Of a stretch of 64,000 bases of DNA, positions 1 through 64,000 are shown piece by piece. The position numbers and the translations under genes are program-made. The first letter of the stretch is position 1, and every line of letters begins with the position of its first letter. The notes under the pieces were generated by a model that was not told the origin of the DNA, did not search any database, and saw only the letters and a list, made by a program, of their open reading frames with translations. The stretch is from Tetradesmus obliquus (lineage: Eukaryota > Chlorophyta > Chlorophyceae > Sphaeropleales > Scenedesmaceae): positions 1,541,501 through 1,605,500 of the forward strand of contig CP126194.1 in NCBI GenBank assembly GCA_030272155.1, given 5' to 3'.

Positions 1-1
1 C

Positions 2-511
2 CGCGACACACAGGCACCAGGTGCAAGCAGCAGCTTTGAATTTGACAATGGCGACCAGCGCATTTGGTGGCATCCAGACAGGGACCAGCTGCAGCAGGAC
101 GTGGACTGCAACCATGAGGCTGCTGCAAAGAACAGCGGCCGCGACACACAGGCACCAGGTGCAAGCAGCAGCTGTGACGACCGTGACCAGATGCACAGCC
201 GGCTCCCAGACCAGCAGCTGCAGCAAAAGCTGGCGCAGCAGCAGACGCAGGCTGCAGACAGCCAAGTCATGGGCAGGTGCCAAACAACAAATGGCCACCC
301 AACGGCACAGCAGCAGCAGCAGCCAGAGCTGCAGGGTGCTGTCGCTGCTGAAAGCAGCAGCATACAGCGCAGCAGTGCTGGTGGCGCTGGCTGGCCTGCG
401 CTGCTGGCGGCAGTGCGTGCTGGCAACCCTTTAACAGTGGATTTAGCAGAGTTGACAGCGAGGGTGCAGCAGCTGCAAGAGCAACAGCATGGCAGCTGTC
501 TAGAGATGTGA
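2..511 (+). CDS. 3' end of an unrecognised Gln-rich protein (partial)
   Basis: An open frame enters from the left edge and ends with TGA at 509-511; no start is visible, so this is the C-terminal part of a gene. It encodes about 169 residues. The opening is a direct repeat: the block beginning RDTQAPGASSS occurs at base 2 and again at base 140, a 138-bp (46-codon) period kept in frame. A Gln-rich stretch follows and then a more ordered tail with GWPALLAAVRAGNPLTVDL and an amphipathic Leu/Gln helix (ARVQQLQEQQ). I recognise no family. The next gene begins about 300 bp downstream on the same strand, so this could also be an upstream exon block of that gene if the TGA is spliced out, which I consider less likely. 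Confidence 0.45.
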   Translation, partial: RDTQAPGASSSFEFDNGDQRIWWHPDRDQLQQDVDCNHEAAAKNSGRDTQAPGASSSCDDRDQMHSRLPDQQLQQKLAQQQTQAADSQVMGRCQTTNGHPTAQQQQQPELQGAVAAESSSIQRSSAGGAGWPALLAAVRAGNPLTVDLAELTARVQQLQEQQHGSCLEM

Positions 512-813
512 TGAACTGTAGCTGTGTATGTCTGGCGACACGTTTGACTAGTGCTGCAGGTGTTTGAGGCCTATCCGCGTTAGCAGGCTGCGATTGGCAG
601 CTGCACTGGTTAGTCCTCAGGTCCCCAGGACAGTGTCAGGATGCAGGAACCCTGAACCATACCTTGGACAGATCGAAACAGCGTGCGTGCGTGCTTTCAT
701 GGTGGCTGATGCACTCAATTACCAGAGTGTTTATATTTTTAAGGTTTTTCCAGCAAAATAACACTTGCGCGATACCATGGACGTGATGGCCTCCTTCTGC
801 TGAAACGACAGAC

Positions 814-1679
814 ATGGAACAGCTGCTCATGCTGAAGCAGCTGGTTTGGAACGCGGAGGAGTTTGAAGGCGCATTCGCTGCAGCTTTGGCCTCAGCCAAA
901 GGCCAGGATCTGCAGGCCACCTGCGGGACAGCCACAGTAAGAGCAAGCCTTGCTTGGAAGCCGGCATTCTCACCATGCTCGGCCTCATCCTAATTTCAAA
1001 TCATTCGACCAGCATTTTCAGTGGTGCTTCTTCTGAACGCGGGCGAGTTTTGGGTGATTACGTGCAGGAGTTCCTGAGCTGCTCCTTGGTACGCATACGC
1101 ACAGAGTCTGCAGGCCCCGCCCCTTACAGCGTGAAATGGGTGCACTCTGTCGCAAGCAACCCCGGAGGTCAGCTGCAGGTAGGTGGTAGCTTGTGTTCTG
1201 AGAGGGCTGGGGCCTGCTGCTGCTGCTGCTGCTGTGGCTGTGCAAGCTGCAGGCTGTACAAGCTGTGTGCTGCTGTGCTGTTGTGCAGCACAGCAAGCAG
1301 CTCAACAGCACATGTGCGCGCTGTTCGGGACTTTGCAGCAAAATGCGAATCAGTATGTATATGATCACATCGTGCTGGCAAGTGTATACATGCATGCCAT
1401 CTCAGGGTGCATGCAGGCATTCACCTATGCAAGTGCAGGGCATGGGCATCTCCGTTTCCATCAATGCTGCAGCCTTGCGGTCATGCTACTGCACCCTAAA
1501 TAATACCGTTGTTTTTTTCTACATCTGATGTCTGCAACAACTCGTCTGGAACTCTGCAGGTGGTGAAGGTGCTGGGCCTCAGCAGAAACTCGGGCATCAG
1601 GGTCAGCAGGCGCATCCCAGACCTGCAGCTGCTGCATGGGCTGCAGACCACACCAGAGTGAGCTGCGCACTGCTTGTCC

Positions 1680-1717
<38 letters not shown>

Positions 1718-2361
1718 CTTTAGGGTCTTGAGGGTGGAGGTTCTGTTGCTGCCTGCCGTGATTGTCTGCCTAGCTGTCAGTGCCACCCTGCAGCTATCAT
1801 CCTGGGACACATGTCCAGCCTGCACAGTGCTCTTGCTCACGCATGCACACACATTCAACCGTCACACACAGCTGTGCGTCTATGCTGTGCGCGTAATGCT
1901 GCTCCCAGGGCTGATGCTGTTGCGCTGCAAGAGGCGCAGCAAGTGGCGCAGCAGCTGGGGCTGAGCCAGCTGGAGCTGCAGGCAGCTGGCCTCAGGTGTG
2001 CTGGCTGGTTAGATAGATACAGGGGTTACATAGTGTGTTCATGCGGCATACACCACCACAGATACCTGGCTGGTTGGTTAACTTGGCTTGATTACTAGCG
2101 CAGCCTTTTCTTTGTGGCCTACATGATGCAGTGTGCAAACAGTCGTAAGAGGGGGGAGCTGCAGGCAGCTAGCCTTAGGTGTGCTGGCTGGTTGGCTGGC
2201 TGGCTTGGCTTGGCTGGTTGCTGGTGCAGCCGTGAAAGATGTGGCTCACATGATGCAGTGTGCAAACAGTCGTAAGAGCGTGTGCAGGTTTGTCCATGTA
2301 TTTGGCGCCTGCCTTGACTACTGGCGCTGTGATAAACCTACGAGACACACCTCAACCCCTG

Positions 2362-2392
<31 letters not shown>

Positions 2393-5300
2393 ATGTGTAC
2401 GAGCAGGATGCAGCTGCTGCGTGTGCTGTGTGACTACTGCGAGGCTGAGCAGAAGCTACAGCAGCTGCAGCAGGACGATACGTGAGTCGGCGCTCATGAC
2501 AGTTTGCACCTGTTTCGACAGCTGTAGGACTGACCAAGATGCAAGTCAGCTCATTCTCAAGCGCGCAATGCTTGTTGCTGCTGCGCTTCAAGTGCTCACT
2601 GCTGCAGCAGCAGTGCTCGCTGCTGCATCGCTCACTTTGCATTGCTGCTGCACCTCACCTGCACTGCTGCAGGGAGTACCTGGATGCAGAAGATCACCTG
2701 GGCTGCTTTGGCGACATGCTGCAGCGCATGATGCAGCAGTACAAGGAGCAGTATGGCACTACAACAGCAGCACAGCAGCACAGCGAGCTGCCTCCAGCCA
2801 GCAACACAGCAGGTATGGTTGTGCCTGCCCAAGGTGCTGCTGTGCCCTTGCCAGCAGCTTCTTCTCTGGCCACAGCTGCAGCAGCAGCAGCACCAGTGCA
2901 GCAGCAGCAACAGCAGGCAGCAGCGCTCTTGGCGAGGCCTGCAGCTGTACCAGGAGCATCAGGCATGCCAGGCGCTGTGGGTGATGCAGCAGAAGCAGCA
3001 GCAGCAGCAGCAGTGCCGCAGCAGCAGTGCCGCAGCAGCTGCTGCAGCCAACTGAAACAACCAGCAGCATAGTTGCTGCGCTGCTGCCGCCACTACCAGG
3101 GGATGCAGCAGCAGCAGCTGCTGCTGCAGCAGTCCTTGAAGCAGCACCATGTCTGCCACCCACAGCAGCAGCAGCGGCAGCAGCAACAGCAGCAGGCAGC
3201 GTAGACGAGGCATCACTGGCATCGTGGGCTGCACCTTCTCATCAGCAAGATGCTGCTGCTGCTGCTGTTGCTGCCGCTGCTGGTGCTTTCAGCTCACCCA
3301 CCAAGGTGCTGCTGCCTACATCAGCTGCTGCTCTGTCATGCTTGGCCGCTGTCCCTGCAACTCCAACAACAGCAGCACTGCCACCAGTCACAGCAAAACC
3401 TATAGCAGCAGCCACACCAGCAGCAGCAGCGGCGCTGCCGGGGCTGCCATCCATCCTGCGGCCTTCTGTGCAGTACAGCAGGAGGCCGCAGTTCCTGGCA
3501 GGAGCAGAGCCGCAGCAGGGTGTAGATGCTGATGCTGCTGCTGCTGCTGCTGCTGCTGCTGATCGCGCTGCTGCTGCTGGTAATGGTGCTGTGGCGGGGC
3601 TTGCAGTGCCTGGGCCTGAGTGCCGGCTGTGCTACAGGGAGATCAAAACACTGGTGGGTGCGGAATGCAAATCAAGGACTGCTGCTTTGCCTGATTGGTG
3701 CCTGTGCCGGCTGTGCTATTGGGAGATCAGCACACTGGTGGGTGCGGAATCAAGATTCAGGAGTGCTGTGTTGCCTGATTAGTGCCGGGTTGCATCGTGA
3801 CCAGCGCCATCGCTACCTGGCTGCATGCACGCACAGCCCTGACTTCTCTTGTATAAACCATGTGCAGCATGTACAAATGCGCTACACGTCCAGGTCTGCG
3901 CGCGTTGTGTCTGTATGTGTCATTCTATGCCTTCAGGTGTGGTCGGGGCACATAGCCTGGCGTACTCCAGATGGCAAGCGGCAAGGCTCCTTTGCAGCAT
4001 GCGGCCACATCTACCCGCCAGCAGCAGCAGCAGCAGCAGCCTCTGTCAGCAGCAGCAGCAGCTACTGGTCCCGCTACCGCCTGCTGCCCCCTGTGCTGGA
4101 CTTCAATGTAGATGTGAAGGCAGAAGAGTTTGAGGCAGGCATCTGGCAGCAGCCGCCAGCAGCAGCAGCAGCGCCGCTGTGTGCTGGGTGGGACTGCTGC
4201 CCGCTGGTGCTGGTGCCTGGTGCTGCTGCTGACGTGGCGGCGCTGACCCAGCTGATGGAGCTGCTGCGCAACAGCGAAGGGCAGCTGGTGCGTGTTATAG
4301 GCTATGCTTGATCAACCAAAAAGTGGCGTGCCCTTGAAGGTGTCTTGTCATAGGTATCTGCATGGATAGCATGTATGTTGTTGTTGAAGTGCTTCGTCTG
4401 GAGCTGAATCAATTTGCGGCTTTATGTCAATGACTGACTGAATTGCTCTGTCGCATCTAGATCTGATCCCTAAGTGCACACAAGTTGTGTTGTTGACGGA
4501 GAGATTACATTAGCATGTAAGTGTGCGACGAAAGTGGTCGGCAAATGCTATATCCTATTGAGATAGCAATAAGCAAATGTGTACGGATGATGGGGTAACG
4601 TTCCCTGCTTGCCCTGTTGTTTTGCAGGGCTCTTTCCACATGGCCCGAGGCACCTACCAGATCACCACCAGCAGCCAGCCCCAGCAGCAGCAGCAGCAGC
4701 AGCAGCAAGCTCTGACAGCTCACAGCTTTATCAGTTACAACCCTGACGGCCCCCTGCTAGATCTGCTGCAGCAGCAGCTGCCACAGCCAGCCCGCAAGCA
4801 CTGGGCAGCCAGCCCAGCCGCCAGCAGCACATATGACAGCCGGGGACTGTTATATGACAGTGTTAATCCCGTCTGTGTTGTCACAACCAGCTGGTTTGTT
4901 GGCAGGCAGCCTGATCCGCCAGCTTGCATTGCAGCAGGAGTGCAGCAAGCAGCAGTCGGGGCAATGCAGCTGCAGCAAACCCTGGAGCAGCAGCGGCAGC
5001 AGCTGCAGGCTGCAGGCTGGGGCAGGCCAGGGACACCAAAAGGCCAGCAGCAGCAGCAGCAGCAGCAGCAGGTGTGGTCAGACGACATGTCGTTTGTGCC
5101 ACTGCTGCCGCCGCCACACGCAGATTCTGGTGGTGATGTAGCAGGCACTGTTCACGGCACAAGCACCAAACGAGTGCCGCTGCCAGTGCTATCACCCAAG
5201 CAGCAGCAGCAGCAGCCAGCTCGCTTGACACCGCGGACGCCGCTGCCAGCGGCTTCTGGTGCTGCCACTGCCAGCTACCCTGCGATCAGGCGTACCGCAG

Positions 5301-6109
5301 CAGCTGCAGCAGGTGCTGCAGTCCGGCCGCAGCAGCGAGAGCAGCAGCAGCAGGAGCCAATGAGCCCACCCGCTCGGCGCAGCAGCAGCGAATGGCAGCA
5401 GCACAGCATGAATAGCAGAAGCAGGAGCCGTGACAGGCGGTACAGCCCTGCTCGTGACAGGCAGTACAGCCCTGCTGGAGACAGGCAGTACAACTCCGCC
5501 GGTGACAGGCAGTACAGCCTAGGCGATGGGCAGTTCAGCCCTGCTGGAGACAGGCAGTACAGCCCTGCTGGTGACAGGCAGTACAGCCCTGCTGGTGACA
5601 GGCACTACACTCCTGCTGGCAACATGCAGAACAGCCATGCTGGTGACAGGCGGTACAGCCCTGCTGGTGACAGGCAGTACATCTCTGCTGGAGACAGGCA
5701 GTACAGCCATGCTGGAAACAAACGGCAGTACAGTCGTGCTGGTGATATCAGGGCTCACAGTGCAGGGGAGCAGCATGCACGGCCAGCTGCAGAGGCTTCT
5801 TGGGGTGGAGCTTCCAAGCACTACAACAGCAAGTTGCAACATGCTGCTGCTGCTGCTGAGTACAGCAGAGGCCGCAGCAGGAGCAGGAGCCTCAGCAGGG
5901 GCAGAGGAAGAAGCAGCAGCAGGGACAGGAGGAGCCACAAGCGCCCCTACAGCCGCAGCCGCAGCCACAGCCGCAGCAAAGACCGGGAGCACTGGCCTCA
6001 CAGTGACAGCAGGCGCCGCAGCATAGACAGGCAACCATACAGGCATGCTGATGCAAACCCAGCGGCAGCAGCAGCAGGGGATAGGCGCCAAGGAGGGATT
6101 GCTCCGCGC

Positions 6110-6159
<50 letters not shown>

Positions 6160-9100
6160 TGGCGGCCGCAGTGCTTCGCCTAGTGGTAGGGCTGAAGACT
6201 GGCGTGGGGTTTTGGGGCTGCTGGAGCCGCAGGGTTTAAGTGACAGGGAGGTGGGGGAGTTGAGGTCACTGCTGCTGCTGCACTGCTTTGCTGAGGTGGC
6301 TGCAAGGGAGGGCTTTGGGCTGGCCAACAGGAAAGGTGGGGCGGCTGGTGTGTGTACTGCATGATTGCATGTTTGCATGTGCATGCGCTTGATTTGGGTG
6401 GGAGCGCTGCGCATGATAGTGCAGCATGTGCCAGTTTTGCTTTCAGCCGTTTGTTTTGCTAGATCGCCTTCAGCCTGCAACATTAACAGCTCAATTTTCA
6501 ACGGGACAGTGCTAGGGGCTTGCAGGCGGCCGCACTAGACATGTAAGCCTCATCCCAATGTTGGCTACCCAAGTGCACCTGCTTAAGTACCAATGGTTCA
6601 CCTCCCGAAAAAATTCATAGTTTGCACAGCCCAAACCTCAATAGTCAAGTACTTGATACTGCTGGCAATGCCACACAACTCAATGCAGGTGAGGACATCC
6701 AGCTTGAGCTGGCCTGCGAGCCCTCCCAACACACTGCAAGCTGCTGTTAATGCACGCCAGCTGCCGCACCCTGCAAAGGAACCTATTCCAAAACCCTGTA
6801 CATGTTGCACTGAAATCAATTGCAGGCGAGGCCGTTCAGCTGGAGCTCGCCTGCGAGCCCGCCAGCACACTGCAAGCTACTGTTTGTTGACGCACACCCT
6901 GTTGAAAGCCCATACCTAAACCTCCTACACGGCAATTGCACCCATTGCATTTACCATTCCAACATAACTAATTACTGGTTTACGTGCTGAAAAAACCTGA
7001 ATATTTTACATGTTGTAGGCGAGGCCATCCAGCTGGAGCTGGCCTGCGAGCCCTCCAACATCATGGCAGCTGCTGTTGAGATGCGCCAGCTGGCACAGCT
7101 GCCGCAAAACTTGACACCACCAGGCGGCACGCAGGCCTGGCTGCTGGCCGGCAGCTGCTGCCTGCTGCAGCCAGCTGGGGCGGGGCTCGTCAAGGTGAGG
7201 GTGCTTTTTTTGTTCTGGGTGTTGTGTACACGCGCGTGGTTTAGTGCAGCTAATGCAGCCACAGACACCCCATGAATGTGTCAGATCAACGCTACGCGTA
7301 ACAGTGGTTGCTGCTGCCTGGGCTACACTCCGACTATTGTGCTGGGCGGCTGCTGCTGCTGCTGCTTGTGTGCAGGTGCGCCCGCACTACATGTTCACGC
7401 TGCGCCGCCACAGGCTGCTGGCCCGGCTGCTGGCAGCACTGGCACGGCAGGTGCAGGCCAGCCACGGCAGCAGCAGCAGCAGCAGTGTGCTGCTGCTGCG
7501 GGAGGTGTGGGAGCCTGTGGCAAAGCGGGACAACCCGGCCTTGGCGCCGCTGCTGCTGTATCGACTGGTGCGTAGTGTTGGGGCGTTTTGTATTTCAGAA
7601 CAACCTTGTGCTCTGAAAGACATCGTAGCATCAGCTGAAGCATGGCACTCCATTCAATGGGAATGAGCCGGCTGTAGCTGATGCCACAATCTCTCTTCAC
7701 CTGAGCAAAGTATAATGCAAAAGAGGAGTAGCGGCACCATAGATGCAGGACCTTTGTTTTGAAGACGGTGTGTTTCAGCTCACCTAGGCTGTGTGTTGTT
7801 TTGGTGTGCTGCGTGTCCTCTGTTGAAAGTGCAAAGCAGATGCTTGGTGGCAGCTGCTGCAGCCTGCCGGTCTGCTTGCAGCGATACATGGCCGTGTTTA
7901 TAGACAGCCCGATGTGCTGTGCATGTGCAGCGATCTACGCAGTGGCTGTGGGCAGGCCGTGCCAAGCAACCTACAGCTTGCTGCCGCTGCTGCTGTTGTT
8001 GCTCTGTGTGGCCCTTGGTTCATGCCTGCTGCTGCACCACCCCGCTGCTGCTGCTGCACCCTGCTGCTGCTACTGCTGCTGCTGCTGCTGCTGCCGCAGC
8101 TATACCGCTCCCTGGTTAACTTCCTGGCAGACAACATGGCCGGTGAGCTGCCGGCGTGGGGTCTGGGATTGACCTGAAACTATAAGCAGGCAGCATGCTC
8201 ATTGAGCGGCTGGTGCACCTTTCACTGCACCGTCATGTGGTGATCCCGTCGGTGCATGCACCATAGGCTTAGCAGGGGAGCAGCTGCTGTTGCACTGCAT
8301 CCTGAGGCCCAAGTATCAAGACCGCTCCCAAAGCACTTGGCGGTGGGTCCCTGATATATGCCATGCAGCTGCGTTGCATATCGCAGATTTTAAACGTGTC
8401 TCTGGTTGCTTCTTCAACACTGTGCTTGCACCACATGTAGGTGACCGCACACTGGTGCCACATTCATATCAGGATCCCCTCTCATCTGTGACAATGCACA
8501 TGCAGGCGGCCCCATCGGTGCTATGGTGCGTGACAACATGTTCAGGCTGGTGCCTCATGCGCTGCTGCCGTCCTACCTCAAAGAGCAGCAGGCACAGCTG
8601 GTGACCTTCAGGACACCGAAGCACCCTGGGGCAACACGCAACGCACAGCTGGACTCAGGATACATACAACCGCAGCAGCAGCAGCAGCAGGCTGGCGCGA
8701 GCCCTGCAGCAGCAGCAGAGGGAGACCGCTGGGTGCCACATGATAGCCCTGACAGTGACAGGCACCACCAGCAGCAGCAGCAGCAGCAGCAGAGGCTTAG
8801 CAGCCCCATCCGGCACGTTGTTAGGGAGGAGGAGGAATGCAGGAGGGAGCCACATGTGCGTGGATATGCTGGCCATGGCAAGAGCAGCAGCAGCAGCAGG
8901 GGCAGGAGTCATAGCCGCAGCCTGAGCAGGGCCAGGGGCAGCAGCCCTGCTGGCTGGCAGCAGCAGCAGCAGCAGCAGCAGCACTGCAGCCGGAGCCGCA
9001 GCAGGAGCAGGGGAGCCAGCCCGAGTCCATCAACAGCAGCAGCAGCACCACCACCACCTGCTGCTGCTGCTGCTGCTGCTGGGGGTCAGGCTGTCAGGAC

Positions 9101-9186
9101 CACTTGGTCCTGGTCCCGGCTCGATCTGTCAGGCCTGCGGCCCACTGAGCGGGACGAGGTGCGCAGCCTGGCACTACTGCACAGCT

Positions 9187-9220
<34 letters not shown>

Positions 9221-11337
9221 CAACGTCAAACCCAACACCAGCAGCAGCAGCAGCAGCAGTGGTTTGTCGCTGGAGCTTGCATCAGAGCCTCAGGCTTTGT
9301 TAGATGCTGCTGTGGCTGTTGGGGAGCTGGGCCTGCCAGCTCAGATGCTGCCAAGCGGCTGCAGCCTGGGGCGCTTTGTGCGCAGCGGGCGCTGCGGGCT
9401 GCTGGTGAAGGGCAAGGAGGGTGACAAGACCTGGGTGGGTGGCTGCTATCACTGTAAACGTGTGTTGTGTTGTGGCTGTTCATTCGTTGTATTTGTGCTG
9501 CTGTTGGGGCTGCTTGTGAAAAGCAAGGAGGGCGACAAGACCTGGGTGAGGCGCTGTTAGAATGATGTAACAACCACAAGTAACGGTTATGACAAGTTGC
9601 AATATAATGGCTGTTGATGCTGGTAAAGGGCAAGAAGGGCGGCCAGCTCTGGGGGAGGCGCTGTTACAGCATTGGTGGTACGTTAGTATTTACTTGCTGG
9701 CTGGTCTGTGGCTTTTGTCAGCGCGTTGTGCCTATGCTGCTGTTGGGGCTGCTGGTGAAGGGCAAGCAGGGCAACAAGACCTGGGTGGGTGGCTGTATGT
9801 GACACAGTATCAGTTCTGCTGTAGAAAGTGTCTGTTAGCGTCTATATGTCATGCAGCATCGGCCCTGCTGTGGTAGGGCGGAGCCCGGCCCCAACACTGT
9901 TTTCCTGGCCCCTGGGGACACTGCTTCCATTGCAACACGGTTTGTCAAGGCTTGTCAAGTGCAACGTAACACACATGCATTACAAAACCAGTAGCGCTAT
10001 GTTGTGCTTTCATAATATGTTGCCCACCTCATGTCGCAGGTGGTGCCCGGCTACATGTCGCTGGTGCACGGTCACCGGCTGCTGCGGCGGCTGCTGACCG
10101 CCCTGGTCGCCCACCTGCGCAGCAAGCACCACGGCCTCACACGCATCTACTTCTTCAGGTGGGGCTGGTTGGCTCGAAAGTGTAGACCAGGTCTGTTTGG
10201 CCTTTGCAATATACTCGCTCAGGTGCTCACTCGCATCTACTGTGCAGGTGACGCTGCGGCAGCTGTGCTGGCTGCAAAAGTGCCAGCCTGAGGCAGTGGC
10301 TTTATACGCTGTGATGTGTCCTTTGCATGTCTGAAGGTTCTGCCATCTTCGTCTGTTGGGATTCCCATGTTTTGCTTTGCACAGCCGTACAATTTTAAGC
10401 CGCATGTTGGGCCCCACAAAACGCTTGCTGTTTTTGTGTGTTTGTCTGTGCCCCGCAGGGACATGGAGGAGCTGATGACGCTTGTGCCCTTCTACCACCC
10501 GCTGCTGATCTACAGGGAGGTGAGTGCAAGTTGTGACAGTGTCAATGACTTGTTAGTAACAACTTTATAACAGTCTAATGGCATTTCGACAGGAACAGCA
10601 TGGGGCGACCGTCTTTCCGTGCACAATGCATGGCTGTGGCTGACACTGCAAGAACCGCACACCACCATTACTGCTGCACAACCACGCTGTGACAGTAGAC
10701 TCACGAGCTGCGATGTGCTGACCTGCTGTGCGTGCCTGCCGTGCGTGTGGGTGTGTCTGCTGCTGCAGCTGTACCGCTCCATGCGCGCGTTTGCAGCGGA
10801 CACGGTGTACCTGGCTGGCGAGGTGCTGCTGCAGGACAGGGGGCTGGTGCTGGTGCCACAGGTGCGGGCGCATGTGTGTTTGTGAGTGTTGTTTTGTCGC
10901 TTGTTAAAATGGCTTGTTTAAATGTATGCGTCCATAGCTATGATGCAAATGTGATATTGTTGACTCACCAGGTGTGTGCTTGTTTACGGAGAGCTGCAAT
11001 TTGAAGCCTGGTGATTGCGCTGCTGCTGGTTCCTTTGCGCTGATTTTCTTTGTCGAGCAGTGCTGTTGCTTTTGCTGTCGGGGACAGCCGCTAACACTCT
11101 CGCCTTACGCTGCATCGCTTCTGCTGCTCCTCTGCCATCTGCTTTGTGTTGTGATTTTGCAGTCTGCTGCGGATGCGGCGCCGTGGAGTAGGTTGGAGCG
11201 CATCCGTTACGAGCTGCCTGCAGCAGCCGATGCCAGCCGCGACCTCAGCCTCACAGGACCTGGCAGCCCTGCTGCTGCGGCTGCTGCTGCTGCTGCTGCT
11301 CATGAGGCTGCAAATGATGAGGAGGATGCCAGTGAGC

Positions 11338-11381
<44 letters not shown>

Positions 11382-11860
11382 AAGGGGTCAGAGGAGCAGG
11401 TGCAGAGGCTTGTGGCTGTGAAGCAAGAGCAACCACCACAAGCAGCAGCAACAGCTGCAGCGGGTGCTGCTCCTGACAGAGGCACTGCAGTGAAAGGCAA
11501 TGTGGGCAGCAGCAGCAGCAGCAGGAAACGTAAGGCTGCTGTTGTGAAGCAAGAGGAGCCAGCAGCAGGCGCAGCAGCAGCAGCAGCAGCAGGGACAGGT
11601 ACTGCTGGGTCTCTGCGTGGACGCGGCCTTGCGCCAGGGCCACGCAGCAGCAATGGCAAGAGGCAGCAGCTGACAAAAGCTGCAACTGCCGCAGCTGCTG
11701 GCGAACCTGCTTGCAGCAGAGGCAAGTCTGGTGACAGGCAGCAGCAGCAGCAGCAGCAGCAGCAGGCGAAGGGAAGCAGCCCAAAAGACGAAATGCAGCT
11801 AACAGTTGCAGCTGTCACATCACCAGCAGCAGCAGCCCTGGGAGAAGGCGGCCCACATGC

Positions 11861-11902
<42 letters not shown>

Positions 11903-12199
11903 CAAGGTGACAGCAGCTACATTTGACACCTGGCGCAGCTCGCCACAGCAGCTGGCAGTGCTGCTGCATCAGCTGGACCTGTCACAGCTGCCGCCAGATC
12001 AGCAGGACGAGGCGCGCTCGCTGCTGCTGCTGCACGTGTTTGCAGCTGCTGTTGCAGAAGACCAGCAGCAGGCACACACCCAAGCACAGCAGCATGCGAC
12101 AGCCATGCAGCAGGCAGCAGAGGATGCTGGTGCAGCAGCAGCTGCTGATGGTGCCAGCCATGCTGTACGTGAGCTGGCAGATGCTGACAACGAGCAGCC

Positions 12200-12250
<51 letters not shown>

Positions 12251-13851
12251 GGCTGATGCTGATAGCCCCAGGCCAGCCACAGACGGTGCCAACAAGCCTG
12301 CCGACAGCTCCCCAGTGCTGCCGCTGCTGCTGCCAGAGCTAGCAAGTGAGCCTCATCAGCTGCTGCTGCTGTCGGAGCCAGCAAGTCAGCCTCAGCCGTT
12401 ACTGCCAGAGCTAGCAAGTGAGCCTCAGCAGCTGCTGGCAGCACGGCTGGCGATCAGCAGGCTGCTGCCAGCTGATCTGCCAGCAGGGCTTGATGGCTTG
12501 GTGCTGGCTGGCCATGGCTGCAGCAGCTTGGCTGAGTTTGTGGGCAGCAGCAGGTGTGGGCTGCTGCAGCTGGTGCCAGAGCAGGAGGGTGGTGGTATGG
12601 GAGAGCTGCTGGTTCAGGTGGGTGGGGTGGGAAAAGGTGTTGTTTGGTGGGACTGCTAGGTTCTGTGTTGTTGGTAAAGCCTTGCAGTAGCAGCAGTGCT
12701 GCCAATAGGTCTGGATGTGGTGATGGCCTGCAGCAGTGTTGCTGCAATGCTCCGCATGAGCACAATACAGCTATCTTCAGTTCTGCAAGCTATAACTACT
12801 TGGATTTTAGAAGCTTTGCTGGGCTCCTGCCAGGCGCTGCACAATCTGCGTCCACACTTGTCCCACCCGTGTTTCCTGCTGGGGCTGCTGCTACTGCGTT
12901 TTGCCGCAGGTGGTGCCCGGCTACATGTCACTACTGCGCCGTGACAGCCTGCTGCGCCAGCTGCTGTCATCGCTGCTGACACTCCTTCAACAACAATCAC
13001 ATCGTCTCTGTTCTGATCCCTGTTGCAGGTGGTGCCCGGCTGCATGTCTCTGCTGCGCCGCCACAGCCTGCTGCGCCAGCTACTGTCATCGCTGCTGACC
13101 CAGCTGGAGGTGGTGAGGCTGGATGAGTCAGCACCCATCGCGCTGCAGCAGGTGGAGGGAGTGATGGAGGCGTGCTACGCGCCGCTGCTGCTGTACCGCG
13201 CGGTGAGATGCACAATGATTGTCAGTTAGGGTTGAGCTGTCGCTATGTGTTGCATGCATGCGCATTACACGGCAGCGTGAGTTCGACAATTATATTGTTA
13301 TGTGAACTGGTTCCGTAGCTAGGCGTGCATGCCAATTGCATTGTTCCTCTGTCCTATGTGACTGCATCACGATGTCGAGGGCTTCCAAAACATGAGAGGT
13401 GTCCTGACAAGGTGCGCCCGTGCAATTGTACCTTGTTTTCAGAGCCTGTTGTACACTGTATTGTCGCTGTTCTGCTGTGCTCTCTGCCCTGCAGCTCTAC
13501 TCAAGCCTAGAGCGCTTTGCTGCCGACATGATCTCAGGAGCATCCATGCTGCTCATGATGACCCCAAAAGCAGGCGTCGCCACAACCAGCACCAACATCA
13601 CCACCGACCAAGACACGCCAGTTCCCACAGATAATGGAAATGGAGCCGGCGACACTGCATCTGCTTTTGCTGCTGCTGCTGGGGCTGGCAGCAGCAGCAG
13701 CAGCAGCAGCAGCTTCTGGCTGGTGCCTGCAGCTGAGGCAGGCAATGCAGCTGCTGCAGGAATGATGGAAGTATTATACCAGCTGCCTGCAGATGGGCAG
13801 CCGCAGCGCGACATGCGGCTGGGCACAGGCGGGCTGCAGCTGCAGCTGTAG
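814..13851 (+). CDS. Giant Plus3-like / SPOC-domain protein with octad, RS and triplicated modules
   Basis: Exons read: 814-936, about 1023-1178 (5' edge unresolved), 1560-1657, 1909-1995, 2407-2481, 2673-3653, 3937-4287, 4628-6335, 7019-7194, 7376-7567, 8100-8142, 8506-9434, 10040-10158, 10459-10519, 10769-10861, 11163-12617, 13029-13202, 13495-13851. Phases agree from 1178 onward apart from one 14-bp duplication. About 2,390 residues. Residues ~45-160 resemble a Plus3 domain (FLSCSLVRIRT, then VVKVLGLSRNSGIRVSRR). Residues ~503-620 look like a SPOC domain (VWSGHIAW start, LLPPVLDFNVD, CCPLVLVPG). Residues ~889-998 are Tyr-Ser-Pro octads; RS-type segments follow (~1032-1090 and near 8880-9030). 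Three copies of a module end the protein (~1145, 1529 and 1994 onward). Plus3 and SPOC proteins usually act with RNA polymerase II or RNA processing, so a nuclear role is inferred. Could be two genes; continuous phase argues for one. Confidence 0.6.
3011..3038 (+). repeat. 14-bp tandem duplication that shifts the reading frame
   Basis: The 14 bases at 3011-3024 are repeated exactly at 3025-3038. Upstream the coding frame reads EYLDAEDHLGCFGDMLQRMM and runs to a stop at 3072. Downstream the sensible frame (TETTSSIVAALLPPLPGD and on to the exon end at 3653) is offset by exactly the 14 bases of the extra copy. Either the duplication is an assembly or allelic error, or an intron starting at the GT near 2813 removes it. 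Confidence 0.75.
3621..3786 (+). repeat. 83-bp tandem duplication of an exon tail with its donor site
   Basis: The segment starting TGCCGGCTGTGCTA at 3621 recurs at 3704. Both copies hold the exon end CTG followed by the donor GTGGGTGCGG. The first copy is read as the exon 2673-3653 tail and the second lies in the intron. Identity is high but not perfect (for example ACAGG against ATTGG). Confidence 0.8.
5435..5762 (+). repeat. 24-bp tandem repeat encoding Tyr-Ser-Pro octads
   Basis: About fourteen successive 24-bp units encode variants of the octad YSPAGDRQ. The cores include YSPA, YNSA, YSLG, FSPA, YTPA, YISA and YSHA, so the Tyr position and the Ala-Gly-Asp-Arg spacer are best kept while Ser/Pro vary. 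One unit is a residue short and one a residue longer. The repeat sits between the SPOC domain and an Arg-Ser segment in the same long exon. Confidence 0.85.
6114..6158 (+). repeat. (CAG)15 tract in coding exon, read as poly-Ala
   Basis: Fifteen perfect CAG units inside the exon 4628-6335. In the coding frame they read GCA, giving poly-alanine between an Arg-rich stretch and the first copy of the triplicated module. Confidence 0.9.
6689..7194 (+). repeat. Exon-head echo array (two copies before the exon at 7019)
   Basis: The exon starting at 7019 opens with codons for EAIQLELACEPSN. Diverged copies of this head begin after acceptor-like CAG at 6689 (DIQLELACEPS-like, with changes) and at 6826 (EAVQLELACEPAS-like). 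Both copies decay after about 45-60 bp, so only the third leads into the full exon. They lie in the intron 6336-7018. Confidence 0.75.
9435..9800 (+). repeat. Exon-tail echoes after the exon ending at 9434
   Basis: The exon tail encoding GLLVKGKEGDKTW and its donor GTGGGT end at 9434. Copies follow in the intron at about 9505-9544 (LVKSKEGDKTW, donor GTGAGG), 9617-9650 (more diverged) and 9738-9784 (LVKGKQGNKTW, donor GTGGGT). Two of the three keep an intact GT donor. Confidence 0.75.
12910..12985 (+). repeat. Exon-head echo of the exon at 13029
   Basis: About 76 bp starting after a CAG at 12909 encode VVPGYMSLLRRDSLLRQLLS, nearly identical to the exon head at 13029 (VVPGCMSLLRRHSLLRQLLS). 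The echo lacks the rest of the exon. It keeps Tyr where the exon has Cys, matching the paralogous exon at 10040. Confidence 0.8.
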
Positions 13852-14632
13852 CTGCAGGTGGGGTAGCTGCAGCTGCACCACGCTGCAACCTGTGCAACCT
13901 GCAGGGCACAGACCGAGCGTTATTGGGCTGTCTAGGGCGGCAAAAGGTTCTGTAGCCCTTCCATATGCCAAACTGGAAGCTTGGCCCTCGACCAACACGC
14001 TTGTGACACCGCTCTGCCACCGACACAACCCTTACCATGGCTGGAGCGGCAGTCGTTGGCTCTGACGTCTTCCACAAAGGCACAAGAAGCAAGGAGGTGG
14101 AGGTCTGTTATGTACCATTGTTGGCATCCGCTGGAGTCCCCACAGTTTCCTCAGCCCATATCACCGACTCTAAAGTCCACATCATCCCGGCAGAATGCCT
14201 TCACTGGTGGCATCTGCCAGAGTTGCCACAAAAGCGCTGACAACCCACCAGGCGGGCAACCCTGCAATGACTTGTGCACATGCAGTTCAATACTATTTCA
14301 AACGGCTGCAAGGCGGACGCCATCTGAGCACGACAACATCGATGCAAGGGGCGGCCGCAACCTCCTACACTGCAGCGGGTTGGAGCAGCTGCAGCACGGT
14401 GAAATCATTGATGGTATTCCCTTCATCAGCGCCCATGCTGTGCACAATGCAGCGGCAGTGATGTTCGCGGCGCCGCAGCTTGGCATGGCTGTCTCGCGTA
14501 GCACAAGCTTAGCGGTGCATGGGTGCAGCGGCCCTGTGGATGCTTAGCGATTAGGAGTGCTGGCGCTGGAAGTATAGCTGTACCACTGTTCCCGCAGTAG
14601 GCAGCCAGTTGCAGTTGGTGGGTGGCTTTTGT

Positions 14633-14685
14633 CCTCTGCTAATCTATTCTCTGCTAATCTGTCCTCTGCTAATCTATTCTCTGCG
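14633..14685 (+). repeat. Short tandem repeat, CTCTGCTAATCT units
   Basis: Three units of about 16 bp sharing TCTGCTAATCT with variable ATTC or GTCC linkers, followed by a partial unit. No coding frame crosses it convincingly. Confidence 0.8.
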
Positions 14686-14907
14686 TCAGGATGCAGCACG
14701 TCCACAAATGCCCGATGGCGCACTGTTGTCTCGCTGCTGCAGAGCAGCTAGTGCAGGTGGTAGTGTACAGTACGGTGGCAGTGTACAGCAAGGGGCCACT
14801 ATGTGCAAGCCTTGCACCGGATAGTTGGGTTGGTTGTGTTGTGTACAGCTCGTTTTGTTTGTATTCGCAGTTGCAGTTGTTTGGGAGGGTGATGATTGAG
14901 GCTTGTC

Positions 14908-14990
14908 ATTACATTACATTACATTACATTACATGCTCCACTCAACGAGGAGTGGGAACCCCAGTCAGGAGCCAACGAGAGGCTCATAGG
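14908..14990 (+). repeat. ATTAC microsatellite plus dispersed repeat, copy 1
   Basis: A run of about five ATTAC units leads into a segment ending near CAGTCAGGAGCCAACGAGAG. A related segment lies on the opposite strand at about 30725-30800, also next to a short GTAAC run. Shared blocks include ATTACATGC, the CAGTCAGGAGCC core and CGAGAG. Confidence 0.65.
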
Positions 14991-15570
14991 GAGCCAACGA
15001 GAAGTCAGAATTTGTCGAAGTTGAGGCCATAAAGATGTAGCATCTGGTTTGGTGTAACGTGGCATCAATTTGAGTGCTGTTGATCAGCTGGCCTGTCTAA
15101 GTGCAGATCACTGGCAGGTTAGAGCACTTTATCATAGCTGGCGCCTGTTCACAGCACTGCTCAGCATTGCAACACTTGCAACCAACAATACTCAGCCGCG
15201 TTGAAAATCCATTAGTCAGCAGGCCACATTCGTGCTGGACAACCACACAAAGAAGAGCTCACTAGGCTGAGATGCAGCCAAGCAGCATATTGAATAACCC
15301 GCACTGCTCTGGCACCTCCGCCGACAGGCTAACAGCAAGATCCCTAGCCATTAGCACTGTCACTTGTCATTTTTGTCCTTCTACAATCTACAGGCCTGTG
15401 CCTAGGTACAGAGGAGCACAGGCAAAGCAGGCCTACCTCAGGCGAGCTGCATCTCAACGTCAAAATTCCCGCCTGATTATCAACAAGGTGTGAGACCAAC
15501 AACAGCGCTGGCGGTCACAGCCCTATGATGCTCTCTGAAGTCACAGCACAACCAGAATGTGCATGTGCAG

Positions 15571-15575
15571 TTACA
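15571..15575 (-). terminator. Candidate TGTAA polyadenylation signal of the GDPD gene
   Basis: Plus-strand TTACA (TGTAA on the minus strand) lies about 12 bases beyond the stop of the phosphodiesterase. TGTAA is the usual green-algal poly(A) signal; the very short spacing makes the assignment tentative. Confidence 0.35.
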
Positions 15576-15586
15576 CTAGCTGAACA

Positions 15587-17465
15587 CTAGCGGTAGTTCT
15601 TGTCCAGCCACTGCACCAGTGTGCCAGGGTAGTCAGCAAAGGCTCCATCAATGCCCTCCGACTTGAACAGGAACCTGAACTCACACTCAATATCATCTCC
15701 GCAGGTGGGCAGCACAAACTGCGCCTCATTTCTGAGGGTGTATGTATGCACAATGAAGCCCTTCTGCTTCAAGCGAGAAGTGAGGCCAGTCGATACAAGC
15801 TTCCTGTCCCCTCCATCAGTAGACACCCTATATAACAAGCCTTTCCAAGGAGCTACAACAGTCACAAAGGACTCGATAGCCGCAAGGTTTGCATCAGACA
15901 CGATTTCAAACAGGGGCTGGCGGGTTTGCGGATCAGGAGCATCATCTAAAAGATACACCAGAGGAAGGGGTGTCAGCTCATGCAGGCGCCGAAGGCTGTT
16001 TAATTCAAAGCTCTGCAGGACGATGGGGCGAGCCAGCCAAGCTGTGCTGTTGATTGGCGCTGATGTGCCATACGCTTTTGACTTGAGCACGTCAGTGACG
16101 AGCTTCTCAATGGTGGTGTTGGCGGCCTTCAATGTCGGCAGCGAGTTGTGCCAGGCAGGGTGCTTGGTCTCTGCAGCAGCAGCAAGCAAGCACACAGAGC
16201 GGCAACCGTCTACATCAGCCGGCCGTCAGGGCATGTGAAACTGTCTGCAGTGCAGTGCATTGTGCAGAAGCTTGCACCGCGAAATTCAGAGTGACGAGGT
16301 GGCCGTGCGCTGCCTGCGTTGACGGATCAGTCCGGCACACCCAGTTCGATCTTCATGAATGCGCAAGTGTGAACTTGCCCACCATGTTGCCATGCGGTGA
16401 CCAAATTTGGTCACTGCATGGCAACATGTCGGCACCAGTACTTGTCAGCCCCTGACCCCGACCATCCTGCTCACAGTCGTCCGATCTTCTGGGATCTTGC
16501 AACATGCAATATGACAGAATTAGGCATGGTAAATGCACAATGTGCATGCATCAAGCACAGCGCAGCACCCACCTGGGTACACCCCCACCGGCCTGCCAGC
16601 CTGCAGCGCTATGTCCAGGTACTCGGCAAAGGTGGGGATGCTCAACTTGCCGTTGAAGGACTGGTTGCGGAATGGCAGCCGCTGAGTGGCACGCAGCTGC
16701 CGCACCTGCGGGGCGGGTTTGACAGCACATGAAGCATGACAGCTTGTCGATGCAGATATTGCTTGGAAGACAAGTACATGAATGTGGGAAGAGAGACAAG
16801 CACAGGCAGGCAGACACCGCACATGGCATGCAGCAAGGTTGAGTCCCTGCCGAACTGTTCACAGCAGCACTGTCACAAGGAATGGCAGTGTTTCTGGCCT
16901 TCGCGTGCGCACCTCTGCAAGTGTGAGGTCTGAGGCAAAGACGCCTGTCACATTGGCCCCATCGATCTCATACGTGGTGGAGCGGTCCCTGCAGCAGCAC
17001 AGCACGCAGCAATGCATGTCCTGTGAGAGGCCGGCAGTTGCTGCTGCAGATGCGGCAAGGGCAATGCGCCTCAAGGCAGTAGCAATGGCAATGCACCTCA
17101 TGCGCTGCAGCTACAGCTGATCAGCATATGTCACCCGGCTGATCTCAAAGTGCGACGTGGTGGCAAGCGCGCCGTCAGGCCAACAAGCCTCATGCATCCC
17201 ACCTGAACTTTTCTGCAGCATCTGTGGTGTCGTTGAGGTGCGGCTCGTGCCGGCAGATCAGCTGCAGGTCTTTTGTCACCACCACATCACACTCGATGAA
17301 GTCAGCACCCTCTTGAATTGCAAGCAGGTATGCCTCTCTGGTGTGCTCTGGCAGCTTCCCTGAAGCCGCACGGTGTGCTACAACCAGAGGCCTCTCTGCT
17401 GTTGTGATCTGAGCTGCAAGGCAGGAGGCCAAGGCAAACAGCAGCAGGTATGCTCTGGCAGACAT
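15587..17465 (-). CDS. GDPD: Glycerophosphodiester phosphodiesterase, secretory type
   Basis: Exons 17203-17465, 16913-16988, 16573-16705 and 15587-16170 (minus strand) join in phase to 351 residues. The family hydrolyses glycerophosphodiesters to glycerol-3-phosphate and an alcohol, often for phosphate scavenging. Visible signatures: [13 protein letters not shown] near residue 30 (first catalytic His and Arg), [15 protein letters not shown] (acidic metal ligands), ICRHEP (second His), [21 protein letters not shown], and [11 protein letters not shown] across the third junction. The start [17 protein letters not shown] gives a hydrophobic signal peptide, so the enzyme is probably secreted, periplasmic or ER-lumenal. 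The C-terminal [17 protein letters not shown] matches the family end. All catalytic positions I can identify are present. Length fits plant and algal GDPDs. The start is chosen because the signal peptide follows directly. Confidence 0.93.
16383..16428. repeat. 46-bp near-perfect palindrome in a GDPD intron
   Basis: Two 23-bp arms meet at AAATTT with no spacer and a single mismatch (positions 16396 and 16415). The outer sequence is CATGTTGCCATGC. It lies within intron 16171-16572 of the phosphodiesterase. It could form a cruciform or RNA hairpin, or be a tiny inverted-repeat element remnant; no target-site duplication was confirmed. Confidence 0.85.
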
Positions 17466-17483
17466 GGTGGCAGTACTAGTAAT

Positions 17484-17503
17484 GGTGACCTGATCAGGTC
17501 ACC
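17484..17503. promoter_or_regulatory. 20-bp perfect palindrome upstream of the GDPD start
   Basis: GGTGACCTGATCAGGTCACC reads the same on both strands and ends 19 bp upstream of the GDPD ATG (17465). It may be a dimeric transcription-factor site or a 5'-leader hairpin; which one cannot be told from sequence. Confidence 0.6.
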
Positions 17504-18608
17504 GTATCATGATATGGGTGATCACAATGCGCAGTACACTGACAACGTCACACAGCAGGCACGCATAAGTACAGCAATTAAAGTTCCGGATTCCGTGACG
17601 CCATACAAATTCCGATGCCGCGTTGATGCGCATTTGTGTCAATTGCGAATGCTTGACACCTGCCAACGCCGGCGACGCTGCATGCACATGAAACCTCACC
17701 TCACGCATAACAAATTCACATATTCTTTGACTGGTTTAAGACGCTTCACATGTCAGGCGTGCAGTCGCACAACACGATTGGATGCGCGTACCTGGACCTG
17801 CTGCTGCAGGCGCCTTCCACTGAATGTGGCAAGGCAGACGAGCAGTGCGGCAAGGCAAAGCAGCAGTAAGAGCGTTCCAACCGTTTGTTTCTTGCGTTCC
17901 ATGCTGACTTGGTGTGGTAATAGGTGTTCAGCATGAACATATGTGCTGACAGTGCAGCTTGCAGAGCAAGGGTCCTGTTGCGTGCGTCATGATCGCTACA
18001 TGAATTGCACGAAGCACTCAAGCGAAGTTCATGAAACCAGTACCACTGTTCGGTTCTCAGTGTGCGTTCGACTTTGCTTGTTTGAGGTTCCTCTGGTCTG
18101 CTGGCGAAGCTCTGGCATGTGGCTTTTGGTCACAATATTAGTCAAGCAGGCGCTTCTGCTACCACGGCTGGTATGATTATAAAGCAATCAAGCTGTCGTC
18201 AACCTCCTTATCATTACATCGGAGGGCGATACAGCATGTTCAACACCATATCAGGTGTCCAAGGTTGCAGCACACGTACTGCTGCAAGCAGCATCCGCAC
18301 TGCCCCGCTGTAGCAATGCCGAATGACGACAACTAGTTGCGTCAACTGCAAAGATACACGCAATGCACCGGCTGCTGCCAACCCAAATTCCTCTCCCTCA
18401 ACAAAACGCTCAGCACTTGTACACCAGCTTGATGCCAACCCCATGCGTGACACAAGCCCTCAAGCCTCCGCTGCTGTACGGCCTGTGTGCAGCCTGCAAC
18501 TTCACCTTCACCTTCACCATTTGCTGCCCAATCTGCAACGCACAACGTGCCAAGCCTGGCAGTACAGGTACATCAACTCCCCACACACAACGCCAAACCC
18601 CCAGGGAC
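17504..18608. other. Region between the GDPD start and the tether gene stop
   Basis: Holds the GDPD promoter side and the 3' flank of the synaptotagmin-like gene, both on the minus strand. Minus-strand 18460-18540 carries a diverged copy of that gene's terminal exon (KVKVKLQ..RPYSS, compared with EMKVQFRPYSS). A TTACA (minus TGTAA) occurs at 18214-18218, about 390 bp past the stop. No further gene is supported. Confidence 0.5.
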
Positions 18609-18849
18609 TCAGCTGCTGTAGGGCCTGAACTGCACCTTCATCTCAATCCTGCCAGCACCCTGCTGCTGCTGCTGCTGCCTGCCGCGCCGCCCCCAGCCCT
18701 TGCTGCCCTTTGGCTGCAGCCTCCACCAGCCATCTCGCCAGCCCCTGCCACCTCCTTGACTCCATGTCAAGATGTCTTTGACTGGCAGGTCGCAGAAGCC
18801 GAGCAGGTCATCAGGCTTGAGGTAGTCCCTGTCCCATACCTGCAGAAGG

Positions 18850-18882
<33 letters not shown>

Positions 18883-19105
18883 TCAGTTGGCCGAGGCTGT
18901 CTTTGACTGGCAGGTCACAGAAGCCCAGCAGGTCATCCGGCTTGAGGTAGTCACGGTCCCACACCTGCAGAAGGACAGCAGAAGCAGCAGCAGCAGTAGC
19001 AGCAGCAACAGCAGCAACAGCAGCAGCAGCAGCAGCAGCTGGTCACAGAAGCCCAGCAGGTTATAAGGCTCGTTGGCGTGGATTTAGCCATAACCCCACA
19101 CCTGC

Positions 19106-19182
<77 letters not shown>

Positions 19183-19236
19183 TTGGTCACAGAAGCCCAG
19201 CAGGTCATCAGGCTTGAGGCAGTCGCGGTCCCACAC
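18609..19236 (-). repeat. Four-copy acceptor/exon-head echo array of the last tether exon
   Basis: Exon heads encoding VWDRDYLKPDDLLGFCDL or close variants begin after CAG acceptors at 18839, 18964, 19101 and 19236 (minus strand), spaced 125, 137 and 135 bp. CAG/CTG runs separate the copies. Only the 18839 copy continues to the C2 end and stop. The 19101 copy is the most decayed; the 18964 and 19236 copies are close to the real one. Confidence 0.85.
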
Positions 19237-19876
19237 CTGCAGCATCAGCAACACCAGCTGATGTCACCAAGGCAAAAACCTGCACAGACACGGTATCGAG
19301 CCACAAACGCCTACTGCCATGGCGCACGCTTTTCATATCGTACGCTCTGACCCTTCTTTGAACTCTCTCATGCTCTCATACCCGCTACCGTTCCCTCCCA
19401 TCACAGAGCATCACCCAATGCACAGCATACCCACCTGGACTTGCAGCGTGTCTGGCACTGTGACGTTGAAGAACTCAAAGTGTGCGTTGTAGGTGGGGCT
19501 GCGCGTGTGGGGCAGCACCACCGTCTGCTGCTTCTGGCCAGCAACCTGCAACAGCAACAGCAGCAGCAGTGGCAGAGGCACGAGCAGTCCGTAAACTACA
19601 AACTCTGTTGCTGCAGTCAGTTCTCAGTCGCAACGGGCAGTGTAGTTGCTGACTGATAGTAATAAATTGTAATCATGGTGCTGTCACTGCAACCCACGGC
19701 TGACAATGCATCCAACAGACTTATCAATGCGCACGCTGGTTGGCTGGCAACCCAATTGATGCCAGGACTGCCCCCCACCTTGAGCAGCACGTAAGGGTCA
19801 CTGTCACCAGAGTCCCAATCACCAGGAGGCAAGTCCACAGCCTGCCGCACGTCAACAATCAGCACACCCCTGCAGC

Positions 19877-19915
<39 letters not shown>

Positions 19916-22100
19916 CGCAATGCCAAAAAGAAGTTCAACAACCCTGCCACCGTCACTCGCGCCACTTGAACTCGGCAGTCGACCCATGATGCCAGACTAA
20001 AGCGCAGTTTCCAGCTGCATGTACACCTGCCACACAACATCAGGGCCCTTCTCTGCAGTTCCATCAGCCCTGCCATGCACTGCTGCGCCCTCACCTGCAC
20101 GAGATGGGTGTGCCACACGGCAAGTTTGATTACTAAAAATGCTGAAGACAAATAAATTACATATGAAGTACAGCTCACCTGCACAAGATGGGTGTGCTGC
20201 TGGAATAAGTACAGCTGGTTAACCTTTGAAAACAGAACAATGCCGGACTACAGAAATTGTGCAGTTTGAGCCCTCCAATGCACTGCTGCAGCTCTCACCT
20301 GCACGAGATGGGCGTGTTGCTGTCCGCCTTGAGCTCAGTGAAGGGCCTGTAGGTCAGTGCCAGGTTGAGGCTGGCGGTGTCGCCCTCATCCACCACACCC
20401 AGCTCATACGCCCACTCGCTGCCGCTGAGCCTGCGGACAATAGTTGTTTTAACAAAAAGCAGGTTGGTCAGCAGGTTGGTCAACAAAATTAGGTTTCCAG
20501 CAGTGTCGCCCTCATCCACCACACCCAGCTCATACGCCCACTCGCTGCCGCTCAGCCTGCAGCAGGCAAATTTTCGAAAGTGAATGTAGAGTAAACTATG
20601 AATGCGTGTTTAGCGCAGCGGTGAACAGGGGTTGCCCAACCTTTCTGTTGTACTTGGATTGATGACATCCTGTTAGTGTTTTTGTTGGTGCGCTGCATTT
20701 AGCTGACAAAGGTGAGGTTAATGTGTGCTAACCAGGCACATGTCAAAGCCAAGTCGCAGAGCCGCACCGCAGCTGCACCTCCTGGCGCTCGTAGGGCTTG
20801 CCGCAGATGTCACGCAGCGGCAGCGCGGTGCGCCCGATTGGGTTGGCACTGCGCATCAGCTGGGACGCGCCCTTGAGCAGGTTGACCTGCATCAGCTCCT
20901 GCGGAGTATGCAATGCAGCAGGCAATGAACGAGACGAGAGGTTTCATTGGTGTGGCTATGCAGTATGTCTGTGCGTGAGGGGCCCTTGAGCAGGTAGACC
21001 TGCATCAGCTCCTGCAGGTAGGGAGTACAATGCAGCAGGCGACAGCAAGAGTGGGGGGAGGTATAGGTGTGGCCACGCAGTGCAAGTGTGTGTGGGTGTG
21101 GCGCCCTTGAGCAGGTGAATGTCTGCCACTGTGCCGGCGCTTAGAAACACTGGGGTATGGAATCCGTTCACATTCAACATCAAAGCAGCAGACTCGCAGC
21201 TCACCTTGAAGTTGAGCATGTCTATGTCCTGCAGCACCACGCGCAGCTGCTGGCTGGCCGGCTCCTGCACCAGCACCTCCAGCTTCTGGTTCTTCCACTT
21301 GGGGTTGCGCGTGGACTTCTTAACGCTGCTCGTAACGTGGTGCTGCGGCTGCGTCCACAGCTCCACCTGCAGCATGGCGCATTGCAAAGCATGCACACAT
21401 AACACATCGTGATGTGAGGCTGGTGCATGGTTGATTGTGTAGGTAAAGCACGCTGCGTCCACAGCTCCACCTGCATGGTGCGGCATGCGGCGGGAAGCAT
21501 GCAGATATATGTGAATCGCAACCTTTTTTATGGTTCCTGGTTGCGCCACTTGGGGTTGCGCGTGGACCTTTTTACGCTGCTGGTCACGTGGTGCTGCGGC
21601 TGCGTCCACAGCTCCACCTGCATGGTGTAAGCATTGAGAGAGGATAGTTACATGTGGGTCCTGGCGCATCTATGAGCCACAACAGGTTGCACACATGGCC
21701 TGAGACCAGAAAAAGAGAGTGAGCACCATAGAACACAATGCACACGAATTGATCGCAAGAAGGAAGACAATACATGTGTGAGCCTGCGAGCTTGGCGCGT
21801 TGCAAGATACGCATGGCGGTGCTGCAGCTGGCACACCTGTAACGTGCACATCATCAGGTGTGTCTGTGTTGGTGCAACATTTGATCATGATACTCCCTCC
21901 CTGATGACAACGTTGCTCGCCCCTGGTGGCCGCCAGCTGCGATATGTTCTGCCGCAGCTGCTGTGCTTGCAACAGCTGCAGCAAATCGCAGCTGATGTGT
22001 CTGTTGCACATGCAGCCGCACATCACCTGCGGGTCCACTGTTGAGAAGGCTCCTCCCTTCTTTGGCAGGTGCTTGGCTGACAGCACCTCCACCTGGGGAG

Positions 22101-22161
<61 letters not shown>

Positions 22162-22853
22162 GACTGGCTGTCAGGCGAGCAAAGCTTCTGCATATCCGTA
22201 ACCCCTGCAAGGCGACATGCTCCGTTTGTACGCTGTGCGCTTCAATACACTTATGTGCAGCAGCAATAACACTACACTTGAAGACTTCATGAACTTGCAG
22301 ACTGCCTCAGTCTGTGCCAATGTAGTCACTCCATTGAGCCATTTCATTAGGCCTGTGGCAGCGCCCACCACGCACCTCCAGCACACCCACGCTGTGCAGG
22401 CCCAGGTCATCAAGGTTGCCGGTGACCTCACGGGGCAGCAGCGGGATCACAAACCTGCAGCAGCAGCAGCAGTATGATTCACTACCCCAGCACTACCAAA
22501 CGCAGCTGCCGCATATAGCAGGCTCTTGACCTGCCAGCGTGGCCAGCGTGTCACAGAGTGTCCGCATGGAAGCACAGACTACTACACTCACGGCATCAGC
22601 CAGAAACCGGCTTGCAAGCACACTCAACTACACAACAAATAAGCCGCGGGCTGTGTCACCTGTTGAGCCAGCCCACCAGTGTAGCCAGTGTGTAGCAGCA
22701 GAGGCGCTGGCCAACAACCAACCTGAAAATACATGCGAACCTGGGATCCCACACACCTGTTGGGCCAGACCACGAGTGTGGCCAGTGTGTCCCTCAGGAA
22801 AGGGTCCAGGAAGGCGGCCACAGGCTTGGCAGTGAAGCGCCCGCCTGTAACAT

Positions 22854-22906
<53 letters not shown>

Positions 22907-23261
22907 GCAGGGGCAGTCATTCAGGCAGCAATCAGGCAGGCAAGTGTTGGCGTTTGCCGCAGTGTGATGTCTGCCGTGCAAGTTTGCCGTCGCAAACAGG
23001 ACCAACAGGGCCATGCGATGCATGTGTGAATATCCACAGCAGACAAGGCACATGCCCTGCATTCTCATAGTTTTTTGCAGTGCAAGTTATTGTGCGCTTC
23101 TGCACAGACATCAGTGACGAAAGGAAGTGCATAGTGTTTGCACAGTGGGACGGCAGTTGGATTCATGCAACCTGGCACCACAGCAGCTACATGGCTCACC
23201 CAGGGCTGGCCCAAAGTCCAGTGAGAACTTGATCTGCAAATTCAAAGAAATCACAGCAGGC

Positions 23262-23314
<53 letters not shown>

Positions 23315-26009
23315 GAGTCAGTTGCGTTTAGCAGTGTTCAGCAGTGGCAAGCAGTCTACATGCTCACTTGGCACCACCCTCAAACACCACATCAGTGCAA
23401 ACACGCTAGTTTAAGCAGTGGCAGCACAAACAGGCCTGCGCTCCTCCAAAGATGGCGAATAATTTGGTTTGATAGGTCGCACAATCACATATGCATGTGC
23501 AGCACAAGTGCTGCTTGCCCTCAGTCTCAGGTCAAGCCTGACCAGACTTAGGACGAGCAGGACGTGTACTGCAGATGAACTATACATATCAATATGGGGT
23601 GAAATTTCATGTATGCCATGTGACACCAGCACTAGAAGCCCCATGATGCAACTGCACCTGCGGCCTTCAAGCCAGGTTGACCAGCAGTGCACCAGAGCCC
23701 AGCTGGGCTGCTGCAGCAGCTGCTACGCGATTCACGACACGAAGCTGTGAAGCCCTCAGACACATCAACGTGCGATCACTCAGGCCGGTGTGCGCATGCC
23801 CTCACTTGCAGCTCGCGAGGCAGGCTGAGCAGCAGAGCGCCGAAGCCTGGCAGCTGCCATGCGTTACATGTGCAACCCTCAACCTTTTGCAGATGAGTGC
23901 TTATAAGTCTACCAGCGGCTCGCGAGCCAGGCTAGCGAGGCGCCCCAAAGTCGGGCAGCTGTGGCACCAGCCACAATGCTAACTGCATACACAGAGAGCA
24001 CAAGCCTTACCTGTGGCTCCCTTGCCAGACTGACCAGCAGCGCACGGAAGCCCGGCAGCTGCGGCACCAGCCACAATGCTGTTGAAATACACACAGCCGC
24101 CATCTCACCTGCGGCTCCCTTGCCAGGCTGACCAGCAGTGCGCCAAAGCCGGGCAGCTGTTGCACCAGGCGTGTGAGGCCCAGGCGCAGCGTGCCGCGCG
24201 CGCTCAGGTTGCTGACCTTGGGCACCAGCCGCGTGTAGGGGCTGCAGGGTGGGGGTGAAGCAGCAGGGTAACATGTTACATGTCAACCTTTTCAGCAGAT
24301 GAGGAAGCACTGGCACTCAAGTTGCTGACCTTGGGCACCAGCTGCACGTAGGGGCTGCGGGCGGTGGCAGGAAAAGGCGCACATGACACACTTGATCAAG
24401 CTGGTCGTGTAGGTGCTGCTGCTGCTGTTTGGCAGCAGAAGGAGCAGCAGCAGCAGCAGCAGCGCACTACCTGGAACAAGAACGAAACGTTTGGTGCTCC
24501 CACCCAGTGAACGTCCACCCTAAAGCTCAGACACAGTCACAGACAGCAGGTTCAGCATTGACAACTTGTGCTCACCCCGCCAGCGCCAGCTCCACAAAAG
24601 ATGTCTGTTGGGCTCCCCCACCCAGTGGAAGTCCACCTCCAGCTCAGCAACCGTCAGCAGCACCACTGCCTAGCATACAAAACAACACACAACTGACATG
24701 TCCCGCTCACCCCGCCAGCGCCAGATCCACGAAGAAGGATATGTTGGGCTCTCCCACCCAGTGGAAGTCCACCTCCAGCTTAGAAAGAGTCACAAGACAG
24801 CACTGGTGTCACCAACAGCAGCAGCAGCAGCAGCGCCACCACAACACACCAGGGTAAGCATTCAGAACCTGTACTCACCCTGCCAGTGCCAGCTCCACGA
24901 AGAAGCTGATGTTGGGCTCCCCCACCCAGTGGAAGTCCACCTCCAGCTCAAGCCGGTCAGGAGCACCAGTACCTAGAATACAAACCACCAGACTCACTGA
25001 CACTTCACCGCACCATGCAACCGCCAGCTCCGCAACGAAGCTGTGAAGCCTGACCAGAGTAGAGTCAATCACATGTTGCAAGACCAAGAACAGCCTGCTA
25101 ACAGCCTCACCCTGCCAGTGCCAGCTCCACGAAGAAAGATATGTTGGGCTCCCCCACCCAGTGGAAGTCCACCTCCAGCTCAAGACGGTCAGCCTTGTCT
25201 GCACCTTCGCCTGCTGCATTGGCGCGGTCGCTGGCGGTGCCACCATGCGCGTCCTCATTGGCAGAGGTGCCTGCAAACATGTACACAGGCACAGCACACG
25301 TTCGTGGAGGGGAGCTGATGACGGTCAGCCTTGTCTGCACCTTCGCCTGCTGCAGTAGCGCGGTCGCTGGCGGTGCCACCATGCGCGTCCTCATTGGCAG
25401 AGGTGCCTGCCAACATGTACACAGGCACAGCACACGTTCGTGGAGGGGAGCTGATGACGGTCAGCCTTGTCTGCACCTTTGCCTGCTGCATTGACGCGTT
25501 CGCTGGCGGTGCCACCATGCGCGTCCTCATTGGCTGACGTCCCTGCAGCGCAGCAAAGTGTGTCGCTGCCGATCACCCTCACCGCCTGCAGCTGCACCTG
25601 CAGCTTCCCTAGCGTCACCTCAACAGCAGCGTCAGCCCAAACAACATCAGACATCCATATACTTCACAGCAGTTGACTCTAAAACACCACCCACCCTGCC
25701 TGTTGCCTCCAATCACCCTCAGCCCCTCCAGCTGCACCGGCAACTCCCCTAGGGTCAGCCGAACAGCACCTAATCCTAATCCAGACGATGCACAGCACAT
25801 AATAAAACACACCAAACAAGAATAACTCACCCTGCCTGTCTCCTCCAATAACCCGCAGCCCCTCCAGCTGTACAGGCAGCTCCCCCAGCGTCAGCTTCTG
25901 GAAGCCCATCGCTGCGATGAATGGCGGCTTCATGTCGTCAAGCAGCGGCTCGATCGTCGACCTGATGAGCTGGCACACCACGGGATCAAGGATGGGCCAC
26001 ACCTGCGGC

Positions 26010-26055
<46 letters not shown>

Positions 26056-27806
26056 CTACTACAATAGTATTGTCGGCAGCGGCAGCAGAAGTGTTGGCGG
26101 CGGCGGCGATGCAGGGCGGCTGCATGTCATCAAGCAGCGGCTCGATTGTGCTGCGGATGAGCTGGCACACCACAGAGTCAAGGATGGGCCACACCCAAAG
26201 CAACCAGCAGCAGCAGCAGCAAGAGCCAGCAACATGGCAGTTTGTTTGTCATCGCTGATGTGCAGCACCATGATTGGCACACCACATGTCCTAGCACATG
26301 CCACAGTAGCAGCGGCGGCGGCAACAACAGCGCTGAAAGCACCGATCGCTACCTTGTAAGATGAGCTGCGACCACAGTCAACAAGATCAAGTCTGCATCA
26401 CTTTCTCAGCTTTAGCAGACTAAGAAGTTGCGGCCCCCTGTGTGAGGATGTATCGCACCTGTGCCAACAGCATGTTGAGCCAGGCCAGCTGCTCTGTTGC
26501 TCCCACAATCCCCGCAAGCAAGATGCGCAGTCATACCTACATTCAACTTCAGCCCCATTTTTAATGTACTTTGCCGGCCCACCCACCTGAGCCAGCAGCG
26601 TGTTGATCCAAGCCACCTGTTCTGTCGCTCCTCCAATACCCGCCAGCCAGCTAGGCAGTGCCCCAAGGGCCTCCTGCAGCGCAGGCAGGTCCAGCTGCTG
26701 CGCCAGCAGGCCGTGGCTGTTGGCCTTCAGGTCCCTGCAAATCAACAACAAGAATCATGACATTAGATGTTTGCTTACCGTTGTCATGACTGTACAACAG
26801 CGGTAGTGGTTGTCTCAGTGGCTGTTTTTGCGAACAGCAAGCACAGCTCCAACACAGCGCAACATCCATCACCCGCCACGCACCTGTTATAACTGTACCA
26901 GGGCCTGAATGCAGCAGTGAGTGGTGTCAGCAGCAGCCGCCCCAGCCAGCACAGCCCCAGCCACAGCATGCTCACAATCCCACCCTCTACAGTCACCACC
27001 ATTCACTATGTCACCCACCTGTTATAACGGTACCAGGGCCTGAATGCAGCAGTGAGTGGTGTCAGCAGCAGCCGCCCCAGCCAGCACAGCCCCAGCCATA
27101 GCATGCTCAGAATCCACGCTGCTGCATGCTCCAAACCCTGAACCACTTTGTCGCTGCCAGCCTGCCATTTGCGCTTTATCCAGCCCCTGATGCCCCTGCC
27201 CCTGCTGCTGCTGCTGCTTGCTGCTGCACGCTTGTCAGATCTTGTTGATACTGACGGAGCAGGCCTGCTGCTGCTGCTGCTGCTGCTGGTGGTGGTTGTT
27301 ACTTTGTAGTTCTGCTGGTGGTGCTGCTGCCTATGGGGCTGCTTGTCCAGCTGTGACATAATAGCAGCCATCTCTGGCTTGCTGACTGGCAGGGTCTTGA
27401 TAGAGCCAGTTTCAACAACAGCAGCAGCAGCAGCAGTGGGTGCTGCTGCCTTGCGGTGCCGCAGCTGCGGCATCTGCACCTGCTGCTCCTGCTGCTGCAC
27501 CACCTGCTGCAGAGTGCGGCACGCAGGGCCTTCAACGGCAGGCCTGCCTGGCAGCAGCACGCCCTGCTGCTGCTGCTGCTGCTGGTAGCGTGGCTGCTTG
27601 CCTGTGCCTGCTGCGGAGGATCCTCCTGCATTACCTGCCGGCCGCACTGCTGCTGCTGCTGCTGCTGCTGCATCATTGCTGGCTTCCTGCTGTGCCAGAG
27701 GCTTGAGGGTTCCTGGATCACTTGGTGTGGTGGTCTCAGGTGTGGGCTGGAACATCACCTTGTGCTCTGGTGGGGCGAGCGGCACAGCAGTGGCACCTGC
27801 CATCAT
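18609..27806 (-). CDS. Extended synaptotagmin-like tether (membrane anchor, SMP, C2A, C2B)
   Basis: Exons (minus): 27019-27806, 26587-26734, 25831-26002, 25111-25270, 24109-24241, 23200-23233, 22757-22844, 22376-22454, 22027-22092, 21205-21366, 20768-20898, 20299-20430, 19779-19869, 19435-19545, 18609-18839. All phases agree, giving about 841 residues from the Met at 27806. Residues ~235-258 are a hydrophobic anchor (LSMLWLGLCWLGRLLLTPLT). Residues ~270-530 form an SMP lipid-transfer domain (VAWINTLLAQVWPILDPVVC, LTLGELPVQLEGLRVIGG, FHWVGEPNISFFVELALAG). C2A is ~534-690 (VEVLSAKHLPKK, STRNPKWKNQKLEV). C2B is ~699-841 (DLPPGDWDSGDSDPYV acidic Ca loop, VWDRDYLKPDDLLGF, then FRPYSS at the stop). 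The family tethers ER to plasma membrane and moves lipids. The N-terminus upstream of 27806 is uncertain. Confidence 0.85.
19108..19179 (+). repeat. (CAG)24 tract in a tether intron
   Basis: Twenty-four perfect CAG units on the plus strand (CTG on the coding minus strand). On the minus strand the run precedes the CCGCAG acceptor of the third echo, acting where a polypyrimidine tract is expected. Confidence 0.95.
20299..20560 (-). repeat. Exon-head echo, LSGSEWAYELG exon
   Basis: The exon with acceptor at 20430 begins LSGSEWAYELGVVDEGDTA. The same roughly 55-bp head, with its own CTGCAG acceptor, recurs just upstream at about 20500-20560. Donor-side fragments (CTCACCTGCACGAGATGGG-like, plus strand) recur at about 20090-20115 and 20178-20203. 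Confidence 0.8.
21205..21625 (-). repeat. Exon-head echoes, VELWTQ exon of C2A
   Basis: The exon with acceptor at 21366 begins VELWTQPQHHVTSSVKKSTR. A short copy lies near 21450-21475 (VELWTQR) and a longer one at about 21550-21620 (VELWTQPQHHVTSSVKK), each after an acceptor-type CAG. Confidence 0.75.
22102..22152 (+). repeat. (CAG)17 tract in a tether intron
   Basis: Seventeen perfect CAG units. On the coding minus strand this CTG run ends about 10 bases before the CCCCAG acceptor of the first C2A exon at 22092. Confidence 0.95.
23264..23311 (+). repeat. (CAG)16 tract in a tether intron
   Basis: Sixteen perfect CAG units lying about 30 bp upstream, on the minus strand, of the short SMP exon 23200-23233. 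Confidence 0.95.
23805..24375 (-). repeat. Exon echoes on both sides of the REPQ SMP exon
   Basis: The exon 24109-24241 ends in codons for LVSLAREPQ and a GTGAGA donor. Diverged tail copies lie at about 24010-24060, 23920-23965 and 23805-23865. A head copy (TY.QLVPKVSNL-like) lies upstream at about 24310-24360. Copies lose similarity away from the splice junction. Confidence 0.65.
24580..25545 (-). repeat. Echo arrays flanking the FHWVGEPN SMP exon
   Basis: Exon 25111-25270 has three tail copies downstream on the minus strand (about 24580-24650, 24710-24780, 24880-24955), each encoding DFHWVGEPN.SFFVELALAG or close variants with a GTGAG donor. Two head copies lie upstream (about 25320-25405 and 25455-25545), encoding TSANEDAHGGTAS. 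Head periods are 126 and 136 bp. Confidence 0.85.
25558..26195 (-). repeat. Echo arrays flanking the VWPILDP SMP exon
   Basis: Exon 25831-26002 has a head copy upstream at about 26088-26195 (VWPILDSVVCQLIRST, DDMQPPCIAA) and tail copies downstream at about 25690-25755 and 25560-25615 (LTLGELPVQLEGLRVIG and a diverged VTLGKLQVQLQAVRVIG). Confidence 0.85.
26445..26500 (-). repeat. Tail echo of the AQVGG-side SMP exon with intact donor
   Basis: Minus strand encodes GIVGATEQLAWLNMLLAQ followed by donor GTGCGA, a copy of the exon 26587-26734 tail (GIGGATEQVAWINTLLAQ, donor GTGGGT). The copy keeps conservative changes (V to L, I to L), so it could be a used alternative segment. Confidence 0.7.
26784..27100 (-). 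repeat. Duplicated membrane-anchor exon tail of the tether gene
   Basis: The anchor segment SMLWLGLCWLGRLLLTPLTA..FRPWYRYNR with its donor (27019) recurs at about 26875-26990, reading SMLWLGLCWLGRLLLTPLTA..FRPWYSYNR with a GTGCGTGG donor. The copies are almost identical, so the duplication is recent or maintained. Confidence 0.85.
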
Positions 27807-27844
27807 GCCCTGGCCCTGCACAGCAGGCAGGAGTAAGATGGCGG

Positions 27845-27921
<77 letters not shown>

Positions 27922-28328
27922 GGTGCGGATGGGTCCGCTTGGCTGGCAAGGGCGGCAGCAGCAGCAGTCCTGTGCAGATGATGGCGGCGAGCACAGCAGC
28001 GGCACCGCCTGCTGACATGCATTGGAGGGCTGGGCGGGCAGCCAGCAGCAACAGCAGCAGCAGCATCAGCAGGTGGTAGTGATCGGTTGGCAAGGGCGAT
28101 AGTGGCAGGATGGCAGTGCAGTTCATGGGGAACAGCACAGCAGCTGTGCCTGCTACTTGCGCGCGTTGGAAGCCTAGGAACGGCAGCGGCAGCAGCACCA
28201 ACGGCAGGCCATTGTAAAGACCAACACCTGTCAGCAGTGGTACTGCCTTCATGCACTGTGCGTCGAATGCCACAGGCAGTGCATCTTGTAGATGGGTGCT
28301 TCATCACGTGACAACACATCGACTGCAT
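27803..28328 (-). other. Uncertain 5' extension of the tether gene with (CAG)24
   Basis: Upstream of the chosen Met the tether frame stays open to 28328 through a poly-Ala run encoded by the 27848-27919 tract. A different minus-strand frame (27803-28273) reads as a strikingly hydrophobic polypeptide (LPLVLLPLPFLGF, AGGAAAVLAAIICTGLLLLPP). Either frame could be the true N-terminus, with a length change in the repeat or an intron switching frames; sequence alone does not decide. Confidence 0.4.
27848..27919 (+). repeat. (CAG)24 tract
   Basis: Twenty-four perfect CAG units. On the minus strand CTG runs lead toward the CTGTGCAG acceptor at about 27821, or, if unspliced, encode poly-Ala in the tether frame. 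Confidence 0.95.
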
Positions 28329-28340
28329 TTGTGTATTGTG

Positions 28341-29061
28341 CTATGCCAATGCAGTGGCCTGCATGGTCTGCACAGCCTGTCCAGTAGCAGGGAATGTGGT
28401 GGGGTTGGTGTGGGGCTGTGATGCTTCCAGAACAACCTTCACCACAAGCCTTGCTATTGGCACAACAGCACAACAGGCTGCTGCTGAATGTAATATATGC
28501 ATCAGCATGCAATCACAGTTGCACATCATGCTACGGTCCAATGCGTTCAACCTCAGCCGGACCATGGCACAGCAAGGCGCCGCTGTGCCAACTGTATTCT
28601 CCTCACGACAGCGAGGAGCCGGCATTGTGTACACACGCGGAAGCAACATTTCACACAGACGGGAAAACCCCTTATAACACACGCTGTGACAGGATGTCAT
28701 CTCGATCTGGTTGCTCAATCGAGGTGGGCCACATTGACTTTGTTGTAGCTGTGGCAGCTGTTGGGTAGGTCCAGACAACAACAAGCAGCCGTGTGGAATT
28801 CGCAAAGGCTGAAAATGTGTTCCTGTGCAGCTCACATGAATCTTGCAGTTGTAGCTGTTGAGCAGGTCCAGTGCAAGATGCTGCAGCCGCACGCCTACTA
28901 GGGCATTGAAAGGGTTTGAAACGCGAGTCTCTGCAGCTCACGTAGATTTTGAAGTCGTAGCTGTTGAGCAGGTCCAGTGCCTGCTGCGCCTGTGCTGACT
29001 CCTCGGGAGAGGTGGTGATGAGCGGGCCGCGGTTGGTAGCAGCAGGCAGCAGCGGGCTAGG

Positions 29062-29108
<47 letters not shown>

Positions 29109-29118
29109 GTGGTGGCGA

Positions 29119-29154
<36 letters not shown>

Positions 29155-29615
29155 AGGCTTTGCTGGTGGGACATTTGAGGTTGGCTGCTGGATGGAGTCG
29201 CCTGCAAACGTTCAGCACAAAGTATGGCTCAACATGCGAATCATGTGCAAGCCTGAATTCAAGGCGAATGTAAATCGAGCAGCAGCAGGTTGCCTGACGA
29301 CAGTGAAACGACTGCACTTGCAGCAATGCAGTGCATTCAGTTAACTACTATACCTTGATCACGTTGTCGGCTGGCAGCTGTGTCGTTCCCTGCTTGTTCC
29401 ATGCGCTTGTGTTGCAGCTGCTGCGCTGCTGCTGTTGCTACAGAGGCAGCTGGGCAGTTGCCTGCAGGTGCTATCCCAAGCAGCTCCTTCAGACCCTCCA
29501 GGGTCTTCGAAGAACCAGATAGTTCACTGCTAATCAATGCTGACCTGTCGACGTGCCTTGCTGCTTCACGAGCTCGATCTGCCTGGGAGCCCAACGTCGG
29601 GTCAGAGGTGCTCAT
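28341..29615 (-). CDS. Unrecognised small protein, Ala/Pro-rich centre
   Basis: Exon 1 is 29354-29615 (start MSTSDPTLGSQADRAREAAR; later LEGLKELLGIAPAG). Exon 2 is 28942-29201, joined in phase, carrying two poly-Ala runs and ending ESAQAQQALDLLNSYDFKIY before a GTGAGC donor. A likely last exon lies near 28341-28450, reading LVVKVVLEASQPHTNPTTFP to a TAG at 28341, but its acceptor phase does not match, so the 3' join is unresolved. Total near 200-210 residues. No family recognised; the first 60 residues look helical and charged, so a small soluble protein is plausible. It shares a 421-bp divergent promoter gap with the secreted-protein gene at 30037. Confidence 0.45.
28745..28870 (-). repeat. 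Tail echoes of the LDLLNSYDFKIY exon
   Basis: At about 28826-28870 the minus strand reads ALDLLNSYNCKIH followed by GTGAGC, a copy of the exon tail at 28942. A weaker fragment lies near 28750-28785. Confidence 0.7.
29064..29105 (+). repeat. CTG/GCT tract (14 units) in coding exon
   Basis: Fourteen units inside exon 28942-29201. On the minus strand they encode poly-Ala. Confidence 0.9.
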
Positions 29616-30036
29616 GCTGCTACTGTCTTTCGCAGCTTATTGCTCCTGCGCTACGCAATAGACATAAAAATCAAACAATAAACGGCCTTTCGCTCTGGCA
29701 GGTGAACACGGGCCACCAGCTCTGACGAAAACCTAGGACCCGGTGAGTCAAGCTTGGATGCCTTGCCGTTCGCGAGCGAGCGTGCCAGACACGTTGGATT
29801 CTTTGACGGTACCATTAACGAAAGTAATACTATAACCTTTGCTTGAAAGCAGTGCATGTGCGTTGGGACTTGAAGGCGTGTTCAGGGGCTCAGTGAGTGA
29901 GTGCATCCTGATGAGAGTGACATTCTCAACACGTATCTCAAAAGCGCAAAACAGTCAAGAACTTACAATTGAAGTCCTCAATACTCATGATTGGCTGGAC
30001 TATCGCCATTTTCAAGGCGTAGCGGACAAACAACAC

Positions 30037-31839
30037 ATGCCAAACATCAGGGCCTGCTGGGCGCTGCTGCTGCTGCTGCTGCTGCTGAGCATGCGAGTCA
30101 CTGGCAGCAATGCACAGTTCAGTCCAAACCTATCATCTAAAACAACATCTCCCAGCCCAGGGCCATCCACCTCATCCTGCCCTGGCCTTGACACTTCGAG
30201 ATATGGCCTTGTGCCAGTGTCAAGGTGCCCGCCCTCACCACCTGAGAACGCGGTGCGCCCGGCTGCCACATTGCTGCTGTTACAGCTGTTACACTGTAGC
30301 CGCTTGATACGTCCGGAGTATGCCTGATGCCTAGGCATGCACTGTGTTCATATGCTCACGTGATGCTTGGCTTGGTCGCGTGTTCATACGCTCACGTGAT
30401 GCTTTGCTTGCTCACGTGTTGCTTGGCTTGCTGAAACTGCAACAAACAACAAATCTCACAACCTCAGCACCCTTTGCCTCACGCAGTGGCACTCATGACA
30501 CTACAGTAGCACTGCATGTGCTGATTTCAAATGCAACTGCAACGTACGCGTGCAAACGCTGTGCTTAACTGCTGCCACCTGCTTGGCCACTGCTAAACTG
30601 CTAAATCATGTTCAACAGAGCCTGGAGCTGCAGCAGTTGGTCAACACTACGGTCACGGTCATCGTCAAGGAGGGTAGGGACCCCTTCAGCAGCTTGCCAC
30701 CCAGTGAGCAGCAGGTGGGGCCAGTGAACCTCTCGCTGGCTCCTGACTGAGGTTTCTACTCCTTGGTTGAATGGCATGTAATCCAATGTAACATAACGTA
30801 ACGTAACCTGAGGGCAATGGCAGCGGGTGAGGCCGGTGAGCAGCAGACATGCAAGCAGGCTAGCAACGCACCTAGCAAGGACATTGAACAACTGTATGTG
30901 ACTATAATCGTCTGTTTTGGTGTTGTAGGTGCTTTCAAAAGCACAGTTTGTGAAGTATGAAGACGTGCCACTGGCTGTGAGGCAGGCTCTCAACTTGACT
31001 GGGTGAGCTGGCCGTATTTGCTTTGTCTGCCGCTTGGCAGGCAAAGGCATTTGCATGCGTCAGTGGTTGGTTCTTCTACTGCATGCTCTGTGCTGTCATG
31101 CTGCTCTGGTGTGTGTGCATGCAGCACCCCCCATGCTGCACTGTATACAGTATATTTAGGTAGGAATGACCGCTACGTATGCAGTGCTTCATAGCAGCCA
31201 ACTGCTTTACCGTGGCACATATCTAAGTCTGCATGCTGTCTTCTGCTGTCTGTCGTGGTTAGCTGGCATGGTTTTGGTGACACTGCTGGACTAGGCTGGA
31301 TGGCAGCAATGGCAAGCAGGCCGTTGTGAAAGGCATGGAGGGCTTGCCCTACCTGAACACTATGGCTGCATGCCCTGATACATATCACCTCATTCAACAA
31401 CTAACCTAACAAATTATGTATGTGCATGCTGCCTGACTTGGCATGTGCACATTTATGGCATGACCTGTCAGCAGTGTGCAGGGCGTGGAGGGCTTGCTGT
31501 ACCTGAGCAGCTTTGGCCACTACCAGATAAAAGCTTCATCTGCTGAAGCCCTGAATGACGTCATCACTGCAATCTCACAGCTGGGAGGTGAGGCAAGATG
31601 CAGTGCGAGCTGCCAGCATAAAGCAGCCGTGTTTGTGTCAAGAAGTTATGTCGTGCTGGTTCTAGGAGCTGTGTGGCTTGGTATCTGCATGCCTTGTCTC
31701 TGAATTCATGTTGCTGCTGCTGCTGCTGCTGCTGCTCCGGCTCTCATGCTGCTGGCTGTCTCGACACGCTTCCTCAACATTACCAGATACCGTTGATGCC
31801 ATCGCCCGGAACGGCTACACCAGTACCGCTGGCGCTTAA
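30037..31839 (+). CDS. Small predicted secreted protein, unrecognised
   Basis: Exons 30037-30252, 30619-30714, 30929-31002, 31475-31587 and 31787-31839 join in phase to 183 residues and a TAA. The N-terminus [18 protein letters not shown] is a classic signal peptide. A Ser/Thr/Pro-rich linker (residues ~30-70) precedes a compact region: LELQQLVNTTVTVIVKEGRD, QFVKYEDVPLAVRQALNLTG, GVEGLLYLSSFGHYQIKASS and ALNDVITAISQLGDTVDAIA. NTT and NLT are potential N-glycosylation sequons. I recognise no family. The C-terminal helix-rich part has the look of a small secreted or lumenal domain. The Met was chosen because the signal peptide follows it. A fragment copying the exon-4 head lies at about 31330-31366 in the preceding intron. 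Confidence 0.65.
30341..30425 (+). repeat. ~37-bp tandem repeat carrying CACGTG cores, in intron 1
   Basis: Two and a half units of GTGTTCATAYGCTCACGTGATG followed by GCTTGGCTTG-type sequence. Each unit holds TCACGTGA or CACGTG, the core of bZIP/bHLH-type binding sites. The position in the first intron of the secreted-protein gene could make it an intronic enhancer; this is inference. Confidence 0.6.
30725..30800 (-). repeat. Dispersed repeat, copy 2 (opposite orientation)
   Basis: Minus-strand sequence resembles 14915-14990: ATTACATGC..., CAGTCAGGAGCC and CGAGAGGTTCA blocks occur in the same order. It lies in an intron (30715-30928), next to ACGTAACGTAAC repeats. Confidence 0.65.
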
Positions 31840-32945
31840 TTGGTGACACCATCAAGATATTGATGGCAGGTATGGCTTACATGAAGACTGTTAATAAGAT
31901 AATATTGGCAACGCAGGGGAGGCTGCTGCCTGCCAAGATCTTGGCGTCTAGACGGCTGCACCAGGCAGCTTGGCTGACCTGCAGTTGACCTGCGCCTGTT
32001 TGCGCAGCGCGCACGTCATCCTGCTGACGCGTACAACTTGCCTGAGCGCGCACCAGGCATGTTCTGGCGATGTTGAGTAGCGACTGCAGCTGTCACGAGG
32101 CTGCTGATCATATGACCTGAGGCGGGTGCCACTGCAGAGGATGTACTTTGTTGAAGATTGTCGAGTGCCTGGTAGACACATGCTTGATTATGTGTTCAGC
32201 ATTGCACACGGCGTTGCAAGTCCCGTCTCAGCCTGCTGCCCTTCTTGAATACGAGGCGACTGCTTCCGCATGCTTCTGTAAGGCATCAAACAAGCCGTGT
32301 GACAAAGAATTACATGTGCACTGCTGGTGGCAATGCTGCCTTGTGTGTGTACCATGAAATCTGGCACTCTTGCAGTGCCAAGCTAAGAAGCAAACAAAGC
32401 CCGACTTAGAAGCTGCTGCTGTGGCATTAGAAGTCCACATGTTTACAGCCCATCCGCACTACAAAACCCCATGCATAGCGGCCAGCCACACACAACAAGC
32501 CAAACATAGCATACCAGGGTAAGAATGGTCACAAACACACTTGCTAGCTTGCTTGACAGGTCAAAAAAACCAGCTGCTGCTGGACGCTGTTTCAGCTGCA
32601 GGCAAGTAGCTCCTGCACCAAAACCCAGGGTGCTCTCACAGCTTGCCACACATCTGCAAACTCCTGCATCACCAGGCCATTGTTTTGCGAACATAAGCCT
32701 GCGAGCAGACCTCTGCCCGCACCAACTGCTGCTGCTAACTGCTGATCTTCAAGCAGCACGGCTGCGCCTGCTCCTGCAGGACGGGTGCCGTGCACGCTCA
32801 CGGCTCAGTTTCATCACCAGGAGGTGAAAAGCTTAGCCGCGCAGCTGCAGGGCAGGCAGCAAGGCATGAGGCAGCAGCACATACACATGTAAGCAAGCAA
32901 CACAAGTACGCACACCTAAAATTTCTGTTTGAGCAGGTGCAGAGA
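31840..32945. other. Intergenic region between the secreted-protein gene and SEC61B
   Basis: Convergent 3' flanks. Short open frames occur on both strands but none shows a domain, clean splice sites or a start context I can defend. A plus-strand TGTAA lies near 32275-32280, roughly 440 bp past the upstream stop. Confidence 0.5.
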
Positions 32946-33828
32946 TTACATGTGGCTGCCTGTCATCATGCGCGGGTACTGCAGGACTGCAGAAAGCTCT
33001 TGCAGGCATGGATAAGGAGCAATGTTAGGCACCAGATGGCTAGTGACGCCATCAGACAGGCAGAGTAAAGCACGCGGCAGGCCAGCGGTGATACGTGCGC
33101 AAGCAGCGGCCAAACCAAGCTGATGATCAAAACTACTCTGCCACTCTCACATTTCATCTCAAGTTGCATGTTAACGAGCTGATGCACCACAGCAGTCACT
33201 GCTTCTGTGATCACAGGAGCAGTACCAGCGTGGCAGCAGCAGCCCTTGGTGCTGTGCCTGCAAGGCACTGCCACCTCTGCACCGTTGCACACAGCAGCCC
33301 CTCCTCCCCAAAGCACCCCAAGTCCCCTTACCTTGCCAATGATGTGCAGCACGGTCACGAACAGGATGAAGCCTAGGCTCATAACGATAACCACCACCTG
33401 CAGCACAACCACAACGGACAGCAAGGAGTTGATGAGCCTGCTGGCGTCAGCACGTCCCCAGCAGCGACAGTCGAAACTAACGAACAGTACTACGCTGGTT
33501 CTGCCCTCACAGGTGGGATCTTCAGGCCGGGAGAGTCGTCTGTGTAGAAAGCCATCACGCTCTCCTTAATCCTGCCGCTGCCTGCTCCCGCTGCGCGAGC
33601 TGCATCAGCAAAAGTCATATGTTAATACCTATCAGCCACAAACATGCCGAGACTCCCGCTGCTTCACAGGAGTCCCGGGGAAGGCCCGGGCTGGTGTGCT
33701 GCTTCTGTTCGGTTCTGCTCACTTGGCCTCCTGCGCAGGCCACCGCTTGCAGCTGGTGCTCCGACTGCATTGCGTCCACCACGAGCAACGATAGACGAAC
33801 TCTGTCCGGTGCTGGCGCCCTTGGCCAT
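32946..33828 (-). CDS. SEC61B: Sec61 translocon beta subunit
   Basis: Exons 33723-33828, 33511-33599 and 33332-33397 join in phase. A candidate last exon 32946-32978 would give 97 residues. Sec61 beta is the small tail-anchored subunit of the ER protein-conducting channel. The sequence shows the standard layout: a Gly/Ser/Arg-rich cytosolic head (MAKGASTGQSSSIVARGGRN), the conserved juxtamembrane FYTDDSPGLKIPP, and a single membrane helix VVVIVMSLGFILFVTVLHII ending GK. The length is normal for the family. The last exon (YPRMMTGSHM) is chosen by splice sites only; a few residues after the helix are expected but this particular end is uncertain. The intron before the membrane helix splits the protein exactly between head and anchor. 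Confidence 0.9.
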
Positions 33829-34533
33829 CGTGCCTGACTGTTTCTGCTGTGGACACGGGGGTCGAAGCTAGCAGTGCACAGTCCAGGTGTATTGTATTGT
33901 CCTATATCGACTTTCGGTGGTCATAGCTGGTCTACAGCTGTGTTCGATCGTGCCAACCAACTAGCTGTTAGAAGGGGTCCCGTGAAACCGAGAAGGTGAA
34001 CTTCTGCGATCGATCACTGATACAAGTGAAGTGAAAAACAATGTTTGTCAACACAGTTTTGGATTGGATGTCGTGCACACATCTCACCGTCCTCATTGGC
34101 CTGATCAATCAGTCCCCAGGCAGCACTACGTCCGATGCCACTCAAATTGGCGTTGAATATTGAGTTGACGTTACAATCACACCCCTGAACGCGGATACCG
34201 GGCATTTACACACTTGAACAGGTAACCCAGCTCTGTGTCCTGTGAGTCAATCTGCTGTACAGCCCATGTACACACTGTAGCCAAGGCACAGCTCATCACT
34301 GCTTCACGCCATCAAGGCATCACTTGTACATCCTGTCGAACTCCTGCAGTCACAGCAGCCAGGGCAGCAGCAGCACAAGCATCGAGGAAAAGGGCATGGC
34401 AGTGGGTCCCACAATGCTCACAAGTCCCACGACCAGCCATACAAGAACAAGCAGTATGTCCAGCCTGGAGACTCCATATTTCTGATATCTGCAACAGGAC
34501 TGCAGCCGAATGCAAAAATGCTGCAGCAAGGCC
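33829..34533. other. Region between SEC61B start and the giant gene's 3' end
   Basis: Contains the SEC61B promoter and the 3' flank of the giant minus-strand gene. Alternative terminal exons of the giant gene are possible (minus 34312-34515, ISEIWSLQAGHT...), as is a short minus frame starting at 34205 (MPGIRVQGCDCNVNSIF) with a donor-like GTGAGA at about 34090. Neither is convincing. Confidence 0.4.
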
Positions 34534-34960
34534 TCACAGAGCGCCTCTCACCTTGATCAGGCTGTTCACATGGCTCAGCAAGTCATCCAGAGGGGCCTGT
34601 GGGTCCAGCCCACCAGCTGCAGCAGCAGCAGCTCCTGGGGAGCCGCCAAAGCTTGCATGCCTGCCGCCATTGCTGCTGCTGCTGCCGCCAGCCCTCCCAA
34701 ACATCAACCTGATGTCCGCCATCTCAGCAGCAGCAGCTGCCCCTGCACTAACTGCTGCCTTGCTAGCGTAGCCACCAGCACCTGCAGAAGCAGCATGCCG
34801 GCTGCCATACCCGCTACCATTGCTGTAGCCTGCTACATCTGGCACACCAACCTTGGACCTGCCCGCATAACCTCCGCCACCAGCTGGCGCTGATGACAGT
34901 CTGTCACGGCCAGCTGGCGCATCCATCCCAGCAGCAGCAACAGCACTCCTACCTCCTTTG

Positions 34961-34998
<38 letters not shown>

Positions 34999-36392
34999 GG
35001 GCCTGTAATAAGTGCTGCTGCGGATCTCCATTTCATACCCGGGCTCGTAGCTTGAGTGGTTGCTGCCGCGGGCCCTGCTGCTGCCGCTGCTGCGGCCTGC
35101 TGCTGCTGAGCCGCCGCTGCCGGGTGCCATGAGGCCAGCGCGTGCGCGTGCAGCAGCAAGTGCGGGGTCATAGCTAGCTGGTGAGGGCGCCTTGCGCGCC
35201 TTGGGGAGCGGCACATACCTGTGGCAGGCAGTGCACGGGATGGGTTAGACACCCAGGTCAGCGTCATGAGTTTCTGCACAGATTTAACGCATGGTATGCT
35301 GCACGCCTGGTTGATGCTTAGGGTACTGCATGGCTGACGAGGGCGCCTTACGCGCTTTGGGCAGTGGCATGTACCTGGCAGGCAGCGCAGCAGTGCAGCA
35401 AGGTGGACAAGACACCAAGCAGGTCAGCTGCCTGAAATCCAACAAACCACAGAGCCATTGCAGGGTATGCTGGCCAGCGTTGTGCAGTGTGTTCTGCATG
35501 GTGCATGCAGTGCTTGATGCACCAGCGGCAGCGAATGGCCCAGTGCGCTCACAGACTGGCGTGCGCACCACAGGTTTTGACGGCTAAGTTATTGCAGTGC
35601 ATCCGAAGCAACGACAAATGTGCGCATTCTTTCTGTGAACAACACCAACACGAAATCATGACGGCATTGCCCTGCGCTCTCACCTATCATCCAGGCGGCT
35701 GTTGGTCTTGCTAGTCACAGTGGACCAGTCAAGCTTGCGCCCCACCACAGCACGTGAGCGGCGCTTCAAAAACGGCTTGGCAGCAGCAGCAGCAGCATCC
35801 GCCTCCGCAGCTGCCGCAGCACCGTCGCTGCCATGTGCGCTGCCGCCGCCGCTGCTCTCATAGCCTGAGCTCCCGGCTGCTGCTGGGTCAGCTGCTGCTG
35901 CTGCTGCTGCATGCCTCCTGGCGGCTGCAGAGCGTGCCTGCCTGCCACCTGCTGCTGCTGCTGCTGCAGGCTCCTCTCCTGCACCACCAGCAGAGCTATA
36001 TCCGCCAGCACTGCCCCACTCGCGGTTCTGCTGCGCCATCTGCCCCTGCCCAAACTGCTGCTGCTGCTGCTGCTGGGGTGCGTCTGGTGCTACTCCTGCA
36101 GCCAGTGAGCGCTGCAGCTGCCTGGCCCTCAGCAGTGAGCCCTGCTTGAGCTTGGCTAAAGCTGCCAGCTGCTTAGCAGCACCAGGAGGCCCCACACCGC
36201 CCTCAGAGCTGCTGCAGGTGTTATTTCCGCCACCAGATGCTGGCGCCGACTGCGCCCTGCTGCTGCTGCTCCTGCCGGTGTTGGGTGCTGCTGCTGCAGC
36301 TGCTGTGTCACTTTGCAGGCCTACTGCTGTGTCACTCGCCTGGGCGTCGACTCCTGCAGGTGCTGCGTCACCAGCCGCACTTTCCTGCAAGG

Positions 36393-36425
<33 letters not shown>

Positions 36426-37498
36426 GCTGCTGCTGGCGCAGGAGCAGCTGGTAGTACTCAGTGCATGACAGCTCCTGGCTGGGGCTAGGCTGCTGCTGCT
36501 GCTGCTGATAGTGCACAGAGTCCACCGGCTGGGCTGACACCCCATGACCTAAGCACAGCTCAGAGTCAAGCGCTGGAAGCTGCTGCTGCTGCTGCTGCTG
36601 TTGCTTGGCTGATTCAGCGTCACAATCACTAAAGGTCCCACCTGGCAGCACATGCTGCTGCTGCTGCAGTGGTAGCTGCTGCTGCTGCTGCTGGTAGCTG
36701 TGTGAATCATAGGCAGCAGCTGACGGAGCAGCGGCCATATCTACCGCACTGTGCACACTGCTCAGTGCGTAGCTGGCAGCGCCGATGCTGCTTCTGCGAG
36801 TGAACCTCAGCTGCTTCAGCTGCTGCACAGCTGATGTGGCTCTGCCAGCAGTGCTGCTGCTGCCAGTATGAGGCAGCTGACAAGATGCACTGTCCTCTTG
36901 CCACTGCTGCTGCTGGTGAGCTGTTCCAAGCGTCTGCTGTGTGTGCTGTTGATCAGGCTGCTGTTGCACCCGCAATGCTGACTGCTGCTCGTTATCACCG
37001 TCACCTGACACATCCTGTTGCTGCTGCTGCTGCTCTGCGGCATCTTGGGTGAGCCTGCTCCTGCTCCTGCTGCTGGTGCTGCTGCTGCTGCCGCCGCGCA
37101 AAGGTGAGATCGGCTCTGTGTATTTGCCTGCATCGTATGCTGCTGAGGTGGGCCTGCTGCTCTGCTGCACCCTGCTGACATCAGCCAGCAGCTCAGGCAG
37201 GCCTGACATGTCCACACTGCCGCTGCTGCTGCTGCTGCTGCTGCAGGAGAGGCTGCTGCTGAGCTGCAGAGCATGCGATGCCGCATCACCACCACCTGCT
37301 GCTGCTGCTGCTGGCTGAACTGCAGGTGCCGAACCCTGCTGGCCGTGCTGCTGCTGCTGCTGCTGCTGAAGTCTCCAGCCTTCCTGTTCCTGTGAGGTTG
37401 CCACCTCACCAACGCTGATGTCACCAGGCGTCAGCAGCGCTGTGCTGCTGCTGCTCCTGTCTGCGCCAGCCCTGCTGCGCCCAGCACTGTCGTCAGCA

Positions 37499-37536
<38 letters not shown>

Positions 37537-38556
37537 TTCCTCTGCACTGCTCATCGCCTCATCTGATGGCACAGCAGACAGCTCAGACAGATCCACACCA
37601 GACAGCTCCCATGCAGCCACCTGAGCAGACGCATAGATCGCAACACTGCTTGCAGCAACAGCTAACGCCTCACCACTGCAGCTCAGGGGCCCTGTAACCA
37701 ACCCTGCTGCTGCTGCTGCTGCCACATCCTGGCAGCTGCTGGAAGCAATCAGCAGTGCAGCAACTGCCAGTGTGGGGGCGTGCAGAGTGCTGCCGCAGGA
37801 CACTAAGTGGGGTTCAGGCGTGCCCTGTGCTGCTGCAATGCCTACGCCAGCTACTGCCATCGCTGCTGCACGTGCCAGGTACAGCGCTGCACTGTACGCC
37901 TGCGCTTCTGCAGATGCTGCTGCAGAGCCTTGCTGATGACAGTCCCCTCCGAGCATATGCGCAGTTTCCTGCTGCTGCTGCTGCTGTTCCCAGTCAGCAT
38001 CAGAAAGCAGTACAGCCGGTGGTGCAGCAGCAGCCACAGGGGCCACAATGCCAGCTGCACCTGCAGCCAGGGGGCCATGCAGCTCCTGCTGCTGCTGCTG
38101 CTGCTGCTGAGGCTGTTGCACATCTGGCAAGCGCTGCTGCTGCTGCGGATCTGGCGGTTGCTGCTGCCATGCGCCTTGGGGTTGCTGCAGATGCTGCTGC
38201 TGCATCTGGTGCTGCTTTGAGGAGGTGTCAGCCAGAATGTTCTTCACCTGCTGCTCCAGCGGCTGGAAGTGCTGCTGCTGCTGCTGCTCAAATTGCTGCT
38301 GCTGGTGCTGGTGGAAGGACCTGCTGAACTGCATGCAGACAGCAGTGCTACCCAGGCCATCACTTAGCCGCCGCTGACTGCTGCTGCTAGGGCTGCCGCA
38401 GCTGCTGCTGGGGGTGCTGCTGCCTGACTCGCTGCTCTTTACGCGCTGCCTGCTGCTGCTGCTGCTGCCGGTCCTCAGCATAGAGCCAATGCGATCCAGC
38501 ATGCGGTTGCCCCATGATGCAGCTTTTACGGGAGAGTGACCTGCACTGCTGCTGGC

Positions 38557-38602
<46 letters not shown>

Positions 38603-39826
38603 ATGGAGCCGTCTGCTGAAGCGGTGCGCCGCCGCAGCAAGCCAGATGGCGCCTGCTGTAGCTGCTGCTGCATCGGCTGGCTGAGTGTTGCTGTGAGCTT
38701 TTTCTGGCTGTGCAGCTGCTGCAGCAGGCCTGGTGCCGCTGCCTCAGCCGCAGCTGCTGCATGCTGGTGCTGCTGCTGTGGCAGGCATTGCTGCTGCTGA
38801 TCTGTCGCCACACCACACACCAGTCCTGCTTCGCCTGCCAGCCCAAAGCTGGCCTCCACTTCCTCAGCCTGCTGCTGCTGCTGCTGCTGCTGCACTGCAC
38901 ACATCTCTGCAGCCGCCATTGCTGCTGCTGCGCAAGCCTTCTCAGTCTGCTGACCCAACATTTCATCAGGCAGCTGCAGCGAGTGGCCCACCACTACAAT
39001 CTCCCTGCTGCCTTCTGCTGCCTCAGGGCCCAGCAAGGCATCAGGCACAGGCACACCGCCTAACCCTGCAGCAGCAGCTGCTGCAGCTGCTGTACCTGGC
39101 ATGCTGCTCGCTGTCACTGCTGCTGCTGCTGTTGCTGCTGCAGCATCCTTGACTGGACTCTCGCTGTACTGCTGCTGCTGCATGGAAGCTGGTTCTTCAT
39201 CAGGCACCAAAGCAGCATCTGAGGTGCTGCTGCTGTGGGAGATGCAGCTGTTCCGTAGGCCCTCTGCTGCCTCTGATACTTCAACTGCAGGGCTACAGCT
39301 GGCATCACGGCCTAGCATATCCTCAGTAGCTGCAGGCTCAAATACTGCTGCTGCTGCTGCACTTTGTCCGTAAGGATTGACAGCAGCAGCAATGCCTGGG
39401 CTGCAGCTGCCTCTCAGGCTTCTGCTGCTGCTGCTGCTGCTGCTGGCCACACTGGAGCCAAACAGCAGGCTGCTGGCACCCACATGGCTCCTGCCGTGAA
39501 TGCTGTAGCTGCTATCGCCTATGCATGCGTAATCAGCATTATCAGCATCATCTATGGCTTTGTCATCACTGCCACAGCTGCTGCTGCTCGGCTGAGGCTC
39601 GTCGCGCTGTTGCTGAAGACCAGCGCCTGCTTCCTCATCATCAGCAGCAGTGGCTTCTGACAAAGCTGCTGCTGCTGCTGCTGCTGCTGCCGCACCACCC
39701 TCCGCTGCATCCTCTTGCTCCTGCTGCGCCTGCCGCTGCTGTGCTGCGCCTGCCCCTGCTGCTGCTGCTCCTGCAGGCTGCTGCTCTTCTACTGCTTTTC
39801 CCACACTGTCAGATTCTTCCTCACTG

Positions 39827-39861
<35 letters not shown>

Positions 39862-42800
39862 GCCTGACAGCTCCGGAAGCTCTGCTGCACTGCTAGCCAG
39901 CAAGCCCAGCCTGCTGGCAGCAGCAGCAGCAGCAGCCAGCCGCACCTGCAGCTCGGCATATGACGAGGCAGGGCTGCCAAATAACACGTCATCTTGCTCC
40001 CAGGCCTCGCTGCTGTCCTGCAAGCTGGCACTCACACCTAGCATTGCTGCTGCTGCTGCTGCTGGGTCCGGCAGCCAAGATGCTGAGGAGTGAGATGCTG
40101 CTGCAATATCTGCATCTGCAGCTGCCAGACTTGCCAACACCCTTGTTTTGCCAGCTGCTGGTGAGACCGCCTCCGCGCAGGTCGGTGTGTCGGCTGCTGC
40201 TGCTGCTGTGCGTATAGCTGCCAGCCTGGGGAGGGCCTGGCTGCCCTCACCCTGCTGAGCTGCTGCTGGTTGTGCAGCAGCATCAACACTTGCAGCACCA
40301 TCAGCAACAGCTTCTTCTGAGCCTGCACTGCGTGCTGCAGTACAGCCCCGCCCCAACTTCCTGCCACCGCTGCTGCTGCCAGCACTCCCTGCTAGCTGCT
40401 GCTGCTGCTGCTGCTGTTGCTGTGGCTTGAACAGGCTGCGCGGCAGTCCGTGGCTGCTGCTGCTGCTGCGGGCGCTGTGCTGGCTCTCCAGCATGCTGCT
40501 GCTGCCAAGAGCGCTGCTGCCGCTGCTGCTGCGGGCGCGGCCCCTGCTGCCAATCGACTGCGCGAGCTGCGCAAGCGGCACATCTTCCAGCTGCTGCCGG
40601 TTTGGCGATGAGCCTAGCAGCAGGTTGGGTGAGCTGTGCATGCGTAAGCCTAGCAGGCAGCTGCTGCCTGAGCCAGCAGATGTGGATGCAAGCATAGGCA
40701 CAGAAGCTAGCCTGCTTGCTGCTGTCGGCGGCGACGCTGCCACTGCTGCTGCTTGGTGCGGCTGCCAGGCATCATGCTGCTGCTGCTGCTGGGCTAGCCA
40801 GGTCTGCTGCTGCTGCTGACGGCTCGGCAGCGCCCCAGGCTCCGAGGTGGCTCGGGGCTTGGCACCAAGCGCGGCGCTGCTGCTGCTGCTGCTGCTGCCG
40901 GCTGGCGGCTGCCCTGCTGCCCCTTGCGCCTGCTGCTGCTGGTCCACTTGCGCATGCTCCTCTGCCTGCTGCCAGCTGTGTTTGGCTGCTGCTGCTACTG
41001 CTGCTGCACCGCCCTCCGCATTCTCTTCCTCTCCTCCCTTATCCTCACCCTCCTGTCCCTGTTCCTCTTCCTCTTCCTCATCCTCTGGCTCTGAAGAAGA
41101 TGAAGTGAGGTCAGCCATAGACACCTCCACAGGCCCAGCCAGGCCTGCTGCTGCTGCTGCTGCTGCTGCCATGAACAGCTCCTCATCATGTGCTTCATCA
41201 TGCAGCACAACCTCCCCACCTGCTGCTGCTGCTGCTGCTGCTGAGGCTGGCACAGAGACGCCGAGCGCGCGCGCCACTGCAGCAATGCTGCTGCCGGCCG
41301 CAGTCGAGTCCTGCAAGGAGTCATCAACCGAACCCAAGCACATGAAGACCTCGCTTTGGCTGGCATCCATGACACTGAAAGATGAGGTGTGCACCGAGTG
41401 CTCATTCACAATATACAAGCCCTCCTGCTCAGATAGCTGCGCCTCAAGCTGCTGCTGGTGCTGCTGCAGCAGCAGCAGCTCGTGCACAGGCAGCTGGCCT
41501 GCATCTGCAAATGCATCTGCATCTGCTGCTGCTGCTCCCACAGCATCAAACTGGCACGCTGCTGCGGCGCGGCCTTTCAAGCTGCTGCTGGCGCGCCTGA
41601 AGCTGTTGCTGGCGCTGCTGCTGCTGGGGCTTGCTGCTGCTGCTGCTGCTGCAATGCCGTCTGAGGTGAAGCGGCGGCTGAGCCGCGGGCTAGCCACCTC
41701 AGGCTTGTTAACTGCAGCAGCTGCTGCATGCAATGCATCTTCTACTGCTGCCAGCAGCGCGTGCTCTTCATGCAGGCTAGCACCATCCTGCTGCTCTTCA
41801 ACAACAACAGCAGCAGCATTCATCAACCTGTTGCCTCTGCTGCTGCTGCTCCTGCTGGCAACCCTGCTGCCAGGTGTGCTGCTTGGGATGCGGCTGGCAG
41901 CAGCAGCAGCAGCAGCAGCCGTTGCTGCTCTGCCGATGCTGCCGCTCGTGGATGCTGACCTGGCAACAGCAGCAGCAGCAGCAGCAGGTGCCTGCTGCAG
42001 GGGTGGCGGCTGCAGGCCACTCTGACTGGCTGCTCTGCTCCTGGGAGGGCGGCTGCCTGCAAGTGTGCAGGTGTGTTGGAGACATGTTGGGGAAACTCAT
42101 AAGTAACTGCATGATATTATGAATGTTATCTGTAGAAGGAAAGGCAGCTTCAGGAAGAAATGCTGCTGCATGAACTGGTGCTGACGCAACAGCAGCCACA
42201 CAAGGCAGCGCTAGGCAGCAATACCCAAAGCACCCAGCGCTACACAGCAGGCTCCGTCGGCAAGAGTCGTCCAAACATGGTTACATTCAATGTTGTCGCA
42301 ACACCGCGGTTGATTGCCCTCACCTGCGCCGCCTTTGGCCTTCTCTGGTGTTGTGGATGGCTGCGGCTGCTGCCACTTGAAGCTTGGTATGCGCGAAGCA
42401 GCAGCACCGTTGCTGCTGCCCCTGGGGTCGCTCAGGTGCCCAGCTTGCTGCTGCTGCTGCTGCCCTACGCCACGCACAACCAGCTCACTCTGCTGTGCAT
42501 CCATGATACCTGCAGCAGCATCAAAGGCAGCTGCCAAGCCTGCGGCTTTGCTGCGCGGCGAGGCCCCGCTGTCATCGTTACTGCCGCGCCTACTGCCGCC
42601 GCGCTGCAGCTGCGGCGAGTGGAACAGCGCAATCTTGCTGTGCAGTGCCACATGCTGCTGCTGCTGCTGCTGCTGCTGCTCTGGCTGCACTGTCTGAGGC
42701 TCCCAAGCAGGCTTCTGAACAAACTGCTGCAGGTTAGCTCTTGCAGGAGTGGCTACATCTTCATCTACTGCCACATCTGCTGCACTAGGCTCTGCGCTGC

Positions 42801-43655
42801 AAGGATATGCTCCTGCATCTGACCTGTGCTTAGCATGCCTTGGCAGCATGGGGCTGGCCTGCTGCAGCTGCTGCTGCAGGTTGCTGCTGCTGTCGCCGAC
42901 GCTGTGCCGGCGGCATGTGGAGTTGCCGGCTGAGAGTGAGGTCTGCTGCAGCCCGGCTGCTGCTGCTGCTGCGGGTTCTACCTGTGATGCTTTGCGCTCA
43001 AGGTAGCGAGCTGTGGCTCGAGCAAGGCTCTCCCTCCGAGGAGCGACAGTCTGGTGAGTACAGCACCAAGACGACGGAAGGAGCAGGAGCAGAGCGGCGT
43101 GTGCTGAGCAATAGAGCAGTGCACGATCAGCAGGGCTGGTGATCTGAGGCAGCTGCCAGCACGTGCTGTGCTGGGGCATGCACCACACGAAGTTGCAGGA
43201 CTGACTTGTTGCAGACTGACAACCAGCAGGCTCTCCTTTCGCCACCCAACATCCCGCACAGCAAGCTTACACATTTCTTGAAAGGCAGTTTACAGGACAA
43301 CACAGTGCACAGAGGTGGCTATCGCCACCACACCGCTCCTGCTGACAAGGTGCAGCTCCAGCAAGGGTGCTGTACAGCTCAAATTTTAAATTTGTCAAGC
43401 TCACCTGCAGGTGCTGCGCTGCCATCTCCTCCAGCTGCTTGTTCATGCGGGCCAAATAGTCCTGCATGTCCTCCGGCATCTTTGCATCCCCGATACTTGC
43501 TGTTGTCTGCAGCAGCAACGCGGGAAGGTGCAAGTCTTGCTGCATGCGCTGTTGCAGCTGGCAGCACAGCACAGCGCACACATGTGGAGCAGCAGCAGCT
43601 GACATGATGCAGCAGGCTGTGTGCCATGAGTCAAGCTCCATACCTTGGCCTCCAT
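34534..43655 (-). CDS. Giant Gln/Ala/Ser-rich protein, ~2,630 residues, unrecognised
   Basis: Exons 43644-43655 (MEAK), 43405-43506, 42324-43050, 35684-42056 and 34534-35218 join in phase. The fourth exon is 6,373 bp and encodes over 2,100 residues without a break. The N-terminus (MPEDMQDYLARMNKQLEEMA) is a charged helix; RRESLARATARYLERKA follows. The long exon is low complexity: poly-Q, poly-A and poly-S blocks between short acidic or hydrophobic islands, including a stretch EPEDEEEEEEQGQEGEDKG near 41070. The C-terminus is more ordered and basic: FLKRRSRAVVGRKLDWSTVT, RYVPLPKARKAPSPASYDP, and LDDLLSHVNSLIK. Ends at a TGA just after the last donor-like site, or could splice onward. No domain recognised; a disordered scaffold is the most that can be inferred. 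An echo of the RYVPLPKARKAPS exon head lies at 35335-35388. Confidence 0.7.
35335..35388 (-). repeat. Exon-head echo of the YVPLPKARKAPS exon
   Basis: Minus strand reads YMPLPKARKAPSSA after a CCAG acceptor, copying the head of the exon at 35218 (YVPLPKARKAPSPA). It lies in the intron 35219-35683. Confidence 0.8.
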
Positions 43656-44786
43656 TGAGCTGCTTGATCATGCCTTTGCAGGAGCACCAAGAAAGCTGTT
43701 GCTTGAGTTTGACGGAAGGTTGCTAGGCTCTGCTGCCCGCCAGCCACGACATAGCTATAGCTGTTGAAACAACATGATGTAAAGAATCATTTTTGTTGGG
43801 ATTGTCAAGGATCGCCAGCCATGCGGATTGCAGGATGATGCACTCACAACGCGGTTCTTGAACCGGTAAGTAAACTGCGCTGATCCACCCGAAAAGTTTT
43901 GATGTTTTAAATTCGCTTTAAATTCGAACACAGGCGTCTTCGTGCAGTGCAAAAGTCTGGTACGTCACCAAGTTCAAACTTGCGAATGACTTTGCTGCCA
44001 GTGTGCACACGAACCAACCATCAGCAGTGCTCAGCACGCCAAAAACGTGTCACTCGTGCTAAAAAACTGAAATTGTATGCGTTTATGTGCAGGTGTTGTT
44101 GCCAGGCACTTCACAACGCAGTTGCTTGGCAAGCAATACAGCAGAGTGTCAAGCCTTGAAGGCTTGCAGCGCCTGAAGACACGAGTAACTGTTGTGCGCA
44201 CAGCCTTGGCTGAGTTTTGGAAATGTTATTGTCAATGTTCGTAGGCCTGTGAGGATGGAACGTCATCAGCCCCCAACTATGGTATGTTAGTGCCTGACAG
44301 CCTGACATGCACCTGAGATCCAGGATGCCACATCCGCCGTCAGTAACCTTGAACAACACGTAGCACACAATGACAGTGTTAATCAAGTTGATGCACAGCT
44401 GCGTACAACACTGCTCACTGCACTTTCAGAGAATTGCTCAGGGTGAGGCGGGACAACCAGTGCCCCCAAGCGCCTCTCAATGAGAGACTTTCAGAATCTG
44501 AGAGTAGACTGGCACACCAGCTTTGCACCTGGACATATGTTGTTCGGCCAAACAGTTTATTTACAATTCTAATCCTATCATAGTGCATAAAGACGCATGC
44601 AGCATGGGCTTTACAACCTGGGTTGATGTTGTGAGACACAGGGCCCTGGCAGGTGGGGTTGAAGGTGAGTCCCAGGGCGCAAGTGGTTTGATATGCTCCT
44701 GCTTCTCACTTTGTGCTACATATGATGAGCATGCGACCCTTGCGGTTGCGACATATTCACAAGAGTAGTAGTTCGCACACCCGCAA
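43656..44786. other. Divergent promoter region between the giant gene and the Rieske gene
   Basis: About 1.1 kb separates the two divergent start codons. It lacks the dense CAG runs seen around it, and I see no coding segment or RNA gene. Core promoter motifs were not identifiable with confidence. Confidence 0.5.
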
Positions 44787-47700
44787 ATGGCGCTCCAACA
44801 GATGCAGAAGCTCCCGCATCGCTCGGCCTTAACGCAGCATAATATTGCGCCTCATTCGATCGTGGCTGGTGTAAGCCCTGCACGCCTACTGCTACGCGGT
44901 GGCAGGTTCGCCCATGAGCACCACCAGCAGCAACATGTGGCGAGCAGCGTCAGCACTGGAGTCTTGCAGGCAGAGACGCAAGGGTGAGGCTTCTTGAGCT
45001 GCATGGTACAACCATAAACTTATAACCTACCTGCAGAAGCAATTGGACAGGGGCAGTTGACCGTGGCATCCAAACCCACCCACAACTGCTGCTGCTGTTG
45101 CGCCATGTCGCTACCTGTCCTGCAGGCAAGAAGCAGCACCAGTGGCCGCTGCAGCAGCAGCGCCAGCAGCATCAGCAGCAGATGACGACTTTGGCGACTT
45201 CAAATGGACTGAGCACTGGTACCCAGTGCACACGCTGGAGTCAGCAGACCCTGCCAGGCCACATGCAGTGGAGCTGCTGGGCAGGCAGCTGGTGCTGTGG
45301 AGAGATGGCCAGGGCCAATGGCAGTGCATGGAGGACGCCTGCCCACACAGGTAGGGGCAACATCTGAGGTTTTATGTTGTTGTTTTGAAACAGGAATCAG
45401 AATTGATAGCATGGCATGGTTCAGCTAGCAATGATTTAGCTGCCGAACGGACAGTTGCTCTGCGCAGCCCATGCCAGCGTCAACCAAGTGCATGTGGCCT
45501 GTATCTTGCATGCAGCAGGCAGCAGCGCACACCATCCCAAGGTGTTTCGCAGCTGTAGCCATGCCTGCTGCGCTGCACGCGACAGCTGTTACTCTTCTGG
45601 CGCAAAAATCATGACTGCCGATGTGATACTTACAGACACTCCAGAAGCGCTAGGCATACCCGTGCGCATGCCCCACACTTTCTTCATTGGCCTGCTGATA
45701 TCATGACACACTGTAACATTGTCATATTGTTACATTGTGTCATTCTGTTACATCACCTCAGGCTTGCGCCGCTGAGTGAGGGCCGCATTGAGGCTGACGG
45801 CACGCTGCAGTGCAGCTACCACGGCTGGCGCTTCGACAGCAGCGGCAGGTGCACAGAGATTCCTCAGGTGCGCGGAGCAACGGTCATGGTTTGGGAACGA
45901 GAGTATGAGAGTAGAGTGCAATCGCAGAGTGCCTCAACAGCAGCGGCAGTTGCACGGTAATCTCATCAGGTGCGCGGGCTGCAGCGCACAGCAATGATGC
46001 CCACATAAGTTTGCATGTTGATGGGTAGTGTTGCATGAATAACAGCAGCGCTAAATGTCAATGTGCACTGCCGATGTCATGCAACAGCCGCAGCAGCAGT
46101 AGCAGCAACAGCAGCGGCAGCGGCAGCGGCAGCGGCAACGGCAGCAGCAGCAGCAGCAATATATTTTCAGGAATATCTGTTCAACATGCCAACATAATGT
46201 AGAAGCTCCAGAACAGCTCTGCCTTCTTAATCCCTGGACATGCTACCACGCCAATGTGCTGCTGCACTCTCAGGCCATCGACGCAAAGGCCAAAGCCGTG
46301 GCCTGCAGCAGCAGCCGCTCCTGTGTTACACGCTACCCCACACGCACAGAAGCCGGCCTCATTTGGGTGTGGCCCACACCTGGCCCTGAGGCTGAGTCAG
46401 CAGCAGCAGCACAGCATGTTTCTATTAGTAAGGCTGCTGCTGCCAAGTTTGCGGAGGGTGGGGCGGGCACCTGGTACCGGCGGGAGCTGCCGTACAGCTG
46501 GGACGTGCTGGTGGAGAACCTGACTGACCCATGTGAGTTGTAACATGTTATACTGTTATATTGAAAACATAATAAATGGCAGGTGACAGCTATGCTGCAT
46601 CATTTGTGGGTGCGGAGGGTGGGGCAGGCACGTGGTACCGCATGGAGCTGCCTTACAGCTGGGATGTGCTGGTGGAAAACGTGACTGATCCGTGTTAGTG
46701 TTAACTTGTTGCATTGTTACATGGTGGGTTTGAATGGCAGTTGAAAGCTGTCTTGCAACGATTGTGGGTGCGCAGCTGGGATGCACTGGAGGTCATGCGT
46801 GCTGGCACAGGTATTACTACTTCGTTTTTTGATGTTGTGGCAGCTGTAGTATCATCAAGGCTTGGCCTCAACACCAGTCGCTTACACCCAGTGCAAACGT
46901 GTGTGGTGCAGCAGCTTCAGCTCCCAGGCTCAGCAGCAGCCCGCCACCTGCAACCTGCCAAACCCCTGCCTTCACCATGCCGCCACTGCTGCTGCTGCAA
47001 CTGCTGCTGCAACGTATACAGCGCACCTCCCCTTCAGCCACCACAACCTCACGCCCACCCTTAAGCGCAGCAAGGGCGAGGCGCCAATGCCCGTCACCCC
47101 TCTGCAAGCACCGCAGCAGCCCACCACCTGCAACCTGCTAGATCCTGCTCTCACCACACTGCCACAACCACTGCTGCCACTGCTGCTGCCCACATACAGC
47201 ACACCCGCCATCTGCCGCCTCCTGCCCTCACCAAGCTGCAACTGCTGCTGCAACTGCGCTGCTGCAACTGCTGCTGCCACATCAACAGCGCACCTGCCCT
47301 TCAGCCACCCCAACCTCACACCCACCCTCAAGCGCAGCAAGGGCGAGGCGCCAATGCCCGTCACCCCTCTGCAAGCACCGCAGCAGCCCACCACCTGCAA
47401 CCTGCTAGATCCTGCTCTCACCACACTGCCACAACCACTGCTGCCACTGCTGCTGCCCACATACAGCACACCCGCCATCTGCCGCCTCCTGCCCTCACCA
47501 TGCTGCAACTGCTGCTGCTGCTGCCACTGCGCTGCTGCAACTGCTGCTGCCACGTATACAGCGCACCTCCCCTTCAGCCACCACAACCTAACCCCCACCC
47601 TCAAGCGCAGCAAGGGCGAGGCCCCAATGCCCTTCACCCCGCTGCACATCCCACAAGGTGACTCAGCGGAAGATGTGGAGGCCCGGCCGTCATTTACAAT

Positions 47701-48760
47701 GGCGCACAAGGCGCCGCTGGCCACGTTTGACTTCCCGTCAGGTGCGTGTTGACCCAGCTCTGATGAAGAGTTGAACGTAACATGTAACATGGTACTTTGC
47801 TGCCTTGTGCGCGTCTTCATTGACCATTCAATGGCCAAGGTGCTGTCCTGCAATGTACAGCATGACTGATGCTGTCCTGTCTGCTTTTTGTGTGCTGTGC
47901 CAGCCATGTTGATGCAGTTTCTGCTGCCTGTTGTGTGATGCGTGCGCTGCTGCCGCCCCTCCTGCAGCCATGGCCCCCGGAGGCCGTGTCTGCTTCACGC
48001 CGCCGCTCAGCGTGAACTACCAGTACGACATCGCGCCAGGCATACACATGCAGGTGCGTTATATCTCCTTTTCTATCAATGCACTGTAACATTAGTAAAA
48101 GCTGTGACACGCAACACGTAGGTGGTGGTGCTGGCGCTGCATGGGCTGTGGCTTCACTGTCATTCACAGGTGTTCGCATGCAGGTGCGTCAGGCTCTGCA
48201 GTGGTCGCAGCACCCAAGGGGTTATAATGTTATAACACACATGTGGTCACAATTCCTGGACCGTGTCACAGCTGCTGTCTGATGTGTAAGCCATATGACC
48301 GCAAGCCACATTTTTTGAATCTGGACAGCATGGCATTGCTGGTTCTGAGCCATGCTGCCACCGTGTCTGGTATGGACACTCGTGTAACTCGTTATTTTCT
48401 GTGCGTTGCGTGTTTGCTGCAGAACGACCTGATTGCGGTGCCTGCAGGCCCGGGCCGCAGCGTGGCGTACACCTTTGGCGTGAGCAATGCAGCCAAGGTG
48501 CATAAGGCTGACATCTTCAAGGCCCTGTTCACAAAACCCAAGATGGTGCCTCTGCTGCTGTTCAGGTGGGGTGCATGCACGTGTTTGGATAGGCATTTGT
48601 GGTGCTTAGAAGGAAAACATACTGCAGGTATTCACATGATAGAATGCACGTTGATGGGCTGCAGTTTGAATGCGACGCGGGCTTTGAGGTGTGATGTGTG
48701 GGGTGCAGTCACATATGTGGTCTGCCCATGGCACTTTCATCCAAATCGTGCGTGCCTGTC

Positions 48761-48843
<83 letters not shown>

Positions 48844-49073
48844 AGGTACTCCTTCCAGAACTCGCCTCGCTACAAGAGCCACCTGCAGATGAACAAGCTC
48901 TTCGACCAGGACAGCGTGAGTGACGGCGGCTACAGATGAGAAAAATGTGGCAGCGGCAGTGACTGGTGTTTTGCAAGCAGTTGCCATCAAACTTGATGGC
49001 ACATCAACCTACGTTAACGGTTTCTTCCGGCCGCTGCCTAGCTGGGTGTCCGTATGCATTGCATGCTCACGTG

Positions 49074-49109
<36 letters not shown>

Positions 49110-50072
49110 AGGTGTTCCTGAACATGCAAGATAGGCAGCTGGCGCTGCGCGGCAAGGCCTCCTGGGTGCAGGACTACTACATGCCCGCGCCCTGCGACGG
49201 CCTCGTCATTGCAGGTGCGGCGGATGTTGCTGCTGTTCTGCTGCTGTTTGAATGCTCTTGATCGTGTGCCTCTTATCAGTTTCGAGACACTCACCGCGCT
49301 CTGCGATGGGCTCGTCATCGCAGGTGCGGCGGTTATGGGCTGACTTTCTTCGCATCTGCTGTTGCTTGACCACTGGTTACTTTTCACCGTGAGCACTGCT
49401 GTCAGACATGCGACCCAAACGGGACCTCACCAGGACACCAGCACGTGGCTTGTCAGCTTGGTCTGTTCCAGTTGATGTCTGAGTGAGTTGCTGTCAGCAA
49501 ACCAACTGACATGGATCCGGGCTGGCTGCTGCTGTATAATTTTCATAAATGCAGGCCGGCGGTGGGCAGAGAAGGCGCTGCAGCTGCCACTGCGCAGCAG
49601 CAAAGGCGGCGCAGAGCAGCCCGCCGCTGCCGTCATCTCCCTGTCAGCAGAAGCCGCAGCTGCTCCCCGCCTGCCTCAGCAGCAGCTGCTTAACAGGTAC
49701 CGGCAGCACACGCAGCACTGTGTGATTTGCCAGAAAGCGCTGCAGGAGCTACAGCAGAAGCTTGCTGCTGCAATGACGGCGAGCTCGCTGCTGCTGGCTG
49801 CGCTGGTTGGTGTGCTGGCTGGTGTTGTCGCGCCTGGCCTGCTGCAGCTGGCAGCAGCACAGGCTGCTGCTGCTGGCGGTGCTGCTGCTGGCGGTGCTGC
49901 TGCTGCTGCTGCTGCTGGTGGTGCTGGTGGGAGTGTGGGGCTGGTGGCTGGTGTGGTGGTGGCTGGTTTGATGGGTGCTGCTGCTTGGCTGGCAAAGAAA
50001 GCTGCTGCAGCAGCAGAGCAGGAGATTGCGCAGTTTGAATATGTCGAGTTCAGCCATGCTGACAACCATTGA
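44787..50072 (+). CDS. PAO: Pheophorbide a oxygenase-like Rieske monooxygenase, plastid
   Basis: Exons 44787-44983, 45126-45350, 45762-45867, 46274-46532, 47562-47741, 47968-48053, 48423-48565, 48846-48915, 49112-49214 and 49555-50072 join in phase to 628 residues. The PAO family opens the porphyrin ring of pheophorbide a, with ferredoxin as donor; relatives include TIC55 and PTC52. After a likely transit peptide (~70-90 residues) comes [14 protein letters not shown], then the Rieske [2Fe-2S] motif CPH-x17-CSYHGW. NLTDPSHLPFSHH supplies the mononuclear-iron N-x2-D-x2-H-x4-H pattern, split by the intron before 47562. Near the end [19 protein letters not shown] carries the family CxxC motif, followed by two Ala/Gly-rich hydrophobic helices for membrane attachment. 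About 100 residues longer than plant PAO, mostly Ala-rich inserts. PAO itself versus a paralogue is not settled. Confidence 0.85.
46600..46700 (+). repeat. Exon-tail echo of the [20 protein letters not shown] exon
   Basis: The exon ending at 46532 ([20 protein letters not shown]) is echoed here as [20 protein letters not shown] with VTDPC and then a stop; the donor is GTTAGT rather than GTGAGT. A weaker third fragment (VRSWDALEV) lies at about 46765-46800. Confidence 0.8.
47022..47741 (+). repeat. In-frame triplication of the iron-ligand exon head
   Basis: Acceptor CAG plus an exon head encoding [20 protein letters not shown] (copy 2 has HP for HH) occurs at 47022, 47289 and 47562. Measured at a shared internal point the copies are 267 and 273 bp apart, both multiples of three, and the reading frame is open across all three. 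Only the third copy runs into the remaining exon ([20 protein letters not shown]). Confidence 0.9.
48762..48842 (+). repeat. (CTG)27 tract ending in a splice acceptor
   Basis: Twenty-seven perfect CTG units run directly into CAG at 48843-48845, which is the acceptor of the Rieske exon 48846-48915. The repeat occupies the whole position of the polypyrimidine tract. A shorter CTG run does the same at about 49075-49108 before the exon at 49112. Confidence 0.95.
49298..49333 (+). repeat. Exon-tail echo of the CDGLVIA donor
   Basis: The exon end encoding CDGLVIA and donor GTGCGGCGG (49214) recurs here as CDGLVIA with the same donor and downstream bases, about 107 bp further into the intron. Confidence 0.85.
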
Positions 50073-51542
50073 CCGTAGTGTGGGAACTGGCTGTTGAGTG
50101 ATGAGTGATTGCAGCGCACAGCACAGTCAGTGGTGCGTTACATTCGATGCTGCTGTTTTGACGCTGTTGGTGTTGGCCAGATGAAGTCATGGCTGTCTGA
50201 TGCCTGCACAGATCGCGGCCGCGGGGCAGAGGTGTTGGGGATTGCATCATGCTCAGCAGTGCAGCATGCCACCTTGGCTGTGCACCACTTGCTGAGCATG
50301 GCAGGTTGCAGTTGTTTGGTTGTTCAGTTACAAGTGACGTGTATCATTAACAGCAGGAAAGATCACACAGAAACGATTGCTAATGGTTCTGCTGAGGGAG
50401 AGATCAGAGGTGCAGAGGTGTGAGAGGGTTTGCAAGTTGCTAGCACAGCGGAGGCACAACAAAACAAGCAAGCAACGGCACAAATTCGCTGCTGGTTTTC
50501 TGGGCCCGGGCGGCGGTCGACAGTGCTGGGCACTCCAATGGTGCTTAGCATGCAGCACGGCTGAGCCCTACCATGCATGTAGCATGCACAGCTGGGCTTG
50601 TTTGGATGAGCTTTGCACAAGTTGTGGCATTGCAGCTGGGACATGGTTCTGAGCAGCTACTGTGCTAGCACAGCGCTGGGTCATGCTGCTGTGATATGGC
50701 TCAATGGCTTGTGTGCTGCCAGCAGTGTTGATCAGCCACCTTGCCACAGGCTGTTGTTTCGTGCTTGAAAATTGACTCAGAGCTGTGCAGAACAGGTCGC
50801 ACTGCAGCCATGGTTGGTATAGCAGTGTGTGTGAGAGAGTGACGGAAGGGAGAGTTGTGTTTGTCACGCGTTTCCTGGCCTCTGGCTGTGCCGCCAGTGT
50901 CTGCTTCCAACTTCAACTTGAGGCTTTGAAGGACTTCGGGCTAGCTGCAAGTCAACAACTTTGTTCAATCAGTGTGATTTGAATGGCTTTACTGATCGGC
51001 TTCTGAAGCGGCGCTGTGGCGTTTCTTGTGGCTGCCATGGCACGCACTGCGTGCTGTTGTAACAAAGTGTACATGCTTGGGCCTGGCATGTCCTTGGCCA
51101 CACCTGTGTAATCATATATTGGTGCCTGAAGAGATAGCTGCCTGGTGCAGTGCCACCACTGCAGCACTACTAGTAGCGGCGACTGCTGCTGGACCGCAGC
51201 CTGCGGCTGATTGTGACAATCAACAGCAGATGTCACGGTAACGTTGATCTTGGCCAGCATCTTTGCTGTAACCGCCTAGCAACTCTTGACTAGCGGCGCA
51301 GTGCGGGCCACCGAAACTTCCAGCAGGTACCAACGTGGCAGCACCACCAGCAGCGCTGCAGAAGCACAGCGCGTGTGGCATCATTACCAAATACGGAGAC
51401 GACAAAGCCGCTGATGCAGCTGTACCAACAGCGCGGCATGCAAAGCTGTGAAGCAGTCTGAATATGCAGGCCAGCAAGTGCTGCCACGTGTCCGACAATC
51501 GCCACCATGACGCTGGCGTCTGTACCCCGCGCAGCAGCGCTG
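50073..51542. other. Convergent intergenic region
   Basis: Holds the 3' flanks of the Rieske gene (+) and the helical-protein gene (-). Short open frames on both strands lack domain features or splice logic. No structured RNA was recognised. Confidence 0.5.
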
Positions 51543-54500
51543 TCACACCTTCAGCTGTGCCATTAGCCTGCTGCTCTCCTGAACCCCATACGCCCCTTCA
51601 ACCTCAGCCGGTTGCTTATCTACAGCTACAGCTTCAACCTGGCCTGCTGTCTCGCCAGCTGCTGCTGCTACACTGCCAACCAGCAATCCAACCGCCTGAC
51701 TACCTGCTGCTGCTGCTGCTGCTGCTGTTATTGGTTGGCCTGGCTGGTGCTGCTCCCCATGGCCGCCAGCAACAGCAGCCAGCAGCCCTAGCTGCTGCAA
51801 TGCTGCCAGGCAGTCTGCTGCAAGCCGCTGCAGTGGCTGCACATGCCACAGCTCCAGCAGCAGAGCCGGCAGGTCTTCCGGCATGTGGAAATCCACTGCT
51901 GCTGCTGCTGCTGCTGGTGGTGTGGCGCTGCTGCTGCCGCGCTGGTCTGCTTGTGCAGCAGATGCGAGAAGCGTATGCAGCAGCTGCAGTGCCGCTGCTG
52001 ATGCCCGAACAACCTGTGGATCTACTACCCGGCCCAACCCCTGATCAAACGGAGATGCCGGCCGCACTCCTGATGTGCCGAGGCCGCTGCTGCCGCTGCT
52101 GCCGCTCCGTCTGTGTGCATGTCGTACCGCAGGGTGTAGGTCTAGGTCATTGAGTTGGGTTTCAGAGTCCGGGGTTTGGGGCTCAGTGCCCGGCAGGGCG
52201 TCGGGCGCAGGCATGACTGCTGCCCATTTGACGAGTGCTGCGTAGATGGTGCGCGCTGCGCCTGCTGATAGAGCTGCAAACGCCAGCTGCCTGCTTTGCT
52301 TTGTGAGCGCTGTCAGCACCTGCATAACAAGAACACCAAACCCATACAAACGTTGCAGGTTGCTGACAGATCAGTCCGATACAACGCACGTGCACTAATG
52401 ACGACATGAGCAGCTTTACAGGCCTGTACCACCCACCTCATGCAGCAGCATCGGCCGGTGACCGAGTAACATCACGTCATCACAGAAACACGTAACCACA
52501 GCCACGCAACACATGTCAGAACGTGTTACAACGCCACACCTTGCAGCCGTCCACCTCATGCGGCAGCATCGGCCAGTAAGCAGAATACCATGCAAGCACA
52601 ACCACAACCACATACGTTTTGTGACTCAACGCATGCAGCCGTGCCGCACCTTGTAGCCGTCCACCTCATGCGGCAGCATGGGCCAGTCAGTGGCAGTACC
52701 ATCACCGCCACACTGAAACACAACCGTAAGCACGCAGTCAACTCATCCCTTCGTCACCTTGTAAGCACGCAGTCAACTCATCCCTTCGTCACCTTGTAGC
52801 CCTCCACCTCGTGCGGTTGGCCAGGATCAAGTAACATCATCGCTGACCATGTATCTACAACTACAAACACATGTTACAACGCCGCACCTTGTAGCCGTCC
52901 ACCTCATGCGGCAGCATCGGCCAGTCTGTGGCATCACCCGCAGCCAGCACAGCCAGCAGCGCAGCAGCAGCACTTGGCCCCGCCGCCTCCAGCGCTGCTG
53001 CTGCTGCCGGGGTGGCTGCGTAGGGCTGCATACGCTCCAGGCTGGTGATGAGGAAGGGCACCAGCCGCGCCACCTGCAGCATTGTTACAGTGTTACATCC
53101 ACATGTTACTTTTGAAGAACTGTCTATAGTTACATTTGATATGTGCTCCAGGCTGGTGATGAGGAAGGGCACCGGCCGCGCCACCTGCAGCGTTGTCACA
53201 GCTTTATTCCCACATGTTATCTTTGACCAAATGCCTATGGTTCAAAATCAATATGCGCTGCAGGCTGGTGATGAGGAAGGGCACCAGCCGCGCCACCTGC
53301 AGCGTTGTTACAGTGTTATATCCACATGTTATCTTTGACCAAATGCCTATGGTTCAAAATCAATATGCGCTCCAGGCTGGTGATGAGGAAGGGCACCAGC
53401 CGCGCCACCTGCAGCACGCATTGACTTAACAAGTCAAACCTTTGGGAGTGACAGACAGCCTCAAACCCAATACAATTTTATGATGATCAGACATATGGTT
53501 GAAGTGCAGCCTGGCTTTCTGCAGGGCGACAGGCGCGCAGCTGTGACAAGAGCCTGTGCTGTGACGTCTGGCAGCGCTATGTAGCATCAAGGCATGGCAG
53601 TAGCATCACAGCGCAAGTGTGCATCTTTCATATTCAACCTACAAACACGCTTCACATGCACGCATAGCTAGACCTTACGGCCTGCCAAACGCAGCTCCAC
53701 CCACCTCAATGACAACCCCCATGTGAGCCGCCACCAGGTCATCCGGCCAACCACTGCTGCTGCTGCTGCTGCTGCCGACAGCTTGCGATGCCGTCCGTAT
53801 CTGCCTCTCTCCTGCTGGTGCTGGCGCTGCTGCCTGCTTTTCAGCACTGCTACTGCTCCCACCAGCACCGCCGCCACCACCCTCATTACTGCCGCCAGCA
53901 TCCGCTGCGCACAGCAAGTCGAATATATCCAGCAGCGTGGTATGCAGCAACCCAAGCAGCTGCCGTTCAATGCCATGCTGCCGCACCAGCTGTGCCACAC
54001 TGCTGCATGCAGCCACTAGCGGCTGCTGTGCCCCCAGCTGCAGCAGCTGCTGCAAGCTCCATGGGGGGCTCAGTTCGTGGTGTATGTTTGCAAAGCCGCC
54101 AAGCATGCCTGGGCCGCCGCCCACGCAGCGCTTGAGCAGCTGCAGGCATTTGAAGAGCTTGTGGGGGTCGGGGGAGGCCAGGCCGCGGAACAGTACTTCG
54201 CGGAAAGGTCTGCAGGCACGACAACACCAGAAGCAGAGGCGCAAGTGATGCGGTGAAATGCTCAAACAGCTTGTGGGGTCCCGCGGAGGCCAGGCGGGGG
54301 AACACTACTTTTTTAAGAGCCTGCAGAAACACACGACACACAGCGGCACAGGTCCCTGGGCGGTAAGCATCCCTGGGCGGTCTCCCACGCGGCGCTTGAG
54401 CAGCTGCAGGCATTTCAAAGAGCTTGTGGGGGTCCTGGGATTGCAGGCCTCGGAAAAGTACATCGCGGAACGGCCTGCATACCAAACAACAGTGTTAGGA

Positions 54501-55584
54501 GGCGCACAGGTGAGCAGTGGAGCCCAGAAAGCTCTAGGCTCCTGGAGAGGGCAGGCTACAAAACAGCCTTCGCGGAAGGGCCTGCAGCAGAGAGAAGTCG
54601 ACACACAGCGGCACAGGTGAAGCATGCCTGGGCCGCCTCCCACGCAGCGCTTGAGCAGCTGCAGGCACTTGAACAGCTTGTGGGGGTCGGGGGAGGCCAG
54701 GCCCCGGAACAGTACTTCACGGAAGGGCCTGCAGGCAGGACAGCAGCAGGAGCAGAGGCACAGTTGGAGCAGCTGCAGGCACTTGATGAGCTTGTGGGGG
54801 TCTTGGGATTGCAGGCCGCAGAACAAAACTTTGCGGAACGGCCTGGGGCAGCAAGACAAGACAAGTCACTTGAAGCGCTTGTAGGGGTCTGATGACGCTA
54901 GGCCGCGGAACAAAACTTTATGAATTGGCCTACAGGCAGCACAGATGAATCAAGTGGCCTTTAAATGCGTGATCAGGCCGTTACACAGCGATGCATTTCA
55001 CGTAGTCAAGGCTCTCAATCAAGATCAGGTGGTTGATGCAGAGGAATCACACAGATGCACAACTGCGCACCAACACAAGCCACACAGCCCACCTGTCGCG
55101 CAGCAGGCCCTGCATAGCCGCACTGGTGGTGTCGTCCAATGCCAATTGAGTTGAGGCCATTTATGCAGCTTCCACATACACATGCGGCACAAGCAGCATG
55201 CACACAGCCCACCTGCCACGCAGCAGGCCTACATAGCCGCGCTTGTGACACTACATCACACTGATGCAGTTCTGTTTAGTCCAGTCCTTCAATCGGGGAG
55301 GTGATTGATGCACACACATCGCACGACTGCACAGCGCAGCGGCTTATTCTCAAACCTACAAACATACAACAAACCCACCTGTCGCGCAGCAGGCCCTGCA
55401 TTGCGGCGCTCGTGATGCAGTCCAGTCCTTCAATCGAGATAAGGTCATTGATGTAGCCCACGCTCACGTGAGGGTCACGGTCACAGGCGGACGGCCGCGC
55501 CAGCAGCGTGCGCAGCGCCAGGCTCACAAACAGCGGCTGCAGTTGTGTATGCAGAAAAGACCCCCGAAAGCGGCGCCGGCGGCA

Positions 55585-55617
<33 letters not shown>

Positions 55618-57250
55618 GCAGCAGCAATGGTAAGATGCATGCAGAGGGCCGCGCCAGCAGCGTGCGCAGCGCCAGGCTCACAAACAGCGGCTGCGGGGTT
55701 GAGGTGTGCACAGTTCACAAGATCACAACAGTGGCGGCAACATGAGCAGGCAGAGAAAGCTCGGCTGCCGCTGTGAAGGTGAGCTGCCGTGTTGCCTGCC
55801 CCCCACCTGATCAATGACTGCTGCATTCAGGCATCATGTCCAGTCGGGATGTTACATGCATGCCAGTCAGCAAGCTGAGTCAGCGTCCCACCTGGGCCCT
55901 CAGTGCATTGAGCTCCGAGGTGTCTGGGATGATCAGCTCAGACTCATCCACTGCAGCAGCATCAGATTGCACACAGCGATACAGTTGGTAAGGACCCAGG
56001 TGTTCAGCAATACAGAAGCAGCATCCTGCAATGCTTGAGCGTGATGGCGCAACACCCAGCAGTTCGCAGGTGCCGCTGCGCAGCCCAGCAAGACCCAAAC
56101 ATGTCAGACACAACTGCTGCTGCTGCTGCTGCTGCGCTGTAGAGGACAATGCTAGGCGTGCACACCTCCCCCTCCACCTCCACGCCACGCTGTCAATTAG
56201 GACTTCAAACATTTCGTGCCAGAATCCACTGTAACTTCACCATATGAAGAACATCATTGCACCTGAACGGTTCAGGCTGAACCCACCCGCATCATACACC
56301 AAATGTGTGCAGCCCTCTGCTGGCAAACACCACCTGTGTTTTCCTTTTTGACTGCCGTATCCACCACAACCCCCAACCCCCGAAAGCTGAACTGCAACAC
56401 CCACCCGCATCGTACACCAGGTGTGCGTAGCCCTCCGCAGCAAATGCTGCCGGCACGTCCTGCAGCAATGCCGCCAGGATGGACAGCAGGTGGCTGGCAG
56501 TCACAGGCGCATACGCGGCGGCAGCAGCAGCAGCAGCAGCAGCAGCAGTCTCGTCACCGGTGCTGCTGCTGCTGGCTTGCAGCACTTTGTAAATGGCTGC
56601 GATTGCGTTGCCCTCATAAAGGGCGTTGCGTGCCAGCAGCCCTGCTCGCAGGCAGGCGAGGGTCCCCAGCTGGTACACGTCTGACCAGAGGCGCTTGTAG
56701 CAGGCGTCTGTGGGAAAGGATCGATGTGGCAGCAGCAGCAGCAGCGGCAGTTGCAGCAGGCGGCAGCAGTGGTGAGTGCAAACACGGGGAGGAGAACCTG
56801 CCCAGTCCCTACTTGTGACAGTGCCTGTACACACGAGTGCATAGCTGCCGACGCTGTTGCTGCGGCTGCTACTTCACTCTGATCAAGAGTTCTATCATCT
56901 GCTTGTTTTTTGTGCACAAACAGGCATGTGCGCGATTGAGTTGCCCGCACAGGACCCACTGTGCATACAGCTGCAAGTTAATACCTGATAGCTGATGTTC
57001 CAAGCTGCCAATCAGATATGCAGCAACTGCAGCCACAGATATTCCAAAGCTGACCAGCCAATACGTTTAGTCTATCTCTTCTGAAGTGCTGCAGCCTACT
57101 ACAAGCGTGTGTTAGCAGCAGCACAGCAGCAGAGCAGGAACATACAACACCTGCACCAAGCACCTCACCTATGGCTGCAGCAGCATCGGCCACGGTGTCT
57201 GGATGAGACAGTCTAGGTATGTTATTCTTAATCGTTGCTATGGGGTCCAT
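51543..57250 (-). CDS. Unrecognised helical (possibly ARM-like) protein, 689 residues
   Basis: Exons 57169-57250, 56405-56707, 55892-55950, 55379-55536, 53705-54209, 52888-53073 and 51543-52319 join in phase. It begins MDPIATIKNNIPRLSHPDTV. Leu/Ala-rich amphipathic helices dominate: YKRLWSDVYQLGTLACLRAG, LLSILAALLQDVPAAFAAEG, LFVSLALRTLLARPSACDRD, FREVLFRGLASPDPHKLFKC, LVPFLITSLERMQ and LTALTKQSRQLAFAALSAGA. This spacing suggests an armadillo/HEAT-like solenoid, interrupted by Ala/Gly/Ser-rich linkers; the C-terminal quarter is less ordered. I do not recognise the family. It shares a 407-bp divergent gap with the HIRAN gene. Four of its six introns contain splice-junction echo arrays, the densest in the window. 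Confidence 0.75.
52425..52815 (-). repeat. Exon-tail echoes of the PMLPHEVDGYK exon
   Basis: The exon tail encoding WPMLPHEVDGYK with donor GTGCGG ends at 52888. Copies lie at about 52785-52815, 52645-52690, 52538-52585 and 52428-52460. The 52645-52690 copy keeps MLPHEVDGYK and a GTGCGG donor. A separate 35-bp tandem (GTAAGCACGCAGTCAACTCA units) sits at 52728-52796. Confidence 0.75.
53073..53408 (-). repeat. Four-copy acceptor/exon-head array, ~112-bp period
   Basis: Acceptor CTGCAG plus the head VARLVPFLITSLER begins at 53073 (real exon), 53184, 53296 and 53408. Spacing is 111, 112 and 112 bp. The copies are almost identical over about 45 bp of exon sequence and share intron sequence between them. 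Confidence 0.9.
54209..54929 (-). repeat. Seven-copy acceptor/exon-head array
   Basis: Copies of the exon head (RPFREVLFRGLASPDPHKLF family) start after CAG/TAG acceptors at 54209 (real), 54320, 54474, 54581, 54728, 54842 and 54929. The 54474 and 54728 copies extend 90-110 bp with strong similarity. The 54728 copy is nearly identical to the real head through KRCVGGGPGML; others have shifts or stops. Confidence 0.9.
55085..55700 (-). repeat. Echoes on both flanks of the FVSLALRTLLARPSA exon
   Basis: Exon 55379-55536. Its head (LFVSLALRTLLARPSA) recurs upstream at about 55635-55696. Its tail (AAMQGLLRDR plus GTGGG donor) recurs downstream at about 55085-55130 and 55205-55240. Head copies lie only upstream and tail copies only downstream. 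Confidence 0.85.
56260..56335 (-). repeat. Exon-tail echo of the EGYAHLVYDAG exon
   Basis: The tail of exon 56405-56707 (FAAEGYAHLVYDAG, donor GTGGGT) recurs as LPAEGCTHLVYDAG with a GTGGGT donor in the following intron. Confidence 0.8.
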
Positions 57251-57657
57251 CTCTGCTGTTGATGCAGCTGACGGTGTGTTGTCCTGACAAACTGCAATAT
57301 CCAGAGCTAATCCCTGCACCTGCCTACTAAAACCGTAGGTCACACCTCTGTAATTCGATCAGACACAACAGCCAAGCGTACGCTGGCCAGGCACATGCCC
57401 GGTCCGGCAGTTGTACCGCTGGCTTTGTCAGGCGTGACTTGTCACAGACAAGAATGTTGGAGAGTATTAAGGAAAGCAAACTTCGTTGCCTCGTTCCATG
57501 TCGACAATTGTAGGCATCTCATTTCACGTGCGCTGCCTGCTGTAGGCCTGACGCGACCTGCACTTGTGCTGCTGCGCATGCCTTCAGCTTCAACTGCGTT
57601 CACAGGTCGCACCCGGGTGCCTCGTCATACGATAAACTTGCTACATACAACTATTGC
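57251..57657. promoter_or_regulatory. 407-bp divergent promoter region
   Basis: Separates the start codons of the helical-protein gene (-) and the HIRAN gene (+). The short distance implies overlapping promoters. No specific element was identified. Confidence 0.5.
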
Positions 57658-59855
57658 ATGCTTTGTAGAACGCGCCTGTCCAGCCAGCTGTGTGTGCTGC
57701 ACAACATCGCACATTGGAGCCAGACCTTGGCAGCAGCAGCAGGAGGAGGAGCAGCAGCAGCAGCAGGAGCATCGGCAGCAGCAGCACTGACATTGTTAAC
57801 ACCACCTGCGGTGGAAATGTTGAGTCTGAAGTGCATTGCGTCAGCAGCAGCGCCCAGCAGCACGTTTGACAGCAGCCAGGTGAGGCTCCCAAGACTCTTG
57901 GAGTGACTCCAACATCAGCAGCCAAGCTGCAAGCATATATAGTGCATGGGTACACTGTGCGTTTCTTCAATTGCAATGTCCATGCAGAGGAACTTTGTTC
58001 AGCAGTGCCCAGGAGCACAGTAAGGCATCTAACCTGCCATTAGGCTTACAATGCAGTGTGAACATGCTGACAGGCTGCTGGTGACGCTGCAGGTCAGCAG
58101 AGCTGTTGCTGCTCGGAGGCAGCTGCTGCAGCGCTGCCCGCTGCAGCTGTACCGACTCAGAGGCGTCACTTTTGAGGGCCGGCAGGTGAGAGCCCGCTGC
58201 TCTGCCTGAGAAACAACTGGCAACAACAAGATGTGTTTGACCTGCTGTGTTGACCTGCAGCAAGGCCAGCATGCTTCCAACTATGTCTGGACTCTCAAAG
58301 GCTGTGTCTGCAACCTACATCCTTGATTTGCTGCTGCTGCCGGGCATGCTTTGCAGGACGTAATCAGGCAGCTGCTGCCAGGTCAGCCGCTGCTGTTCCA
58401 GCAGGAGCCCAGCAACCCTGCCGACCCCGCAGCAGTGCATGTGACAACATTGGATGGTGCCAGTGTGGGGTACGTGGCGGCGCACCTCACATACGCCTTC
58501 AAACTGCCGGTGAGGCTGCTCAATACCGCCTGTGTCATGCAGGTAGTGTGTAGCATTGTGTACATGACGCTGTGCTGTTGCACTGTAGCCTGGTGGACGC
58601 ATGTACTTGTATTACGGCGATATCACATACATTGCAGATGTTTGGATTACGTGGTGGCAGCAGGAGGGCATGTGCAATGTCCTGCTTTGAAGTCTCGCCC
58701 CTGGCTTCATCACCTGCGCCACAGCACTGAGACTAACTTGAGCAAAGTGCTTCAGCAGCCTTTTCACTTCAAGACTGGTTGTCAGCCTGCTGTACTAATC
58801 TGGTTTTGGCGGCTGTGCATCAGCATGTCAATGATGCTCTGATGCTTGCTGCTACATGCCTGTGTCTGCAACGGCAATCTGCACTTGCAGGCTTGCTCTG
58901 GCGCAGATGATGTATTGTGCTAATGTGTTGTTGCGCTACTGCTGCACTGCTGCGCTGCTGCTATGCCTGTTCTGTGGAACACCATCTGCAGGCCGTCTTT
59001 GGCACAGTCACATCCAGAGGCATGGCTGAAGACACCGACAAGTGGGGCGTGGCTGCAGCATGCTGCCCTGCGCTGCATGGGGTGGCACTGGACCTGCTGC
59101 CGGACAGCTGGCAGCAGCAGGCAGACTTTCAGCAGGTGTGTGAGCATGGATACCTACTTGTGTTTGTGAAACTTCTATGCAGCGTCATACCCTGGTGTTT
59201 GCTTCTGCACCTGCCTTGTGTACTCGGCGTGGGTGTTTGCAGTGGTCTGGCAGTTCAGGGGCGTTTGACGCAGCAGTACTTTGCAGGTTGGTGGCAGCTG
59301 CTGGTGACAGCAGAGGTGAACAACATTTGAAAATGCTTTCTTGGGGTGCCTACGCATGTTGAGCACCAACTGTGTAGGGAAATGCAATGTGTAACTCGAC
59401 AAAGTGTTGTACTGCTCTCACATGGCATCCCTGGCTGTGCTGTGCAGGTCTTCGGAGCCAGCGGCTGGCAGCAGCTGCAGCAGCACACACTCAGGCGCTA
59501 CCACCAGCGCTGCGCCGTGACCAGCGTGCCAGCGTCCGAGGTCCCTCTGCATGTAATGCCGCTGTGGCGCTTCGACCACATCAGAAAGCAGGTGCAGCTG
59601 GCTCAGCTAGCTCCAGTATGCCAGCCTCTGCTGCAGCTGCAGCAGCAGCTGCTTTCAGAAGATGGTTTGCAAGGGCCGGAGCAGCATGCAGCAGCTGTAG
59701 GGTTGCTGCAGCAGGTGATGGTTTGGGAGGCGGCTGAAGTGGAGAAGTATCTGAAGTATGTGCAGCAGCGGCGGCAGAGCTTGGAGCGAGATGGCTGGCA
59801 GCTGCTGCCACCGGAAGCAGGTGCCTGGCTTGCAGGTGCAGCTGCTGCAGAGTGA
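57658..59855 (+). CDS. HIRAN-domain protein
   Basis: Exons 57658-57879, 58093-58185, 58357-58509, 58992-59135 and 59448-59855 join in phase to 339 residues. The HIRAN domain (residues ~93-160: YRLRGVTFEGRQDVIRQLLP, EPSNPADPAAVHV, SVGYVAAHLTYAF) in HLTF/Rad5 helicases binds DNA 3' ends. Here it is not followed by helicase motifs. After it come KWGVAAACCPALHGVALDLL and a C-terminal helical region (GWQQLQQHTLRRYHQRCAVT, PLHVMPLWRFDHIRKQVQ). Stand-alone HIRAN proteins of this layout occur in plants and algae with unknown role. The N-terminal 70 residues are basic then Ala-rich and could be an organelle leader. TGTAA lies 30 bp past the stop. This gene lacks echo arrays. Confidence 0.82.
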
Positions 59856-59884
59856 TTGCATGTGTACGGCTGCACACATTACAT

Positions 59885-59889
59885 TGTAA
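59885..59889 (+). terminator. TGTAA polyadenylation signal of the HIRAN gene
   Basis: TGTAA occurs 30 bp after the HIRAN stop codon, matching the usual green-algal poly(A) signal and a short 3' UTR. Confidence 0.5.
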
Positions 59890-60773
59890 ATGACGATTCT
59901 AGACAAAGCCAGGATCTAAAGGACGCTGGTCATGCACAGTTGCGCACATTGTGTCCCAACTGGCAGCAGTGTGCTGGGGAACTGGTTGTTATTGGCGCTG
60001 ATCAGTGCTTTGTCGTTGCACTGACTGGCTGGCGTCAGTTTTGCATACTCTGAACGAGCCAATGTCTACCCTGTAGCTGCCACGTAGCACTTGTTACACG
60101 TGCAGGTTGGTTGAGTGTGCTGCATGCACAGCGCATGCAAACATGGTTACGTGGCCCGGTTGAGCAAGGTGGCTTGCGCAACCTTGTAACTCAGTGTCCT
60201 GGTGGATTCTGGATTGTGAGTTGTGCCTTCAAAGATGTAGTTTATCTGAGCACACTGTGCTGAGCACGTGCATGGGCCTTGTATTGCTAGAACAATCGGC
60301 CTGACACTGTCAAAGCTTTGCTTTGCTTTTACATAGCATATTATACTGTGCATAATCCCGTTACAATGTCCCATCCACAACCTCCCTGGTCAAACCCCAC
60401 CTCACTGCCAACCCTCATTGACGTCATCTAGATCCCCAAACCAGGACAGAGCCGTGGCATGTACCACCCTGCACCTGTGTCATGCCATAGCTGCACCCGC
60501 TGCTCTTTCTTGCTGGAACGAAAAGCAGCAGTGCAGCGCACCACCAACAACTCCTGCTGAAGCTCCTGCTGAAGCAGCAGCCGCTTCACACGAGAGCCCT
60601 TAAAGAAGCTCTTGGCCGCACATTGCAGCGAAGGGCCGCAACACAGCCTAAATGCTGCACCACCACTGGCGCCAGCACGCTTCTCCTCCCTGCTCAACAT
60701 TCCGTCATCAGCAACACCAGACTCGCTGTTGCTGCTGCTTTATGCCGCTGCTACTATATATTGCTGCTGCTGC
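59890..60773. other. Convergent intergenic region
   Basis: Lies between the HIRAN gene (+) and the L17 gene (-). A TTACA (minus TGTAA) near 60361 may serve L17. No supported gene. Confidence 0.5.
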
Positions 60774-62272
60774 TTACACCAGCTCGATGACTGCCATCTC
60801 CGTGGCGTCGCCCCTGCGCAGGTATGGCTCCGGCTTCACGCGTGTGTAGCCGCCGTTGCGCTCCGCGTAGCGCTCCGGGGCAGCAGCAAACAGGCTGGCC
60901 ACCAGCTCCTTGTCAAACACAAACGCCAGCGCCTGCATTTGGACAATACCAAAAAAAGGTGAGGTTATTGTCAGCCACCAAACAGCCACGGAACAAGGCA
61001 GGGAGCAGCATTCATAACAGGCTGGCCACCAGCTCCGTTACACACCAACGCCAGCGCCTGCATTTCAGAAGCATAGAGTACAAGATTGAAGATGTGGAGT
61101 CTGCCACAACACATCAGTTCAAGGCAGCGCAGCGACAAACAGGCTGGCCACCAGCTCCTTGTCAAACACAAACGCCAGCGCCTGCGTGGTCGAAGAACGG
61201 CAGGCATGAACACAGTGTCAGCAGCAAAGCAACCATAGAGCTCCGGACAGTAGAGGCAGCGCAGCAGCAAACAGGCTGGCCACCAGCTCCTTGTCAAACA
61301 CAAACGCCAGCGCCTGCGCGGTTGCAGAAGGTTTACAAACGGAACGTCGGTCAGACAAGATTGAAGTGGTGCCGCGTTTGCAGGATAACTCCACATGGCA
61401 GGGCAGCTGCTTGAGACCTTAACACACAGGCACATGTGACGCATGCCTGGCACGCTGAGGATCCTAATAGATGACGACCGTTGTGTGCAGTGCTAACAGG
61501 ATCCGCAACAGCGTCTAGAGCTACACAGCAGGACACCTGCCTTGAACAAGACGCTGAAGCCAAGCCTGCTGTCAAAGCACAAGCAGCGACAGCATGCCTT
61601 GCGCTGCGCAGTACTCCCTGCCGAAATGCAATGGCAAAAAAAGCACATACCATTGGCATTTTAGGAACAAGAACTAGCATGGATGACAACAAGTGCGCTG
61701 CTGGGCCATCCCCTGCCATGTGACAAGCTGCTGCTGCGCACCTGGCGGCGTGCGTGCAGGCTGCCGTCCTTTGCAAGGGTGATCATCTTGTCCACGTAGC
61801 TCTTGATGACCTTGGCCTTGACCTACAGCAGCAGCAGCAGCAGCACAATCAGTGTTATCGAGTGCATAGTTGCTCCGTGCCCTGACCAGTCCCAAAGCAG
61901 CTGGTGACTATATATGATATGCATGTGCACTCCCTGACACACTTCAGTCCAGCAGCTGCACACGGCACCCGCAAGGTGCAGCTGCAGCATCTGCCACTGG
62001 CCTCCTGGCGCAAGCGCTGCTGCTGCTGCTGTCAACGCTTCTGCCACTGCTCCGTGCCTGAACGCCTGTGCGCCCGCCAGCACCTGCTTTGTGCGTGCAG
62101 TGCTGCACGCACACATCCTGCAATTATGTTGCTGTGCAACACGTGCATCTGAATGCCACGCCCTGCACGCTGCCAGCTGTGGCTGCCGTTGCTGCTTGCA
62201 CTGAATCCCTTTGTGTAACTCTCCCGCCAAAAGCCTGCTGCATTGTTTGCTGCTGCTGCTGCTGCTGCTGCG

Positions 62273-62307
<35 letters not shown>

Positions 62308-62955
62308 GCTGCTATGGCGTGTGCATCAGGCCACCAGATGCTCCTTCCCGTGTTCAGTTTCCCAGCTGCACCACCCGCTGCTGCTGCAGATTGTATGCTG
62401 CTGCAATACGATTGTTACAGGTGCCTTGAAAAGCACTTGCTGTCACGCACCTTGGTGGTCCTGATTTGCCCATGCCTGAGTGTCTCTGTGACCAGAGAGC
62501 GAATCAGCGCCTTGCGCTGGTCTGCTGGCCGGCCTAGGTGCTTGACCTTGTTGCCGTGACGCATCATGGTCCACTTCATGCCTGCGCCTGGTGCTGCCAC
62601 TACCACGCCAGCCTCTGCAAAAGCAGCAGGACAGCAGCAGCAACACCACCTGTGTTACTACCTAGCAACCTTCCGCTGCCCTGGCCTATGCACATTGTCC
62701 AATTGCCTCGATATTCTGCTGGTAAACGGCCGGCCGCCCGTCAAGCTGACACTGCTGGTTGCCATGCGAGCATGAGAATCGATGGCTGCGGTGGAGCGAC
62801 ATGGTCCAGGACGCACCATCTGCCCTGCCGCCCACGCTAACTCCAGACATGACATTGTTGAATGTCGGCACAACTGCGGGCTGTGGTGCGACACTGCGAG
62901 CTGGCCTGGTGCTCCTGAAAGCCACAGCGGAGGAGCCTGCCTTGAAAGTCAGCAT
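60774..62955 (-). CDS. RPL17: Bacterial-type 50S ribosomal protein L17, plastid-targeted
   Basis: Exons 62817-62955, 62451-62614, 61742-61822 and 60774-60932 join in phase to 180 residues. L17 is a large-subunit protein near the exit tunnel. Signatures in order: an N-terminal Ser/Arg/Ala-rich leader ([20 protein letters not shown]) typical of plastid transit peptides; the family start [60 protein letters not shown]; then [37 protein letters not shown] and the family C-terminus EMAVIELV. The mature domain matches bacterial L17 length (~120-130 residues). Plastid is favoured over mitochondrion by the leader only, so that point is inference. Three echoes of the last exon's head lie in the intron before it. 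Confidence 0.93.
60932..61313 (-). repeat. Four-copy acceptor/exon-head array in L17
   Basis: The last exon begins at 60932 ([15 protein letters not shown]). Copies of this head follow acceptors at 61057, 61181 and 61313 (spacing 125, 124 and 132 bp). The two farthest copies encode [15 protein letters not shown] exactly, extending about 45-50 bp; the 61057 copy has base changes. Confidence 0.9.
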
Positions 62956-63310
62956 TTTGGCAAACTGCTGACAACTTCAACCAGGCAAAACTTGAATTAT
63001 CACGCGCAGTCACAAGCTGATTGTGCTGCAGTGGCACACCACCCAAATGTGGCCCGCAGTGAGTCCGCAGTCGAACCCCATACCCTCACCATACCGTTGC
63101 CTCCGCTGCTTTATATGTAAGGCAATATCATTCACGATGTTTACCACGATGTTTATGTTAGCGAAGTGGTGGCTTGTTCGTCTTTCTGCATGTTCCTTTG
63201 CATAGCAGCATGTTGGCCTCCTAGTCAACCTGTACGGTGCTGAGCTCAGGGCGCCCGTCATTGGCCCTGGGCAGCTCGATGCTATTTTTGATCGCTTTCA
63301 GGTCAGGGAA
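62956..63310. other. Upstream flank of L17
   Basis: Likely holds the L17 promoter and the 3' flank of the next minus-strand candidate. No coding segment or RNA gene is supported. Confidence 0.45.
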
Positions 63311-63951
63311 TCAACCTCCTGAGTTGCGTGCAAGCTGGTGCAACCCACTTTCGGGGTCCCCTGCTGCCATGTACATGTGCAACGCAAGTGCAAGTGCAGT
63401 TTCATAGGCTCTGGCCTGGCAATCAACAATCCTCCTGCAGCAGCAAGTCGCAGGTAATGGCGCAAGAGTTCTTACACAGACTGAGGGTGTCCCACAACAG
63501 CCAGACACAGCACAGAGCATCATGCTGGCATGATGCCAACTCTCAAATATCTCGGTGCCCGCTGCCCGCTGCAGGCTGGCCATGCTAAAAACATCTACCG
63601 TATTGCCCATGCCTCCTTCCAAGCACACTTCCCCCTGTAACACATGCTTCACTATCAGAATAATCGTGGCGTGCCAGCGAACAATGCGCCACCTGCCTGC
63701 TTTGGTGCTGCCCAGCGCACCAGGGCAGCAGGGTAGCCTGGCATCACCCTCAGCAGCTGGTGAGGGGAACCAGCTACACTGCACAACACCACCGGCTGCT
63801 GCTGCTGCTGTTTGCTTGAGGCTTGTAGCTGCTTGACTTGCTGTCTGCGGTCTTGCTGCTGTTGCTGGCAGTAGTCCTTGCATGTTACTTTCTGGCTGCT
63901 GTTGGTGTAGATCGTGACTGGGTTGGCAACAGCTGACGCTGCACAGCCCAT
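63311..63951 (-). CDS. Candidate gene at right edge with MGCAAS start, unresolved
   Basis: On the minus strand an ATG at 63951 begins MGCAASAVANPVTIYTNSSQ, an N-terminus suited to N-myristoylation (MGxxxS) with a neighbouring palmitoylatable Cys. It continues through KVTCKDYCQ and a Gln-rich run. Downstream, after a CTGCAG acceptor near 63440, a coding-looking stretch reads RIVDCQARAYETALALALHM and ends LARNSGG with a stop at 63311. The exons between are not resolved, and an upstream Met at 63993 is in the same frame, so the true start may lie outside the window. No family recognised. Confidence 0.3.
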
Positions 63952-64000
63952 GGCAGCTGCCCACACCTTGACAGCTCCCTCTGCAAGCATCACGGTAGCC

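Follow-up and report, generated by a model that had tools for sequence, protein, structure and literature searches.

Copies of exon ends in introns of Tetradesmus obliquus and their probable origin in local duplication across splice junctions

The 64,000-nt stretch of Tetradesmus obliquus DNA analyzed here (the window) harbors the genes of a C2/SMP protein (extended synaptotagmin-like, ESYT-like) and of the plastid ribosomal protein bL17c. The gene at 46978-47646 is presumably Rieske/PAO-like; the names PAO-like and glycerophosphodiesterase-like are putative. Partial copies of exon heads and exon tails, here named echoes, were found in introns next to the exons that they resemble (Table 1). 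The original prediction had listed 13 coordinates for such cases, and 12 of them fell within copies, while 26784 lay outside, the nearby pair being 26877-26980/27012-27115.

Table 1. True exons and echoes in the window (positions of the window)
Feature	Positions	Strand	Remarks
Tail echo, predicted exon ending 1995	2155-2193	+	
84-nt tandem unit across predicted donor 3653	3620-3786	+	copies 3620-3702, 3704-3786
Two head echoes, predicted exon starting 7019	6677-6884	+	acceptors 6689, 6826
Three tail echoes, predicted exon ending 9434	9485-9796	+	9507-9559, 9610-9666, 9746-9795
Head echo, predicted exon starting 13029	12906-12980	+	92% over 75 nt
True last exon, C2/SMP	18612-18839	-	A0A383VQB5 (P0241) matches 18845-18612, 98.7%
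Head echo of 18839 exon	18908-18970	-	acceptor 18964; another 19185-19242; partial 19041-19070
True head of exon 20299-20430 (C2/SMP)	20374-20434	-	P0241/P0242 match 20432-20298
Head echo, exon 20299-20430	20500-20560	-	97% over 61 nt; gene finder wrongly merged it with true exon
Head echo unit, exon 20768-20898	20982-21116	-	
Head echo, exon 21205-21366	21537-21622	-	acceptor 21617; partial copy 21452-21480
Tail echo, exon 22757-22844	22657-22693	-	
Four tail echoes, exon 24109-24241	23655-24062	-	about 96 to 149 nt apart
Head echo, exon 24109-24241	24313-24361	-	
Three tail echoes, exon 25111-25270	24571-24960	-	90-94%
True exon	25111-25270	-	P0241/P0242 use 25271-25110 once; echoes on both sides
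Two head echoes, exon 25111-25270	25313-25547	-	unit 136 nt, 92-94%
Head echo, exon 25831-26002	26109-26195	-	its tail echo: 25695-25769
Tail echo, exon 27019-27815	26877-26980	-	96% over 104 nt
Tail echo, exon 28942-29201	28823-28880	-	
267-nt unit, about 2.5 copies, exon head	46978-47646	+	presumably only one copy in use
Tail echoes, predicted exon with donor 52888	52433-52933	-	
111-nt unit array: true head (predicted acceptor 53073) and head echoes	53030-53416	-	
Head-echo array around predicted acceptor 54209	54101-54944	-	
Tail echoes (55088-55169, 55201-55248) and true tail, predicted exon 55379-55536	55081-55457	-	
Head echo, predicted exon 55379-55536 (acceptor 55536)	55638-55694	-	95% over 57 nt
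True last exon, bL17c	60774-60932	-	acceptor 60932
Decayed head echo of 60932 exon	61003-61061	-	indels, acceptor 61057
Head echo of 60932 exon	61129-61185	-	acceptor 61181
Head echo of 60932 exon	61261-61317	-	57 nt, 100% identical, acceptor 61313

In total, 343 introns from 314 kb of T. obliquus were surveyed, comprising the window (W) and five blocks outside it (B1-B5). Direct repeats were scanned in 264 kb at offsets of up to 1.5 kb with triplet runs masked, and a pair was excluded if its triplet or hexamer autocorrelation was at least 0.6, its offset above 1.5 kb, or its score below 40 bits. A set of 53 true-echo pairs was defined by requiring the echo to lie intronic to its junction and to keep at least 18 nt of exon; for a comparison of spacers, pairs with an offset above 260 were excluded. 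Block B5 entered the density, intron-length, and simulation analyses and the counts of 45-mer matches by distance from the exon end, and the direct-repeat scan, the true-echo set, and the cluster, head-and-tail 45-mer, and codon-position counts were made without it. Since gene-finder models fused adjacent genes and scored some echoes as exons, as seen in bL17c, ClpR2, and the C2/SMP gene, the key counts were redone on these three genes, whose exons were set from outside proteins (anchored genes). They gave 52 junction queries, one of which was skipped for masked sequence. Joining the ESYT-like exons at their hand-set borders leaves 10 in-frame stops, which makes the exact borders approximate from exon 8 on.

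The scan revealed 164 pairs of short-range direct repeats, 88 of them in the window, as compared with one inverted pair in the same 264 kb and none in Markov shuffles. An exon-end copy was present in 35 of the 343 introns (17/248 outside the window), with densities that differed between blocks (W, 18/95; B1, 10/53; B2, 1/53; B3, 1/56; B4, 3/35; B5, 2/51). Exon-end copies in introns are, in this way, confirmed as an observation in T. obliquus. The process had been described as widespread and lineage-wide: echoes did occur in all five outside blocks, yet unevenly, and the lineage part is a statement drawn from one genome. A predicted junction was bridged by 53 of 66 clusters, and the distance to the nearest copy was 112-176 nt in the middle half of cases. 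Introns with echoes had a median length of 378 (n = 34, under filters slightly different from those that gave 35) against 229 in the others (n = 309; p = 3e-5), a comparison in which long introns give more room for matches. In the anchored genes, copies accompanied 22 of the 51 junctions tested, which is not a genome rate because these genes had been picked for carrying echoes. The echo pattern also extended beyond splice junctions, in that on C7 the predicted end of a coding sequence, stop codon included, was echoed downstream of a gene model, with homologous flanks.

It had been claimed that exon heads are copied only in the preceding intron, and exon tails only in the following one. This was exact in the anchored genes (17/17 heads and 23/23 tails), in which 561 comparisons with the other introns of the same genes gave no match, but with gene-finder models 5 of 471 tests gave a match to the intron on the wrong side. 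In these models, 45-nt exon heads matched the preceding intron in 15/269 tests, the following intron in 2/240, and a random one in 1/269, and 45-nt tails matched the following intron in 22/256, the preceding in 3/231, and a random one in 0/256, the trend of the anchored genes being repeated in 525 junction tests. Control matches were rare for exon-interior 45-mers (1/108 and 1/96) and absent from shuffled introns (0/269), while intron-end and intron-middle 45-mers matched the remainder of their own intron in 4/195, 5/226, and 7/235 cases. By distance from the exon end, exon 45-mers matched adjacent introns in 29/610 cases within 45 nt, 7/374 at 45-90 nt, 4/513 at 90-200 nt, and 2/986 farther away. 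The duplicates were, as predicted, not random relative to splice sites. The fading of similarity into the exon, also predicted, proved in the cases inspected to be mostly an average over copies ending 20-100 nt inside the exon.

Matched proteins revealed which copies are used. The bL17c proteins P0001 and P0002 match 60935-60777 at 100%, and the bL17c chain PDB 28jw_N contains one ALAF.DK.L-like segment only. The bL17c array occupies 60774-61329 of the window, and that of ClpR2 lies on C1 at about 1,017,466-1,022,549. ClpR2 joined from its true exons agreed with the annotated T. obliquus protein OEZ85_007551 in 300 of 301 residues without a gap, and the C2/SMP products A0A383VQB5 (P0241), from T. 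obliquus, and P0242, which derives from a 2546-nt contig too short for the introns, use each exon once. None of the 40 echoes detected in these three genes was used in the matched proteins, which bears out the expectation that segments straddling a splice site were duplicated with the inner, original site still in use. New introns or alternative exons, which had also been envisaged, were found in none of the three genes, and 53 of 58 indels in the exon parts of echoes (25 of 88 pairs carried such indels) were not multiples of three. Differences between echo and true copy were distributed over codon positions as 108:87:210, an excess of third positions that was strong in B1 (21:17:78) and weak in the window (83:66:131); changes private to the true copy were 3:2:12 and those private to one echo 24:19:33. 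These distributions and the frame-breaking indels indicated that the true copy is coding and the echo, as a rule, noncoding; the same indels led to the rejection of a strict coding constraint on echoes. The GT or AG of echoes was intact in 49 of 53 echoes (AG in 17/18 acceptors, GT in 32/35 donors), with scores near those of true sites, and echoes may plausibly serve as a reservoir of spare splice sites. In bL17c the echo farthest from the true exon is the most similar one, but as a general rule this failed, with mixed results in the anchored genes.

Taken together, echoes in the nuclear genome of T. obliquus are probably products of frequent local duplication across exon ends. The duplicated segment would span the border between an exon and its neighboring intron, and the copy would come to lie a short distance away. 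After duplication of an acceptor, the protein would stay the same only when splicing takes the downstream site, and after duplication of a donor, only when it takes the upstream one; since only those products keep the protein, surviving heads would lie in preceding and surviving tails in following introns. The direction itself is observed, and selection is its presumed cause. Copies inside exons would mostly be purged, and the shapes of arrays suggest that a pair of exon-end copies could be expanded further by unequal recombination between them. Splicing would remove the echoes along with the intron; they would decay, make it longer, and long retain usable-looking splice sites. Recent duplications of whole units were found in B1 (19320-19859, 98%; 44782-45221, 97%; 41132-41449, 94%). 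As plain duplication predicts, the spacer was still recognizable as duplicated intron in 17 of the 36 true-echo pairs compared; it resembled neither flank in another 17 of 36, was exon-like in 4 pairs, and 5 further pairs were covered by exon-like sequence.

Uniform duplication followed by decay was, however, rejected as a full account, being incomplete, because exon ends were over-represented. Clusters bridging a junction, confined to introns, or intergenic stood at 53:2:4, whereas a simulation that combined uniform tandem duplication, selection, and decay gave 1:0.67-0.80:0.71-0.75. The intron half of echo units was still visible in 12 of 35 echo introns, and about 11 intron-only cases were expected after calibration for decay (our own arithmetic) against 4 seen, an excess of exon ends of roughly threefold. 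Intron-side similarity of the outermost echo ended within 10 nt at 13 of 43 junctions and extended beyond 25 nt at 22 of 43, and simulated single pairs with intron similarity below 10 nt numbered 6, 8, and 18 of about 300. Young pairs with almost no intron similarity were found in B1 (19247/19102, 98%; 44266/44114, 95%) and in W (20430/20556, 97%).

This excess, together with young echoes that stop 2-7 nt into the intron, hints at another origin, still unlikely as a whole, in which exon ends themselves are the copied unit. Here, repair would place exon ends with a few splice-motif bases of the intron into the adjacent intron, for example by templated insertion primed at GTGAG/TGCAG or guided by spliced RNA or R-loops ending at exon borders, and arrays would expand later. 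Repair models based on R-loops, RNA, and nicks exist. Exon-end copies exceed intron-only copies, the 45-mer matches concentrate near exon ends, and the exon parts of the young pairs are 94-98% identical. In several arrays, moreover, the aligned length equals whole units plus about the exon end and a few nucleotides (422 = 3 × 118 + 68, 199 = 119 + 80, 270 = 2 × 111 + 48, 234 = 136 + 98, 169 = 110 + 59), although in the B1 array at 44782 (321 = 2 × 120 + 81) the junction owning the excess is not clear. Against it, intron-part homology is kept in the 17 of 36 pairs mentioned, 6 of the 10 young pairs listed (from three arrays) keep at least 124 nt of intron similarity, the stop-codon echo on C7 has homologous flanks, and no molecular intermediate was seen. 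Such junction-bounded copying, RNA-linked or primed at splice motifs, would, in the unlikely event that it holds, supply introns with splice sites ready for use, lengthen introns genome-wide, and seed alternative sites and eventually new introns.

It is improbable that selection keeps echoes for a function in splicing, either as decoys or as alternative sites, by which splicing would be tuned or nonsense-mediated decay supplied with transcripts. The preserved dinucleotides, the near-true scores, and the third-position excess of B1 would favor such a role, but at 8% decay per site about 45 of 53 intact cases are expected under neutrality (our own arithmetic), close to the number seen, and frame-breaking indels, some lost sites, matched proteins without echoes, and the weak excess in the window argue against it. 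Slightly less probable still, gene conversion from the true exon could keep the exon parts of echoes alike while intron parts drift after uniform duplication; some pairs are indeed much more similar in the exon half than in the intron half, and the most similar echo may be the farthest (bL17c), but conversion should, in our reasoning, equalize codon positions, in which third positions are in excess, and should also affect intron halves. A false local duplication of haplotypes by the assembly is very improbable: a draft assembly of one T. obliquus strain is about twice the size (PMC5552973), which might, in our reading, reflect haplotypes that have diverged, but the copies differ by substitutions and indels, make graded arrays, follow exon borders and gene direction, and are present in a chromosome-scale assembly, where several genes of C1, C4, and C7 contain them.

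Junction-crossing duplication of this kind has been described for a single potato gene. In known intron gain by tandem duplication, the duplicated segment likewise crosses an intron-exon boundary, carrying acceptor, polypyrimidine tract, and exon head, and the junction-bridging clusters of T. obliquus contain splice signals in the same manner. There, however, a new intron arises between the copies, whereas here the upstream head copy remains intronic and the intron becomes longer, no new intron between copies having been found in the matched proteins of the anchored genes; in addition, 35 of 343 sampled introns are affected, with multi-copy arrays. Introner elements are a single family dispersed across many genes, and they produced intron content in bulk in an alga. 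Echoes share this bulk production in an alga but are local and gene-specific, and self-comparison of the window revealed no near-identical dispersed introns, since pairs were local and distant matches were mostly triplet repeats or paralogous exons. Whole exons duplicated with both splice sites, as in mutually exclusive exons, were not found in the anchored genes, whose echoes are one-ended. Head-to-tail units of minisatellite type occurred in arrays such as B1 19320-19859 and were lacking in the 17 of 36 pairs without unit homology. As outlined in PMC4974935 and PMC2891723, the AGGT or proto-splice-site model (Rogers 1989) has an exonic AGGT duplicated to yield a new intron; local duplication supplies extra splice signals in both cases, but in T. 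obliquus pre-existing junctions are duplicated, with no new intron in the anchored genes. The internal duplications of Gao and Lynch (2009), as cited in PMC4974935, are also partial within-gene copies of exon and intron sequence, but comprise segments with entire introns, whereas the copies described here are single exon ends.

In a limited search of articles (including PMC4974935, PMC5552973, PMC2891723, PMC12571836, PMC3488318, and PMC5966456), exon-end copies were not found described as a standing load across a whole genome, and junction-crossing duplication, a proposed source of introns, appeared as single or few cases. According to PMC5966456, the mean intron measures 462 bp in T. obliquus and 230-302 bp in four other green algae, a difference that echoes may help explain. 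As a practical warning, gene predictors turn echoes into exons, as in the three anchored genes. This genome contains many such duplications, which form a series of ages and in some cases are still 97-98% identical, and early steps thereby become observable, including the rate of origin, the choice between near-equal sites, and the birth of any new introns.

The genome examined comprised 104.66 Mb in 17 contigs, and the window covered C4:1541501-1605500. Because the window alone had been picked by a reader, four 50-kb blocks of contig C1 (B1-B4) and one of C7 (B5) were added at round coordinates, B1 (L009-L013) being C1:1000001-1050000. The self-trained gene finder returned a sensible splice consensus (donor CAG/GTGAG, acceptor TGCAG/G), and triplet runs were masked before the repeat-pair search. 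CAG/CTG runs were very abundant in the window, in exons and introns alike, where they misguide gene finders and repeat finders; 6% of it was masked. Three genes, selected for carrying echoes (partial copies of an exon end, including its splice site, in the adjoining intron), were anchored to proteins: an ESYT-like C2/SMP gene and bL17c in the window, and ClpR2 on C1. Joining the true exons of ClpR2, those used in the protein, gave an ungapped match at 300 of 301 residues to T. obliquus OEZ85_007551, and the C2/SMP gene matched T. obliquus A0A383VQB5 at 97%, which identifies the genome as that of T. obliquus or one of its strains.

The local copies noted in the original prediction are real. Short-range direct repeat pairs numbered 164 in 264 kb (the window and B1-B4, triplet runs masked), with one inverted pair, and the same search of shuffled sequence gave none; 12 of the 13 positions at which echoes had been proposed lay inside such copies. 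The overlap with splice sites was also borne out, since 53 of 66 repeat clusters bridged a gene-finder junction, the others being intron-only (2), intergenic (4), within coding sequence (6) or other (1).

The copies are exon ends, and their direction is strict. In the gene-finder models, exon heads (with the acceptor) were matched in the preceding intron in 15/269 cases, in the following one in 2/240 and in a random intron in 1/269, and exon tails (with the donor) in the following intron in 22/256, in the preceding one in 3/231 and in a random one in 0/256. The farther an exon 45-mer lay from the end of its exon, the less often it matched an adjacent intron (29/610, 7/374, 4/513 and 2/986). 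The claim that heads are copied only before and tails only after the exon was thus exact in the three anchored genes (17/17 and 23/23), but not in the gene-finder models. The anchored genes bore echoes at 22 of 51 junctions tested, and their other introns gave no match in 561 comparisons; a ClpR2 intron of 1480 nt held four tail echoes of the preceding exon, followed by two head echoes of the next. This rule requires no special machinery, because a copy that spares the protein is possible on the intron side only.

The original site was correctly predicted to stay in use. The solved Clp protease chain 7eko_L aligned with the true ClpR2 exons and passed over the echoes, chloroplast bL17 chain 28jw_N held a single copy of a segment present four times in the window, and both A0A383VQB5 and P0242 (C2/SMP, source contig too short for introns) contained each exon once. 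Third codon positions held most of the differences private to the true copy (3:2:12), and differences seen in one echo alone were distributed more evenly (24:19:33). Indels occurred in the exon part of 25 of 88 pairs (redundant pairs), and 53 of 58 in echo exon parts broke the frame. As a rule, therefore, echoes are not coding. The dinucleotide was kept in 17/18 echo acceptors and 32/35 echo donors, with scores near those of true sites. Echo-to-exon differences in B1 were strongly third-position (21:17:78, vs 83:66:131 in the window). One residue of A0A383VQB5 agrees with the neighbouring echo and not with the exon of the sequenced strain, which may be due to common descent or to an exchange between the echo and the exon.

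Coordinates of individual features (window coordinates unless a contig or block is named)
Feature	Location	Observation
Tandem unit	donor 3653	84 nt, spanning the donor
Coding minisatellite	5430-5745	in-frame, 24 nt, ~13 copies, GDRQYSPA-like repeat
Palindrome	16383-16428	46 nt, near-perfect, in a predicted intron of a presumably glycerophosphodiesterase-like gene
Palindrome	17484-17503	20 nt
C2/SMP exon	25111-25270	RANAAGEG; RATAAGEG in A0A383VQB5
Neighbouring echo	25313-25411	RATAAGEG
Sixth array	B1 44782-45221	excess pattern ambiguous
Satellite	C1:10007171-10008587 (L024:7171-8587)	~199 nt, several copies, outside predicted exons
Predicted minus-strand gene	C7:3511836-3512546 (L030:1836-2546)	C-terminal coding tail and stop codon echoed downstream, one full (about 85-86 nt), one of 42 nt; TGA in gene, TAA and TAG in echoes

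Tandem duplication across junctions does happen: recent whole-unit duplications of 118-120 nt stood at 98%, 97% and 94% identity. Among 36 true-echo pairs, the spacer was a recognisable duplicated intron part in 17 and exon-like in 4; 5 further pairs were covered by exon-like sequence. Aligned length exceeded whole units by 48-98 nt, about an exon end plus a few bases, in five of the six arrays analysed, shapes suggesting that arrays may grow by recombination between two exon-end copies.

Simulated uniform duplication with selection and decay gave ~0.7 intron-only and ~0.7 intergenic clusters per bridging cluster, vs the 2, 4 and 53 counted. Part of this shortfall comes down to visibility, since only 12/35 echo introns still show the intron half of the unit; after this calibration, ~11 intron-only cases were expected and 4 seen, a milder yet still notable deficit. 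Local duplication affected 65/1367 intergenic 45-mer tiles (satellites included) and 47/1877 in introns, and its not being rare between genes argues that it is not confined to exon ends. Nor did the tie to splice junctions hold throughout, as the C7 coding tail was echoed past the gene end, with non-coding flanks that were homologous and, by eye, more diverged. Coding ends, not splice sites alone, bound what remains visible, which speaks against a purely splice-linked reading. In several young pairs the exon matched at 94-98% and the alignment ended 2-7 nt into the intron, while 6 of 10 young pairs, from three arrays, kept the whole intron part. Such short intron sides, uncommon in the simulation, may reflect unusually fast-diverging intron halves in some introns, refreshed exon halves, or, in some events, copying of exon ends only.

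Excerpts of published work describe a new intron in potato RdRp from duplication across an intron-exon boundary (PMC4974935) and inferred proto-splice-site duplication in Drosophila (PMC2891723). Echoes occurred in 17/248 introns (~7%) outside the window and 18/95 (19%) within it, and a limited literature search found no earlier description of such a standing load, which may be a new observation. Median intron length was 378 with echoes vs 229 without, and an excerpt of PMC5966456 gives a mean intron of 462 bp in T. obliquus vs 230-302 in four other green algae; both are consistent with intron growth by echo accumulation.
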